From Antedon bifida (taxonomy: Eukaryota; Echinodermata; Crinoidea; Comatulida; Antedonidae), in contig OY727099.1 in the NCBI GenBank assembly GCA_963402885.1, forward strand, positions 24,261,001-24,325,000: DNA of 64,000 bases, read 5' to 3'. Below, piece by piece: positions 1-64,000 of the stretch. The notes below the pieces were generated by a model. It ran no database searches. It worked only from the letters and a program-made list of their open reading frames with translations, and was not told where the DNA came from. A program made the position numbers and the translations under genes. Every line of letters begins with the position of its first letter. The first letter of the stretch is position 1.

Positions 1-404
1 CTGATAAATGCTGACAAGAATAAGAATTACACAATTCTGAACATTAACACTGCATTGTCAAATACAGTAATTTCAACATACTATTGATTTAAAAATATGT
101 ACTCATGATATTTTTCTTTTTATGAGAAGATACACTTACTGATTAAGTGCCGTCTTCTCTTGATTTTCTAAACTAAGGAACAAGATTTAGCTGCAGAACT
201 AGACCTCTAGGTGTAATGACAGTAAATGTGTAACCCCCTTTGTTTTGTAAGCATTGAACACTTAGTTTGACTAGATTAACGTAAGGCTACAATTAGATGG
301 AAACATATACATAGATTTATGTTTACTTTGTTTCTGAATTTATAAATAGTTTACCACTCCATCTATAATACCAGGCATATATTCAGTACATCGTTTGCAT
401 AAAA

Positions 405-545
405 TTTTGATCACGATAACGTTGATGTTTGTCTTTTCGCAACGATAACCGATATCGGTGGTTTTTAACAAGTGTATAATAATTAATTGTAATCAAGCAT
501 AATTTTTGTAAAACATCATAGTCCAATGTTGAGGGTGAACTATTA
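405..545 (-). pseudogene. Degraded leader/Ig1 remnant of the receptor family
   Basis: Read on the minus strand, the piece retains the order seen in intact genes: an opening like ...ATGG/TTC.., the leader region, then the start of the first Ig domain. Both ends and the frame are lost. A less decayed copy of the same remnant lies at 47401-47532, inside the duplicated block, which shows that the remnant was already present when the block duplicated. Confidence 0.5.
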
Positions 546-849
546 AACTTTGTAGACAATGTAAGTTTGTATACATTATATCATTTAGAGTAATTATATT
601 ATAATTCGTTTCCAATATGTTGATATATTAGATAATTGACTGGCATTATTTTGTTAGTTCATTGTACACTTAGAATCATCTATGAAAGTGAAAACAAAAC
701 ACGATACCGGACAACTTGATAAAGCAATACATTTTAAAATAGTTTCGTAAAACTTCCTGCCTTCCTAATTCCTGTGTTATTCTTGTCATATTGCTCGTTA
801 ATAATCTAGTGTTATTGTTTCCTTAAATAATAAGGAGAGGCAAGCCATT

Positions 850-911
850 CAACGTTTCAATCTTTATTTGATCATCGATTCCTGATGATGATCAAATAGA
901 TATCAACGTTG
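850..911 (+). other. Inverted repeat with degenerate hammerhead-ribozyme-like layout
   Basis: CAACG at 850-854 pairs with CGTTG at 907-911. Between them TATTTGATCATC (865-876) is an exact inverted match to GATGATCAAATA (887-898), and the hammerhead core word CTGATGA occurs at 883-889. The second core word GAAA is replaced by TCAA. Hammerhead motifs are known in Penelope-like and other retroelements of marine animals, so this may be a dead relic; a plain foldback is the alternative. Confidence 0.3.
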
Positions 912-1612
912 AAGCATGGAGTCATTTTATACTATGTTATTTAAACATAACCTGGGCATCTATATTGCTTCCTTAAATAATATATAATTTTTGTACTACT
1001 ATTGCGTACATTTTCCCCTAATGCTTGGTTCCTACTAGAGACGCAACACAAGGACGTAAAGCAACGTAAGCGATTTGATCAATCATAAGCAATTTATTAT
1101 TCGAACTGTCGCTTGTCATTGGTCAACTCGCTTTTGTTGCATCTATACAAGCTTAACATGTTTTGCTATACCGGCCTACAGTTTACTCGTTTTTAAATGC
1201 ATATAACTGTACACTTATTTATTTAGATTTATATTAGACCATTGTGGTAGTGGTTTATACAATAAATGTTATAATATATAACAATTTATTTAAAAGCATA
1301 TCCTTTTTAAAACTTAAACTAGATCCATGGTGCAGTCCATTATAATGAGAATTACAATTTACTTGTTTATCTTCGCAGATATGTTATATGTTAAACAAGA
1401 CCTCTGTGGGGATAGTTGTTTCTATACAATGATTGATTGATTTGATTAAGTTTCATACTGTATGCTTCTAACGTTTGCTTTAGATATAAATCAGACAGTT
1501 TTCGTACACGATTGACTCGTTCTTCAGCAAACAACGCCGTGTACGCACCAATGTGACGTAATCGTAGTTCCAATACATGCGTAGAAAATTGATAGTTGCG
1601 TACTTTATTTTG

Positions 1613-3437
1613 TTATGTCTCTCTGATACCTTTATCCCGCAGCATACCGTTTTCGTATTTGTACTCTTTGTTATTAGTATCTGTTTGTTCCGATGCAACA
1701 TCATCGTAATCAGCGGCTGTATTACTTTCTGATTTTGGTGCGCCATCTTGGAAACCATCGTCCAATTCAAGGTACTCAGGAGTGGATTCTTCCGTATTGC
1801 GTGTGAACGGGTGTATGACATAATCATACTTAGTGTTACTGGCTGTCGAGGTCACGTGTGCGCTAGATGACGTAATGTAATCGTAAACGTGCTCAAGATT
1901 ATTTGACAGTCGATTTGAAGGAGTTGTGTTTTTCTTTTTTGCAAATAAACACATAGGCTTATTATTATTATCAAAGAAACGACGAGTAAAATTGCAACTA
2001 CGATAATTACAACCGTTAGGATTTCTGTAATAGAACGCGTTACAGTAACGGGTGTTGTGTGTAAACGTGTATTCATTAGGTCTATTGTTGCGGAAACGTT
2101 TTCCGAGACTTTATTTGTTGTGAGTTGATGTGTAATTGGTTTTTGCGTACGTGTACCTGGTGTCGACTCTAAACGTGTAGTCATTACTGTTGTTGAAATG
2201 TCATCCCGAACATTAGGTGTTGTGAGTCTGACCGTAATTGGTTTTTGCGTACGTGTATCTAGTGTCGACTCTAAACGTGTAGTCATTACTGTTGTTGAAA
2301 TGTCATCCGGAACATTATGTGTTGTGAGTCTGACCGTAATTGGTTTTTGCGTACGTGTATCTAGTGTCGACTGTAAACGTGTAGTCATTACTGTTGTTGA
2401 AATGTCATCCGGGACATCAGTTGTTGATAGTCCGATCGTAACTGGTTTTTGTGTACGTTTAGGCCTCTCTGGTGTCGACGGTAAACGTGTAGTTGTACTC
2501 GACATATGATCCAAAATGTTTATTGTATAGCTCGCTATACTGCTGTAACCACTACTACTAATAGTACAAGTAACCATCTTGCCATTGTCACTGCCTGATG
2601 CACTATTCACAATAATCACCTGCCAATTGCAAATCGACTATCGGTCATAGATTCTACTGGGTTGTTATCCCACGTCCATTCGTAATTATAATTTTCAGGA
2701 TTACCTTTCCCTGAGCAGGTAAGGTTAAAGCTATCACCAACCTCAAGTGGACCTGGTGGTGATTGTTCAATCTCTGCATCTATAGGAAATACTAGCGGAG
2801 TAGTTTCACAAGTTCCTGTCGCTTTACTTTGGAATCCGATAGTGGCTTTACAAGTAAATACACCTCCCTCGTCTTCGGCAGTCAGAGCCGTTGATTCGAA
2901 ATCATTGTTTTGTTGTTGTCCCGAAGTTATTTGTTTTCCGTCGTTATACCATAGTAAATTAATAATATATGAATTATCAGAAGAGGTGAATGAGCATATC
3001 AGCGTTGTTCCTATATCAACAATATTCTCTGGATTGCATGTCAATTCTCCTAATACTAGAGAAGCAAATGTAGAAGATGAGACACTGTAGTATGAATCAC
3101 ATTCAAAGATCTCACAAATGTAGTTGCCTACGTCACCAGAGCCAACATTAGAAATGGAAAGACTTGAAGAAGTTGCGTCGTTCATTAATGCGTATTTTGT
3201 ATCTGAAATTTCAATTCGTTTAGGACTATTAACACGATCGTATGTCCATGTTACGAGATGGTTGTTATTCAATGCTGGTGTCCATTCACACGATATCGTT
3301 GTAGTTTGTCCGTCTGCAACGAGAACCGATTGTGGATGTTCTGTAAAATTATAGTACTGTGCAGAACAGCAATGAAATATATGAAATATAATCAGAAACT
3401 TGAAAAACAGCAATGTCCAATATTGAGAATGAGCCAT
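1613..3437 (-). pseudogene. Gene A: Ig-superfamily receptor, class 3 tail, two frameshifts
   Basis: The start MAHSQYWTLL at 3437 opens a hydrophobic leader ending CCSAQ. Two complete Ig domains and the first half of a third follow (CEW..., NYIC, LTCSGKGNPENYNYEW). At about 2615-2620 the frame breaks by one base, just before the segment that restores Ig3 (KMVTCTIS). A long Thr-rich stalk and a transmembrane helix (VVIIVVAILLVVSLIIII) follow. A second break at about 1935-1955, beside a T-rich run, separates the helix from a tail containing YDYV, YLEL, YDDV and YENG. That tail is most like the one of gene K. The first break reads CAG/GTGATT, so a splice donor could be imagined, but no sibling has an intron there. 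I read it as a recently disabled copy, or two assembly errors in an otherwise normal gene. Confidence 0.75.
2090..2490 (-). repeat. 102-bp coding tandem repeat of the gene A stalk
   Basis: The stalk contains about four copies of a 34-residue unit that begins MTTRLQSTL and ends NVPDDISTTV, each rich in Thr and Ser with KPIT in the middle. The units differ by a few residues. Genes B, C and M have one to three copies of the same unit, so stalk length varies between paralogues. Such Thr-rich spacers are typical sites of O-glycosylation and hold binding domains away from the membrane; this role is inferred. Confidence 0.7.
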
Positions 3438-4152
3438 TGTTGTGAAAGCTCCAAATATTGCGTCTGATCGGTTTAAATTAACTTCCTTATCAAAATTGAG
3501 ATTATATAGGACTATTGTAGATTCCAATCAGTTATGGTAATGACTACAATGTAAGAATAGTTGATGTTTTAACGAATTCCTTTGATAGACATTATTACTA
3601 AAGCCTGACACAATATGATTCATTTGTACCAAATAATATCCAATCATACAGAAATAATTGTTTATCCGATTATGACGTTATTTAGCAGATCGTTTCATAC
3701 TGTATGTGTTATTATTATATTGCGTGGTATGTTATCCAGTAATAATACAATGATGCCCCATATAGTGTTTATTTACTTCATTACCTCCGGATTAGGAATT
3801 TAGAAATATTTTAGCAAAACAATCGAAATGAAAATACTTTGGTTTACCATGACACTGTTGTTGTATACTTCACACGCACAGATTCTTCAGAAGAAAGACT
3901 AACTGAAATACATTGTTATTATCTCATTTACTGCTATCAAAACAATGGTAATCATACAATTACATTTTATAATACTGATTGAACATAGATAGAAATACTG
4001 TAACAATATACAATACGCAGTGACCTAGCCTAGGAGAGTACATAATAATATGTTTACCCTCCAAGTGACAACAAGACATAGAGAACACTATTAGAAGCGA
4101 GCCTTTATGTTCCGATTTTCCATTTCCGATCTCTTTTTGGTCCAACCAGCAT

Positions 4153-4302
4153 TAAGCTCTGTCTACAGTATCAAACTAGTTTGACAAAAGAAGTGCTCAA
4201 ATATGGTAGGGATATGCCCAAATATAGTAGTGGTATGAAATAATGTCCATACATGCCCACATTTTTTTCACATAAAGTTTCATAGTGCAGACACAGAGCT
4301 TT
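4153..4302. mobile_element. MITE with AAGCTCTGTCTAC termini
   Basis: The left end AAGCTCTGTCTACAGTATC and the right end, read in reverse, AAAGCTCTGTGTCTGCACT form imperfect terminal inverted repeats of roughly 30 bases about a 90-base core. The core is the reverse complement of the core of the element at 5167-5305, so the two are members of one family inserted in opposite orientations. It is too short to encode a transposase. Confidence 0.7.
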
Positions 4303-5166
4303 ACTGTTTCCTTATAATGTTCTTTGTATTTTGGAAAATCGCATTTATAACTTTTTTTGTTTATTATTTTTTTGCTTAGATGAACAGAAGTGTGCGTGCG
4401 ACCATTTAATGTCATTAAAAGACAATTAAGTAAAATTTGTCGCCCTCTAACTTCCATTCCTGTTGCTTCCTCGAAGACGTTAATTTTAGTCTATAAATTA
4501 AAATTTACTATCAAAAAACGAGAATTTGGTTTTACTTGTTTTACCAGTACCGGTACTTTACCGTACAATTGATGAACCACGAAGGAAAATCTAAAGCAAA
4601 AACAACATACTTTGACCTTTTGCGTTACTCTGTGTGTTTTTATCTTTGGAATTTAAATCGAAGACGTTATAAATGTTAGTTTTACTCCAGTATCGAGAAA
4701 GATAAGTTTGTTTGGTTTTAAATTATTACTATTGCAGTACCGGTACATTACCGCAGTGCAATCTTATAAATTCTAGATAAAGTATTGATGACCCACAAAG
4801 CTAAGAAAAACATAAGGCAAAAATAACATACTTTGACCTTTCGCGTTACTTTGTGTGGTTTTTATTATTTTTTGTGTATTTCAATTAATATACAATTGGT
4901 TATTGTAAATAGAGGATTTAACAAAAAAAAAAGAATGTTAAGTAAATACTTTGCATTAATTGTATGATACTAAAGGTTAAAATTATGATATTAATGAGGA
5001 AAAACAGAAAAAGTGGAAAACGTTTAGAAATTATGTAATGAAACATTGAATGAATAAAAGTAAATAAAAAATACAAGATAAAAAAAAATCTTTGAAATTT
5101 AAATTGTAGGCCTATGTGGATTTCAAATAAAATGAGAAATGTGGGTCATTTTTTTTAAACACACAC

Positions 5167-5305
5167 TAACGCTTTGTCTACACTACCAAACTTTATGTGA
5201 CATGAAATGTGATGTGCCCATATATGGACATGATATACCACTATTATATTTGGGAATATCACACCCTTTTTTGTCAAACTAGTTTGATAGTGTAGACAGA
5301 GCTTA
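5167..5305. mobile_element. MITE, second copy of the AAGCTCTGTCTAC family
   Basis: The ends are TAACGCTTTGTCTACACTA and, in reverse, TAAGCTCTGTCTACACTA, followed inward by CAAACT on both sides. The core (with CCCATATATGGACATG) matches the core of 4153-4302 in the opposite orientation. It is non-coding. Confidence 0.7.
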
Positions 5306-6646
5306 AGAGTTGAACGAATTATCATCGGAAAGTAACCATCAATCTCCAACTAATTTTGAACTTTTTAAATTATTTCATTTTTCTTGTTGGTTTGATCATG
5401 TAGGAATTACTGTCATGTTGATAATTTTTTTACGGAAGTCCGTGTGGACTTGTTGAACACCCGGGTAGAATTGTACAAAGTACCATCGACAGAAAGGGAA
5501 TTAATGTAACCACCGATCTTTAACCTCGTACATTCATGTTATTGTTTTAATAAATAATAAATCTTTCTATTGTTTCCTGTACTTCCTTGATCTCGTCAGT
5601 GTTGTTTTAATCTCTTCATTTCCAAAATAATTTTGTTCAGTTTGCTTCCTCATACAAGAACGAAAAATAACTCACATTTGGTTTGGTCTTGAAAAAAAAA
5701 CAATAACAGCAAAATCAAATACATAATCAATAACTTTAATTTCATAATCAATAATATTAAACTATCTAATCAATGTAAATCAATTGTGATAATGGTAATA
5801 AAATTAAAATCTATTTGGTTTGCTCTTTAAAAAAACAATAACAATCAATATCAAATACATAATCAATATCTTCGATTGCATAATCAATAACATAGATAAG
5901 CAGCCGAATTCAACTGTAATACGTTTAGTATGAAGTAAGCGGATTTAAAGCTATGATATCTAAGAGTTATTGGACTTTACATCTAATATTTACAATTACC
6001 AACAAGTGATAACGAGTATATAGTTGTTGTAATGCATCCTATTTATGTATTCATTTATCTTAGAAAATTAACATAGAATATTATGGTACTTTATATCAAT
6101 AAGAAAAAAAATATACCTACAAAGTTACAGAAAAAAACTGTATACCTACAAAGTTACAGAAAAAAAACTGTATACAAAGTTACAGAAACAACTCACAGCA
6201 ATCCGCGTTAAAAGACAACTTGACCGAGAACATCGTATTAGGGATGTACATATGATGTCAGAACAATCGCGAGATTTACGATATCGCCGCACGCGATCGC
6301 CGTTACAGCCGTCTCCGTAAATTACTTTGACGTCACAAGTGCATGGCAAAATCTACGTCATGAATACGTTGTTAAATATGGTTCTCGGTCAAGTTGTCCT
6401 TTAGCGTAGATAATGTGATAGTCTGTTAATTTAAATCTATATCCTTCATAGAGGTCGCTGGAGACGTATGTTCTGTTTTAATCCTAGGCCTACATACACA
6501 TTGCAAAAAATTGTCACAAACGATTTGACCAAACGGTTACGTCACATATCGAAAATTGATTAATATTGATTTCTACAACGTATAAAAAATTGTTACAACG
6601 TAAACGGTAAATACTGTACACGTAACGGTTACGTAGCAATATTACG

Positions 6647-8680
6647 TTACTTTTTAATTTGTACAGTTGCGTAATCAAGCCCGTAGTCCTGTGGTCCAGG
6701 AGCTGGGAACGATCCACCTCTTGTAAACTCTATATCTGCGTACGTTAAGCCTTCTACGTTTTTCTTAGTAGGATCTTCGTGCGTAATTTCTGGCGTCCTT
6801 GTCGTTGGTTTGTTAGGCTTAGAATACAGATCTTCAACGTTGTGGGCCTTAGTCGGTCTGCTTGCAGTCGGTTTATTAGGCCTAGTATACAGATCTTCAA
6901 TATTCTCTTTGCTGGTGGCCTCGATGGGCGTTTTCGCATTCCGTTTGTTAGGCTTAGAATACAGATCTTCAAGACTTTCTTCAGCGTTGTGGGCCTTGGT
7001 TGGTCTGCTTGCAATCGGTTTATTAGGCCTAGTATACAGATCTTCAATATTCTCTTGGCTGTGGGCCTCGATCGGCGTTTTCGCATTCCGTTTGTTAGGC
7101 TTAGAATACAGATCTTCAATAATTTCTTTACTGCCGGCCTTGATTGGTTTTACTTGTATTGCATCTGTACTTTTGGCACTTGTCGTTTTTCTCGGCTTAG
7201 CATCACTTGCTTCATTATGTTTCATTGGCTTACCTAAAGAACCATCAGTTTTATCAATGTTTACTGTATTCTGTGGTGTGTCATATTCAACATGGCACCA
7301 ATTTGTTGACAGGTCAGGTTCTGCGTACGTTGTCTCCACATTTTCACACAGGTCATTATCTATTTCAGAACTGTTAATGTTTTGTTCAGTGTTATCGTAC
7401 ATTGGTTTTTCCAATGGTACACTTTCGGGTTTTGTCTTTTCTTTGTCGTACTGTTTCTTGTGCCTTTTCTTTAAAAAGTAAATTATAAATGCTGTTATCA
7501 AACTCACAAGAGCTATCGCAACTACACCAATGATGACAATGATTACTATTGTAGAATCAGTATCCTGGATATTAGTTTCTGGTAGTCTGACGGTAATTGG
7601 CTTGTACGTACGTGTACCTAGTGTCGACTGTAGACGTGTAGTCATTACTGTTGGGGACTCGTCATGAGAGACGTCGGTTGATAGTTGACGTGTAATTGAG
7701 TTGCGCGTACGCGTACCAGATGACGACTGCAAACGTGTAGTCATTTGCTCTATAACTTTCACTGTATAGGTTGCTATACTACTGTTACGACCATTGCGAC
7801 TAATAGTACAAGTGACTATTTTGTCATTGTCACTGCTTGATACACTCTTTACAGTAAGCACACTGTCTTTTGCAAATCGTCTTTCATTTGGTGACGATAC
7901 TACTGGATTGTTATTCCACGCCCATTCATATTCATAATTCTCAGGATTACCTTTCCCTGAGCAGGTAAGGTTGAAGCTATCACCAACTTGAAGTGTACCT
8001 GGCGGTGATTGATCAATCTCTGCATCTATAGGCAGCGGAGTAGTCTCACAAGTTCCTATCTCTTGATTGTCTGATCCGAAGGTGGCTTTACAAGTAAATA
8101 CAGTTCCATAGTCTTTAGCAGTCAAAGCTCTTTCTATAACATCATTTTTAACATCGGACTTAATTTTATTCCTGTCTTTATACCAATGTAAATCAATATC
8201 ATGTGAATAGTGATAAGGAAAATAAGAACATGTCAGAGTTGTTCCAATCTCACCATTGCCATTCTTTGGATCGCACACTATTTCTCCTATCACTACAGAA
8301 GCAAATTCAGAAAGACTGTATAAACCACCACCTTCCGAGATATCACACCTGTAGTTTCCTACATCATTGTAACCAACATTAAAAATGGAAAGATGTGCAG
8401 ATGTTGCTTTATTTGTTACATTGTACTTTAAAGTTGACCTTTCAATTGCTTGCGACTCACCAACATGAGGGTATGCTGACCAGAAAACGTCATTGTTTTC
8501 ATTCAATGCTGGTCTCCATTCACACGATAACGTTGCTGTTTGTCCTTTCCCAACGAGAACATGTTTTGGATGTTTTGTAAAACTATAGGATTGTGCACAG
8601 CAGTAGAAAATACTATACAATATAACCAGGCACTTGAAAAACAGCAATGTACAATGTTGATGATGAGCCATTATAAACAT
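6647..8680 (-). CDS. Gene B: three-Ig receptor with YxxP repeats and paired ITIMs
   Basis: This is an intact frame of 677 residues. The first ATG gives MFIMAHHQ; the second (8671, context ATAATGG) is an equally good start. The leader ends YCCAQ. Ig1 (Cys about 53 and 112), Ig2 (about 151 and 197) and Ig3 (about 240 and 291) each have the Cys-Trp-Cys pattern, and Ig1 has the DVGNYRC signature. A Thr-rich stalk leads to a transmembrane helix at about 376-402, then KKRHKK. The 275-residue tail has YDNT, YAEP, YDTP and five YSKP/YTRP motifs in a 49-residue repeat. It ends with LTYADI (Y647) and LDYATV (Y670), both fitting the ITIM consensus (I/V/L/S)xYxx(I/V/L). ITIMs recruit SH2 phosphatases and pYxxP binds Crk-type SH2 domains, so an inhibitory/adaptor-docking receptor is inferred. 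No ortholog name can be given. Confidence 0.88.
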   Translation of the reverse strand: MFIMAHHQHCTLLFFKCLVILYSIFYCCAQSYSFTKHPKHVLVGKGQTATLSCEWRPALNENNDVFWSAYPHVGESQAIERSTLKYNVTNKATSAHLSIFNVGYNDVGNYRCDISEGGGLYSLSEFASVVIGEIVCDPKNGNGEIGTTLTCSYFPYHYSHDIDLHWYKDRNKIKSDVKNDVIERALTAKDYGTVFTCKATFGSDNQEIGTCETTPLPIDAEIDQSPPGTLQVGDSFNLTCSGKGNPENYEYEWAWNNNPVVSSPNERRFAKDSVLTVKSVSSSDNDKIVTCTISRNGRNSSIATYTVKVIEQMTTRLQSSSGTRTRNSITRQLSTDVSHDESPTVMTTRLQSTLGTRTYKPITVRLPETNIQDTDSTIVIIVIIGVVAIALVSLITAFIIYFLKKRHKKQYDKEKTKPESVPLEKPMYDNTEQNINSSEIDNDLCENVETTYAEPDLSTNWCHVEYDTPQNTVNIDKTDGSLGKPMKHNEASDAKPRKTTSAKSTDAIQVKPIKAGSKEIIEDLYSKPNKRNAKTPIEAHSQENIEDLYTRPNKPIASRPTKAHNAEESLEDLYSKPNKRNAKTPIEATSKENIEDLYTRPNKPTASRPTKAHNVEDLYSKPNKPTTRTPEITHEDPTKKNVEGLTYADIEFTRGGSFPAPGPQDYGLDYATVQIKK
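6809..7114 (-). repeat. 147-bp coding minisatellite encoding YSKP/YTRP cassettes
   Basis: The unit is 49 residues and carries two phospho-site motifs, EDLYSKPNKR and EDLYTRPNKP, separated by basic, Pro/Thr-rich spacers. Gene B has two full units plus a final EDLYSKPNKP. Because the repeat lacks stop codons in several frames it produces long spurious open frames on both strands here. Confidence 0.85.
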
Positions 8681-9185
8681 TGTAGTCAATATTAGATATC
8701 ATAAGACGATTGATGTTCCCACGTTGTTATAATAGGAATAGTACAGTACTGACTAAGGCACCTCGACTGATGCCCGAATATTGGAACTTCTTTATCAAAT
8801 TGAGATTTACGCAAATATTCCTATAAATTATATTCCTTATTCCGACGATTCAGCGATACCAGTAATAATGTTTTAGAAATTAAATAATGTTTGCTTGTTC
8901 ACACGTATACTACAAATGGTACTCAATTTATAAACACTTCAATCCAACATTATATCCAGTATTAAATAACTTCGTATACGGTTACATACTGTATTCGTAG
9001 TCAAACATTACACGTTGGCACTTGTGTCTTTATTTTGTTGTTATATAAGTTGAAATGATCTACTTCAGCACTAGTGATACACTTGATAACTGCAGAAATG
9101 ACCAGGAAATAGCGCCACTGAATATTCAACATTAATGATGTAATACTTTAAAAATACCTTCCTACAGTAATACATACCATTTTTC

Positions 9186-9200
9186 CTCCAGAGGGCGTGA
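9186..9200. promoter_or_regulatory. CTCF-core-like element upstream of gene B
   Basis: CCTCCAGAGGGCGTG matches 12 of 14 positions of the CTCF core (CCASYAGRKGGCRS). It lies about 505 bases upstream of the gene B ATG. The identical word occurs at the same place upstream of gene C, and a one-base variant upstream of E. Confidence 0.4.
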
Positions 9201-11159
9201 TATACGAAGCCGTTATGGTGAGTGAGAGTTTAAGTTGTAAATGGTGAGTAGTTTGTGACTGTGATTGGTTTAAACACTCTACATAATCGTAGCAAATGTC
9301 GTGTTAACGGTTAAATCAAGATGTTTTTTGATATGTTTTTTTTTAATATTCTTACATTTCGTGATACTTTAGTTATTGTACTCATTTTTTGGAGGTGAGG
9401 GGGGACAAACTTGTTTGGCTTACGGTTATTCTGCACTGATATGATAAGGAATGTGATAAAATAGGCCTCAATGGATATTTTCTATTGTAGAGTTTTTTTA
9501 TACTCAACAATTTGTGTAGATTATTCACCGATTAGTATTTCTTTCTTTTCCTTTTTTAAAAACTTTTTTCCGTTTGGTTTTCGTCGGTTTCTTCAAGTTA
9601 AATCGATATAAATGTTTCATGACATAGTATAAAAAAGGTCATCTAAGTTTATAAAGATATCTGTAAAATAAATAATTGACGGACCGTAACATTTGGAACA
9701 GTAACATTTTAACACATTAAAATGTGTTAAAATCGTACTAATAAGCAAAACTTTATTTCTTCCATTTTTGTTGTTGCTCTTTTTGAAATAAATTAGTTGT
9801 AAACCTATAGTTTCTTAAATACATACAGTATTTTCTAATATTCATTAGTTAGAGACGTCTAATGAAAAGAAGCATGTATCTTTTTCAGAAAAATGATTTA
9901 ATAACAAAAAAAAAAAAACTTCCTTGTAAAACTTTGACACATCTGATGTGTTCGTGACAACTATTCGGTGATGTTTTCTTAAAATATTAACAGTAAGTTT
10001 CAGTTTCAACATTTTTGTTTGTGAAACAATTCATTTGATAAAGTACAAAGTGAGTGTATAAAATAAACGTTTATTTTAGTTCTATGCTATGAGTACTATA
10101 TTTAAATAGAATGTTGTGGCACTATGTTTAAGACCGAAAACTAAAATTGGTACATTCCCGAAAGCCGAAGACATCCCTTCAATTCGAAGCTTAGAAATTT
10201 CCCAAAAAATGAACCAGAATATAACTAAGCCTCGTGATTGGCTGATGACCCAAATCAGCAAACTAATTAACTACTCGATTCTCAGTGCTGTGTCTCTACA
10301 TACGACATGGTGTAACATAGGAACATTCCGAATTAAACAGCATCCCTTGTGTACCACCACAGTGGTGTCTATATATAAGGTTATAGGTTATGGTCTATGA
10401 TAATAGTAGGAGATACATGTGATTCACATGTGATGCTGTATTACGGAATATTCAATTGAAGTAAACATTTGTAATTTTAGATCCCAATGTTTAGGTTATA
10501 TTCACACGAAGTTCAAAACTGCGCTGTTCTGTTGAATAATGGAAATCTTGTAAATATACTGAGCATTGAACCGAAAGGCAAGTCAAATCTAAAGTAAAAT
10601 AAATTATTGGTTTCACTTTTAATGTTTTCTCTTCATGTTGAAGGTTGTTTTTATAATCAATTATATTTGAATTTGTAAGTTTAAATGGATGTTAAGTAAA
10701 GATTCTGCAAAATGTGCATCAACATTTGAATTTTTCATAGATTTTGATAATATTATAATTTATATAAATTAAATCGCGGTATAATATGAAGAACCATCAT
10801 GGAAACCCTAATTTGACAGTCGATGTTATCATTTTGTGAATTTTTATTTTTGTTGTTTATTGTATGCCAAAATAGGATCTGTTGCAGATATTTTAATTCT
10901 TACTAATCATTGTTAATAAATCCTACCTTATCTTATAATTGTCATATCATATTATATATTTCGCCAAACAAAAACATGGAAAGAACAAAATGTAAAGCAA
11001 TGTTATTTTTGAAAAGTCTTCACAATGAAATACACGTACACATATTATAAAGAAAAATATAAAAATATGCATTCAGAAGTTTCTCTAATGTTCATCTCTA
11101 TAATTTAATTCAATTTATTTCCAACAAACAACTGATTACTGTATATTATTTCTGCCATG

Positions 11160-12365
11160 GATTAAGGAATAGAAGGATATGCATCGGCGGTGACATCAAA
11201 CGATTTTCCAACGCGCTTGCCTATACTAAAGCACTGCTGCCAATCAAACAAACACGCTCATTGAACTCCGTGTCTCTAACCGCGGCCCTCTATAGAACGC
11301 TGCGAATCAACTGTTACATTTTTTGAGAACGAAACGTAGCCATGTAGAAATCGTATGCGCAGTCTGATTGTTCTATTGACATGTCTGCGTCGATGATTAA
11401 TTAACAACAACAATATATTTCTGAACAATTCTGTTTTAATTTCATCACAATCGGACTACGAAAAGTTCACTTTCTTACGACCGGTAATTTTAAGTAGTTG
11501 GTAATATTAATAAAATATGCAATTTTTATATTTTAATTATCATATTGGCCTTCCACCTCCTGTCACCACTGATTCTACCACTTTCTAGCGCTCATTTCGT
11601 TTTGAAAAGACGCAAGGCAAACTTAACCATGAACAAACGAAGCATAAAAGTACCTTGTCTATTACTGTATTATTATTCCCACACGAAGTAGACAACGATG
11701 AGTATATAGATCATGATTACACGTTGATAGCTACTACACTTAAGATAGCCTACTACCAATAGGCCTACCTAGGCCTATATCAATGTCGGCAAATCATAGT
11801 GTTACTAGTAAACCTAGAAGGCCTGGGCCTAGTATCCTTGCTGATTTTGTAATTTTACATGTAGGGCTACTACAGTTCATAAAATGCTACTTAAAGGTCA
11901 TAAAAACATTAGCGTACATCAATCGCGGCAGATTTCGAACATGGTAAAATTAATGTTTTTGTAAACCCAAAGGGTACTACAATTTACAAACAATTTGTAA
12001 TTAATCTTGTAATTACATTTATTAATAATCTTGTCATATTTCTGGGAGACCGTTTAATTTGAATTCAGAAAAGTTATATTAAATTCGTCGCATACAATTT
12101 TGTTCGTCGCCATAGCAGCTAGCGCTAAAAATATAAAATATCAATCACGCCATCAAGATAAGAGCGCGCGAAAGCATAGCCAACAAGGTTAAAGGTTGTT
12201 GCGCATGTGCAGTAAACAATATATTAGGCACGCGACCGTTTCGTTGTTGGCGACGGTTAATTAAACTGTGTTTATTTTGTAACATTGTGGGCGGTCCGCG
12301 CTATGTCGGCTAGATTCATGGAAGCTTTGATCTCAAACTGATGCATATACTTCTATTCTTTAATC
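11160..12365. mobile_element. 1.2-kb non-autonomous DNA element with ~28-bp inverted ends
   Basis: The left end GATTAAGGAATAGAAGGATA and the right end, read in reverse, GATTAAAGAATAGAAGTATA are near-perfect terminal inverted repeats that continue to TGCATC. CATG flanks both sides (11156-11159 and 12366-12369), a possible four-base target duplication. The duplicated region upstream of gene C lacks the element and has CATG, then GATTAAGG, then ATGTTTCTGCTA, which looks like a trace left by excision. No open frame of useful length is present inside. Confidence 0.65.
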
Positions 12366-12709
12366 CATGTTTCTGCTAGAAAAAAAATATTCATTTCGCT
12401 TATAAAAAGACAAACAAGTTTTTGCTTTAAAATACAGTTTCTCATAAAAATAATTTTTTTCGATCCAGTTATTGGTCAAAGTAAATTATAATTTTTGACA
12501 TTAAAATGGCATATTAAACCGATCTCTAAGTTTGCTGAAAATAAAAAGAGGGTGTCATGATCAACGTTTAGACCTTGTCTGGACCATGATCCATAAAAGA
12601 TTAAAACTTTAATCAACTTCTCTCTCATTTTTAAAGTAAATGCTATACTATATCGATTAAAGTTATTATAGTAAACAGTGCATCTATTTATGTCTCTTAT
12701 GATGTAGAA

Positions 12710-12715
12710 TTTATT
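12710..12715 (-). terminator. Poly(A) signal of gene C
   Basis: AATAAA on the minus strand, 75 bases past the gene C stop codon. The same signal in the same flank is kept behind gene D (17849-17854) and gene F (28423-28428). Confidence 0.6.
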
Positions 12716-12789
12716 GATGCAGTTTTCAATGTTTTTTTTTTGTTGTATAAAGACTTTGTAGACCTACGTTTGGTTCTGTTTTGCTTCTT

Positions 12790-14907
12790 TTATTTCTTAA
12801 CACACTTCACTGCTTTTGTGCGTACCGATGCATTTTCGTACACGTCGTTTACTTCAACTGTACTTGCATGCACCTTGCTGACGTCATCCTTGCGGTTATC
12901 TGAAATGGTTTTTCCACCTCTTCTTGATCTCTGTAATAATTTAACACTTTCGGACTTGGTCTTTGAGTTGTCAGAAGTCGAGATACCTTTGGGACGATGT
13001 AATTTACTGTTTTCGTACTCAGCCTCATTATCATTTGCTCTAATATTTACTGAAATATAAGTTTGTGACATTGAAGCAACATTGTACTTGGATGCAGCAG
13101 GCATATTAGTTGTTAGTGGCTTCCTCTTGATGTGACAGTCGACATCGGCGTTGTCATCAACAAGTTCAATATATTCTGCAGTGCCTTCTTTTTCTGTGGC
13201 GCCTATGCCTGATGTTTCCACATACTCGTATTCATTTTCACTGTCTGTTTCATCGTTTTGATCGTCTGCTGATGTTACATCGTCATATTCATTTTCTGTG
13301 CTGTGGATGTCTGCTGATACCACATAATCATAGTTATGTTTTATGTCTGATTTAATTGTCAAATCGGCACTGTGGGTGTCTGTTGTTGCCGCATAGTCAT
13401 ACTCGTTTTTGCTTTCTCTTTCAACTGTCATTTCTTCTGATGCAACATAATCATACTTATTCTTTTCTGTTAATTGGTCGTATGGGGGCACGTCAGGATC
13501 TTCGTAAACAATATCCAAGTTTCCATGTGTGTCTGACATTGCAGGTTCTTCATATACAGCAAAATCTGTTATCAAAGTTTCGCGTAGAGGGCCATTTACG
13601 CACGTTTTAATAATTTCTTGATCAGTGTTACCATACATTGGTTCTTTCAATGTTACACTTTCAGCTTTTGTTTTGTTCTCATCCTGTTTCTTGCGCCTTT
13701 TATGTAAAATGTAATTTACAATTGTTGTTATCAAAATCACAAAAGCTATCGCAACTACGCCAATGATGACAATGATTACTATTGTAGAATCATTATCCTG
13801 GATACTAGTTCCTGATAGGTCTATAATTGGCTTGTGTGTATGTGTACCTAGTGTCAACTGTAAACGTGTAGTCATTACTGTTGGGGACTCATCATCAGGG
13901 ACGTCAGTTGATAGTTGACGCGTAATTGAGTTTCGCGTACGCGTACCAGATGTCGATAGCAAACGTGTAGTCATTTGTTCTATAACGTTCACTGTATAGG
14001 TTGCTATACTACTGTTACGACCATCACGACTAATAGTACAAGTGACTATTTTGTCATTGTCACTGCTTGATACACTCTTCACAGTAAGCACATTATCTTT
14101 TGCAAATCGATTTTTATCTGTCGACGATCCTACTGGTTTGCCATTCCACGTCCATACATACTTATAATAATCAGGATTACCTTTCCCTGTGCAGGTAAGA
14201 TTAAAGCTATCTCCAACCCGAAGTGGACCTGGCGGTGATTGTTCAATCTCAGCATCTATAGGCAGTGGAGTAGTTTCACAAGTTCCTATCTCATCACCTC
14301 TGAATCTTGCTGTACACGTAAATAAAGCTCCATAGTCTTCTGTAGACAGAGCTCTTGATTGTATAACATTACTTTGTACTTGTAATACTGATGTCAATCT
14401 ATTTCGGTCTCTATACCACATTAAATCAATATTATTGTAAAGGTAAGGATAATCATAAGAACATGTCATAATTGTTCCTATATCGGCATTCTCATTATCT
14501 GGATTGCATGTTATTTTACCTACGTAAGCAATTTCAGAACTTCTGTATGTATAGCCGTCATATATATCACACTTGTATATTCCTTCATCATTATAATCAA
14601 CATTAGAAATGAAAAGGATTGATAAGGTTGCTTCTTTTGTTAAAGTGTATTTTAAAGTTGACTTTTCAATTGCTTTCGTATCACCAACACGAGGGTATGC
14701 TGACCAGAGAACGGTATGTTTGCCATTCAATGCTGGTGTCCATTCACACGACAGCGTTGCTGTGTGTCCTTCAGCAACAAGAACCGATTGTGGATGCTGT
14801 GTGAAAGAATATGATTGTGCACAACAGCAGTGGAATATACCATACAATATAATCAAGCACTTGTACAACAGTAATGTACAATATTGAAGATGAGACATTT
14901 TAAACAT
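12790..14907 (-). CDS. Gene C: three-Ig receptor with acidic multi-tyrosine tail
   Basis: Intact frame of 705 residues from ATG (MFKMSHLQYC). The leader ends HCCCAQ. Ig1 has Cys 54 and 113 with CEW and EGIYKC; Ig2 has Cys 149 and 198; Ig3 has Cys 239 and 290 with the family motif GKGNPDYYKY. A Thr-rich stalk precedes a transmembrane helix at about 374-401, followed by HKRRKKQ. The 304-residue tail is acidic and holds about fifteen tyrosines in SH2-type contexts: YGNT, YEEP, YEDP, YDQL, YDYV, YDDV, YEYV, YIEL, YISV, YENS and YENA. YxN favours Grb2-type SH2 domains and YxxP Crk-type; YxxV/L is less specific. There is no spaced YxxL pair that makes a classical ITAM. The C-terminus is basic (VRTKAVKCVKK). 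Role as an adaptor-recruiting immune-type receptor is inferred. Confidence 0.88.
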   Translation of the reverse strand: MFKMSHLQYCTLLLYKCLIILYGIFHCCCAQSYSFTQHPQSVLVAEGHTATLSCEWTPALNGKHTVLWSAYPRVGDTKAIEKSTLKYTLTKEATLSILFISNVDYNDEGIYKCDIYDGYTYRSSEIAYVGKITCNPDNENADIGTIMTCSYDYPYLYNNIDLMWYRDRNRLTSVLQVQSNVIQSRALSTEDYGALFTCTARFRGDEIGTCETTPLPIDAEIEQSPPGPLRVGDSFNLTCTGKGNPDYYKYVWTWNGKPVGSSTDKNRFAKDNVLTVKSVSSSDNDKIVTCTISRDGRNSSIATYTVNVIEQMTTRLLSTSGTRTRNSITRQLSTDVPDDESPTVMTTRLQLTLGTHTHKPIIDLSGTSIQDNDSTIVIIVIIGVVAIAFVILITTIVNYILHKRRKKQDENKTKAESVTLKEPMYGNTDQEIIKTCVNGPLRETLITDFAVYEEPAMSDTHGNLDIVYEDPDVPPYDQLTEKNKYDYVASEEMTVERESKNEYDYAATTDTHSADLTIKSDIKHNYDYVVSADIHSTENEYDDVTSADDQNDETDSENEYEYVETSGIGATEKEGTAEYIELVDDNADVDCHIKRKPLTTNMPAASKYNVASMSQTYISVNIRANDNEAEYENSKLHRPKGISTSDNSKTKSESVKLLQRSRRGGKTISDNRKDDVSKVHASTVEVNDVYENASVRTKAVKCVKK

Positions 14908-17861
14908 TGTAGTAAATATTAGATATCATCAGACATTATGCTCGATCGATGTTCCCACGCGTTGTTATAATAATAATAGTTACAGTACTAAGCCACCTCG
15001 ATTGATGTCCGAATATTGGAACTTCTTTATCAAATTGAGATTTACGCAAATATTCCTATAAATTATATTCCTTATTCCGACGATTTAACGATACCAGTAA
15101 TAATGTTTTAGACATTAAATAATGTTTGCTTGTTCACACGTATGATACAAATGGTACTCAGTTTATAAACACTTCAATCAAACATTATATCCAGTATTAA
15201 ATAACTTCGTATACTTTTATATCCTGTATTCGTAGTCAAACATTACACGTTGGCACTTGTGTCTTTATTTTGTTGTTATATAAAGTTGGAATGATCAACT
15301 TCAGCACTAGTGATACACTTGATTACTGCTGAAATAAATTACCAGGAAATAGCGCCACTGAATATTCGACATTAATGATGTTATACTTTAAAAATACCTT
15401 CCTAATACATACCATTTTTTCCTCCAGAGGGCGTGATATACGAAGTCGTTATGGTGAGTGAGAGTTTAAGCTGTAAATGCTGAGTAGTTTGTGACTGTGA
15501 TTGGTTTAGACACTCTACATAACTTTATCTTTCCTGTCGTAGCAAATGTCGTGTTAACGGTTAAATCAAGATGTTTTTTGATATGGTTTTTTGACTATTC
15601 TTACATTTCGTGATACTTTGGTTGTTGTACTCTTATTTTGGTAGGGGGGGGGGGGGGTTGGGGGAAGAAAAACTTGTTTGGATTACGGTTATTCTGCACT
15701 AATAAGGAATGTGATAAAATAGGCCTCAATGGATATTTTCTATTGTAGAGTTTTTTTATACTCAACAATTTGTGTAGATTATTCACCGATTAGTATTTGT
15801 TTTCCTTTTTTTAAACTTTTTTCCGATTGGTTTTCGTCGTTTTTTTCAAGTTAAATCGATATAAATGTTTCATGACGTAGTATAAAAAAGGTCATCTAAG
15901 TTTATAAAGATATCTGTAAAATAAATACATGACCGGACCGTAACATTTGGAACAGTAACAGTAATGTGTTAAAGAGTCGTACTAATAAGCAAAACTTTAT
16001 TTCTTCCATTTTTGTTGTTGCTCTTTTTGAAATAATTTAGTTGTAAACCTATAGTTTCTTAAATACATACAGTATTTTCTAATATTAATTAGTTAGAGAC
16101 GTCTAATGAAAAGAAGCATGTATCTTTTTTAGAAAAATGATTTAATAACAAACAAAAACAAAAACTTCCTTGTAAAACTTTGACACATCTGATGTGTTCG
16201 TGACAACTATTCGGTGATGTTTTCTTAAAATATTAACAGTAAGTTTCAGTTTCAACATTTTTGTTTGTGAAACAATTCATTTGATAAAGTACAAAGTGAG
16301 TGTATAAAATAAACGTTTATTTTAGTTCTATGCTATGAGTACTATATTTAAATAGAATGTTGTGGCACTATGTTTAAGACCGAAAACTAAAATTGGTACA
16401 TTCCCGAAAGCCGAAGACATCCCTTCAATTCGAAGCTTAGAAATTTCCCAAAAAATGAACCAGAATATGACTAAGCCTTGTGATTGGCTGATGACCCAGA
16501 TCAGCAAACTAATTAACTACTCGATTCTCAGTGCTGTGTCTCTACATACGACATGGTGTAACATAGGAACATTACGAATTAAACAGCATCCCTTGTGTAC
16601 CACCACAGTGGTGTCTATATATAAGGTTATAGGTTATGGTCTATGATAATAGTAGGAGATACATGTGATTCACATGTGATGCTGTCTTAAGGAATATTCA
16701 ATTGAAGTAAACATTTGTAATTTTAGATCCCAATGTTTAGGTTATATTCACACGAAGTTCAAAACTGCGCTGTTCTGTTGAATAATGGAAATCTTGTAAA
16801 GGGTTGAACGTCGCTGTCTTCCGTCTGAACGAAGCAATATACTGAGCATTGAACCGAAAGGCAAGTCAAAACTAAAGTAAAATAAATTAATTGTTTCACT
16901 TTTAATGTTTTTCCTTCATGTTGAAGGTTGTTTTTATAATCAATTATATTTGAATATGTAAGTTTAAATGGATGTTAAGTAAAGATTCTGCAAAATGTGC
17001 ATCAACATTTGACTTTTTCATAGATTTTGATAATATTATAATTTATATAAATTAAATCGCGGTATAATATGAAGAATCATCATGGAAACCCTAATTTGAC
17101 AGTCGATGTTATCATTTTGTGAATTTTTATTTTTGTTGTTTATTGTATGCAAAAATAGGATCTGTTGCAGATATTTTAATTCTTACTAATCATTGTTAAT
17201 AAATCCTACCTTATCTTATAATTGTCATATCATATTATATATTTCGCCAAACAAAAACATGGAAAGAACAAAATGTAAAGCAATGTTATTTTTGAAATGT
17301 CTTCACAATGAAACACGTACACATATTAGAAAGAAAAATATAAAAATATGCATTCAGAAGTTTCTCTAATGTTCATCTCTATAATTTTTTTAATTCAATT
17401 TATTTCCAACAAAAAATTGATTACTGTATATTATTTCTGCCATGGATTAAGGATGTTTCTGCTAAGCCTAAACTTATTTAAGATAAAGATACTCATATTG
17501 ATTATGAGCCACCCGTGATGGGAACAGGTAGTCTGCAAATGGTTAACAACAATGATTTCACTTTAAAATGGAGTTTATATGGAGTTTTAATGGAGTTTTC
17601 TATCCAGTTATTGGTCAAAGTGAATTATAATTTTTGACATTAAAATGGCATATTAAACCGATCTCTAAGTTTGCTCAAAATAAAGAGAGGGTGTCATGAT
17701 CAACGTTTCGACCTTGTCTGGACTATGATCCATAAAAGATCAAAACCTTTAATCAACTTCTCTCTCATTTTTAAAGTAAATGCTATACTATATTATTAAA
17801 GTTATTATAGTAAACAGTGCATCTATTTATGTCTCTTATGATGTAGAATTTATTGATGCAG
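14908..17861. other. Upstream region of gene C and 3' flank of gene D
   Basis: 14920-17450 duplicates the gene B upstream region without its 1.2-kb insertion. It includes the GC-rich element at 15421-15435, a G-run near 15644-15665, and a small inverted-repeat element at about 16738-16848 with ends containing TTCACACGAAG and, in reverse, GTTCACACGGAAG type words. 17450-17861 is the 3' flank of gene D, with the poly(A) signal at 17849-17854. No gene is seen. Confidence 0.6.
15421..15435. promoter_or_regulatory. CTCF-core-like element upstream of gene C
   Basis: CCTCCAGAGGGCGTG, identical to the element at 9186-9200 and about 515 bases upstream of the gene C ATG. The duplicated upstream region has kept it unchanged while nearby bases differ. 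Confidence 0.4.
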
Positions 17862-19775
17862 TTTTCAATGTTTGGTTATGTTTTTCTTCTTCTATTTCTT
17901 TTTTTTTTTGCATTTTCGTACACGTCGTTTGTATCAGGTACTTCAACTTTACTCGCATGCACCAGGGTGACGTCATCCTCGCGATTATCTGAAATGGTTA
18001 TTCCACCTCTTCTCTGTGATAATTTAACTTTTTCGGACTTGATCTTTGAGTTGTCAGAAGTCGAGATACCTTTGGGACGATGTAATTTACTGTTTTCGTA
18101 CTCAGCTTCTTTAACATTAGTTCTAGTATTTATGGAAATATAAGTTTGTGACATTGAAGTATCATTGTACTTGCTAACTTTAGGCCTAGTATTTTCTGTT
18201 TTTAGTGAATCTTTACTGGGATCGTCATCAGCGTTGTCATCGACAACCTCAATGTATTCTGCAGAGCCTTCATTTTCTGTGGCGCCTATGCCTGATGTTT
18301 CTACATAATCATACTCATTTTCTGTTCATCGTTTGGATCGTCTGCTGATGGTACATCGTCATATTCATTTTCTGTGCTGTGGATGTCTGCTGATACCACA
18401 TAATCATAGTTATTTTTTATGTCTGATTCAGTTGTCATCTCGGCACTGTGGGTGTCTGTTGTTGCCGCATAGTCGTACTCGTTTTTGCTGTCTATTTTCT
18501 TCCTGAAATTGTTCAGAACTAATAATGTCTTGATCAGTGTTACCATACATTGGTTCTTTCAATTGTACACTTTCATGTTTTGTCTTTTTTCATTCTGTTT
18601 CTTATGCCTTTTATGGAAAATGTAAATTATAATTGCTATTGGCAAAATCACAAGAGCTCTGCAACTACGCCAATGACAATGATTAGTGTTTGGGGCTCGT
18701 CTGTGACATTGTTGGTTGAAAGTTTGGTTGTTGAAAGTTTGGTTGTTGAAAGTTTGGTTGTTGATAGTTTAGTTGTTGGTAGGTCTTTTACAGTAGACCT
18801 ACCTGTTGTGTGTGAACGTGCAGTTGTACTTTGCGTATTTTTTGCAACATTTATTGTATGTCTCGGTGCACTGGTGTCACGACCATAACGACTGATAGTA
18901 CAAGTAACTATTTTGCCAGTGTCTCTGCTTGTTACCACCTTCACAGTAAGCACACTCTCTATTGCAAATCGCCTTCCATTTGGTGACGATCCTACAGGTT
19001 TGCCATTCCACGTCCATTCATACTTATAATAATCAGGATTACCTTTCCCTGAGCAGGTAAGATTAAAGCTATCACCAACCTGAAGTGTACCTGGTGGTGA
19101 TTGTTCAATCTCTGCATCTATAGTCAATATTAGAGGAGTAGTTTCACAAGTTCCTATCACTTGATAACCGAGGATAGCTTTACAAGTAAATACAGCTCCA
19201 TCGTCTTCACTAGTCAAAGTCCTTGATTCTTTGATATTACTTCGTTGTGCTGCTGAAGTAATTTCATTTCCCTCGTTATACCATAGTAAATCAATAATAT
19301 ATACAGGATCAGATGAAGTATAAGTACATGTCATCTTTGTTCCTATGTCACCATTATCATATTCTGGACTGCACGTTAACTCTCCTATCACTACATAAGT
19401 AAATTCAGAAAAACTGTATACAACATCACCTTTGGAGATACGACACCGGTAGTGTCCTACATCATTAGGATCAACATTCAAAATGGAAAGATTTGAAAAT
19501 GTTGTACCTTTTCTGAAAATGTATTTTGACGTTGAACGTTCAATTATTTGACCCGTTCTTGTACTAAAAGGATAGTATCTCCATGCAACATGATGGGTTT
19601 CATTCAATTTAGGTGTCCATTCACACGATATCTTTGCTGTTTGTCCTTCTGCAACAAGAACCGATTGTGGATGTTCTGTAAAAGTATAGGATTGTGCACA
19701 ACAGCAGTGAAATATACTATACAATATAACCAGGTACGTGTACAACAGCAATGTACAACATTGATGATGAGCCAT
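17862..19775 (-). pseudogene. Gene D: receptor pseudogene, class 2 tail
   Basis: The ATG at 19775 (MAHHQCCTLL) opens a leader ending CCCAQ, then three Ig domains with their Cys and Trp residues and a stalk of STTKL repeats. The frame breaks inside the transmembrane helix at about 18650, where one base is missing compared with gene E. The tail continues in another frame with KNEYDYAATTD, NNYDYVV and ENEYDDV, but lacks the segment with the YDEP and YEDP motifs. It breaks again near 18320 and ends in a third frame (MSQTYISINT... YENA) with a C-terminus in which the basic segment is lost and a T-run begins. Three independent lesions make a pseudogene the best reading. Confidence 0.8.
18711..18776 (-). 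repeat. 15-bp repeat encoding STTKL in the gene D stalk
   Basis: Four tandem copies of a 15-base unit encode (STTKL)x4 just before the transmembrane helix. The siblings have at most one or two copies, so this is a local expansion. Confidence 0.75.
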
Positions 19776-21327
19776 TATAAACACTGCGACGGTTAAGTTC
19801 CGGGATCGATTCACTTACTTATCAAATTCAAGATTATACGAATAAAAAATATCCAGAATCGGAAACCAAATTTAACGAGACTGTATTCCTTAATACTATA
19901 TAATTGCTGTACACGTTGGTACAAGTAATACTCTGTAACACTCAGTCGTTCTGATTACTGTGTACTGTATTGTAGCGTGTTCCTGCTAAAGTGATATTAG
20001 CATCAACTACGTAATCTGTATACAGTTATTTTAACATATTCCATTCTATATAGGTAAAACTAGTAATGCATACCGCCCCCTATAGAGTAACTTAGAACTG
20101 AAACGTTTGGTCATTCCTGTTTCTTTTATGGAAGTTGCTATCTGCTGCCACACACGACAGGAATACCTGATAAATGCTGACAAGAATAAGAATTACACAA
20201 TTCTGAACATTAACACTGCATTGTCAAATACAGTAATTTAAACATACTATTGATTTTAAAATATGTAGAAAGATATTGTTCTTTTTATGCGAAGATACAC
20301 TTACTGCTTAAGTGCCTGTCTTATCTTATAGAGAGAGTGGTTTACGATTTGATTTTCTAAACTAAAGAACAAGATTTAGCTGCAAAACTAGACCTCTAGG
20401 TGTAATAACAGTAAATGTGTAACCCTCAACCCCGCATTGGCCCCTCCTTTGTTTTATAAGTATTGTTAATTGGAGTCATTTTATACTATGTTATTCTTTC
20501 GTTCTTTTATTTCAATAAACAATGGCTTCAGGCCCATTTCACATAGTAAAATTTATATTATTTACGTACATACAGGTTTTTTTTTTCTTTTATCATAAGC
20601 TTTATATAAGTAAGTTGCAAAAGTCTTAATTTTATGGGTTTCATTGTTTACAAACATATTATTTAAGATGTTTGTTTTTGTTTGTTTTATTAAATTAATG
20701 TATACATGTAAATCAGACATACATATCTTCTAAACTTAATTGATCACAAAACATACATATTCTAGGTTAATTTTTAAATATCGCCCCTTTTTAATCAAAA
20801 GATTATGACAAGATAATCTAAAGCGTGATATTAATGTTCTATACTTAAAACTTAAATCATAAACATAAGGTTCTTAAATATTGTCAAATTTAAAATTTTT
20901 GTAAAAACGGAGACGTGTATTATTACTATTTTTTCATTTGATTTCTGCAATTTACGGTTATGTGACGTAACTTTTCGGAATATAGCCGTATTTGGTAGCG
21001 AGGTTATTGATGTGTATGTGACGTTACATCCCGTCTTATGACGTCACAACAGCTTAAACGTATATATTTAGCCTACTTTTCTATTTCTCTTACCATGAAA
21101 GTATCATGGCCCATACTAGTCTTACAATACTTTAAAGTCACACCCCTGTACATAGGGACAGTAGTTTGCAAATGTTGAAAGTTAACAATTTCACTAATAA
21201 ACCTTAATACTAAAAATATCATACCTGCCATAAACCTCTAATTTAGGGATTAAGCATTCATAAACAAGTCTCTTTCGTTGTTTGTTTTTGCATGAATATT
21301 CTGTACGGTTGTTATGTTTTTCTTCTT
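19776..21327. other. Spacer between genes D and E
   Basis: 19776-20100 is the gene D promoter region, alike that of gene J. 20160-20470 is a third partial copy of the block at 1-260 and 46590-46860. Around 20510-20560 there is a sequence resembling a retroelement 3' end (AATAAACAATGGCTTCAGG). 20950-21060 is richer in CG and has several TGACGT words. The rest is low-complexity AT-rich DNA with nothing I can name. Confidence 0.5.
20071..20087. promoter_or_regulatory. GC-rich promoter element of gene D
   Basis: TACCGCCCCCTATAGAG, about 300 bases upstream of the ATG. On the gene strand this reads CTCTATAGGGGGCGGTA, one base longer in the centre than the element of genes G, I, K and L and the same as that of gene J. 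Confidence 0.4.
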
Positions 21328-23288
21328 TTATATCTTAGCACACTTCGCTGCTTTTGTGCGTACCGATGCATTTTCGTATACGTCGTTTGTATCAGGTACC
21401 TTGGTGACGTCAACTTCGCGGTTATCTAAAATGTTTATTCCATCTCTTCTTGATCTCTGTGATAAGTTAACTGTTTTCATACTCAGCCTCATTATCATTT
21501 GCTCTAATATTTATAGAAATATAAGTTTGTGACATTGAAGCAACATTGTACTTGGATGCAGCAGGCATATTAGTTGTTAGTGGCTTCCTCTTGATGTGAC
21601 AGTCGACATCGGCGTTGTCATCAACAAGTTCAATGTATTCTGCAGAGCCTTCTTTTTCTGTGGCGCCTATGCCTGATGTTTCCACATACTCGTATTCATT
21701 TTCACTGTCTGTTTCATCGTTTTGATCGTCTGCTGATGTTACATCGTCATATTCATTTTCTGTGCTGTGGATGTCTGCTGATACCACATAATCATAGTTA
21801 TGTTTTATGTCTGATTTAATTGTCAAATCGGCACTGTGGGTGTCTGTTGTTGCCGCATATTCATACTCGTTTTTGCTTTCTCTTTCAACTGTCATAACCA
21901 TAATTATCTTTTTCTTTTAATTGGTCGTGTGTCGGCACGTCAGGATCTTCGTAAACAATCTCCAAGTTTCCATGTGTGTCTGACATTGCAGGCTCATCAT
22001 ATACAGCAAAATCTGTTATCATCTTTTCGCGCATAGGGTTATTTTCTACGCGAATTTGTTCAGAACTGATAATCTCTCGATCAGTGTTACCATACATTGG
22101 TTCTTTCAATGTTACACTTTCAGGCTTTGTCTTTTTGCCATCCTGTTTCTTATGCCTTTTATGTAAAAAGTAAATTACAATTGCTGTTATCAAAATCACA
22201 AGAACTGTTGCAACTACGCCAATGACAATAATTAGTATTTGGGGCTCGTCGTCTGTGACATTGGTTGCTGACAATTTGATTTCAGATAATGTTGTTGCTA
22301 ATAGTAGGTCTGTACCAGTAGGCGTAACTTGTGTTGTGTGTGAACGTGCAGTTGTACTGGGTATATTCTCTGAAACGTTTATTGTAAAGCTCACTGTACT
22401 GTTGTTGCGGCCACTACGACGTATGGTACAAGTAACTATTTTGCCACTGGCATTGCTTGATACATCCGCCAAAATAAACACGTTACCTATTGCAAATGGC
22501 TTTTCATTTGGTGACGATCCTACAGGTTTATCATTGCACGTCCATTCATAAGCATAATATTCAGGATTACCTTTCCCTGAGCAGGTAAGGTTAAAGCTAC
22601 CCCCAGCCTGAAGTGGACCTGGCGGTGATTGTTCAATCTCTGCATCTATAGTCACTACTAGCGGAGTAGTCTCACAAGTTCCTATCACTTGCCTTTGAAT
22701 GGTGGCTTTACAAGTGAACACAGCTTCATCGTCTTCGGCAGTTAAAAACCTGTATTCTAAAACATTATTTTGTTTGTTTGTTTTTGAGACAGTTACAATT
22801 CCATTTCTATACCATTGTAAATAAATTGTATATTTAGAAGAGTAAGAAGAAAAAGCACATGTCAGCATTGTTCCTATTTTACCTTCATCAGTCTTTGGCT
22901 TGCACATTATCTCTCCTAATATTATATAAGCTGGCTTTGAGAAAATATATTGAGCACCGTCATAGATATCACACCTGTAGTCTCCTTCATCATTAGAATC
23001 AACATTGAAAATAGAAAGATATGACGATGTTGTTCCATCTGTTAAATTATATTTTAAGGGTGAACTTGGAAAACGATTATATGCCCATACCAAATAATGG
23101 TTTTCAATAAATGCTGGTGTCCATTCACACGATAACGTTACTGTTTGTCCTTCAGCAACAAGAACCGATTGTGGATGTTCTGTGAAAGTATATGCTTGGG
23201 CACAACAGCAGTAACAGATACTATACAGTATCATCAAGCACTTGTAAAACAGCAATGTACAAAGTTGATGATGAGCCATTATAAACAT
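21328..23288 (-). pseudogene. Gene E: receptor pseudogene, class 2 tail
   Basis: The ATG at 23288 (MFIMAHHQLC) starts an open 467-residue frame with leader, three Ig domains, stalk, transmembrane helix (LIIVIGVVATVLVILITAIV) and the proximal tail with YGNT, YDEP and YEDP. At about 21895 a 17-base net deletion, compared with gene J, removes the VASEEM segment and shifts the frame. The tail then continues (YEYA, YDYVV, YDDV, YEYVE, YIEL, YISI) to about 21467, where a second deletion joins YENS to DNREVDV and removes the GISTSDNSK region. The last codons VYENASVRTKAAKCAKI are still present. A protein truncated after the first break would keep three tyrosine motifs, so residual function cannot be excluded. 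Confidence 0.78.
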
Positions 23289-23778
23289 TGTAGTCAATAT
23301 TAGATATCATAAGACGATCGATGTTCCCACGCGTTGTTATAATAGGAATAGTACAGTACTGACTAATGCACCTCGATTGACGTCCGATTATTGGAACTTC
23401 CTTATCAAATTGAGATTTACGCAAATATTCCTATACATTATATTCTTTATTCCGACGATTTAAAGACACCAATAATAATGTTTTAGAAATTAAATAATGT
23501 TTGCTTGTTCACACGTATGCTGCAAATGATACTCAATTTACAAACACTTCAATCCAGTATTAAATAACTTCGTATACGGTCAGATCCTGTATTCGTAGTT
23601 AAACAACGTTGACACTTGTGTCTTTATTTTGTTGTTATATAGGTTGGAATGATCTACTTCACTACTATTGGTACACTTGATTACTGCAGAAATAAAATAC
23701 CGTGAAATAGCGCCACTGAATATTTAACGTTAATGATGTAATACTTTAAAAATACTTTCCTAATACATTGCCATTTTT

Positions 23779-23793
23779 CCTCAAGAGGGCGTG
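23779..23793. promoter_or_regulatory. CTCF-core-like element upstream of gene E
   Basis: CCTCAAGAGGGCGTG, about 490 bases upstream of the ATG; one base different from the element of genes B and C, and the same word that is tandemly repeated at 37945-38086. Confidence 0.35.
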
Positions 23794-25189
23794 ATATACG
23801 TTTATCAGTCGGAGGCGTGATCAGTGAGAATTTAATTGTAAATGCTGAGTAGTTCGTGACTGTGATTGGTTAAAACACTCTACATAACATTATCTTGCCT
23901 GTCGTAGCAAATGTCGTGTTAACGGTTAAATCAAGAGGTTTTTTACTATTCTTATATTTCGTGATACTTTGGTTGTTGTAGTCTTTTCTGTTGGACGGGG
24001 AGAAACTTGGTTGGTTTACAATAATTCTGCACATATAATGAATGGGATAAAATAGGCCTCAATGGATATTTTTGCTGTAACATATATTGTACTCTTTTAA
24101 AGGTTTTTGTAAATCAATCAACAATTTGTGTAGATAAATATTCACCGATTAGTATTTTGTTTTCCCTTTTTTAAAAACTATTTATCCATTTGTTTTCCTG
24201 ATTTCCATGCTGAAATTCTAAATCAGTTTTCGTCGGTTTCTTCAAATTAAATCGATATAAAATAGTATAAAGTTTATATAGAAATAAAATAAATAAATAA
24301 TCTAAGTTTATAAAGAAATCTGTAAAATAAATACATGAGCGGACCGTAACATTTGGAACAGTAACAGTAATGCGTTAAAATCGTACTAATAAACAAAACT
24401 TTATTTCTTCCATTTTTGTTGTTGCTCTTTTTGAAATAATTTAGTTGTAAACCTATAGTTTCTTAAATACATACAGTATTTTCTCATATTCATTAGTTAG
24501 AGACGTCTAATGAAAAGAAGCATGTCTCTTTTTCAGAAAAATGATTTAATAACAAACAAAACAAAAAATTCCATTTCAAACTTAACTCGAACATTCCGAA
24601 TTAAACAGCATCTCATGTGTACCACCACAGTGGTGTCTGTATTGTGTATAAGGTTATAGCTTAATGGTTAGGTTATGGTCTATGATATACTATGAGATAC
24701 ATGTGATTGACATGTGATGCTGTATTAAGGAATATTCAATTAAAGTAAAGATTTGTAATTTTAGATCCCAATGTTTAAGTTATATTCACACGAAGTTCAA
24801 AACGGCGCTGTTCTGTTAAATAATGGAAATCCTGTAAAGGATTGAAAGTCGCCGTCTTCCGTGTGAACGTAGCAATATACTGAGCATTAAACCGAAAGGC
24901 AAGTCAAATCTAGAGTTAAATGAATTAATGGTTTCACTTTTAATGTTTTCCCTTCATTTTGATTTTATAATCAATTATATTTGAATATGTCAAGTCAAGT
25001 CAAGTATCATTTATTGTCATTTTGTTTTAAGAAAAAACATAGAAATTCTTTTTGCTCTGTGTAAGTTTAAAGGGATGTTTAGTAAACATTCAGCAAAATG
25101 AGCATCGACATTTGACTTTTTACATACAGTACGCCTATCTTTCCGTTTTTACTGGCTTCCTCCAGTGACAATTGTTCTTCACCGTGGCT

Positions 25190-25318
25190 GCACCTATGTT
25201 TCCACATAAGCATACTCACTGTTACTGTCTGTTTTAGTGGTCATCGTTTTCATTGCTGATGTCACGCAGTCATATTTATTTCCGCTGTCTGTTTTATCTT
25301 TCTCGATGGTTGATGTTT
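25190..25318 (-). pseudogene. Orphan class 2 tail fragment
   Basis: On the minus strand the fragment aligns with the tail segment around NKYDCVTS and SNSEYAYVET of the class 2 receptors (compare 53340-53480), but no Ig domains, leader or full tail surround it. It sits about 130 bases from an orphan copy of the receptor promoter element at 25444-25457, so it may be all that is left of a deleted gene. Confidence 0.5.
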
Positions 25319-25443
25319 ATACAAATGTTATAAAATAATGCTCGTGCAATATTTTATTAATATATATTGTAGAAAGTTGTACTTTTGTCAACTACACTAC
25401 ACAGTTCATCATTAGGAAGCATTAACATGTTTCTAGTATTGTA

Positions 25444-25457
25444 TACCGCCCCCTATA
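25444..25457. promoter_or_regulatory. Orphan copy of the receptor promoter element
   Basis: TACCGCCCCCTATA, the same word found upstream of genes D and J, but with no start codon or Ig-coding sequence downstream on the minus strand. It marks a lost gene copy. Confidence 0.4.
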
Positions 25458-25949
25458 AGACTGAAAAACTGTGGAATACAATTCTATTTTGTATGTAGAG
25501 AGCAAACGTTCTTGTCTCGGGAACGATTTGGGTGGAAGTCAATCAATGACAACAAGAGATGGAATGTTTTTTTAAGTATATTAATATATATTATTTATTT
25601 AGCTGACCATAATTATGTTTACACAAACTTGCCTGACTGGGTTCATGTTCTATAGAACATGGTGCCACTAGTTTATATATATTCTTTTATTGTCGAACTT
25701 TTTTGAACTAAAATAACATGCTAACAATAACATAACATCATGTTTAATAGATTCAGTTTGTTGATTGATAATGTTCTACTTTGATCAGAAATAAAGTCAA
25801 AAAGCTAATGTTCACCTCTTGTTGGCCAATTGACCCCTTTTATCAATAAAACGTAGAAATTTAGAAACAGCCCTTTTTTATTTTATTTGATGTTTTTTCT
25901 GATTACAGTGTTGACGAATGCGTCATAAAGAAACATTACACATATCGCA

Positions 25950-26815
25950 TAATAATAATAATTATTTTTATTTTTATTTATTTTATTAAAACATATTTAG
26001 GCAGGATAACATAATTCAAACAAGAAAAGATCACAAAATTTCTGTTTTTCAATATGGTCCTGCAATAAAACAACTTTAAAAAAAACACAAAATATATAAC
26101 AATCAGTGAATATAGAACGTTTATAATAAGACGTGTGGAAATACAATTATTTTTTTAAGAAATGCTTTTTATAATTAATTTTAAAACTATTTACAGACAA
26201 ACTATCTTGGATTTTTACAGAGATCTTATTCCAAGCTTTTGCTCCTGCAATCTTTAGCGATCCGTTCAATAATAAGCAATTTGGCATAGGTGGTATAACG
26301 TTCAGAGATTGGGAATATCTCGTAGAATATCCATGTTGGTCGTAAAACATTTCAATATCGTTGCACAGACGGAGAAGTGCAACCATGTATACATTTGTAC
26401 ATAATACAAGCAAGAGCGTAGTCTCTACGTTCATCTAGCAATTTCCATTTATTTTGTTTAATAATATCAATCCCACGATAGTTTTTGAAGTCAAAATTAT
26501 TTTTTACAACTCGAGCGGCACGTTTTTGTAACCTTAAAAGAATTGTTTATTTTGTTGAAACGTAGTTCCCCACACGGAGATAGCATAGTCCATACAGGGC
26601 TGAATTACGCTGGTATATAGCATATTTAAAATAGATTCACTTAGCGTTTCAGACAACGTATGTCTAATACGTTTAATTTTGTATACAATAGTTTTATTTA
26701 ATTGCCGAATATGATCATTCCAATTTAGATTCTCATCAATTTGAAGTCAAAGATACCGGATATTTTTCACGACATCAAGGGTTTCACTACCAACATGAAT
26801 ATTCAGAGAGGACTG
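25950..26815 (-). mobile_element. 5'-truncated LINE: C-terminal part of a non-LTR reverse transcriptase
   Basis: Minus-strand translation gives the conserved end of a LINE reverse transcriptase: RYL, a stop, LQIDENLNWNDHI, then MLYTSVIQPCMDYAISVWGT. Further on, in the frame of 26147-26434, come GYSTRYSQSLNVIPP, AGAKAWNKISVKIQ and SFKINYKKHFLKK. This is the usual order of the RT connection and C-terminal region in CR1/Jockey-like elements; the clade cannot be fixed. At least two in-frame stops and a frameshift show it is dead. A 3' tail with AATAAA and a terminal (TTA)n repeat ends near 25950. Confidence 0.75.
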
Positions 26816-27486
26816 AGGGCAAACATTATGATTAATTCATGATAATTCATTTTATTTGTCCAAAAACAGACGATCAAGGATACAAATAGCCAAAAGGCTG
26901 AAACCGTAACATTTTACATTAAAAAGGTTAAACTTTATAAGGAAATATTATATGCATATATGTAAAAATATATAAAATGTATAGACAATTAAATATAAAA
27001 ACAGTAAACGACATTAATATAAAACTGAGTTAAGGACATTAACTAATGTAAAAATATTAAAGCTGATCAAGGAGTCTCATTAGGGCTGGAAACTTTGCAT
27101 CAAAATATGATTTCCTGTGAACACACAGATATAAATTATAGAATAAACATTACAACTTTTACATTATTCTCCTTGTTTCAAGAAGTCTCAAATTCTTCTT
27201 AATCGTTGGTAAAACTCGTTCTTCTTCATTTTCATCCCAAACGTTTTCTTTATAAAAATCATTTTAATTTACTTCCTTAAACGACAAATACAATGATATT
27301 TCTCATACACATTCTTGTTATTTTTCTAATTACAATAAACGTAATTTTGAATTAATTGTTAATACACCAAATACTACTACTACTACGTTTATAATAATCA
27401 TAAGACGATAATAATTGTCGTTAACTGTTGTTTCAAGCTCTACAAAAAAATGCAAATACTTGCATGAATGTTGCATTAAATTTAGG

Positions 27487-27576
27487 CTAGTATTGTGGAG
27501 AACAGCAGTGAAATATATTATAGAATATAATCAAGCACTTGTAAAACAGCAATGTACAATATTGATGGTGAGCCAT
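27487..27576 (-). pseudogene. Orphan receptor leader peptide
   Basis: The ATG at 27576 gives MAHHQYCTLLFYKC, then a hydrophobic stretch ending IFHCCSPQY and a stop after 29 codons. It is the family signal peptide with no Ig domain behind it. The bases upstream (TGTTCCCACACGTTGTTAT) match the upstream regions of genes B, C and E, so a promoter-leader piece was left after deletion of the body. Confidence 0.7.
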
Positions 27577-28422
27577 TGTAAGCTTTGTATCCAATGTAGC
27601 TAACTATAAACAATTAAAATAATATGATGTTCCCACACGTTGTTATAGACCTAATAGAATATTGTAGTACACTGACTCGGGCACTTTGACTGACTTCCAA
27701 ACATTGCTTTAAAGGCCATGGTGCGGGCAAAACATTTCTATTGATCATACATTCCAATAATTATCGATCTATAGAGGCCCCTATGTTTCATAATTTTTGA
27801 GATTTTATTTGTGTTACACCATGTTGTTGAAAATAAGCACTTTCTTATCAGTTCAAATTACACAGTAAAATCTCTATTCATTCGTACACAAATGTTGTAA
27901 AAAAAGAGGCATTTTTAAAAAACTATAAAAAATAAACAGTGTGGTAAAAAATGTTATCAGATGACTAAATATAAGTAATATAACTTAAATTTTACATTTC
28001 TAGTATTTTTATTCATAGCAAAAATTATCCACCGTATATCCACCATCTTTTTTCACCGTCTAGGGAGTCACCAGACATGTTATTACATTAGGTTCAACTA
28101 CAACTACTGAAAAAAAGTTTATAGCAGAATTTTGCTAAATTTTGTATTTGACCATTTTAAGGAAAATTCATGTTTTTTTGTCTTCATTTCTATTACAAAT
28201 ATTTGATTTATGTACAATTAACCAGATATTATATTTAAAATTCATGCCTGTACCTGAACTTTAAATTAATTCCCTTATTATAATTCCGATGTGTATTATG
28301 ATCCATACAAGATCAAAACCTTTAATCAACTTCTCTCTCATTTTTAAAGTAAATGCTATACAATATCGATTAAAGTTATTATAGTAAACAGTGCATCTAT
28401 TTATGTCTCTTATGATGTAGAA

Positions 28423-28428
28423 TTTATT
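28423..28428 (-). terminator. Poly(A) signal of gene F
   Basis: AATAAA on the minus strand, 73 bases past the stop codon, within a flank nearly identical to that of gene C. Confidence 0.6.
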
Positions 28429-28500
28429 GATGCAGTTTTCAATGTTTTTTTTGTTGTATAAAGACTCTGTAGACTTACGTTTTGTTCTGTTTTGCTTCTT

Positions 28501-30531
28501 TTATTTCTTAACACACTTCACTGCTTTTGTGCGTACCGATGCATTTTCGTACACGTCGTTTACTTCAACTGTACTTGCATGCACCTTGCTGACGTCATCC
28601 TCGCGGTTATCTGAAATGGTTATTCCACCTCTTCTTGATCTCTGTAATAATTTAACACTTTCGGACTTGGTCTTTGAGTTGTCGGAAGTCGAGATACCTT
28701 TGGGACGATGCAATTTACTGTTTTCGTACTTAGCCTCATTATCATTTGCTCTAAAATTTACTGAAATATAAGTTTGTGACATTGAAGCAACATTGTACTT
28801 ATTCTTGGACGCAGCAGGCATATTAGTTGTTAGTGGCTTCCTCTTTATGTGACAGTCGACATCGGCGTTGTCATCAACGTTCAATGTATTCTGCAGAGCC
28901 TTCTTTTTCGGGGCTATGCCTGATGTTTCAACATAATCATACTCATTTTCACTGTCTGTTTCATCGTTTTGATCGTCTGCTGATGTTACATCTTCATATT
29001 CATTTTCTGTGCTGTGGATGTCTGCTGATACCACATAATCATAGTTATTTTTAATGTATGATTTTGTTGTCATCTCGGCACTGTGGGTGTCTGTTGTTGC
29101 CGCATAGTCATACTCGTTTTTGCTTTCTCTTTCAACTGTCATTTCTTCTGATGCAACATAATCATAATTATCTTTTTCTGTTAATTGGTCGTGTGGCGGC
29201 ACGTCAGGATCTTCGTAAACAATCTCCAAGTTTCCATGTGTGTCTAACATTGCAGGTTCATCATATACAGCCAAATCTGTTATCAATGTTTCGCGCAGAG
29301 GGCCATCTATGCGCGTTTTAATAATAATTTCTTGATCAGTGTTGCCATGCATTGGTTCTTTCAATGGTACACTTTCAAGTTTTGTCTTTTTGTCATCCTG
29401 TTTCTTACGTCTCTTATGTAAAATGTAAATTACAATTGCTGTTACCAAAATCACAATAACGGTTGCAACTACGCCAATGATAATAATCAATGTTTGTGGC
29501 TCATCTGTGACATTGTTTGCTGATAGTAGGTCTGTAACAGTAGGCCTACCTTGTGTTGTGCGCGAACGTGCAGTTGTACTTGGCGTATTTTCTGCAACAT
29601 TTATTGTATGACTCGCTGAACTGCTCTCACGACCATCACGACTAATAGTACAAGTAACTATTTTGCCAGTGTCACTGCTTGATATACTATTCACAGTAAG
29701 AACACTCTCTATTGCAAATCGCCTTCCATTTGGTGGCGATCCTACAGGTTTGCCATTCCACGTCCATTCATATTCATGATAATCAGGATTACCTTTCCCT
29801 GAGCAGGTAAGTGTAAAGCTATCTCCAACCTGAAGTGTACCTGGTGGTGACTGTTCAATGTCTGCATCTATATTCATTATTAGAGGAGTAGTTTCACAAG
29901 TTCCTATCTTCAAATTTCCATGTGTAGCGAATCTGGCTGTACAAGTAAATGCAGCTCCATCGTCTTCACTAGTCAAAGTCCTTGATTCTTTGATATTATT
30001 TTGCTGTGCTGCTGAAGTTATTTCATTCCCGTCTTTATACCATAGTAAATCAATAGAATATGCAGCATAAGATGAAGTATAAGAACATGTCATCGTTGTT
30101 CCTATTTCACCATTATCATATTCTGGATTGCACGTTAACTCTCCTAGCACTACATAAGTAATTTCACTGTAACTGTATATACGATCACCTTCGGAGATAC
30201 GACACAAGTATGTTCCTACATCATTAGAATCAACATTAAAAATGGAAAGCCTTGAAAATGTTGTACCTTTTGTGAAAGTGTATTTTGACGTTGAACTTTC
30301 AATTACTTGACCCGTTCTACCAACAGGATAGTATGTCCATGCAACATGATGGTTTTCATTCAATTCAGGTGTCCATTCACATGATAACGTTGCTGTGTTT
30401 CTTTCTGCAACGAGGACCGGTTGAGGATGTTTGGTAAAAGTATAGGATTGTGCACAACAGCAGTGAAATACACTATACAATATAACCAGGTACTTGTACA
30501 ACAGCAATGTACAATGTTGATGAAGAGCCAT
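28501..30531 (-). CDS. Gene F: three-Ig receptor with acidic multi-tyrosine tail
   Basis: Intact frame of 676 residues from the family start MALHQHCTLL; an open extension upstream has no ATG. The leader ends HCCCAQ. Ig1 has Cys 51 and 110, Ig2 Cys 149 and 197, Ig3 Cys 243 and 294. A short stalk precedes a transmembrane helix at about 346-371, then HKRRKKQ. The class 2 tail carries YDEP, YEDP, YDYV, YDYA, YEDV, YISV, YENS and YENA. Two differences from gene C stand out. The membrane-proximal YGNT is MHGNT, losing that tyrosine. The YIEL motif is also lost, because a 4-base and a 2-base deletion read a short stretch in another frame (IAPKKKALQNTLN) and then restore it. The upstream flank has the GC-rich element at 30979-30995. 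Confidence 0.87.
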   Translation of the reverse strand: MALHQHCTLLLYKYLVILYSVFHCCCAQSYTFTKHPQPVLVAERNTATLSCEWTPELNENHHVAWTYYPVGRTGQVIESSTSKYTFTKGTTFSRLSIFNVDSNDVGTYLCRISEGDRIYSYSEITYVVLGELTCNPEYDNGEIGTTMTCSYTSSYAAYSIDLLWYKDGNEITSAAQQNNIKESRTLTSEDDGAAFTCTARFATHGNLKIGTCETTPLIMNIDADIEQSPPGTLQVGDSFTLTCSGKGNPDYHEYEWTWNGKPVGSPPNGRRFAIESVLTVNSISSSDTGKIVTCTISRDGRESSSASHTINVAENTPSTTARSRTTQGRPTVTDLLSANNVTDEPQTLIIIIGVVATVIVILVTAIVIYILHKRRKKQDDKKTKLESVPLKEPMHGNTDQEIIIKTRIDGPLRETLITDLAVYDEPAMLDTHGNLEIVYEDPDVPPHDQLTEKDNYDYVASEEMTVERESKNEYDYAATTDTHSAEMTTKSYIKNNYDYVVSADIHSTENEYEDVTSADDQNDETDSENEYDYVETSGIAPKKKALQNTLNVDDNADVDCHIKRKPLTTNMPAASKNKYNVASMSQTYISVNFRANDNEAKYENSKLHRPKGISTSDNSKTKSESVKLLQRSRRGGITISDNREDDVSKVHASTVEVNDVYENASVRTKAVKCVKK

Positions 30532-31578
30532 TATAAACTGTAGTTTCTTGCAGAAGTTGAGTTCCAAAAATTGCTTTGGGATCGGTTTAAATTAATTTCC
30601 TTATCCTAATAGAGATTGTTGGTACGGAACAAAACGTTGAGAAATACTTAAATTTAAAGATACTTAATACAATGTAAAACTGTACATTACATTGTTAGTT
30701 GATGTTGCCACGCATTTGTTATAATAGAAATTGTATCCAGTTTAATCACCTTTTCGATTATGATTCAACTGTGTCTAATCACTGTGTATTGTAAAATGCT
30801 ACGATATATACAGAAAGAGCCAGCTTTTCTAGTTTAAATACTCACTCGATCTGATTCCTGTGTACTGTATCAAATCAATGTACTGGAACGTCAGGCTCGT
30901 TATATGCTATAACTAGATATCCGGTTTCAAGTTACTGTCACAGATTATCGACTGCCAGGTAAAACCGGTAGTATCGTATACTGCCCCCTAGAGTGTAACT
31001 TGTATTTAAACTTTGGGACTTTCCTGTTTTTTATTATTATTGTAAGTTTATTTACTGTTACTGTGTACACAACTGCTGTCCTTTCTATAGCACGGCTGCA
31101 GCAAAGAACATCCGTGTTGAGCTAGGCCTTCGTAGATAAAGTTAAACTTGGAATTATGGAGAGAGTTTTTCAATTAGTTGTATTTTTTTTTCTGCGGGAC
31201 ACGTGTCCATGATTTGGCAAAACGCTTCACTTGCCATGTGGCTAAAATCTGATATTTCAGACAATCTTCAGAACTATAATGTTTCTAATGAATCAAAATT
31301 ACAGCAACCCATGGTAGTAAATATTATGAAATTTGTTTTTGTTTTAATGGATATCAACAAATTCCTTCATGGTCGTTGTTGAGATGCGTATGACGTATAA
31401 CATTACGATATAATTTCGTTGGACTGTTATTTGTTAGGCCTATAATACACATTGCATTAAAATAGCTTTGTATATACAGTAAAAGTAATATTGAACGATG
31501 CGGTTACGTCACATGTCAAAGGTTGATTCGCAAATATAAATGTAAGGTTCTGGTAAAAGTAACAGTTACGGGAGATAT
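30532..31578. other. Spacer between genes F and G
   Basis: 30532-31020 is the gene F promoter region. 31120-31560 is the 3' flank of gene G; its last 90 bases (AAAGGTTGATTCG to the stop) are shared with the 3' flank of gene H. No gene is seen. Confidence 0.5.
30979..30995. promoter_or_regulatory. GC-rich promoter element of gene F
   Basis: TACTGCCCCCTAGAGTG, about 450 bases upstream of the ATG; one base different from the element of genes G, I, K and L. Confidence 0.4.
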
Positions 31579-33288
31579 TTACTTCATAATCTGTACGGTT
31601 GCGTAATCAAGTCCGTAGTCCTGTGGTTCTGGGTTTGGAAAAGTACCGCTTTTAAACTCTATATCTGCGTACGTTAGGCCTTCTACGTTTTTCTTAGTAG
31701 GGTCTTCACGGGTAATCTCTAGCGTTCTTGCAGTCGGTTTGTTGGGCTTAGCATACAGATCATCAATACTTTCTGTACTGCGAGACTTGTTCGGTTTCGC
31801 ATACATTGCATCAATACTTTCTCTGCTTTTTGTTTTTCTTGGCTTAGCATCACTCGCTTTATCAGTATTCGCTGAATCGATATTATCAAGACTTACTGCG
31901 TTCCGTGGCGTGTCATACCTAGCATCGTGACCAGTTACTAACATATCAGGTTCGGCGTACATAGTCTCCAACTGAGTATTTGAACTTGAAATTGTAGGCT
32001 CATCATATACTGTAAAATCTGTTGTCAACTTTTCACCCCGAGGGCCATTTTGTACGCGTGATTTTTCAGAACTGTTAATATTTTGATCAGTGTTACCATA
32101 CATTGGTTCTTTCAATGGTACATTTTCAGGTTTTGTCTTTTTGTCATCCTGTTTCTTACGCCTTTTATGTAAAATGTAAATTACAATTCCTGTTATCAAA
32201 ATCATAATAACTGTTGCAACTACGCCAATGACAATAATCAATGTTTGTGGCTCATCTGTGGCATTGTTTGCTGATAGTTTGGTTGATGATAATGTTGTTC
32301 CTGATAGTAGGTCTGTAACAGTATGCGTAACTTGTGTTGTATGTGAACGTGCATTTGTACTTTGCGTATTTTCTGCAACATTTATTATATAGCTCGCTGT
32401 ACTGCTGTCACGACCCCTACGACTAATAGTACAAGTAACTATTTTGTCATTGTCACTGCTTATTACCTCCTTCACAATGAGCACACTCTCTATTGCAAAT
32501 CGTCTTTCATTTGGTGACGATCCTACAGGGTTACCACTCCACGTCCATTCATAATTATAATAATCAGGATTACCTTTCCCTGAGCAGGTAAGGGTAAAGC
32601 TATCACCAACCTGAAGTTTACCTGGTGGTGATTGTTCAACCGCTGCAGCTATAGTCAATACTAGCGGAGTAGTTTCACAAGTTCCTATGACTTGATTTGA
32701 GAAGAAAGCTTTACAAGTAAACACAGCTCCATCGTCTTCAGCAGTCAAATCCATTGATTTTAAAACGTGTTTGTCTTGTGTGTCTGATATTACTATAGTT
32801 CCGTCTTTATACAATCTTAAATCAATGTCATTTAAAGGATAAGAAGAAGTATAAGAACATGTCACTGTTGTTCCTATGTCACCATTATCATATTCTGGAC
32901 TGCACGTTATTTCTCCTATCACTACAGCAGCCTCTTTGGAATCACTGTATTCATTTATTCCGCTGATATCACACCTGTATATTCCCGCGTAATTAGAATC
33001 AACATTGGAAATGGAAAGATTCGAAGACGTTGCGTTATTTGTTAAATTGTATTTTGAATTTGATCTCTCAAGTACTTGAAACTGACCACCATCCTGAGGG
33101 AAGAATAACCATCGAAGGTTATGCCGTTCATCCAATGCTGGTCTCCATGCACATGATAGCCTTGCTGTGTTTCCTTCAGCAACAAGAACCGGTTGTGGAT
33201 GTTTTGTGAATCGATATATTTGTGCAAAACATTCGTAAAATATACTACACAATATAATCAGGAACAACAAGCAATGATGATGAGCCAT
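31579..33288 (-). CDS. Gene G: three-Ig receptor with YAKP motifs and paired ITIMs
   Basis: Intact frame of 569 residues starting at MAHHHCLLFL; the codon for the MFI-type start is GTG here. The leader ends ECFAQ. Ig1 (Cys 46 and 106) is of the CAWRPALDERHN type. Ig2 (Cys 144 and 192) lacks the core Trp: DLRLYKDG in place of DLLWYKDG. Ig3 has Cys 235 and 286. The transmembrane helix is at about 349-373, followed by HKRRKKQ. The membrane-proximal tail resembles class 2 (YGNT 398, YDEP 428) and the rest is class 1: YAEP 444, YDTP 458, YAKP 496 and 512, then ITIM-like LTYADI (Y540) and LDYATV (Y562). Inhibitory signalling with YxxP adaptor docking is inferred. Confidence 0.88.
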   Translation of the reverse strand: MAHHHCLLFLIILCSIFYECFAQIYRFTKHPQPVLVAEGNTARLSCAWRPALDERHNLRWLFFPQDGGQFQVLERSNSKYNLTNNATSSNLSISNVDSNYAGIYRCDISGINEYSDSKEAAVVIGEITCSPEYDNGDIGTTVTCSYTSSYPLNDIDLRLYKDGTIVISDTQDKHVLKSMDLTAEDDGAVFTCKAFFSNQVIGTCETTPLVLTIAAAVEQSPPGKLQVGDSFTLTCSGKGNPDYYNYEWTWSGNPVGSSPNERRFAIESVLIVKEVISSDNDKIVTCTISRRGRDSSTASYIINVAENTQSTNARSHTTQVTHTVTDLLSGTTLSSTKLSANNATDEPQTLIIVIGVVATVIMILITGIVIYILHKRRKKQDDKKTKPENVPLKEPMYGNTDQNINSSEKSRVQNGPRGEKLTTDFTVYDEPTISSSNTQLETMYAEPDMLVTGHDARYDTPRNAVSLDNIDSANTDKASDAKPRKTKSRESIDAMYAKPNKSRSTESIDDLYAKPNKPTARTLEITREDPTKKNVEGLTYADIEFKSGTFPNPEPQDYGLDYATVQIMK

Positions 33289-33654
33289 TATAAACACTGT
33301 GACTTGGTAGTTTCTAGTTCAGCTTCCAATATTACTTTAGTTCAGTTTAAATCAATTTCCAAAATAGAGATTTATGATGAAACAAAAGCGTACACAAAAA
33401 GACGTAGGTAAATTCTGATGATTGAACAATAATGTTTATAATGTAAACCTTATTGTTAGTCGATACTCGCGTTGTTATGAAATCGTACTCAGTTTAAGCA
33501 CTCACTCGATCTGATTCCTGTACACTATGTAGTCACTGTATTGATACATCAAACCTGGTCACATGATATATACAAAAATAACTGCGCATCCGCACTAAAG
33601 TTGTGTAAACATATCTTATTCCATTATTGTACATGAGGTAAAACTCCTGTTGTA

Positions 33655-33671
33655 TACCGCCCCCTAGAGTG
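33655..33671. promoter_or_regulatory. GC-rich promoter element of gene G
   Basis: TACCGCCCCCTAGAGTG, about 370 bases upstream of the ATG. On the gene strand CTAGGGGGCGG matches all eleven right-hand positions of the CTCF core and 12 of 14 overall. Confidence 0.45.
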
Positions 33672-35539
33672 AATATTTTGACTAAAACGCTGAGGAGGTA
33701 TTTATGTGTTTTAAATGTAGGCCTATTGTTGTAATCTACTTTTACACAATGTTGTAAACGATTTTTATAGAACAAAATCCACATTCTATTCTTGTTCTAT
33801 ATGAATAGATAAGGATAAGCCTATATAGTTGTTGAATAATTGTCCGCGATTTTTTTTTTTAAATTGTAAAATAAAAAAAGAGGGCTCCCAAATCTCCTTC
33901 CTCTAGAGGTCGTAGTTATTATATATTAAATTATTATAATAACCCCGTATTTGTCTTCACTTAGCACACTATAACCAAAATATTAGATTTGAAAAACAAA
34001 TGTTAAATTTCTTAGATACACCATTTTTTCCCCAATATTTGGATTTTTTTTTATATGAATCATTAAGATGTGTCTTTTAATTTAGCCAATCTATGTTTAG
34101 TTAGTCTTTTATTTGTTTTTTCTTTCTGTTAATTAGATTATTATTCATGTTATATGTTTTATAAATTCGTTCTTATTGTTTTATTTTTAGTCTATTTGCA
34201 TTTAGATATTGTTGTCCATATTAAATCTATGTGGGGTTACTGATCAATAACACTCAGTTCCTAATAAATGATGTCAACAACTACTAAAGTTGGCCTAGAC
34301 ACCAGGCCTAGGTTCAGAACGCTTCTGATCTTCAAATGCCTGCTATTTTTCGGTAGATTCACAATTCCCGTGCATAGAGTGTAATTACTATAGATAGTTA
34401 TCATTCATTTCTATATGAAAAAAAACTTCCTAATGAGAAATGTAAAGTATAATCAAGAGAGCCTAACTGCATAACAACTGGTCTGTTACTCTAGTGTAGA
34501 TACCTTTTAAACAAGTTCCATTTAGGAATAGTTATTTTGGAAATGTTCTAAATGTATCAAGAACTATATACAGTGCAATGTTTACAAGGATGTCTTAATG
34601 AAACGTTTCCCTGTTGTGTTTGGACTTATTTCGTAAAAGAAAATGCATTTTGTGTTTGAAAGAACCAAGCTATGACCTTTGAAATTTATATTTCTCGCTT
34701 TGCATAAATTCTCAAACTCTTCCTAGTCACTATTCTGTTACAACTTATTCTCGTTCACGTTGATCTCAACTGCTGCTCTTTCCTGTCATTTGTTCCTTAA
34801 TCAACAAACAAGTACAATAGCATTTGAAAAATGTTTAATGTGATTGTTCTCTTATAATAATAATAATAATAATCAATTAAAACAATAATAATTACATATG
34901 AAATATATTTTTGTTATCCATTATGATATAAGATGATATATTTGCATTACGGTGCGTTACCATTTTTAACGTATTCCTTCACACATTTGTGATATCTGAT
35001 AATATTTATTTATTTATTCTGGTAAGAAAAACATAAGTCTGAACTAGTCTAAACTTATTGTAATAAAAAATGCCTTAAAGCAAAAATATAAATAGAAATA
35101 TTTATATAAATGATACGAAATATATTAAATACATATTCACAAAATTACTAATTTGCAACGTGTAAATATTGATCAATACGTTCTTGCTTAAGGTTTAATA
35201 TTTAACTTATATTTATATAGAAATCTAATGACGTATACAATCGTAGTTTTATATAGAAACATCATGGAAAAACCATTTTGACGATCACGTGTACTGGCAT
35301 ATATTGATATTTTATTGTTGTTGGTTATTTCATGCCAAATAAGGATGTGTTATCGATGAACTTTATTCTGTTTTTCTTTCCTCGTTTCTGTACTATTTCA
35401 ATTCTTGCTAATCATCTGTTAATACTTCCTACCCTTCCCTTTTCTGGTTAATGTTCATCTCAGTTGACTTCTAATTATAATTTATTTTAATTTACTTCCT
35501 TAAACATATTTAAAATATTTTAAACTGCTATAATAATTT

Positions 35540-35635
35540 CACATAATCATACTCATTTTCACTGTCTGTTTTAACTGCCACTTCAGTTATATTGGTAACG
35601 TTTGATTCTTTCAGTGGTATACTTTCATGTACATG
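35540..35635 (-). pseudogene. Orphan class 2 tail fragment beside the gene H stop
   Basis: Minus-strand sequence here resembles class 2 tail coding DNA (SENEYDYV and a segment like KESNVTN), and ends 60 bases from the gene H stop codon, within a flank otherwise shared with gene G. It marks a recombination point between class 1 and class 2 tail DNA. Confidence 0.5.
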
Positions 35636-35698
35636 TCAAAGGTTGATTCGTAATGATAAATGTAAGGTTCTGGTAAAAGTAACAGTTACGGGAGATAT

Positions 35699-37342
35699 TT
35701 ACTTTTTAATCTGTACAGTTGCGTAATCAAGTCCGTAGTCCTGTGGTTCAGGGGCTGGGAACGATCCACCTCTTGTAAACTCTATATCTGCGTACGTTAA
35801 GCCTTCTACGTTTTTCTTAGTAGGGTCTTCGTGCGCAATCTCTTGCGTTCTTGCAGTTGGTTTGTGAGGCTTAGCATACAGATCATCAATACTTTCTTTA
35901 CTGCGGGAATTGATCGGTTTTGCATACATTGCATCAATACTTTCTCTGCTTTTTGTTTGTCTTGCATCACTCGTATTCGCTGAATCTATATTATCAAGGC
36001 TTGCGTTCCGTGGCGTGACATTGTGACCAGTTACTAACCTATCAGGTTCGGCGTACATAGTATCCAACTGATCATTTGAACTTGAAATCGTAGACTTATA
36101 ATGTACTGTAAAATCTGTTGTCAACTTTTCACTCCGAGGGTCATTTTGTACGCGCATTTTTTCAGAGCTGTTAATATTTTGGTCAATGTTGTCGTACATT
36201 GGTTCTTTCAATAGTACACCTACGGGTTTTTTCTTTTTTTCATAACTGTGCCTTTTATGTAAAAAGTAAATTATGATCGCTGTTGTGAAAATCAAAAGAA
36301 TTGTTGCCACTACGACAGTGACAATGATTATTGTTTGTGACTCATCGTCCGGGACACTGGTTACTGATAGTTGATCTTGCGTTGTGTGTAAACGTGTAGT
36401 TGTACTGGGCATACTCACGTGTATTGTATAGCTCGCTGTACTGCTGTTGCGACCACTACGACTAATAGTACAAGTAACTTTTTTGCCATTGGCATTGATA
36501 GATACATTCTTCACAGTAAGCAAATTACCTTTCGCAATTTTTTTTTTACCTGTGGGCGATCCTACTGGGTTGCCATTCCACGTCCATTCATACTTATAAT
36601 AATCGGGGTTACCTTTCCCCAAGCAGGTAAGATTAAAGCTATCACGAACCTGAAGTGAACCTGGTGGTGATTGTTCAATCTCTGCATCTATTATCAATAC
36701 TAGCGGAGTAGTCTCACAAGTTCCAATCAGATGAGATGCGGTGATGGCTTTACAAATAAATACAGTTCCATCGTCGCCAACTGTCAAAGCCCTTGATTCT
36801 AAAAAATGTTTATTCTGTTCTTCTGTTTTAATTAAATATTTGTCTTTATACCAATATAAATCAATATCATTTGCAGTATAAGAAAAAGGATAAGAACAGT
36901 TCATCTTTGTTCCTATCTCACCATTATCATATTCTGGATTGCACGTTATTTCTACTAACACTACAGAAGCCTCGTTAGAAACAATGTCTGTAACGTTGTG
37001 TCTGATATCACACCTATATATTCCTACATCATTAGAAGTAACATTGAAAATGGAAAGATGTGAAAATGTTGCATTATTTGTTAGATTGTATTTTGGATTT
37101 GACCTCTCAATATATTTACCAACATCACTATCCTGAGGGAATAATGCCCATCCAAAGTCATGGTTTTCATCCAATTTTGGTCTCCATGCACAGGATAGTC
37201 TTGCTGGTTTTCCATTTGCAATGAGAACCGATTTTGGATTTTCTGTGAAATTATATATTTGAGCAAAACTGTCGTAAAATATACTGTGAAATATAACCAG
37301 GCACTTGTAAAACGTCAATGTACAATGTTGATGACGAGCCAT
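35699..37342 (-). CDS. Gene H: three-Ig receptor with YAKP motifs and paired ITIMs
   Basis: The frame is open further upstream, but MARHQHCTLT (ATG at 37342) is the family leader start, giving 547 residues. The leader ends DSFAQ. Ig1 has Cys 51 and 111, with CAWRPKLDENHD and DVGIYRC; Ig2 has Cys 149 and 197; Ig3 has Cys 240 and 291, with GKGNPDYYKY. The stalk is short. The transmembrane helix lies at about 337-361. The class 1 tail has YDNI 383, YAEP 430, YAKP 473 and 489, LTYADI (Y517) and LDYATV (Y540). The YDEP site of gene G is changed to HYKS and the YDTP site is lost. Inhibitory receptor function is inferred from the two ITIMs. Confidence 0.88.
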   Translation of the reverse strand: MARHQHCTLTFYKCLVIFHSIFYDSFAQIYNFTENPKSVLIANGKPARLSCAWRPKLDENHDFGWALFPQDSDVGKYIERSNPKYNLTNNATFSHLSIFNVTSNDVGIYRCDIRHNVTDIVSNEASVVLVEITCNPEYDNGEIGTKMNCSYPFSYTANDIDLYWYKDKYLIKTEEQNKHFLESRALTVGDDGTVFICKAITASHLIGTCETTPLVLIIDAEIEQSPPGSLQVRDSFNLTCLGKGNPDYYKYEWTWNGNPVGSPTGKKKIAKGNLLTVKNVSINANGKKVTCTISRSGRNSSTASYTIHVSMPSTTTRLHTTQDQLSVTSVPDDESQTIIIVTVVVATILLIFTTAIIIYFLHKRHSYEKKKKPVGVLLKEPMYDNIDQNINSSEKMRVQNDPRSEKLTTDFTVHYKSTISSSNDQLDTMYAEPDRLVTGHNVTPRNASLDNIDSANTSDARQTKSRESIDAMYAKPINSRSKESIDDLYAKPHKPTARTQEIAHEDPTKKNVEGLTYADIEFTRGGSFPAPEPQDYGLDYATVQIKK

Positions 37343-37675
37343 TGTAAACTGTGTAGTGTCTTGCAACGGTTGAGTTCCGAATGTTATTTTAGATCGGTTT
37401 AAATTAATTTCCAAAATAGAGAAACAAAAAAAAACTTTATCATGTAAGACGTCGTAATTGTTGGTCGATGTTGATGATAGGCGTTGTTTATGATAGAAAT
37501 CGTACTCCGGTTTGAACACTCACTCGATCTGATTTCTGTTGTACTGTACTGAAACATCAAACCTGGTCACATGCTATATACAGAAATAACTACACATCCG
37601 CTCTAAATGTTATGTAAACATCTTATTCCATTATTGTATATGTAAAAAAGCTGAAACTACTGTGCTATAAATGTA

Positions 37676-37692
37676 TACCGCCCCCTTCAGTG
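37676..37692. promoter_or_regulatory. GC-rich promoter element of gene H
   Basis: TACCGCCCCCTTCAGTG, about 335 bases upstream of the ATG; a two-base variant of the element found at gene G. Confidence 0.35.
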
Positions 37693-37944
37693 AAGGTTGG
37701 ACTAAAACGTAAGCTGTTGTGATCTACTTGTACACAATGTTGTAAGGTATTTTTTTAGAAAAATATCCAATTACTATCGTCGCATTTTCGTTTATACTTT
37801 TTCACATTTTTATTTCGGTTCTATATGAATAGATCAGCAGAGGCCTAATTATTTAATACATGTCCACGACCATATTTTATTTTTATTTTTTTTTTTATTG
37901 AGGAAAGTTTTTAAATAAACATTTTAGAATTGTCAAATTGAAGG

Positions 37945-38086
37945 GCTTCAAACGCCCGTTTGCTTTCTCAAGAGGGCGTGCTTCAAACTCTCGTTTGCTT
38001 CCTCAAGAGGGCGTGCTTCAAACTCTGTATTTGCTTCCTCAAGAGGGCGTGCTTCAAACTCTGTATTTGCTTCCTCAAGAGGGCGT
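37945..38086 (+). repeat. Four tandem copies of a 35/36-bp unit with CCTCAAGAGGGCGT
   Basis: The units are 35, 35, 36 and 36 bases, each running from GCTTCAAAC to CTCAAGAGGGCGT. The last two are identical to each other. The first has CTTTCTCAAGAGGGCGT, the other three CTTCCTCAAGAGGGCGT, the same word seen once upstream of gene E. The array lies about 250 bases beyond the gene H promoter element. Confidence 0.85.
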
Positions 38087-39437
38087 GCGTATTATTTATT
38101 TATTAAGTATTGGTCTTCACTTATCAAAATAAAAACAATACAAACAAAACATAACATAATTTAAAAAATATAAATAATAAAGCGTATATAGGGTGAATTA
38201 ACTAAACACAATACTATACTGACATGATAATAGCAAGTTCCAATTCTAATATTCTTCACCGTAAAATGTGTGCAATGTTTTGGATTGCAAGTTTTTTCAG
38301 GACCAAACTAGTAGTGGCACCACAAAGTATATACCTGGTTCTATGTTTTGAAATGCTTTTTTTTACTATTGAAACAATTGGAAATGAATATGAGCAAAAG
38401 CAACAAAATAATCTATCTAAATGAGATCTCATGTTGCAAGCGAAGACTGTTATTTTGAGAGCCTAATTTAAGTTATGTAAATATAAAGCTGAAAACAAAA
38501 ATAAATAAACAATAACCATTATTGTTTAATTTTCAATGTTTTACCTTTCATTTTGAAAGTCGTTTTATATTCAAATGTAAATTCATACAAACAACAAACA
38601 GGTAAAACAACATTTGGAAAAAATCATTTTATTAAGTTAAATTTGTTTGCTCTCTTATAATAATTAATAATTACATAACCCAAAACCAATTACATATTAC
38701 ATGAACGTATAGAATGAAAGTAGAATATAATAGTCTTAAAGCAAAAATATAAAATAGAAATATGTATTATAGTACTTACACATTCAACAAAATTACTAAT
38801 TTGCAACCAATTTTCTTTTAGTTCTTAATGTTTAATATCTATATTATATTTATATAAAATCTAATAACGTATAAAATCGTGGTTTTAATATAGAAATTTC
38901 GAGGAAAAAACATTTTGACGATCACGTATACTTGCATATGTTGATATATTCTATTGTTGCTTATTTCATGACAAATTATGACGATGTTGCCGATGAACTT
39001 TATTCTGTTTTTTTTTATTCTTGCTAATCATTTGATAATACTTCCTACCCTTCCCTTTTCTGGTTAATGTTCATCTCAGAGTTGATTATTTCTAATATAA
39101 TATTTTTGTGATTTACTTCCTTAAACAACAAACAAGTATATATTTTTTAAACTGCTCTAATAATTTCGAAAATTTCAACGTAATATTTAGCATACTTATC
39201 TATTGCTCATATCATTGAAATATGGTCCTTACTCGACTCTTGCGATACTTTAGGAATAAGTTATACCCCTGTATGTGTTGGGTTTAGTAGTTTGCAAATT
39301 TTGAAAGATAACGATTTCATCTAATAAAAGCCTTAATACATCAAACATTTACAAAACAAGTCTCTATGATAAAATGTGTTTGTGCAGTTCCCATTGTTTG
39401 CTTGAAGAATATGTAGGTTGGTTCTGTTTTGCTTCTT

Positions 39438-41314
39438 TTATTTCTTAGCACACTTCACAGCTTTTGTGCGTACCGATGCATTTTCGTACACCTCGTTTGT
39501 ATCAGGTACTTCAACTGTACTCGCATGCACCAGGGTGACGTCATCCTCGCGATTACCTGAAATGGTTTTTCCATCTCTTCTTAATCTCGATGATGATTTA
39601 ACATTTTCGTACTTGGTCTTTGAGTTATCAGAAGTCGAGATACCTTTGAGACGATGTAATTTACTGTTTTCGTACTCAGCCTCTTTATCATTGGTTCTAG
39701 TATTTATGGAAATATAAGTTTGTGACATTGAAGCATCATTGTACTCGCCAGCTGTAGGCCTATTATTTTCTGTTTTTAGTGAATCTCTTCTGGGGTCGTC
39801 GTCAGCGTTGTCATCGACAACCTGAATGTATTCTGCAGAGCCGTTATTCTCTATGGCCCCTATATCTGGTGTCTTCACATAATCATACTCATATTCACTG
39901 TCTGTTTCAGATGTCATTCTATCGTTGTGAATGTCTACTAATGCCGAATCATGGCATTCATTGTTGTTGTTTACTGTAATGTCAGTGCTTTGATTGTCTG
40001 CTGATGCCACGCAATCATAATCAACGTTGTCTTGTAAATGGTCACGTGCTGCCAGTGTACGTTTATCACATGATATAGTGGTTAAATTGCCTTCTGCGTT
40101 TGACTCTTTTGAAATCCCAGTCAAAACTGTCACCAAGTTTTCATGAACGTCAGAATCTGTAGTCTTTTGTTCAATGTCATTCATTGATTTTAATTGCATG
40201 CTTATTCGTTTAATCTTTTTGCGCCTTAAATTAAGGCGCAAATTATATTTCCTGTCGTTGAAATCAGAAACGCTATTGAAACGGCTCCAATGACAATCTT
40301 TAGTTTTGTAGTTTCTGATAGTTGATAATATATACTTGACTTTTGTGTATGCGTACCTGGTGTCGTGTGTGAATGTGTCTTTGTAGAGGTCACATTTACG
40401 AAAACTGTATTAATTGTATAGGTCGTTGTACTGCTGTTGCGACCATCACGACTAATAGTACAAGTAACGTTTATGCCATTCACATTGTTTGTTGCACCCA
40501 AAACAGTAAGCACGTGGCCTATTGAAAATATATTTTTACATTTCGACGATCCTACTGGTCTGTCATTCCACGTCCATGCATACATATAATAATCAGGATT
40601 ACCTTTCCCTGTGCAGGTAAGATTAAAGCTATCACCAACCTGAAGTGTACCTGGTTGTGATTGTTCAATCTCTGCATCTATAGTCAATACTAGAGGAGTA
40701 GTCTCACAAGTTCCTATCTTTTGATTTGCGAGTCTGGCTTTACACGTAAATACAGCTCCATCGTCTTCAGCAGTCAAAGCCATTGATTCTAAAACGTGTT
40801 TGTCTTGTGTGTCTGATATTACTATATTTCCGTCTTTATACAATCGTAAATCAATATCATTTGAAGGATAAGAAGAAGTATAAGAACATGTCATCTTTGT
40901 TCCTATTTCACCTTTATCATATTCTGGACTGCACGTTATTTCTTCTAGATCTACAGAAACCTGTTTAGAAATACTGTATTGATCACCTTCGAAGATAGTA
41001 CACCTGTAACCTCCTATATCATTAGAATCAACATTGAAAATATAAAGATATGAAGATGTTGCGTTGTTTATTAAATTGTATTTTGAATTTGACGTTATAA
41101 TCGATTTATAATCACCATCTGGAGGAAATAATGACCAGTAAAAGGTATGCAGTTCATCCAGTTCTGGTGTCCATGCACATGATAACCTTGCTGTGTTTCC
41201 TTTTGCAACAAGAACCGGTTGTGGATCTTTTGTGAATTCATATATTTGTGCAAAACAGTCGTAAAATATACTACACAATATAATCAGGCACAGCAAGCAA
41301 TGATGATGAGCCAT
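39438..41314 (-). pseudogene. Gene I: receptor with a frameshift after the membrane helix, class 2 tail
   Basis: The ATG at 41314 (MAHHHCLLCL) opens leader, three Ig domains, stalk and a weak hydrophobic segment (KIVIGAVSIAFLISTTGNIICALI), then a stop. Ig2 again lacks the core Trp (DLRLYKDG). The tail continues in a different frame from the same point, without an ATG, with VDYDCV, YEYDYV, YIQV, YISI, YENS, YENV and VYENASVRTKAVKCAKK. The break is at 40221-40239, a perfect 9-base inverted repeat (GCGCCTTAA/TTAAGGCGC about one base) where siblings encode HKRRKK. If translated, the protein would be membrane-anchored with almost no tail. The tail frame is otherwise clean, so the lesion is recent or an assembly error. 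Confidence 0.78.
40221..40239. repeat. Perfect short palindrome at the gene I frameshift
   Basis: GCGCCTTAA, one central A, TTAAGGCGC. Siblings have CGCCTTTTATGTAAAATG here and no inverted repeat. A templated insertion during repair would make both the palindrome and the frameshift. Confidence 0.7.
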
Positions 41315-41683
41315 TATAAACACTGCGACTTGGTAGTTTCTAGTTGAGCTTCCAATATTACTTTAGTCCAGTTTAAATCAATTTCCAAAATAGAGATTTA
41401 TGATGAAACAAAAACGTACACAAATAGACGTAGGTAAATTCTGATGATTAAACAATAATAATGTTTATAATGTAAGCCTTATTGTTAGTCAATACTCGCG
41501 TTGTTATGAAATCGTACTCAGTTTAAGCACTCACTCGATCTGATTCCTGTACTGTATCTAGTCACTGTATTGATACATCAAGCCTGGTCACATGCTATAT
41601 ACAGAAATAACTGCGCATCCGCTCTAAAGTTGTGTAAACATATCTTATTCCATTATTGTACATGAGGTAAAACTCCTGGTGTA

Positions 41684-41700
41684 TACCGCCCCCTAGAGTG
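41684..41700. promoter_or_regulatory. GC-rich promoter element of gene I
   Basis: TACCGCCCCCTAGAGTG, 370 bases upstream of the ATG, identical to the elements of genes G, K and L. Confidence 0.45.
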
Positions 41701-42439
41701 AATATTTTGACTAAAACGCTGAGGAGGTATTTCTGTGTTTTAATTTATTGTTGAGATCTACTTTTACTTGTAAGCGATTTTTTTATGAAAAAATCCAAAT
41801 GCTATTGTCGCATGTTCGTTTATACTTTTTCACATTTGTATTTCTTGTTCTATAGAAGCCTATTATAGTTATTGAATAAATGTCCGCGATTTAAGGAAAA
41901 TTTTTAAATAAACATTGTATAATTTAAATAGAGGGCTCCCAACCCTCCTTTGTTTCATCTAGAGGTCGTAATTATTATATATAATAATGACCACTACTTG
42001 AATTGAAATGAAGGGGTCTTCACTTAGCACACTATAACTAAAATATTATATTTGAAAAATACATTTTAATTTTCTTACATATATATGATTTTTCCCGACG
42101 TATAGTCGAGGATTTAGAGCACATCATAGACAATTTTGACGATCACGTTAGAATGCTTATATGACTTTTTTTCCTGTATGATTTCAATTCTTGCTAATTA
42201 TTTTCTAATACTTTCTACCCTTCCATTTTCTGGTTAATATTCATCTTTCTAATTTATTTCAATTAACTTTCTTGAACACCCAACCAATTAATTACTGTAC
42301 ATATACATATACAATAGATCATACCTGGAAAACTGAAATGGCAGATATTAATTTTGTTTAATAGGTATTTAATGTAATGTATTGTTTGGTGCAGTTTTCA
42401 TTGTTGTTTTTGATCTTACGTTTGGTTCTGTTTTGCTTC

Positions 42440-42851
42440 TTCTATTTCCTTGTAGACTTCAGTGGTTTTGTGCGTACAGATGCGTTTTCGAATACGTCGA
42501 AGTCCAGTAATTTACTGTTTTCGTACTCAGCCTTTTTATCATTTTCTCTACTATTTATTGAAATATAGTTTTGTGGTATTGAAGCATTATTGTACTCAAC
42601 CATAGTAGGCCTATTAGTTTCTGTTTTAGTAGGGCAATCAAGGAATCAGCATCAGTGTTGTCATCAACAATCTCAATGTATTCTGCACAGCCTTCTTTTT
42701 CTGTGGCGCCTATGCCTGATGTTTCCACATAATCATACTTATTTTCACTGTCTGTTTCAGTGGTCATTTCATCGTTTTGATTGTCATACACAGTCATATT
42801 CATTTTTTTTGTTACAACTTTCTTTCTTATTCTCGTTAACGTTGATCTCAA
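42440..42851 (-). pseudogene. Orphan class 2 tail, truncated and frameshifted
   Basis: On the minus strand an open frame encodes SENKYDYVETSGIG, ATEKEGCAEYIEIV and DDNTDADS, then the frame shifts to pieces of the AEYENSK and YENASV region near 42480-42540. There are no Ig domains or leader. It lies about 1.35 kb downstream of gene J, within the duplicated block. A pyrimidine-rich stretch ending in AG precedes it, so an alternative 3' exon cannot be ruled out, but the broken frame argues for a relic. Confidence 0.6.
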
Positions 42852-44202
42852 CTGGTGCTCTTTTCATTCATTTGTTCCTTAATCAACAAACAAGTACAAT
42901 AACATTTGGGAAAAAATTAACTTTAAATTAAGTTTAATTTGTCTGCTCTCTTATAATAATCAATTACAGAAACAATTAATTACATATTCAATTACATATA
43001 TATTTACATGAGCGTACTGTAAGTAGTACACTCAAGCTGAGAGAATAAAATAATATTTTTAATGTATTTCTTCACACATTTGTGATATCTGATACTATTT
43101 ATTTATTCTCTGTAAAAAAAAACCATAAGTCTGAACTAGTCTAAAATTATTGTAGTAAAATTTTTTTTTCAAATTTGATTTATTTCCTGTATTGTATGTC
43201 ATAAAACAATAAATTACATAATTTACTCGGTTACATTAAAAATTAATACAAGTAATAATAAAGTAACCTTTAAAAGTTACAAAACACATGCCTATTAATA
43301 TACAAAAATGTCAAAACAGATTTCATTTAAACAAAAAAATAAAGATGCAAAATAAAAGTCTATTAGTTATTTTTAAAAACAATGTACTATTCAATTTCTC
43401 TATACCTCTCAATTCAATTGATGCTAGGTTTTTCTCTGTTAACTTTGCAGTTATAAATATACAGTAAAAAATTATAACCTTAAAGCAAAACTATAAAATA
43501 GAAATATTTATATTAATGACACCAAATATATTAAATACATATTTACAAAATTACTAATTTGCAACGTGTAAATATCGATCAATATGTAAGTTCTTGCTTA
43601 AAGTTTAATATTTAAATTATCATATTTATATAGAAATCTAATGACGTATAAAATCGTAGTTTTATATAGAAACATGGAAAAACCGTGTTGGCGATCACGT
43701 GTACTTGCACATGTAGATATTTTATTGTTGCTTATTTCATGCCAAATAAGGATATGTTATTGATGAACTTTATTCTGTGTTTCTTTCCTCGTTTCTGTAC
43801 GGTTTTAATTCTTGTTAATCATCTGTTAATACTTCCTACCCTTCCCTTTTCTGGTTAATGTTCATCTCAGAGTTGATTATTTCTAATATAATATTTTTTT
43901 ATTTACTTCCTTAAACAAAATTACAATATTTTTTAACTCGTGCAATAATAATTCAAGATATCAACGTATATATTTAACCTACTTTTCTATTTCTCTTCAC
44001 ATACTAGTTTTACAATACTTTAAGAATAAGTCGCATCCCTGTACGTGTTTGGGACAGTAGTAACACATAACAATTTCACATAATAAGAACCTTAATATAT
44101 TAAACATTCATAAACAAGTCTCTATGATAATATGCGTTAGTGCACTTTTCATTGTTTGTTTTTTTATGAATATTCTGTACGGTTGGTTATGTTTTTCTTC
44201 TT

Positions 44203-46199
44203 CTATTTCTTAGCACACTTCGCTGCTTTTCTGCGTACCGATGCATTTTCGTATACGTCGTTTGTATCACGTACTTCAAATTTACTCGCATGCACATTGG
44301 TGACGTCATCTTCGCGATTATCTGAAATGGTTTTTCCATCTCTTCTTGATCTCTGTGATAATTTAACACTTTCGGACTTGGTCTTTAAGTTTTCAGAAGT
44401 CGAGATACCTTTGGGACGATGCACTTTACTGTTTTCGTACTCAGCCTCATTATCATTTCTCTAATATTTATAGAAATATAAGTTTGTGACATTCAAACAT
44501 CATTGTACTTGGATGCAGCAGGCATATTAGTTGTTAGTGGCTTCCTCTGGTGACATTCGACATCGGCGTTGTCATTAACAAGTTCAATGTATTCTGCAGA
44601 GCCTTCTTTTTCTGTGGAGCCTATGCCTGATGTTTCCACATAATCATACTCATTTTCACTGTCTGTTTCATCGTTTTGATCGTCTGCTGATGTTACATCT
44701 TCATATTCATTTTCTGTGCTGTGGATGTCTGCTGATACCACATAATCATAGTTATTTTTAATGTATGATTTTGTTGTCATCTCGGCACTGTGGGTGTCTG
44801 TTGTTGCCGCATAGTCATACTCGTTTTTGCTTTCTCTTTCAACTGTCATTTCTTCTGATGCAACATAATCATAATTATCTTTTTCTTTTAATTGGTCGTG
44901 TGTCGGCACGTCAGGATCTTCGTAAACAATCTCCAAGTTTCCATGTGTGTCTGACATTGCAGGTTCATCATATACAGCAAAATCTGTTATTAACGTTTCG
45001 TGCAGAGGGCCATCTAAGCGCGTTTTAATAATAATTTCTTGATCAGTGTTGCCATGCATTGGTTCTTTCAATGGTACATTTTCGGGTTTTGTCTTTTTGT
45101 CATCCTGTTTTTTGCGCCTTTTATGTAAAATGTAAATTACAATTGCTGTTATCAAAATCACAATAACTGTTGCAACTACGCCAATGACAATAATCAATGT
45201 TTGAGGCTCGTCATACGTGACATTGTTTGCTGATAGTAGGTCTGTAACAGTAGGCCTACCTGGTGTTGTACTTGGCGTATTCTCTAAGACGTGTATTGTA
45301 TACCTCGCTGTACTGCTGTTACGACCACCACGACTGATAGTACAAGTAACTATTTTGTCACTGGCACTTGATACATCCTTCACAGTAAGCACACTCTCTA
45401 TTGCAAATCTTTTTTTATCTGTCGACGATCCTACAGAGTTGCCATCCCACGTCCATACATACATATAATAATCAGGATTACCTTTCCCTGAGCAGATAAG
45501 GGTAAAGCTATCTCCAACCTGAATTGTACCTGGTGGTGATTGTTCAATCTCTGCATCTATAGTCAATATTAACGGGGTAGTTTCACAAGTTCCTATCACT
45601 TGATTTTCAAGTCTAGCTTTACAAGTAAATACAGCTCCATCGTCTTCGGCAGTCAAATCCATTGATTCTAAACTATATTTGTTCAGTGCTGCTTCTTCAA
45701 TTAGATTTTCGTCTTTGTACCACAGTAAATCAATATCAGTATATGAATAAGTATGATAACATGACATCGTTTTTCCTATCCCACCATTATCATATTCTGG
45801 GCTGCACGTTAGTTCTCCAAGCACGATTTCCGCAAATACAGACTCAGTGTACATTTTGTCGTCCCAGATATTACATCTGTAGCTTCCTACATCAGAAAAA
45901 CCAACGTTGACAATGGAAATATATGACAATCTTGCTTCGATTGTTAAATTGTATTTTGTATTTGAACTTTCAATTCGATTGGCCTTATCAGCACGATGGT
46001 GCGACCATAGCAAGTGGTGGTTTTCATTCAAGTCTGGTGTCCATTCACACGACAACGTTGCTGTTTGTCCTTCAGCAACAAGAACCGATTGCGGATCTTC
46101 TGTAAACGTATAGGATTGTGCACAACAGCAATTAAATATGCTATACAATATAATCAGGCACTTGTAAAACAGCAATGTACAATGTTGATGATGAGCCAT
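44203..46199 (-). pseudogene. Gene J: three-Ig receptor with premature stop in the class 2 tail
   Basis: From MAHHQHCTLL (ATG 46199) the frame runs 568 residues to a TGA at 44493-44495. It encodes the leader ending NCCCAQ, three Ig domains with all Cys and Trp, a short stalk, the transmembrane helix (LIIVIGVVATVIVILITAIVIYIL) and HKRRKKQ. The tail has YDEP, YEDP, YDYV, YDYA, YEDV and YIEL. The stop replaces the Ser codon of ASMSQTYIS in siblings. Beyond it a one-base deletion near 44455 shifts the frame, and 44203-44424 keeps the YENASVRRKAAKCAKK ending. The truncated protein keeps most signalling motifs and could still work. As in gene F, YGNT is changed to HGNT. Confidence 0.75.
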
Positions 46200-46496
46200 T
46201 ATAAACACTGCGACTGTAAGTTCCGGGATCGATTCACTTACTTATCAAATTCAAGATTATACGAATGAAAAATGTCTAGGATTGTATACCAAATTTAACG
46301 ATACTGTATTCCTTAATACTATATAACTGCTGTACACGTTGGTACAAGTAATACTCTGTAACACTGAGTCGTTCTGATTACTGTGTACTGAATAGTAGCG
46401 TACTCCTGCTAAAGTGATATTAGCATCAACTACGTAACCTGTATAAAGTTATGTTCACATATTCCATTCTATATAGGTAAAACTAGTAATAATGCA

Positions 46497-46513
46497 TACC
46501 GCCCCCTATAGAG
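46497..46513. promoter_or_regulatory. GC-rich promoter element of gene J
   Basis: TACCGCCCCCTATAGAG, 298 bases upstream of the ATG, identical in sequence and spacing to that of gene D. Confidence 0.4.
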
Positions 46514-46926
46514 TAACTTAGAACTAAAACGTTGGTCTGTTTCTTTTTTTCTTTTTATGTAAGTTGCTATCTGCTGCCACACACGACAGGAATACCTGAT
46601 AAATTCTGACAAGAATAAGAATTACACAATTCTGAACATTAACACTGCATTGTCAAATACAGTAATTTCAACATACTATTGATTTAAAAATATGTAGAAA
46701 GACATGATATTGTTTGTTTATGAAAAGATGCAATTACTGATTAAATGTATGTCTTCTCTTAGAGAGCGTGGTTTACGATTTAATGTTCTAAACTAAAGAA
46801 CAAGATTTGTCTGCAGAACTAAACCTCTAGGTGTAATGACAGTAAATGTGTAACCCCCAGCCCCGCATTGGCCCCTCCTTTATTTTGTAAGCATTGCGTA
46901 CACTTAGTTTGACTAAATTAACGTAA

Positions 46927-47219
46927 TAATAATAATAATAATAAGATTTTTATAGCGCACATACCACTCAAGAGTGCTCAAGGCGCATTTAAAAATAATA
47001 AACAAATCATACAAATTCCTGACAAATAAAGTGCAATTTCTTTGGAGGGTCCCCATCCGTTCTCGTTCTGTCGCGGTCCCGGACCCCTACCTAGGTGACC
47101 AAACAAAGGAGCAGGATACACACTTGCCTTGCCACAGACGACCAGGTGCTCAGAGACAACAACCAAGACAGAGGCACCCCAAAGATAGTGCTGGCCAGGA
47201 AAAAGTATACTAAACAATA
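46927..47219 (-). mobile_element. SINE-like retroposon with (TTA)n tail and target duplication
   Basis: About 293 bases interrupt a sequence that is continuous at 270-290 (TTAACGTAAGGCT). AACGTAA flanks the insert on both sides, a 7-base target duplication. Read on the minus strand it ends GTGCGCTATAAAAATC followed by (TTA)n, a 3' end type common in marine invertebrate SINEs. The body is GC-richer than its surroundings and carries no meaningful open frame. The SINE class is not determined. Confidence 0.75.
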
Positions 47220-47252
47220 AACGTAAGGCTACAATTAGATGGAAACATATAC

Positions 47253-47297
47253 CAGCGAAGAGTTAAATTACATTTTACAAATTATAACTCTTCCCTG
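47253..47297. mobile_element. 45-bp miniature inverted-repeat element, hAT-like ends
   Basis: CAGCGAAGAGTTA and, in reverse, CAGGGAAGAGTTA form 13-base terminal inverted repeats with one mismatch around a core of about 19 bases. CATATAC is repeated on both sides. The sister sequence near 305-325 lacks the element and has one CATATAC. CAGSG ends with a 7-8 base duplication fit the hAT superfamily. Confidence 0.7.
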
Positions 47298-47400
47298 CAT
47301 ATACATAGATTTATGTTTAGTTTGTTTCTGAATTTATAAATAGTTTACCACTTCATCTATAATACCAGGCATATATTCAGTACCTCGTTTGTATAAAATT

Positions 47401-47532
47401 CTGGTGTCCATTCACACGATAACGTTGGTGTTTTTGCAACGATAACCGATTTCGGTGGTTTTAACAAGTGTATATTTAAATGTAATCAAGCATTTGTAAA
47501 ACAACATAGTCCAATGTTTAGGGTGAACCATT
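47401..47532 (-). pseudogene. Orphan leader/Ig1 remnant
   Basis: CTGGTGTCCATTCACACGAT is the exact DNA of the Ig1 CEWTP region in intact genes, followed by diverged versions of the VLVAEG and leader segments. It is the better preserved partner of 405-545. There is no open frame. Confidence 0.65.
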
Positions 47533-48656
47533 AAACTTTGTAGTCAATGTAAGTTTGTATACATTATATTTTAGGGTACTTATATTAAAATTCGTTTCCT
47601 TAAGGCCCGTTTACACTAGGACGATAAACAATATGTTGATATATTAGTTAATTTACTGGAATTAACTTGTTAAGTGAAAACGAAACACGATACCGGACAA
47701 CTTGATAAATCAATACATTTAAAATCGAACTTTCCGCCTTCCTCATTTCTGTGTTATTCTTGTCGTGTTGCTCGGTTATAATTTAGTGTTATTGTTTCCT
47801 TAACTAACAAGTAAAAAGTATGAACACAAATTAATGGTTTCACTTTCAATGTGTTACCTTCATTAACTTTATTAAGTTAAATTTTTTTGTTACCTTATAA
47901 TAAAAATTCACAAAGAATAAGATAGCTTTCTTTCCAAGTGTGTAGTACCTGATACTATTTATTTATTACATGTATATTCACAAAATTACAAACTTGTAAC
48001 GTTTAAATAACTATCAATAATTAAGTTCTTGCTTATAGTTTACTATATTATATTTATATACAAATCTAATGACGTATATTCGAGGTCTTAGAGAACCATC
48101 ATAGACCATTTTGACGGTCACGTTAGTTAACTTATGTTTGCTTACTTTTTTTCCTGTACTATTTAAATTCTTGCTAATTATTTTCTAATACCTCGTACCT
48201 CCCTTTTCTGGTTTCTCAATAATAATAATAATAATAAGTTCTTTCTTATAGTTGAATATCTATATTATATCTATATACAAATATATGACGTATTAGTCGA
48301 GGTTTTGGAGAACCATCATACACCATTTTTCCTTTCTTATTGTCGTTACTGTTGATCTCAGTTGCTTTAATAAATAAATGTTTCAATTTGTCAACATACA
48401 TTTGAAAAATACAATTTGTTTGCTCTCTTATAATAACAATAAATCAGGTCTACATAATTTATAAACAAAAACAATAAAATCGTTTTGTTATTCATTATGG
48501 AATAAAAATATTGTATATTTTAACATTTTTGTATTTTTATGTGAATTTTAAACTTTGGGAAAAAAAATAGTTTCATGTATGTATTTACTGTGTTTGACCA
48601 TGAATAAATATAATGAAATATCAACGAAAAACATGTCCTTTACTTGTTATGAAACC

Positions 48657-48840
48657 CTAAGGTCAATTTACACAGACGAGGTAACGGTAAGCGGAAAACC
48701 GCGTAGCCACATAGAAACTGTATCTATCCTGAGCGGAAACCGCCCATCCACTGAGCGTTGTGTGTAATGTTCATAAGGAATAACATAGATTCTATATTTA
48801 TATTACCGTTACCACTCGTCTGTGTAAATTGGCCTTTTAG
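48657..48840. mobile_element. 184-bp MITE with TTTACACAGACGAG termini
   Basis: The left end CTAAGGTCAATTTACACAG and the right end, in reverse, CTAAAAGGCCAATTTACACA continue as GACGAG and GGTAACGGTAA on both sides, giving inverted repeats of about 33 bases with small gaps. It is non-coding. Confidence 0.75.
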
Positions 48841-49358
48841 CCAATCATTTTGTAAAACAACTTTACATCCTTGTATTGCTCTTATTATTGTTTCCTTAAA
48901 TATACTATCTACGCTAACATTGTTAGACAATATTAAAAAGAAGCCTTGGAAAGAAGGTTTGAAAAAAAAAGGATTTTGATTTCTAGATTAAATTGAATCG
49001 TTTGAATTTGTTGATATTCAGGCAATTGTTCTGTGGGGATAGTGGTTTCTATAAAATGATAGATTTTTTGACTAAAGTGTGTTTATTTTATCTTCTTACG
49101 TAAATATGTTATTATAAACCAGAAACTCATTTATTGTTTGAAGAAGGCACAACTTACTTATTTACCTGTTTAACCACGCATGCTCTCCGTTAATAAATTT
49201 GCATCAAGTTAAGAACAATGGTCTTCTCTTTATCACTGATTTCTATCTTCAGACGATCGACTTGCGGTGTTCGTTCTGCATTATGTTGTTATATGATTTA
49301 AAAGAAAAGCATTTTACTTTTTTCAAATCAAATCAATTTGTTTTTGCTTTTATTCAGA

Positions 49359-49922
49359 TAGTTTACTTGTTAGTAGTGTCCACTGATTAATGTCCGTACA
49401 CGTTTGCGTCATTAATATAGCCTCTTTGGTGGTGCTCATGCACAACTAGGTGACGTCATCTTTCATTTAGGTAGTTTACTTGTTAGTAGTGTCCACTGAT
49501 TAATGTTCGTACACGTTTGCGTCATTAATATAGCCTCTTTGGTGGTGCTCATGCACAACTAGGTGACGTCATCTTTCATTTAAGTAGTTTACTTGTTAGT
49601 AGTGTCCATTGATTAATGTCCGTACACGTTTGCGTCATTAATATAGCCTCTTTGGTGGTGCTCATGCACAACTAGGTGACGTCATCTTTCATTTAGGTAG
49701 TTTACTTGTTAGTAGTGTCCATTGATTTATGTTCGTACACGTTTGCGTCATTAATATAGCCTCTTTGGTGGTGCTCATGCACAACTAGGTGACGTCATCT
49801 TTCATTTAGGTAGTTTATTTGTTAGTAGTGTCCATTGATTTATGTTCGTACACGTTTGCGTCATTAATATAGCCTCTTTGGTGGTGCTCGTGCACAACTA
49901 GGTGACGTCATCTCCTGACGTG
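49359..49922 (-). repeat. Five tandem copies of a 113-bp unit just behind gene K
   Basis: TAGTTTACTTGTTAG recurs at exact 113-base steps (49359, 49472, 49585, 49698, 49811). Each unit also contains CGTACACGTTTGCGTCATT and GGTGACGTCATCT. The second of these, with TTCGTACACGT, matches the C-terminal tail coding DNA of class 2 genes (DDVT... and NDVYEN), so the unit derives from tail sequence. 113 is not a multiple of three and stops occur in each unit. The array starts within 15 bases of the gene K stop codon. Confidence 0.9.
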
Positions 49923-49926
49923 TAGA

Positions 49927-51291
49927 TCATTTAATATTTTCGTACTTAATTGTCACATTGTCAGAAGTTGCTATGCCTTTGATACGCAATTGACTATTTT
50001 CGTACGTGGCCTCTTTGCTGCAAATATCCGTTGGTTGTAAGGACACATCATCGTTCTCGACTGCGGTCATATTTTGTTCTGGTTTTTGTGGGCCCTCATG
50101 AGAACTGTCTTCTACTTCAATGTATTCAGCACTGGTGTTCTCTGCGATGTGTGTACACGGATATATGGCATAATCATACGTGTATGTGTCATTGCTTGTC
50201 GGTTGTCGATTTAAAGGAATTATGTTGTCCCTAGATACGTTTCTTTTTTGCAATATTATTATTATTACAGAAACTACAAATGAAATTGCAAGTACACTAA
50301 TAACAACCATTAGTGTTGGGGGCTCGTCACCCGATGAGATATTAGTTTCTGTCGTTCTAGGCCTACTTGAAATGTACTCCAACACGTTTAGGCCTATTGT
50401 ATATCTCGCTGTACTGCTTTTGCGACCACTACGACTGATAGTACAAGTAATTATGTTGCCATTGGCATTACTTGATACATCCGCCACAATAAACACGTTA
50501 CCTATTGCAAATGGCCTTTTATTTGGTGACGATCCCACTGGTTTGTTATTCCATGTCCATTCATATTCATAGTAATCAGGATTACCTTTCCCTGAGCAGA
50601 TAAGGGTAAAGCTATCACCAACCTGAAGTGTACCTGGCGGTGATTGTTCAATCGCTGCATCTATAGTCAATACTAGAGGAGTAGTTTCACAAGTTCCTAT
50701 CACTTGATATTGAGGTCTGAAAATGGCGTTACAAGTAAACACAGCTCCATCGTCTTCAGCAGTCAAAGCCCTTGATTCTAAAAAATGTTTGTCTTGTGTG
50801 TCTGATATTACTATATTTCCGTCTTTATACCATCGTAAATCAATATCATTTGAAGTATAAGGATAAGAACATGTCATCTTTGTTCCTATCTCACCATTAT
50901 CATATTCTGGACTGCACCTTATTTCTCCTATCACTACAGCAGCCTGATTAGAATAACTGTTTTCAATTATATCACACCTGTATGTTCCTACATCATCAGA
51001 ATCAACATTGAAAATGGAAAGATATGAAGATGTCGCGTTGTTTGTTATATTGTATTTTGAATTTGATCTCTCAAGTACTTGAAACTGACCACCATCCTGA
51101 GGGAAGAATAACCATCGAAAGTTATGCCGTTCATCCAATTCTGGTCTCCATGCACATGATAACCTTGCTGTGTTTCCTTCAGCAACAATAACCGGTTGTG
51201 GATGTTTTGTGAATAGATATATTTGTGCAAAACAGTCGTAAAATATACTACACAATACAATCAGGCACAGCAAGCAATGATGATGAGCCAT
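49927..51291 (-). CDS. Gene K: three-Ig receptor with short class 3 tail
   Basis: Intact frame of 454 residues from MAHHHCLLCL. The leader ends DCFAQ. Ig1 has Cys 46 and 106 (CAWRPELDERHN, DVGTYRC), Ig2 Cys 141 and 187, and Ig3 Cys 232 and 283 (GKGNPDYYEYEW). A very short stalk leads to a transmembrane helix at about 325-347 (LMVVISVLAISFVVSVIIII), then LQKR. The tail, about 105 residues, has YTYDYA, AIYPC, YIEV, YENS and a terminal YENI, the last two fitting the YxN pattern of Grb2-type SH2 sites. The tail is homologous to that of gene A and ends earlier than class 2 tails; the tandem array behind it occupies the place of the class 2 C-terminus. A signalling receptor of unknown ligand is inferred. 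Confidence 0.87.
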   Translation of the reverse strand: MAHHHCLLCLIVLCSIFYDCFAQIYLFTKHPQPVIVAEGNTARLSCAWRPELDERHNFRWLFFPQDGGQFQVLERSNSKYNITNNATSSYLSIFNVDSDDVGTYRCDIIENSYSNQAAVVIGEIRCSPEYDNGEIGTKMTCSYPYTSNDIDLRWYKDGNIVISDTQDKHFLESRALTAEDDGAVFTCNAIFRPQYQVIGTCETTPLVLTIDAAIEQSPPGTLQVGDSFTLICSGKGNPDYYEYEWTWNNKPVGSSPNKRPFAIGNVFIVADVSSNANGNIITCTISRSGRKSSTARYTIGLNVLEYISSRPRTTETNISSGDEPPTLMVVISVLAISFVVSVIIIILQKRNVSRDNIIPLNRQPTSNDTYTYDYAIYPCTHIAENTSAEYIEVEDSSHEGPQKPEQNMTAVENDDVSLQPTDICSKEATYENSQLRIKGIATSDNVTIKYENIK

Positions 51292-51663
51292 TATAAACAC
51301 TGAGACTTGGTAGTTTCTAGTTGAGCTTCCAATATTACTTTAGTTCAGTTTAAATCAATTTCCAAACTAGAGATTTATGATGAAACAAAAACGTACACAA
51401 ATAAACGTAGGTAAATTCTGATATTAAACAATAATGTTTATAATATAAACCTTATTGTTAGTTGATACTCGCGTTGTTATGAAATCGTACTCAGTTTAAG
51501 CACTCACTCGATCTGATTCCTGTACACTATGTAGTCACTGTATTGATACATCAAACCTGGTCACATGATTATACAAAAATAACTGCGCATCCGCTCTAAA
51601 GTTTTGTAAACATATCTTATTCCATTATTGTAAAATAGGTAGAGCTCCTGTAGTATAACTGTA

Positions 51664-51680
51664 TACCGCCCCCTAGAGTG
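51664..51680. promoter_or_regulatory. GC-rich promoter element of gene K
   Basis: TACCGCCCCCTAGAGTG, about 373 bases upstream of the ATG, identical to those of genes G, I and L. Confidence 0.45.
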
Positions 51681-53099
51681 ACGATTTTGAGTAAAACGCA
51701 ACGCTGAAGTATCCCTGTGTTGTAATGTATTGTGGAGATCTACTTCTACATAATGTTGAAAACGATTTTTTTTATTGTCGCATCTTCGTTTATACCTTTT
51801 CACATTTGTATTTCTGGTTCTGTATGAATAAGGAGAAGCCTATTATAGTTATTGAATAAATGTCCGCGATTATTTTATTTACAACAGTTTTTAAATAAAC
51901 ATTGTAAAATTAAAATAGAGGGCTTCCTCTAGAGGTCATATTTATATTATTAAATATTATAATGACAACTAATTAAATTGAAATGAATTGGTCTTTATAA
52001 CCAAAATAGATTTGAAAAACACGTTTTAATTTTCTTACATACATATGATTTTTCCCATTAAAATATTTCGGGGATTTTTATGTTAATCATTACGAATGTC
52101 CTTTCATTTATTTTTCATCCATATAGGCTATGTTTAGTCAGTTTGTTGTTTGTTTTTTTCATCCATATAGGCTTTGTTTAGTTAGTTTGTTGTTTGTTTT
52201 TTCTTCCGTTCATTAGGTTGTTAATCATGTTATTATATATATTTTATAAATTCGTTCTTAAGGTTTTATTTTTAGTCTATTTGCATTTAGATATTGTTGT
52301 CCACGAGTTATAAAAAACTTCTTATATACTAAGGCATATTACTGTAGATATAATTATGTGGGTTTATTGATCAATAAATAAGAAAAATAATTAATTTATT
52401 ATTAAATTAATATTTTTGTTATTCATTATGGAATAAGGTAGGCCTACTATATTTACATTACCGTAAAATAAAATGTACGCCTTTCACGGAGTTTGAGTTT
52501 TTGTTAAATAATAGAAAAATTCTATAAAGAATTGAACGGCGCCGTCTCCGTGTGAATGCAGCATTATACTGAGCATTAAACCGAAAGGCAAGTCAAATCT
52601 AAAGTAAAACAATAACAAAACAAATTATTGGTTTCACAAAAAGTTGTTTTCTATCTTTAAAAAACATTATCAAAGAATTAGATATCTTTTTTTCCAACGT
52701 GTGTAATACCTGATTATATTTATTTATTAAATGCATATTCACAAAATTACAAACTTGTAACGTGTAAATAACTGAATAATCTCTCTAATTTATTTCAATT
52801 TACTTTCTTAAACAACAGACCAATTAATTACTGTTCATTTCAACGTATAATTTAGTCATTATTGATTTTGTTTGTATCTGAAAATATGTCAGACTCATCC
52901 ACGGGATAGGAACAGTATTTTGGAAATAGTGAAAGATAAAGATTTCACTTAACAAAAGCCTTAATAGATCATACCTGGAAAACTGAAATGGCAGATATTT
53001 ATATTTTTAAATAGGTGTTTAATGTAATGTATTGTTTGGTGCAGTTTTCATTGTTGTTTTTGATCTTACGTTTGGTTCTGTTTTGCTTCTTCTATTTTC

Positions 53100-53534
53100 T
53101 TGTAGACTTCAGTGGTTTTCTGCGTACAGATGCGTTTTCGTATACGTCGAAGTCCAGATACCTTTAAGACGATGTAATTTACTGTTTTCGTACTCAGCCT
53201 CATTTTTCTAGTATTTATTGAAATTAGTTTAGTGGTATTGAAGCATCATTGTACTCAGCCACAGTAGGCCTATTAGTTTCTGTTTTAGTAGGGCAGTCAT
53301 GGAATCAGCATCAGTGTTGTCATCGACAACCTCAATGTATTCTACAGAGCCGTTATTCTCTGTGGCCCCTATATCTGATGTCTCCACATAATCATACTCA
53401 TTTTCACTGTCTGTTTCAGTGGTCATTTTATCGTTTTGATTGTCTGCTGATTTTACACAGTCATATTCATTTTTTTTGTTACAACTTTCTTTCTTATTCT
53501 CGTTCACGTTGATCTCAACTGATGCCCTTTCCAT
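53100..53534 (-). pseudogene. Orphan class 2 tail, second copy
   Basis: An open frame on the minus strand encodes NEYDCV, SENEYDYVETSDIG, ENNGSVEYIEVV and DDNTDADS, then shifts frame before the remnants of AEYENSK and YENASV at 53120-53210. It is the partner of 42440-42851. The 5' piece (VEINVNENKKESC) is not found in the intact receptor tails, so the source was a tail variant with no intact member in this window. Confidence 0.6.
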
Positions 53535-54808
53535 TAATTTGTTCCTTAATCAACAAACAAGTACAATAAAATTTGGAAAGAATTAACTTTAAATTAAGTT
53601 TAATTTGTCTGCTCTCTTATAATAATCAATTACAGAAACAATTAATTACATATTCAATTAAATATATATTTACATGAGCGTACTGTAAGTAGTACACTCA
53701 AGCTGAGAGAATAAAATAATATTTTTAATGTATTTCTTCACACATTTGTGATATCTGATACTATTTATTTATTCTCTGTAAAAAAAAAACATAAGTCTGA
53801 ACTAGTCTAAAATTATTGTAGTAGTTTTTTTTTCAAATTTAATTTATTTCCTGTATTGTATGTCATAAAACAATAAATTAAATAATTTACTCGGTTACAT
53901 TAAAAATTAATACAAGTAATAATAAAGTAACATTTGGCAGTTACAAAACACATGCCTATTGGTATACAAACATGTAAAAACAGATTTTAATTAAACAAAA
54001 AAGATGCAAAATAAAAGTCTATTAACTATTTTTAAAAACAATGTACTGTTCAATTTCTCTATACCTCTCAATTCAAGTGATTTATGCGAGGTTTTTGTAC
54101 GTTAACTTTGCAGTTATAAATATACAGTAAAAAATGATAGCCTTAAAGCAAAACTATAAAATAGAAATATTTATATTAATGACACCAAATATATTAAATA
54201 CATATTTACAAAATTACTAATTTGCAACGTGTAAATATCGATCAATATGTAAGTTCTTGCTTAAAGTTTAATATTTAAATTATCATATTTATACAGAAAT
54301 CTAATTACGTATAAAATCGTAGTTTTATATAGAAACATAGAAAATCCATTTTGGACGATCACATATATTGATATTTTATTGTTGTTGCTTATTTCATGCC
54401 AAATAAGGATATGTTATTGATTAACTTTATTCTGTTTTTCTTTCCTCTTTTCTGTACGGTTTTAATTCTTGCTAATCATCTGTTAATACTTCCTACCATT
54501 CCCTTTCCTGGTTTATGTTCATCTCAGAGTTTATTATTTCTAATATAATATTTTTTTATTTACTTACTTAAACAAATTACAATATTTTTTAACTCATGCT
54601 ATAAGATATTAACTTATATATTTAGCCTACTTTTCTATTTCTCTTACCATGGAAGTATCATGGCCCACACTAGTTTTACAATACTTTTAAGTCACACCCC
54701 TGTACGTGTTGGGGACAGTAGTTTGCAAATGTTAAAAGTTAACAATTTCACTAATAAAAACCTTAATACTAAATAGATCATACCTGCCATAAACCTCTAA
54801 TTTAGGGA

Positions 54809-56884
54809 TTAAACATTCATAAACAAGTCTCTTTCATTGTTTGTTTTTGCATGAATATTCTGTACGGTTGGTTTATGTTTTTCTTTTTTTAATTTCTTAG
54901 CACACTTCGCTGCTTTTGTGCGTACCGATGCATTTTCGTACACGTCGTTTGTATCAGGTACCTTGGTGACGTCATCTTCGCGATTATCTGAAAAGGTTTT
55001 TCCTTCTCTTCTTGATCTCTGTGATAATTTAACACTTTTGGACTTGGTTTTTGAGTTGTCAGAGGTCGAGACACCTTTGGGACGATGTAATTTACTGTTT
55101 TCGTACACAGCCTCATTATCATTTGCTCTAATATTTACTGAAATATAAGTTTGTGACATTGAAGCTACATTGTACTTATTCTTGGATGCAGCAGGCATAT
55201 TCGTTTTTAGTGGCTTCCTCTTGATGTGACAGTCGACATCGGCGTTGTCATCAACGTTCAATGTATTCTGCAGAGCCTTCTTTTTCGGGGCTATGCCTGA
55301 TATTTCCACATAATCATACTCATTTTGACTGTCTGTTTCATCGTTTTGATCGTCTGCTGATGTTACATCTTCATATTCATTTTCTGTGCTGTGGATGTCT
55401 GCTGATACCACATAATCATTGTTATTTTTAATGTATGATTTTGTTGTCATCTCGGCACTGTGGGTGTCTGTTGTTGCCGCATAGTCATACTCGTTTTTGC
55501 TTTCTCTTTCAACTGTCATTTCTTCTGATGCAACATAATCATACTTATCTTTTTCTGTTAATTGGTCGTGTGGCGGCACGTCAGGATCTTCGTAAACAAT
55601 CTCCAAGTTTCCATGTGTGTCTGACATTGCAGGTTCATCATATACAGCCAAATCTGTTATCAATGTTTCGCGCAGAGGGCCATCTATGCGCGTTTTAATA
55701 ATAATTTCTTGATCAGTGTTACTATACATTGGTTCTTTCAATTGTACATTTTTAGGCTTTGTTTTGTTGCCACCCTGCTGTTTCTTACGCCTTTTATGTA
55801 AAATGCAAATTACAATTGCTGTTACCAAAATCACAATAACTGTTGCAACTACGCCAATGACAATAATCAATGTTTGAGGCTCGTTGTCTGTGACATTGTT
55901 TGCTGATAGTAGGTCTGTAACAGTAGACCTTCCTTGTGTTGTGCGTGAACGTGCAGTTGTACTTTGCGTATTTTCTGCAACATTTATTGTATGACTCGCT
56001 GTACTGCTGTTACGACCACCACGACTAATAGTACAAGTAACTATTTTTTCATTGGCACTTGATACATCCTTTACAGTAAGCACATTACCTATTGCAAATC
56101 TTTTTTTATCTGACGACGTTCCTACAGGTTTGCCATTCCACATCCATGTATAATTATAATAATCAGGATTACCTTTCCCTGAGCAGGTAAGATTAAAGCT
56201 TTCTCCAACCTGAAGTGGACCTGGCGGTGATTGTTCAATCTCTGCATCTATAGTCAATACTAGCGGAGTAGTTTCACAAGTTCCTATCACTTGATTTGAG
56301 ATGATAGCTTTACAAGTAAATACAGCTCTATCGTCTTCTGCAGTCAAAACTATTGATTCTATAACGTGTTTGTCTTGGGTGTCTGATTGTACTTGTTCGT
56401 CTGATTTATACCATTGTAAATAAATCAAATTTGAAGGATAAGAAAAAGTATAAGAACATGTCATCGTTGTTCCTATTTCACCATTATCATATTCTGGATT
56501 GCACGTTATTTCTCCTAGCACTACAACAGCCTCTTTAGAAACAGTGTCTCTGTCTTGTCTGATATCACACCTGTATTTTCCTATGTCACTAGAAGCAAAA
56601 TTAGAAATGGAAAGATGTGAAGACGTTGCGTTATTTGTTAAATTGTATTTTGAATTTGATCTCTCAATTACTTGATACTGATTACCATCCTGAGGGAAAA
56701 ATACCCATTCAAAGTTATGCCGTTCAAGCAATTTTGGTCTCCATGCACACGATAGCATTGCTGTGTTTCCTTCAGCAACAAGAACCGGTTGTGGATGTTT
56801 TGTGAATTCATATATTTGTGCAAAACAGTCGTAAAATATACTACACAATACAATCAGGAACAACAAGCAATGATGATGAGCCAT
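54809..56884 (-). CDS. Gene L: three-Ig receptor with extended acidic multi-tyrosine tail
   Basis: Intact frame of 691 residues from MAHHHCLLFL. The leader ends DCFAQ. Ig1 has Cys 46 and 105, Ig2 Cys 143 and 191, Ig3 Cys 234 and 284 with GKGNPDYYNY. The stalk is moderate and the transmembrane helix lies at about 338-362, followed by HKRRKKQQ. The class 2 tail has YSNT, YDEP, YEDP, YDYV, YDYA, YEDV, YDYVE, YISV, YENS and YENA. It shares with gene F the compensated frameshift that removes YIEL (IAPKKKALQNTLN). The end is longer than in siblings: after KAAKCAKK the stop codon is lost and about 27 further residues are read. The ectodomain is closest to genes G, I and K, the tail to F, so the gene is a chimera of cluster modules. 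Confidence 0.87.
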   Translation of the reverse strand: MAHHHCLLFLIVLCSIFYDCFAQIYEFTKHPQPVLVAEGNTAMLSCAWRPKLLERHNFEWVFFPQDGNQYQVIERSNSKYNLTNNATSSHLSISNFASSDIGKYRCDIRQDRDTVSKEAVVVLGEITCNPEYDNGEIGTTMTCSYTFSYPSNLIYLQWYKSDEQVQSDTQDKHVIESIVLTAEDDRAVFTCKAIISNQVIGTCETTPLVLTIDAEIEQSPPGPLQVGESFNLTCSGKGNPDYYNYTWMWNGKPVGTSSDKKRFAIGNVLTVKDVSSANEKIVTCTISRGGRNSSTASHTINVAENTQSTTARSRTTQGRSTVTDLLSANNVTDNEPQTLIIVIGVVATVIVILVTAIVICILHKRRKKQQGGNKTKPKNVQLKEPMYSNTDQEIIIKTRIDGPLRETLITDLAVYDEPAMSDTHGNLEIVYEDPDVPPHDQLTEKDKYDYVASEEMTVERESKNEYDYAATTDTHSAEMTTKSYIKNNNDYVVSADIHSTENEYEDVTSADDQNDETDSQNEYDYVEISGIAPKKKALQNTLNVDDNADVDCHIKRKPLKTNMPAASKNKYNVASMSQTYISVNIRANDNEAVYENSKLHRPKGVSTSDNSKTKSKSVKLSQRSRREGKTFSDNREDDVTKVPDTNDVYENASVRTKAAKCAKKLKKEKHKPTVQNIHAKTNNERDLFMNV

Positions 56885-57259
56885 TATAAACACTGCGACT
56901 TGGTAGTTTCTAGTTCAGCTTCTAATATTACTTTACTTCAGTTTAAATCAATTTCCAAAATAGATATTTATGATGAAACAAAAACGAACACAAATAGACG
57001 TAGGTAAATTATGATGATCAAACAATAATGTTTATAATGTAAACCTTATTGTTAGTTGATACTCGCGTTATGAAATCGTACTCAGTTTAAGCACTCACTC
57101 GATCTGATTCCTGTCCTGTATCTTATAGTCACTGTATTGATACATCAAACCTGGTCACATGCTATTTGCAAAAATAAACTGCGCATTCGCTCTAACGTTT
57201 TGTAAACATATCTTATTCCATTATTGTAAAATAGGCAAAGCTCCTGTAGTATAACTGTA

Positions 57260-57276
57260 TACCGCCCCCTAGAGTG
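57260..57276. promoter_or_regulatory. GC-rich promoter element of gene L
   Basis: TACCGCCCCCTAGAGTG, about 376 bases upstream of the ATG, identical to those of genes G, I and K. Confidence 0.45.
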
Positions 57277-58431
57277 ACGATTTTGACTAAAACGCAACGC
57301 TGAAGTATCCCTGTGTTGTAATGTATTGTGGAGATCTACTTCTACATAATGTTGAAAACGATTTTTGTTATTGTCGCATCTTCGTTTATACCTTTTCACA
57401 TTTGTATTTCTGGTTCTGTATGAATAAGGAGAAGCCTATTATAGTTATTGAATAATGTCCGCGATTATTTTATTTAGGAAAGTTTTTAAATGAACATTGT
57501 AAAATTAAAATAGAGGGCTCCCAACTCTCTTTACTTCTTCTAGAGGTCGTAGTATTTATATATATATTAAATATTATAATAACCACTAATTGAATTGAAA
57601 TTAATTGGTCTTCACTTAGCACACTATAACTCAAATATTATATAATTGTCTTACAAACATAATAATAATAAACATAGTTATTTTGGCAATTTTCTAAACG
57701 TAGGCCTACAGTGTAGAAAGTATTAAGAACTTTCTTTGTTTTTTTTGTGATAAGAAAACCCATATTGTGTTTGATTGAATGCACCAAGATGTAACCTTCA
57801 CCATTTATAATTCCTTAGTTCCCAAAATCTTTATCATTTTTTGTCATTAATATTACTCTCAGTTACTTTAATAAATACTTCAATTTGTCAACATACATTT
57901 GAAAAAGTCCACATTATTAAAAGTTAAACTTGTTTCCTGTCTTATAATAACAATCAATTAAATAATCTAACAAAATAATAATTATATATTCAATGAAATC
58001 TATTTTTGTTATTCAGTATGGAATAAAGTAGGCCTACTATATTTACATTACCGTAAAATAAAATGTACGCCTAACTATTTCCGTTTCACGGAGTTTGAGT
58101 TTTTGTTAAATAATATATACATTCTATTAAGAATTGAACGGCGCCGTCTCCGTGTGAATGCAACATTATACTGAGCATTAAACCGAAAGTCAAGTCAAAT
58201 CTAAAGTAAAACAATAACAAAACAAATTAATGGTTTCACTTTTAATGTTTTTCCTTCATTAACTTTATTAAGTTAAAGTTGTTTTCTATCTTATAATAAA
58301 AAATATCAAAGAATTAGATATCTTTCTTTCCAACGTGTGTAATATCTGATTATATTTATTTATTACATGCATATTCACAAAATTACAAACTTGTAAGGTG
58401 TAAATAACTGAAATATTTAGTTCTTTCTTAA

Positions 58432-58461
58432 AGCATGGAGGTATAATTATACCTCCATGCT
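58432..58461. repeat. Perfect 30-bp palindrome
   Basis: AGCATGGAGGTATAA followed directly by its exact reverse complement, with no spacer. Neighbouring paralogous blocks have only one arm-like flank or none. The centre is TATAATTATA. Confidence 0.85.
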
Positions 58462-58838
58462 TAAAGTCTATTAGCTATATTAGCCAAACTTTATTCAAAT
58501 TGTTTCCTCTACTATAATAACAATCAGTTACATAATCTAAAAAAAAATTATATATTCAATGAAATCTATTTTTGTTATTCATTATGGAATAAGATAGGCC
58601 TACTATATTTACATTTACCGTAAAATAAAACGTACACACGCCTAACTCTACCTAGGCGCCGTTTTGTTAAATGAGAGACAGTTCTATTAAGAATTGAACG
58701 GCTCCGTATTCCGTGTGAACGTAGCAATATACTGAGCATTGAACCGAAGTTAAAGTTGTTTGCTATCTTATATTTAAAAAAAAAATTAACAAAGAAAAAG
58801 ATAGCTTAATTTCCAACGTGTGTAATACCGGATAATAT

Positions 58839-59240
58839 TTATTTATTAAATGCATATTCACAAATTACAAATGTAGAAGATGAGACACTGTTGTATGAAT
58901 CACATTCAAATATCTCACAAATGTAGTTGCCTACGTCACCAGAGCCAACATTAGAAATGGAAAGACTTGAAGAAGTTGCGTCGTTTATTAATGCGTATTT
59001 TGTATCTGAAATTTCAATTCGTTTAGGACTATTAACACGGTCGTATGTCCATGTTACGAGATGGTTGTTATTCAATGCTGGTGTCCATTCACACGATAGC
59101 GTTGTAGTTTGTCCGTCTGCAACGAGAACCGATTGTGGATGTTCTGTAAAATTATAGTACTGTGCAGAACAGCAGTGAAATATATGAAATATAATCAGAA
59201 ACTTGAAAAACAGCAATGTCCAATATTGAGAATGAGCCAT
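58839..59240 (-). pseudogene. Truncated copy of gene A: leader and most of Ig1
   Basis: The ATG at 59240 begins MAHSQYWTLLFFKF, almost identical to gene A through leader and Ig1 (CEWTPALNNNHL, DVGNYICEIF). The similarity stops at 58866, after SVSSSTF, where the frame runs into AT-rich DNA and ends after eight more residues (VICEYAFNK). Ig2, Ig3, helix and tail are absent. It marks the left edge of the segmental duplication; a secreted single-Ig product is possible but the ending looks accidental. Confidence 0.8.
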
Positions 59241-59957
59241 TCTTGTGAAAGCTCCAAATATTGCGTCTGATCGGTTTAAATTAACTTCCTTATCAAAATT
59301 CAGATTTTATAGGACTATTGTAGATTCCAATCATTTATGGTAATGACTACAATGTAAGAATAGTTGATGTTTTAACGAATTCCTTTGATAGACATTATTA
59401 CTAAAGCCTGACACAATATGATTCATTTGTACCAAATAATATCCAATCATACAGAAATAATTGAAATAATAAGTGTTATTATTATATTGCGTGGTATGTT
59501 ATCCAGTAATAATACAATGATGCCCCATATAGTGTTTATTTACTTCATTACCTCCGGATTAGGAATTTAGAAATATTTTAGCAAAACAATCGAAATGAAA
59601 ATACTTTGGTTTACCATGACACTGTTGTATACTTCACACGCACAGCTCTCATCAGAAGAAAGACTAACTGAAATAAATTGTTATTATCTCATTTTTATTT
59701 TATTCCGATTGGTTTAGTAAAAATTCATTTACTGCTATCAAAACAATGGTAATCATACAATTACATTTTATAATACTGATTGAACATAGATAGAAATACT
59801 GTAACAATATACAATACGTAGTGACCTAGCCTAGGAGAGAAGTGTACATAATAATATGTTTACCCTCAAAGTGAAAACCAGACATAGAGAACACTATTAA
59901 AAGCAAACCTTATGTTCCGATTTTCCATTTCCGATCTCTTTTTGGTCCAACCAGCAT

Positions 59958-60107
59958 TAAGCTCTGTCTACAGTATCAAACTAGTTTGACAAAAGAAGTG
60001 CTCAAATATGGTAGGGATATGCCCAAATATGGTAGTGGTATGACATAATGTCCATATATGGCCACATGTTTTTCACATAAAGTTTGATAGTGCAGACACA
60101 GAGCTTT
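59958..60107. mobile_element. MITE, duplicate of 4153-4302
   Basis: Same ends (AAGCTCTGTCTACAGTATC) and core as the element at 4153-4302, carried along with the segmental duplication rather than inserted anew. Confidence 0.7.
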
Positions 60108-60977
60108 ACTGTTTCCTTATAATGTTCTTTGTATTTTGGAAAATCGCATTTATACTTTTTTTTTTTGTTTCGATTGTTTTTTTGCTTAGATGAACAGAAG
60201 TGTGCGTGCGACCATTTTAATGTCATTAAAAGACAATTAGGTAAATTTTGTCGCCCTCTAACTTCCATTCCTGTTGCTTCCTCGAAGACGTTAATTTTAG
60301 TCTATAAATTATAGTTTACTATCAAAAAACGAGAATTTGGTTTTACTTGTTTTACCAGTACCGGTACTTTACCGTACAATTGATGAACCACGAAGGAAAA
60401 TCTAAAGCAAAAACAACATACTTTGACCTTTTGCGTTACTCTGTGTGTTTTTATCTTTGGAATTTAAATCGAAGGCGTTATAAATGTTAGTTTTACTCCA
60501 GTATCGAGAAAGATAAGTTTGTTTGGTTTTAAATTATTACTATTGCAGTACCGGTACATTACCGCAGTGCAATCTTATAAATTCTAGATAAAGTATTGAT
60601 TACCCACAAAGCTAAGAAAAACCTAAGGCAAAAATACCATACTTTGACCTTTTGCGTTACTTTGTGTGGTTTTTATTATTTTTTGTGTATTTCAATTAAT
60701 ATACAATTGGTTATTGTAAATAGAGGATTTAACAAAAAAAAAAAAGAATGTTAAGTAAATACTTTGCATTAATTGTATGATACTAAAGGTTAAAATTATG
60801 ATATTAATGAGGAAAAACAGAAAAAGTGGAAAAAGTTTAGAAATTATGTAATGAAACATTGAATGAATAAAAGTGGTGGTGAACTACACAAGATAAAAAA
60901 AAATCTTTGAAATTTAAATTGTAGGCCTATGTGGATTTCAAATAAAATGAGAAGTGTGGGTCATTTTTTTTAAACAC

Positions 60978-61116
60978 TAACGCTTTGTCTACACTACCAA
61001 ACTTTATGTGACATGAAATGTGATGTGCCCATATATGGACATGATATACCACTATTATATTTGGGAATATCACACCCTTTTTTGTCAAACTAGTTTGATA
61101 GTGTAGACAGAGCTTA
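60978..61116. mobile_element. MITE, duplicate of 5167-5305
   Basis: Same ends and core as the element at 5167-5305, carried along with the segmental duplication. Confidence 0.7.
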
Positions 61117-62145
61117 AGAGTTGAACGAATTATCATCGGAAAGTAACCATCAATCTTCAACTAATTTTTAACTTTTTAAATTATTTCATTTTTCTTGTTG
61201 GTTTGATCAATCAATCAATAACTTTAATTTCATAATCAATAATATTAAACTATCTAATCAATGTAAATCAATTGTGATAATGGTAATAAAATTAAAATCT
61301 ATTTGGTTTGCTCTTTAAAAAAACAATAACAATCAATATCAAATACATAATCAATATCTTCGATTGCATAATCAATAACATAGATAAGCAGCCGAATTCA
61401 ACTGTAATACGTTTAGTATGAAGTAAGCGGATTTAAAGCTATGATATCTAAGAGTTATTGGACTTTACATCTAATATTTACAATTACCAACAAGTGATAA
61501 CGAGTATATAGTTGTTGTAATGCATCCTATTTATGTATTCATTTATCTTAGAAAATTAACATAGAATATTATGGTACTTTATATCAATAAGAAAAAAAAT
61601 ATACCTACAAAGTTACAGAAAAAAACTGTATACCTACAAAGTTACAGAAAAAAAACTGTATACAAAGTTACAGAAACAACTCACAGCAATCCGCGTTAAA
61701 AGACAACTTGACCGAGAACATCGTATTAGGGATGTACATATGATGTCAGAACAATCGCGAGATTTACGATATCGCCGCACGCGATCGCCGTTACAGCCGT
61801 CTCCGCAAATTACTTTGACGTCACAAGTGCATGGCAAAATCTACGTCATGAATACGTTGTTAAATATGGTTCTCGGTCAAGTTGTCCTTTAGCGTAGATA
61901 ATGTGATAGTCTGTTAATTTAAATATATATCCTTCATAGAGGTCGCTGGAGACGTATGTTCTGTTTTAATCCTAGGCCTACATACACATTGCAAAAAATT
62001 GTCACAAACGATTTCTCCAGACGGTTACGTCACATATCGAAAGTTGAATAATATTGATTTCTACAACATGTGATAAACGTATTAAAAATTGTTACAGCGT
62101 AAACGGTAAGTACTGTACACGTAACGGTTACGTAGCAATATTACG

Positions 62146-64000
62146 TTACTTTTTAATCTGTACAGTTGCGTAATCAAGCCCGTAGTCCTGTGGTCCAGGG
62201 GCTGGGAACGTACCGCTTTTAAACTCTATTTCTGCGTACGTTAAGCCTTCTACGTTTTTCTTAGTAGGATCTTCGTGCGTAATTTCTGGTATTCTTGTAG
62301 TTGGTTTGTTGGGCTCTTCAAGACTTTCTTTAACATTGTTGGCATTGGTTGGTCTGCTTGCAGTCGATTTATTAGGCCTAGTATACAGATCTTCAATATT
62401 CTCTTTACTGTGGGCCTCGATCGCATTCCGTTTGTTAGGCTTAGAATACAGATCTTCAAGACTTTCTTCAGCGTTGTGGGCCTTGGTTGGTCTGCTTGCA
62501 ATCGGTTTATTAGGCCTAGTATACAGATCTTCAATATTCTCTTTACTGTGGGCCTCGATCGCATTCCGTTTGTTAGGCTTAGAATACAGATCTTCAAGAC
62601 TTTCTTCAGCGTTGTGGGCCTTGGTTGGTCTGCTTGCAGTCGGTTTATTAGGCCTAGTATACAAATCTTCAATATTCTCTTTACTGTGGGCCTCGATCGG
62701 CGTTTTCGCATTCCGTTTGTTAGGCTTAGAATACAAATCTTCAATAATTTCTTTACTGCCGGCCTTGATTGGTTTTACTTGTATTGCATGTGTACTTTCG
62801 GTACTTGTCGTTTTTCTCGGCTTAGCATCACTTGCTTCATTAGGTTTCATTGACTTACCTAAAGAATCATAAGTTTTATCAATGTTTACTGCATCCTGTG
62901 GCGTGTCATATTTAACATGGCAACCATTTGCTGACAGGTCAGGTTCTGCGTACATTGTCTCCAAATTTTCACAATTTTCTATTTCAGAACTGTTAATGTT
63001 GTGTTCAGTGTTACCGTACACTGGTTTTTCCAATGGTACACTTTCGGGTTTTGTCTCTTCTTTGTCGTACTGTTTTTTGTGCCTTTTGTTTAAAAAGTAA
63101 AATGTAAATGCTGTTATCAAACTCACAAGAACTATCGCAACTCCGCCAATGATGACAATGATTACTATTGTAGAATCAATATCATAGATATTAGATTCTG
63201 ATAGGTCTGTAATTGACTTGTACGTACGTGTACCAAGTGTCGACTGTAAACGTGTAGTCATTACTGGTGAAACGTCATGCGCGACATTGGTTGTTGATAG
63301 TCTTACCGTAATTGACTTGTGTGTATGTGTACCTGGTGTCGACTGTAAACGTGTAGTGATTACTGTTGGGGACTCGTCAGCAGGGACGTCGGTTGATAGT
63401 TGACGCGTAATTGAGTTGCGCGTACGCGTTCCAGATGTAGTCATTAGCTCCATAACGTTCACTGCATAGGTTGCGACACTACTGTTACGACCATCACGAC
63501 TAATAGTACAAGTAACTATTTTGCCATTGGCTTTGCTTGATACACTCTCTACAGTAAGCACATTACCTATTGCAAATCGTCTTTTGCTTGGTGACGATTC
63601 TACAGGCTTGTCATTCCACGTCCATTCATATTCATAATAATCAGGATTACCTTTCGCTGAGCATGTAAGATTAAAGCTATCCCCAACCTGAAGTGTACCT
63701 GGCGGTGATTGTTCAATCTGGGCATCTATAGGCAGCGGAGTAGTTTCACAAGTTCCTATCACATCACCTTTGAATGTAGCTGTACACGTAAATAAAGCTC
63801 CATAGTCTTCTGTAGACAAAGCTCTTGCTTGTATAACATTAGTTTGTAGTACTGATGTCAAAATATTTCGGTCTGTATACCACATTAAATCAATATTATT
63901 GTAAAGGTAAGAAGGATAATCATAAGAACATGTCACAATTGTTCCTATATCGGCATTGTCATTATCTGTATTGCATGTTATTTCCCCTACATAAGCGGAT
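62146..64000 (-). CDS. Gene M: Ig receptor with six YxxP cassettes and paired ITIMs (5' partial)
   Basis: The frame is open to the window edge, so leader and Ig1 lie outside. The visible part starts at the Ig1/Ig2 junction (AYVGEITCN). Ig2 and Ig3 are complete (GKGNP is AKGNPDYYEY here). A stalk with three 34-residue Thr-rich units follows, then a transmembrane helix (STIVIIVIIGGVAIVLVSLI) and NKRHKK. The class 1 tail has YGNT, YAEP, YDTP and three YSKP/YTRP repeat units with six YxxP sites; a final site is lost (ESLEEPNKP). It ends with LTYAEI and LDYATV, both ITIM-like. Gene B is the nearest relative in the tail, gene C in Ig2, which again indicates mixing. An inhibitory/adaptor-docking receptor is inferred. 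Confidence 0.87.
   Translation of the reverse strand, partial: SAYVGEITCNTDNDNADIGTIVTCSYDYPSYLYNNIDLMWYTDRNILTSVLQTNVIQARALSTEDYGALFTCTATFKGDVIGTCETTPLPIDAQIEQSPPGTLQVGDSFNLTCSAKGNPDYYEYEWTWNDKPVESSPSKRRFAIGNVLTVESVSSKANGKIVTCTISRDGRNSSVATYAVNVMELMTTSGTRTRNSITRQLSTDVPADESPTVITTRLQSTPGTHTHKSITVRLSTTNVAHDVSPVMTTRLQSTLGTRTYKSITDLSESNIYDIDSTIVIIVIIGGVAIVLVSLITAFTFYFLNKRHKKQYDKEETKPESVPLEKPVYGNTEHNINSSEIENCENLETMYAEPDLSANGCHVKYDTPQDAVNIDKTYDSLGKSMKPNEASDAKPRKTTSTESTHAIQVKPIKAGSKEIIEDLYSKPNKRNAKTPIEAHSKENIEDLYTRPNKPTASRPTKAHNAEESLEDLYSKPNKRNAIEAHSKENIEDLYTRPNKPIASRPTKAHNAEESLEDLYSKPNKRNAIEAHSKENIEDLYTRPNKSTASRPTNANNVKESLEEPNKPTTRIPEITHEDPTKKNVEGLTYAEIEFKSGTFPAPGPQDYGLDYATVQIKK
62298..62742 (-). 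repeat. Coding minisatellite of gene M (YSKP/YTRP cassettes)
   Basis: Three units of 49, 46 and 46 residues (the last two lack KTP), each with EDLYSKPNKR and EDLYTRPNK. Gene B has two and a half units at the matching place. The repeat keeps several frames open on both strands, which explains the long spurious frames here. Confidence 0.85.

Follow-up and report, generated by a model that had tools for sequence, protein, structure and literature searches.

The ectodomains and signaling tails of a clustered family of immunoglobulin-superfamily (IgSF) receptors in Antedon bifida assort independently. The family occupies a 64,000-nucleotide stretch of the genome (the window), which was analyzed over its whole length. 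Paired activating and inhibitory receptors are best known in vertebrates, where they are made by exchange of tail exons. The best reading of the present locus is that it encodes invertebrate paired-type immunoreceptors, with DNA duplication accounting for expansion and shuffling taking place inside one exon. We lean toward a germline tandem family of single-exon type I IgSF receptors that works in the manner of the vertebrate pairs.

Organization of the cluster

Thirteen family copies, lettered A to M in coordinate order as in the first-pass annotation of this DNA, lie on a single strand as that annotation had stated (13 of 13 on the minus strand). Seven of them are complete: B (6647-8671), C (12790-14898), F (28501-30531), G (31579-33288), H (35699-37342), K (49927-51291) and L (54809-56884). 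The earlier claim that each is one unbroken frame holds, as every one runs from ATG to stop with a coding region free of introns, and encodes in order a leader, three Ig domains, an S/T-rich stalk, one helix and a Tyr-rich tail. Copy M (62146-64000) has a frame open to the end of the window, its leader and Ig1 lying beyond. Decaying members had also been proposed and are present, with frames broken in A (1616-3437), in the TM and tail of D (17879-19775), in the tail of E (21256-23279), close to the TM end of I (39438-41314) and by a single change close to the tail end of J (44206-46199). The annotated count of "at least seven" orphan fragments must be lowered to five clear ones at E < 1e-5, since three more stretches reach only E 0.04-0.43. 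The five, likewise on the minus strand, are a leader (27490-27576), a leader with the start of Ig1 (47372-47531), a leader with Ig1 whose amino acids are 97% identical to those of A (58857-59240), and two type I tails downstream of J (42424-42800) and of L (53083-53474) that have a duplicated unit in common.

The longest stop-to-stop frame in the window has 711 codons; the longest frame in 40 first-order Markov sequences of window length averaged 137 codons and never exceeded 194. In all seven intact proteins, Pfam Ig models pass their curated cut-offs, and the models concerned (Ig_3, Ig_2, I-set and V-set) place these proteins in the Immunoglobulin superfamily. The same seven scans list no sushi family and no fibrinogen-related domain. 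An intron may lie within the 5' UTR; inspection of the 5' flanks by eye gave no convincing splice acceptor. Searches of the window for tRNA and Rfam families found nothing, and eight of the 24 intergenic frames of at least 75 codons, compared with Pfam, gave one weak match and none above cut-off. Among viral contigs, 42 pattern matches included no relative.

Tail types and signaling motifs

The tails are of three types. Type II (B, G, H and M) has 9-14 Tyr per tail, with 3-8 YxxP motifs (seven in B, five in G, three in H and eight in M) and, at the C terminus, a pair of ITIM-consensus sites spaced 22-23 residues apart. The ITIM pattern expected of an inhibitory member, [ILVS]xYxx[ILV], occurs twice in each of the four type II tails, which makes these copies candidate inhibitory receptors by sequence. 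It is for this type that an excess of motifs was shown. The YxxP series of G includes YDEP, and a comparison of the G tail with PDB sequences gave no match up to E 10. Type I is found in the frame-broken D, E, I and J and in the intact C, F and L, the last with a C-terminal extension; the three intact tails have no ITIM and other Tyr motifs. Type III, a short tail, is that of K, which has no YxxP, and by eye a III-like tail is seen in A. Intact type I tails and type III have no pair of ITIMs; their sites are YxxV/L/I and YxN, to which type I adds two YxxP. Across columns 500-640, the tails of C, F, J and L are 93-99% identical.

A coding minisatellite is the source of the YxxP repeats; it spans 6831-7144 in the B tail (72-base unit, 147-base double unit) and 62315-62773 in the M tail (units near 72-75 and 138 bases), on the minus strand in both. 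Two antisense frames that overlie the minisatellites of the tails (6779-7481 and 62275-62872) were rejected as by-products of these repeats.

Nine copies (B, C, F, G, H, J, K, L and M) were scanned for features of an activating partner, namely an ITAM or a charged helix residue by which an ITAM adaptor could be engaged. The nine tails contain no ITAM and no hemITAM-like [DE]GYxx[LI] site, and none of the nine helices has a charged residue inside it, the two in K preceding the helix. Because all three features are absent from this set, an activating partner can only be surmised.

Assortment of ectodomains and tails

On the ectodomain tree, tail type changes six times, which is not fewer than under shuffled labels; the tree behind this count may itself be distorted by recombination within the ectodomain. 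Trees that hold each tail type in one clade were rejected. The individual copies tell the same. The ectodomains of G, K and L are close to one another, yet their tails are of type II, III and I, respectively. C joins a B-like ectodomain and 5' flank to an F-like type I tail, and M joins a C-like Ig2 to a B-like type II tail. Very similar ectodomains on different signaling tails, the arrangement by which paired receptors are recognized, are found in both G/K/L and B/C/M. Crossover scans place the breakpoint in the TM/juxtamembrane stretch in five of eight cases and elsewhere in the other three. The first-pass annotation had noted neither this independence of ectodomain and tail, nor the tandem ITIM-consensus sites of one tail class, nor the minisatellite origin of the YxxP repeats.

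Fold and variation of the ectodomain

The predicted fold of Ig1 is V-set-like, and its variation is concentrated on the CC'/FG face, a region that was named only after the diversity profile had been viewed. The bootstrap range of dN/dS for this face (0.74-1.78) is not clearly above 1, and pooled dN/dS exceeds 1 in no domain. Ig1 is also strongly diverged at synonymous sites relative to the 5' flank, so that segment exchange and selection may both shape this domain; positive selection as the sole source of the variation is unsupported for the same reason. The earlier description of a recognition-type ectodomain combined with Tyr-motif tails is supported in both its parts.

Neighbors by sequence and fold include titin, VEGF receptors, NCAM, DSCAM, LRIG1, nectin-like 4, Sidekick and CD22, neural and adhesion IgSF proteins being as near as immune ones. 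A structure search of the ectodomain, as had been suggested, singled out no one family: TM-scores on the model were 0.25-0.44 among the best 50 Foldseek rows, and the relative placement of the domains in the model is unreliable. SIRP, KIR and LILR are absent among the matches listed in the sequence and structure searches, an absence that excludes none of them. SIRP-alpha, which combines a V domain with two more Ig domains and has similarly worded ITIMs at its C terminus, serves as a lead. The first-pass annotation had not recognized a described family; this stands to the extent that a limited survey of the open-access literature, Pfam and the PDB gave no family of the same architecture.

Proposed mechanism and alternative readings

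We infer phosphorylation, partners, ligands, an immune role and the sign of each signal, with the tail motifs read by known SH2-partner consensus sites. The V-set-like Ig1 and the variable Ig2 would bind ligand, the stalk would keep the Ig domains away from the membrane, and the tail would decide what the binding means. In type II tails, SH2 adaptors of the Crk/Nck type could bind the proximal YxxP series, and tandem-SH2 phosphatases the two ITIM-consensus sites 22-23 residues apart, for an inhibitory or switching output. The YxxV/L/I and YxN sites of intact type I tails and of type III may instead engage other SH2 adaptors, such as Grb2, and so activate or act as a scaffold. One ectodomain lineage would acquire different tails by unequal crossing-over or gene conversion, for the most part in the shared TM/juxtamembrane stretch. 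A tentative extension, plausible though short of probable, is that this invertebrate locus produces paired receptors, inhibitory and non-inhibitory, by combination in the germline: with every receptor a single exon and the TM/juxtamembrane stretch in common, ordinary unequal exchange would bring any ectodomain freely to any of the three tails, and the coding minisatellite would adjust how many YxxP docking sites a tail has. With ITIM and non-ITIM tails on one ectodomain lineage, such a cluster of single exons would show that the paired-receptor logic of vertebrates can be reached by another genomic route, and would be a compact system for asking how ligand specificity and the sign of the signal become uncoupled. 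Chimeras and haplotype surveys are easy with such short coding units.

Misassembly, with paralogs collapsed or mis-joined, could mimic tail swaps, and repeats as similar as the tails of C, F, J and L can mislead assemblers. We think this very improbable, as swaps are seen in several copies with differing junctions, and the sequences on both sides are diverged rather than identical. It is also improbable that the family serves adhesion or neural recognition as a lineage-specific set of molecules whose tails are rich in Tyr. The neighbors from titin to CD22 would suit it, but Ig neighbors are unspecific, and a birth-and-death cluster whose members show tail swapping, variation biased to one face and pairs of ITIM-consensus sites suits immune families better.

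Two readings within immunity deserve more weight, although neither is likely. If the receptors are phagocytic or pathogen-binding, every tail would be an adaptor dock (Crk/Nck/Grb2) for actin remodeling, and the ITIM-like pair would recruit kinases or scaffolds and give no inhibition. The YxxP series and YDEP-like sites fit this account, as does fish IpLITR 1.1b, whose tandem ITIMs 22 residues apart and proximal YDEV are reported, in the portion of the paper cited, to promote phagocytosis besides inhibition (PMC4810170). However, the argument is by analogy, and the type III tail of K has no YxxP; we regard the account as unlikely. Rather unlikely, too, is a polymorphic system of self/non-self discrimination in the manner of Hydractinia Alr or Botryllus FuHC/FcoR, in which ectodomain variation would mark individuals and ITIM-type tails would set tolerance or rejection. 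A tandem cluster, a V-set-like variable domain and ITIMs in part of the members only would be expected of it, and according to the available text of a Botryllus review, the tails encoded at 53 FcoR loci include ITIM, hemITAM and core-motif types (PMC12065747). Yet the present sequence is from one haplotype, the nine tails scanned hold no hemITAM-like site, and the seven intact proteins show no sushi family. The paired-type reading remains the one we prefer.

Comparison with known receptors

Vertebrate Ig receptors use one exon per Ig domain and several for the tail. That rule, backed in part by an account of mammalian CEACAM (PMC2832619), does not hold here, where seven copies are each one open frame. 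As far as that account goes, close CEACAM ectodomains are joined to ITIM or ITAM-like tails through recombination and gene conversion. The likeness extends to birth and death and to variation, which there affects the N domain on its CFG face. The CEACAM tail, however, is spread over several exons and replaced as exons, whereas ours is part of a single frame and an ITAM is absent from the nine tails scanned (PMC2832619). Channel catfish IpLITR 1.1b resembles type II in its distal tandem ITIMs (Tyr spacing 22 there, 22-23 here) and its proximal Tyr region, which has a YDEV site proposed to bind Nck; this vertebrate receptor differs in having six tail Tyr instead of 9-14, and the portion of the paper cited mentions no YxxP minisatellite (PMC4810170).

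Among invertebrates, Botryllus FcoR are also clustered type I IgSF receptors with V-type Ig, an ITIM at some loci and other Tyr motifs elsewhere. As described in the available text of the review, they differ by a sushi domain between the V-type and C2-type Ig, by hemITAMs, and by motif swapping through alternative splicing (PMC12065747). Another review, in the portion cited, offers two further parallels (PMC11999971). Oyster CgIgIT2, an Ig receptor from a mollusc, carries an immunoreceptor Tyr motif but has five Ig domains, and no cluster is described there; the motif is an ITAM in the text of the review, yet the title cited for it speaks of an inhibitory receptor. Aplysia AcFREP1 is an intronless IgSF gene like ours, but encodes a fibrinogen-related protein, a family not listed in our scans.

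Growth of the cluster

The first-pass annotation had proposed a retroposed founder followed by tandem expansion. Retroposition of the founder may have occurred at an older date. In the 1.2 kb that follow each copy downstream, A-runs of at least ten bases number only two, one after C and one after E, and each is exactly ten long. Tandem expansion is supported, and its visible growth is DNA duplication that took the flanks along. A GGGGGCGGTATAC-like block is common to some of the 5' flanks.

Ectodomains and tails assort independently

The cluster of single-exon Ig receptors has recombined ectodomains with ITIM and non-ITIM tails, a result that goes beyond the first-pass annotation. Three tail types are distinguished among the family copies, lettered A (1616-3437) to M (62146-64000, cut by the window end): type II with a pair of ITIM-consensus sites (B, G, H and M), type I (C, F, L and others) and the short type III (K, and A by eye). 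Tail type was assigned by tblastn for D, E and I and by inspection for A. The nucleotide tree of the ectodomain, built from 13 rows and 855 columns, requires a minimum of six changes of tail type; after label shuffling the mean was 5.4, and 200 of 200 shuffles needed no more than six. Constraining a tail type to one clade costs 172.9 log-likelihood units for type II, 193.6 for type I and 63.3 for type III (AU p of 6e-54, 3e-54 and 3e-6, respectively). The single-domain trees require five changes for Ig1 (12 rows) and six each for Ig2 and Ig3. Recombination inside the ectodomain may have distorted the ectodomain tree.

Individual copies illustrate this. The neighbours B and C are alike in ectodomain and 5' flank (88.4% over 3.9 kb), and the tail and 3' flank of C match those of F (93.1% over 1.2 kb). 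G, K and L differ in Ig1 by a dS of only 0.11-0.18, yet carry tails of types II, III and I; M combines a C-like Ig2 (dS 0.12) with a B-like tail (dS 0.10). Among C, F, J and L, tail columns 500-640 are 93.1-99.1% identical, compared with 69.9-74.0% for Ig1 plus Ig2.

We mapped the crossovers by eight two-parent scans, in alignment codons in which the transmembrane helix occupies approximately 440-466. Breakpoints fall at codons 469-473 in C (parents B on the left and F on the right), 447-453 in M (C and B), 491-496 in L (G and F) and 494-496 in G (L and H), with a weak case at 495-496 in B (C and M; 40 of 93 on the left side for C). Two others lie near the border of Ig3 and stalk, at codons 310-312 in L (K and F) and 307-308 in F (D and L); the latter scan stops short of the tail because D ends at the transmembrane helix. 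The breakpoint at codons 193-199 in D (F and J) is weak (lnLR 5.3). The 5' flank of D is J-like (K 0.077) and its ectodomain F-like, so modular behaviour extends to flank, ectodomain and tail alike. Replacement of tails by recombination is described for the mammalian CEACAM paired receptors (PMC2832619).

Copies, fragments and single-exon coding

The observation in the first-pass annotation was right, and its main interpretation right in part. All 13 copies lie on the minus strand, and the seven copies that it had called complete (B, C, F, G, H, K and L) are each open in a single frame from leader to stop. The decay it had noted is borne out by frame changes in A, D, E, I and J; M is in frame up to the window end. 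Its count of at least seven orphan fragments reduces to five clear ones at E < 1e-5, with three further stretches weak (E 0.04-0.43). The longest stop-to-stop frame in the window has 711 codons; in 40 first-order Markov sequences the longest averaged 137 codons and never exceeded 194. "Single exon" denotes the coding frame of these seven copies and leaves room for an intron in the 5' UTR. Pooled pN/pS is 0.58 for the leader, 0.88, 0.82 and 0.66 for Ig1, Ig2 and Ig3, 0.76 for the stalk, 0.89 for the transmembrane helix and 0.67 for the tail; values below 1 in every segment fit coding throughout, though Ig1 and the helix are near 1.

Duplicated blocks extend into non-coding flanks, as in those of 3.9 and 4.0 kb (88.4% and 85.7% identity, respectively) and of 2.4 and 1.4 kb (93.8% and 94.3%). 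The retroposed founder proposed in the first-pass annotation is one possible origin; only two A-runs of ten bases occur within the 1.2 kb downstream of the copies. The 400-base 5' flanks are alike inside the groups G/I/K/L, B/C/E and D/J (K 0.04-0.085) and unlike between groups (K 0.35-0.89 for G-H, H-L, D-F and F-J). Within these groups, this stretch of approximately 400 bases before the ATG has diverged less than the synonymous sites of Ig1 do in those pairs of copies, which points to either constraint on the promoter region or its homogenisation. J and L are each followed, after 1.3-1.4 kb, by a tail-only fragment (42424-42800 and 53083-53474, respectively) within the same duplicated 4 kb unit; these fragments read as decayed copies, alternative 3' ends being less likely.

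Tail motifs and proposed signalling

Type II tails contain a series of YxxP motifs (seven in B, five in G, three in H and eight in M), a number matched in 0, 1, 9 and 0 of 500 residue-shuffled tails, respectively. Each of the four also has the ITIM-consensus sites LTYA[DE]I and LDYATV, a pair that arises by chance in 19 (B), 6 (G), 19 (H) and 19 (M) of 500 shuffled tails. The two ITIM tyrosines are 23, 22, 23 and 22 residues apart in B, G, H and M, and the second stands 7 residues from the last residue in all four. In B and M the YxxP repeats are encoded by tandem arrays whose unit measures approximately 72-75 bases, and whose double unit measures 138-147 bases. Arrays of approximately 100 bases at 2116-2458 and 63209-63433 are also coding and extend the S/T-rich stalk of A and M, so minisatellite change alters stalk length too. 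The M tail (62149-63999) matches Pfam SIT, the SHP2-interacting transmembrane adaptor, below the 27.6 cut-off (E 0.0017, 19.3 bits); B, C, F, G and L match it more weakly (E 0.05-0.2, all below cut-off).

The type I tails scanned (C, F, J and L) contain no ITIM except one match at the frame-shifted end of J. Each has two YxxP motifs (reached in 42 to 52 of 500 shuffled tails), two to three [DE]Yxx[ILV] sites (4 to 43 of 500) and zero to three YxN sites (65 to 500 of 500). In K, the short type III tail contains YEN twice (66 of 500 by chance) and a single ITIM match, expected by chance in 143 of 500. Neither an ITAM nor a [DE]GYxx[LI] hemITAM-like site occurs in the nine tails scanned.

YxxP is the consensus for Crk/Nck-type SH2 domains. 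Judged by motif, the tails would be phosphorylated by Src-family kinases; YxxP sites would then recruit Crk/Nck-type and YxN sites Grb2-type SH2 domains, and the tandem ITIM-consensus sites SHP-type phosphatases. PMC4810170 gives YxN as the Grb2 consensus and describes an experimentally tested analogue of the type II layout, catfish IpLITR 1.1b, in which tandem ITIMs spaced by 22 residues recruit SHP-1/2, Nck recruitment is proposed for a proximal YDEV site, and context decides between inhibitory and phagocytic output. Invertebrate ITIM-type IgSF families include Botryllus FcoR and Hydractinia Alr (PMC12065747); ITIMs go unmentioned in the accessible part of a 2026 review on how immunity has diversified in invertebrates (PMC13428168).

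Variation in the Ig domains

Amino-acid diversity in Ig1 is 0.69 on strands C and C', their loop and the FG loop, compared with 0.37 elsewhere. This is the only placement that high among 100 circular shifts, in a test that is not blind because the face was picked after the diversity profile was seen. dN/dS is 1.18 (0.74-1.78) on the Ig1 face and 0.70 (0.47-0.97) in the remainder, 1.05 (0.71-1.69) in the variable loops of Ig2 and 0.58 (0.40-0.86) in its remainder, and 0.65 (0.47-0.90) in Ig3. The pattern is relaxed or diversifying, with positive selection unproven.

Other content of the window

tRNA and Rfam scans of the window gave no matches, and none of the 8 intergenic frames searched with Pfam, out of 24 of at least 75 codons, scored above cut-off; no further gene was recognised. 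The minus-strand frame at 26150-26434, without a Pfam match, looks like the C terminus of a protein encoded by a non-LTR retrotransposon. Inverted repeats of approximately 150 bases each (4152-4309 and 5172-5306; 59957-60114 and 60972-61117; 77% identity, approximately 1 kb apart) sit upstream of A and of the fragment at 58857-59240, and are possibly a mobile element. A 36-base unit is repeated in tandem 3.6 times between H and I (37959-38088), and directly downstream of K a 113-base unit is repeated five times head-to-tail with 97% matches (49347-49913).
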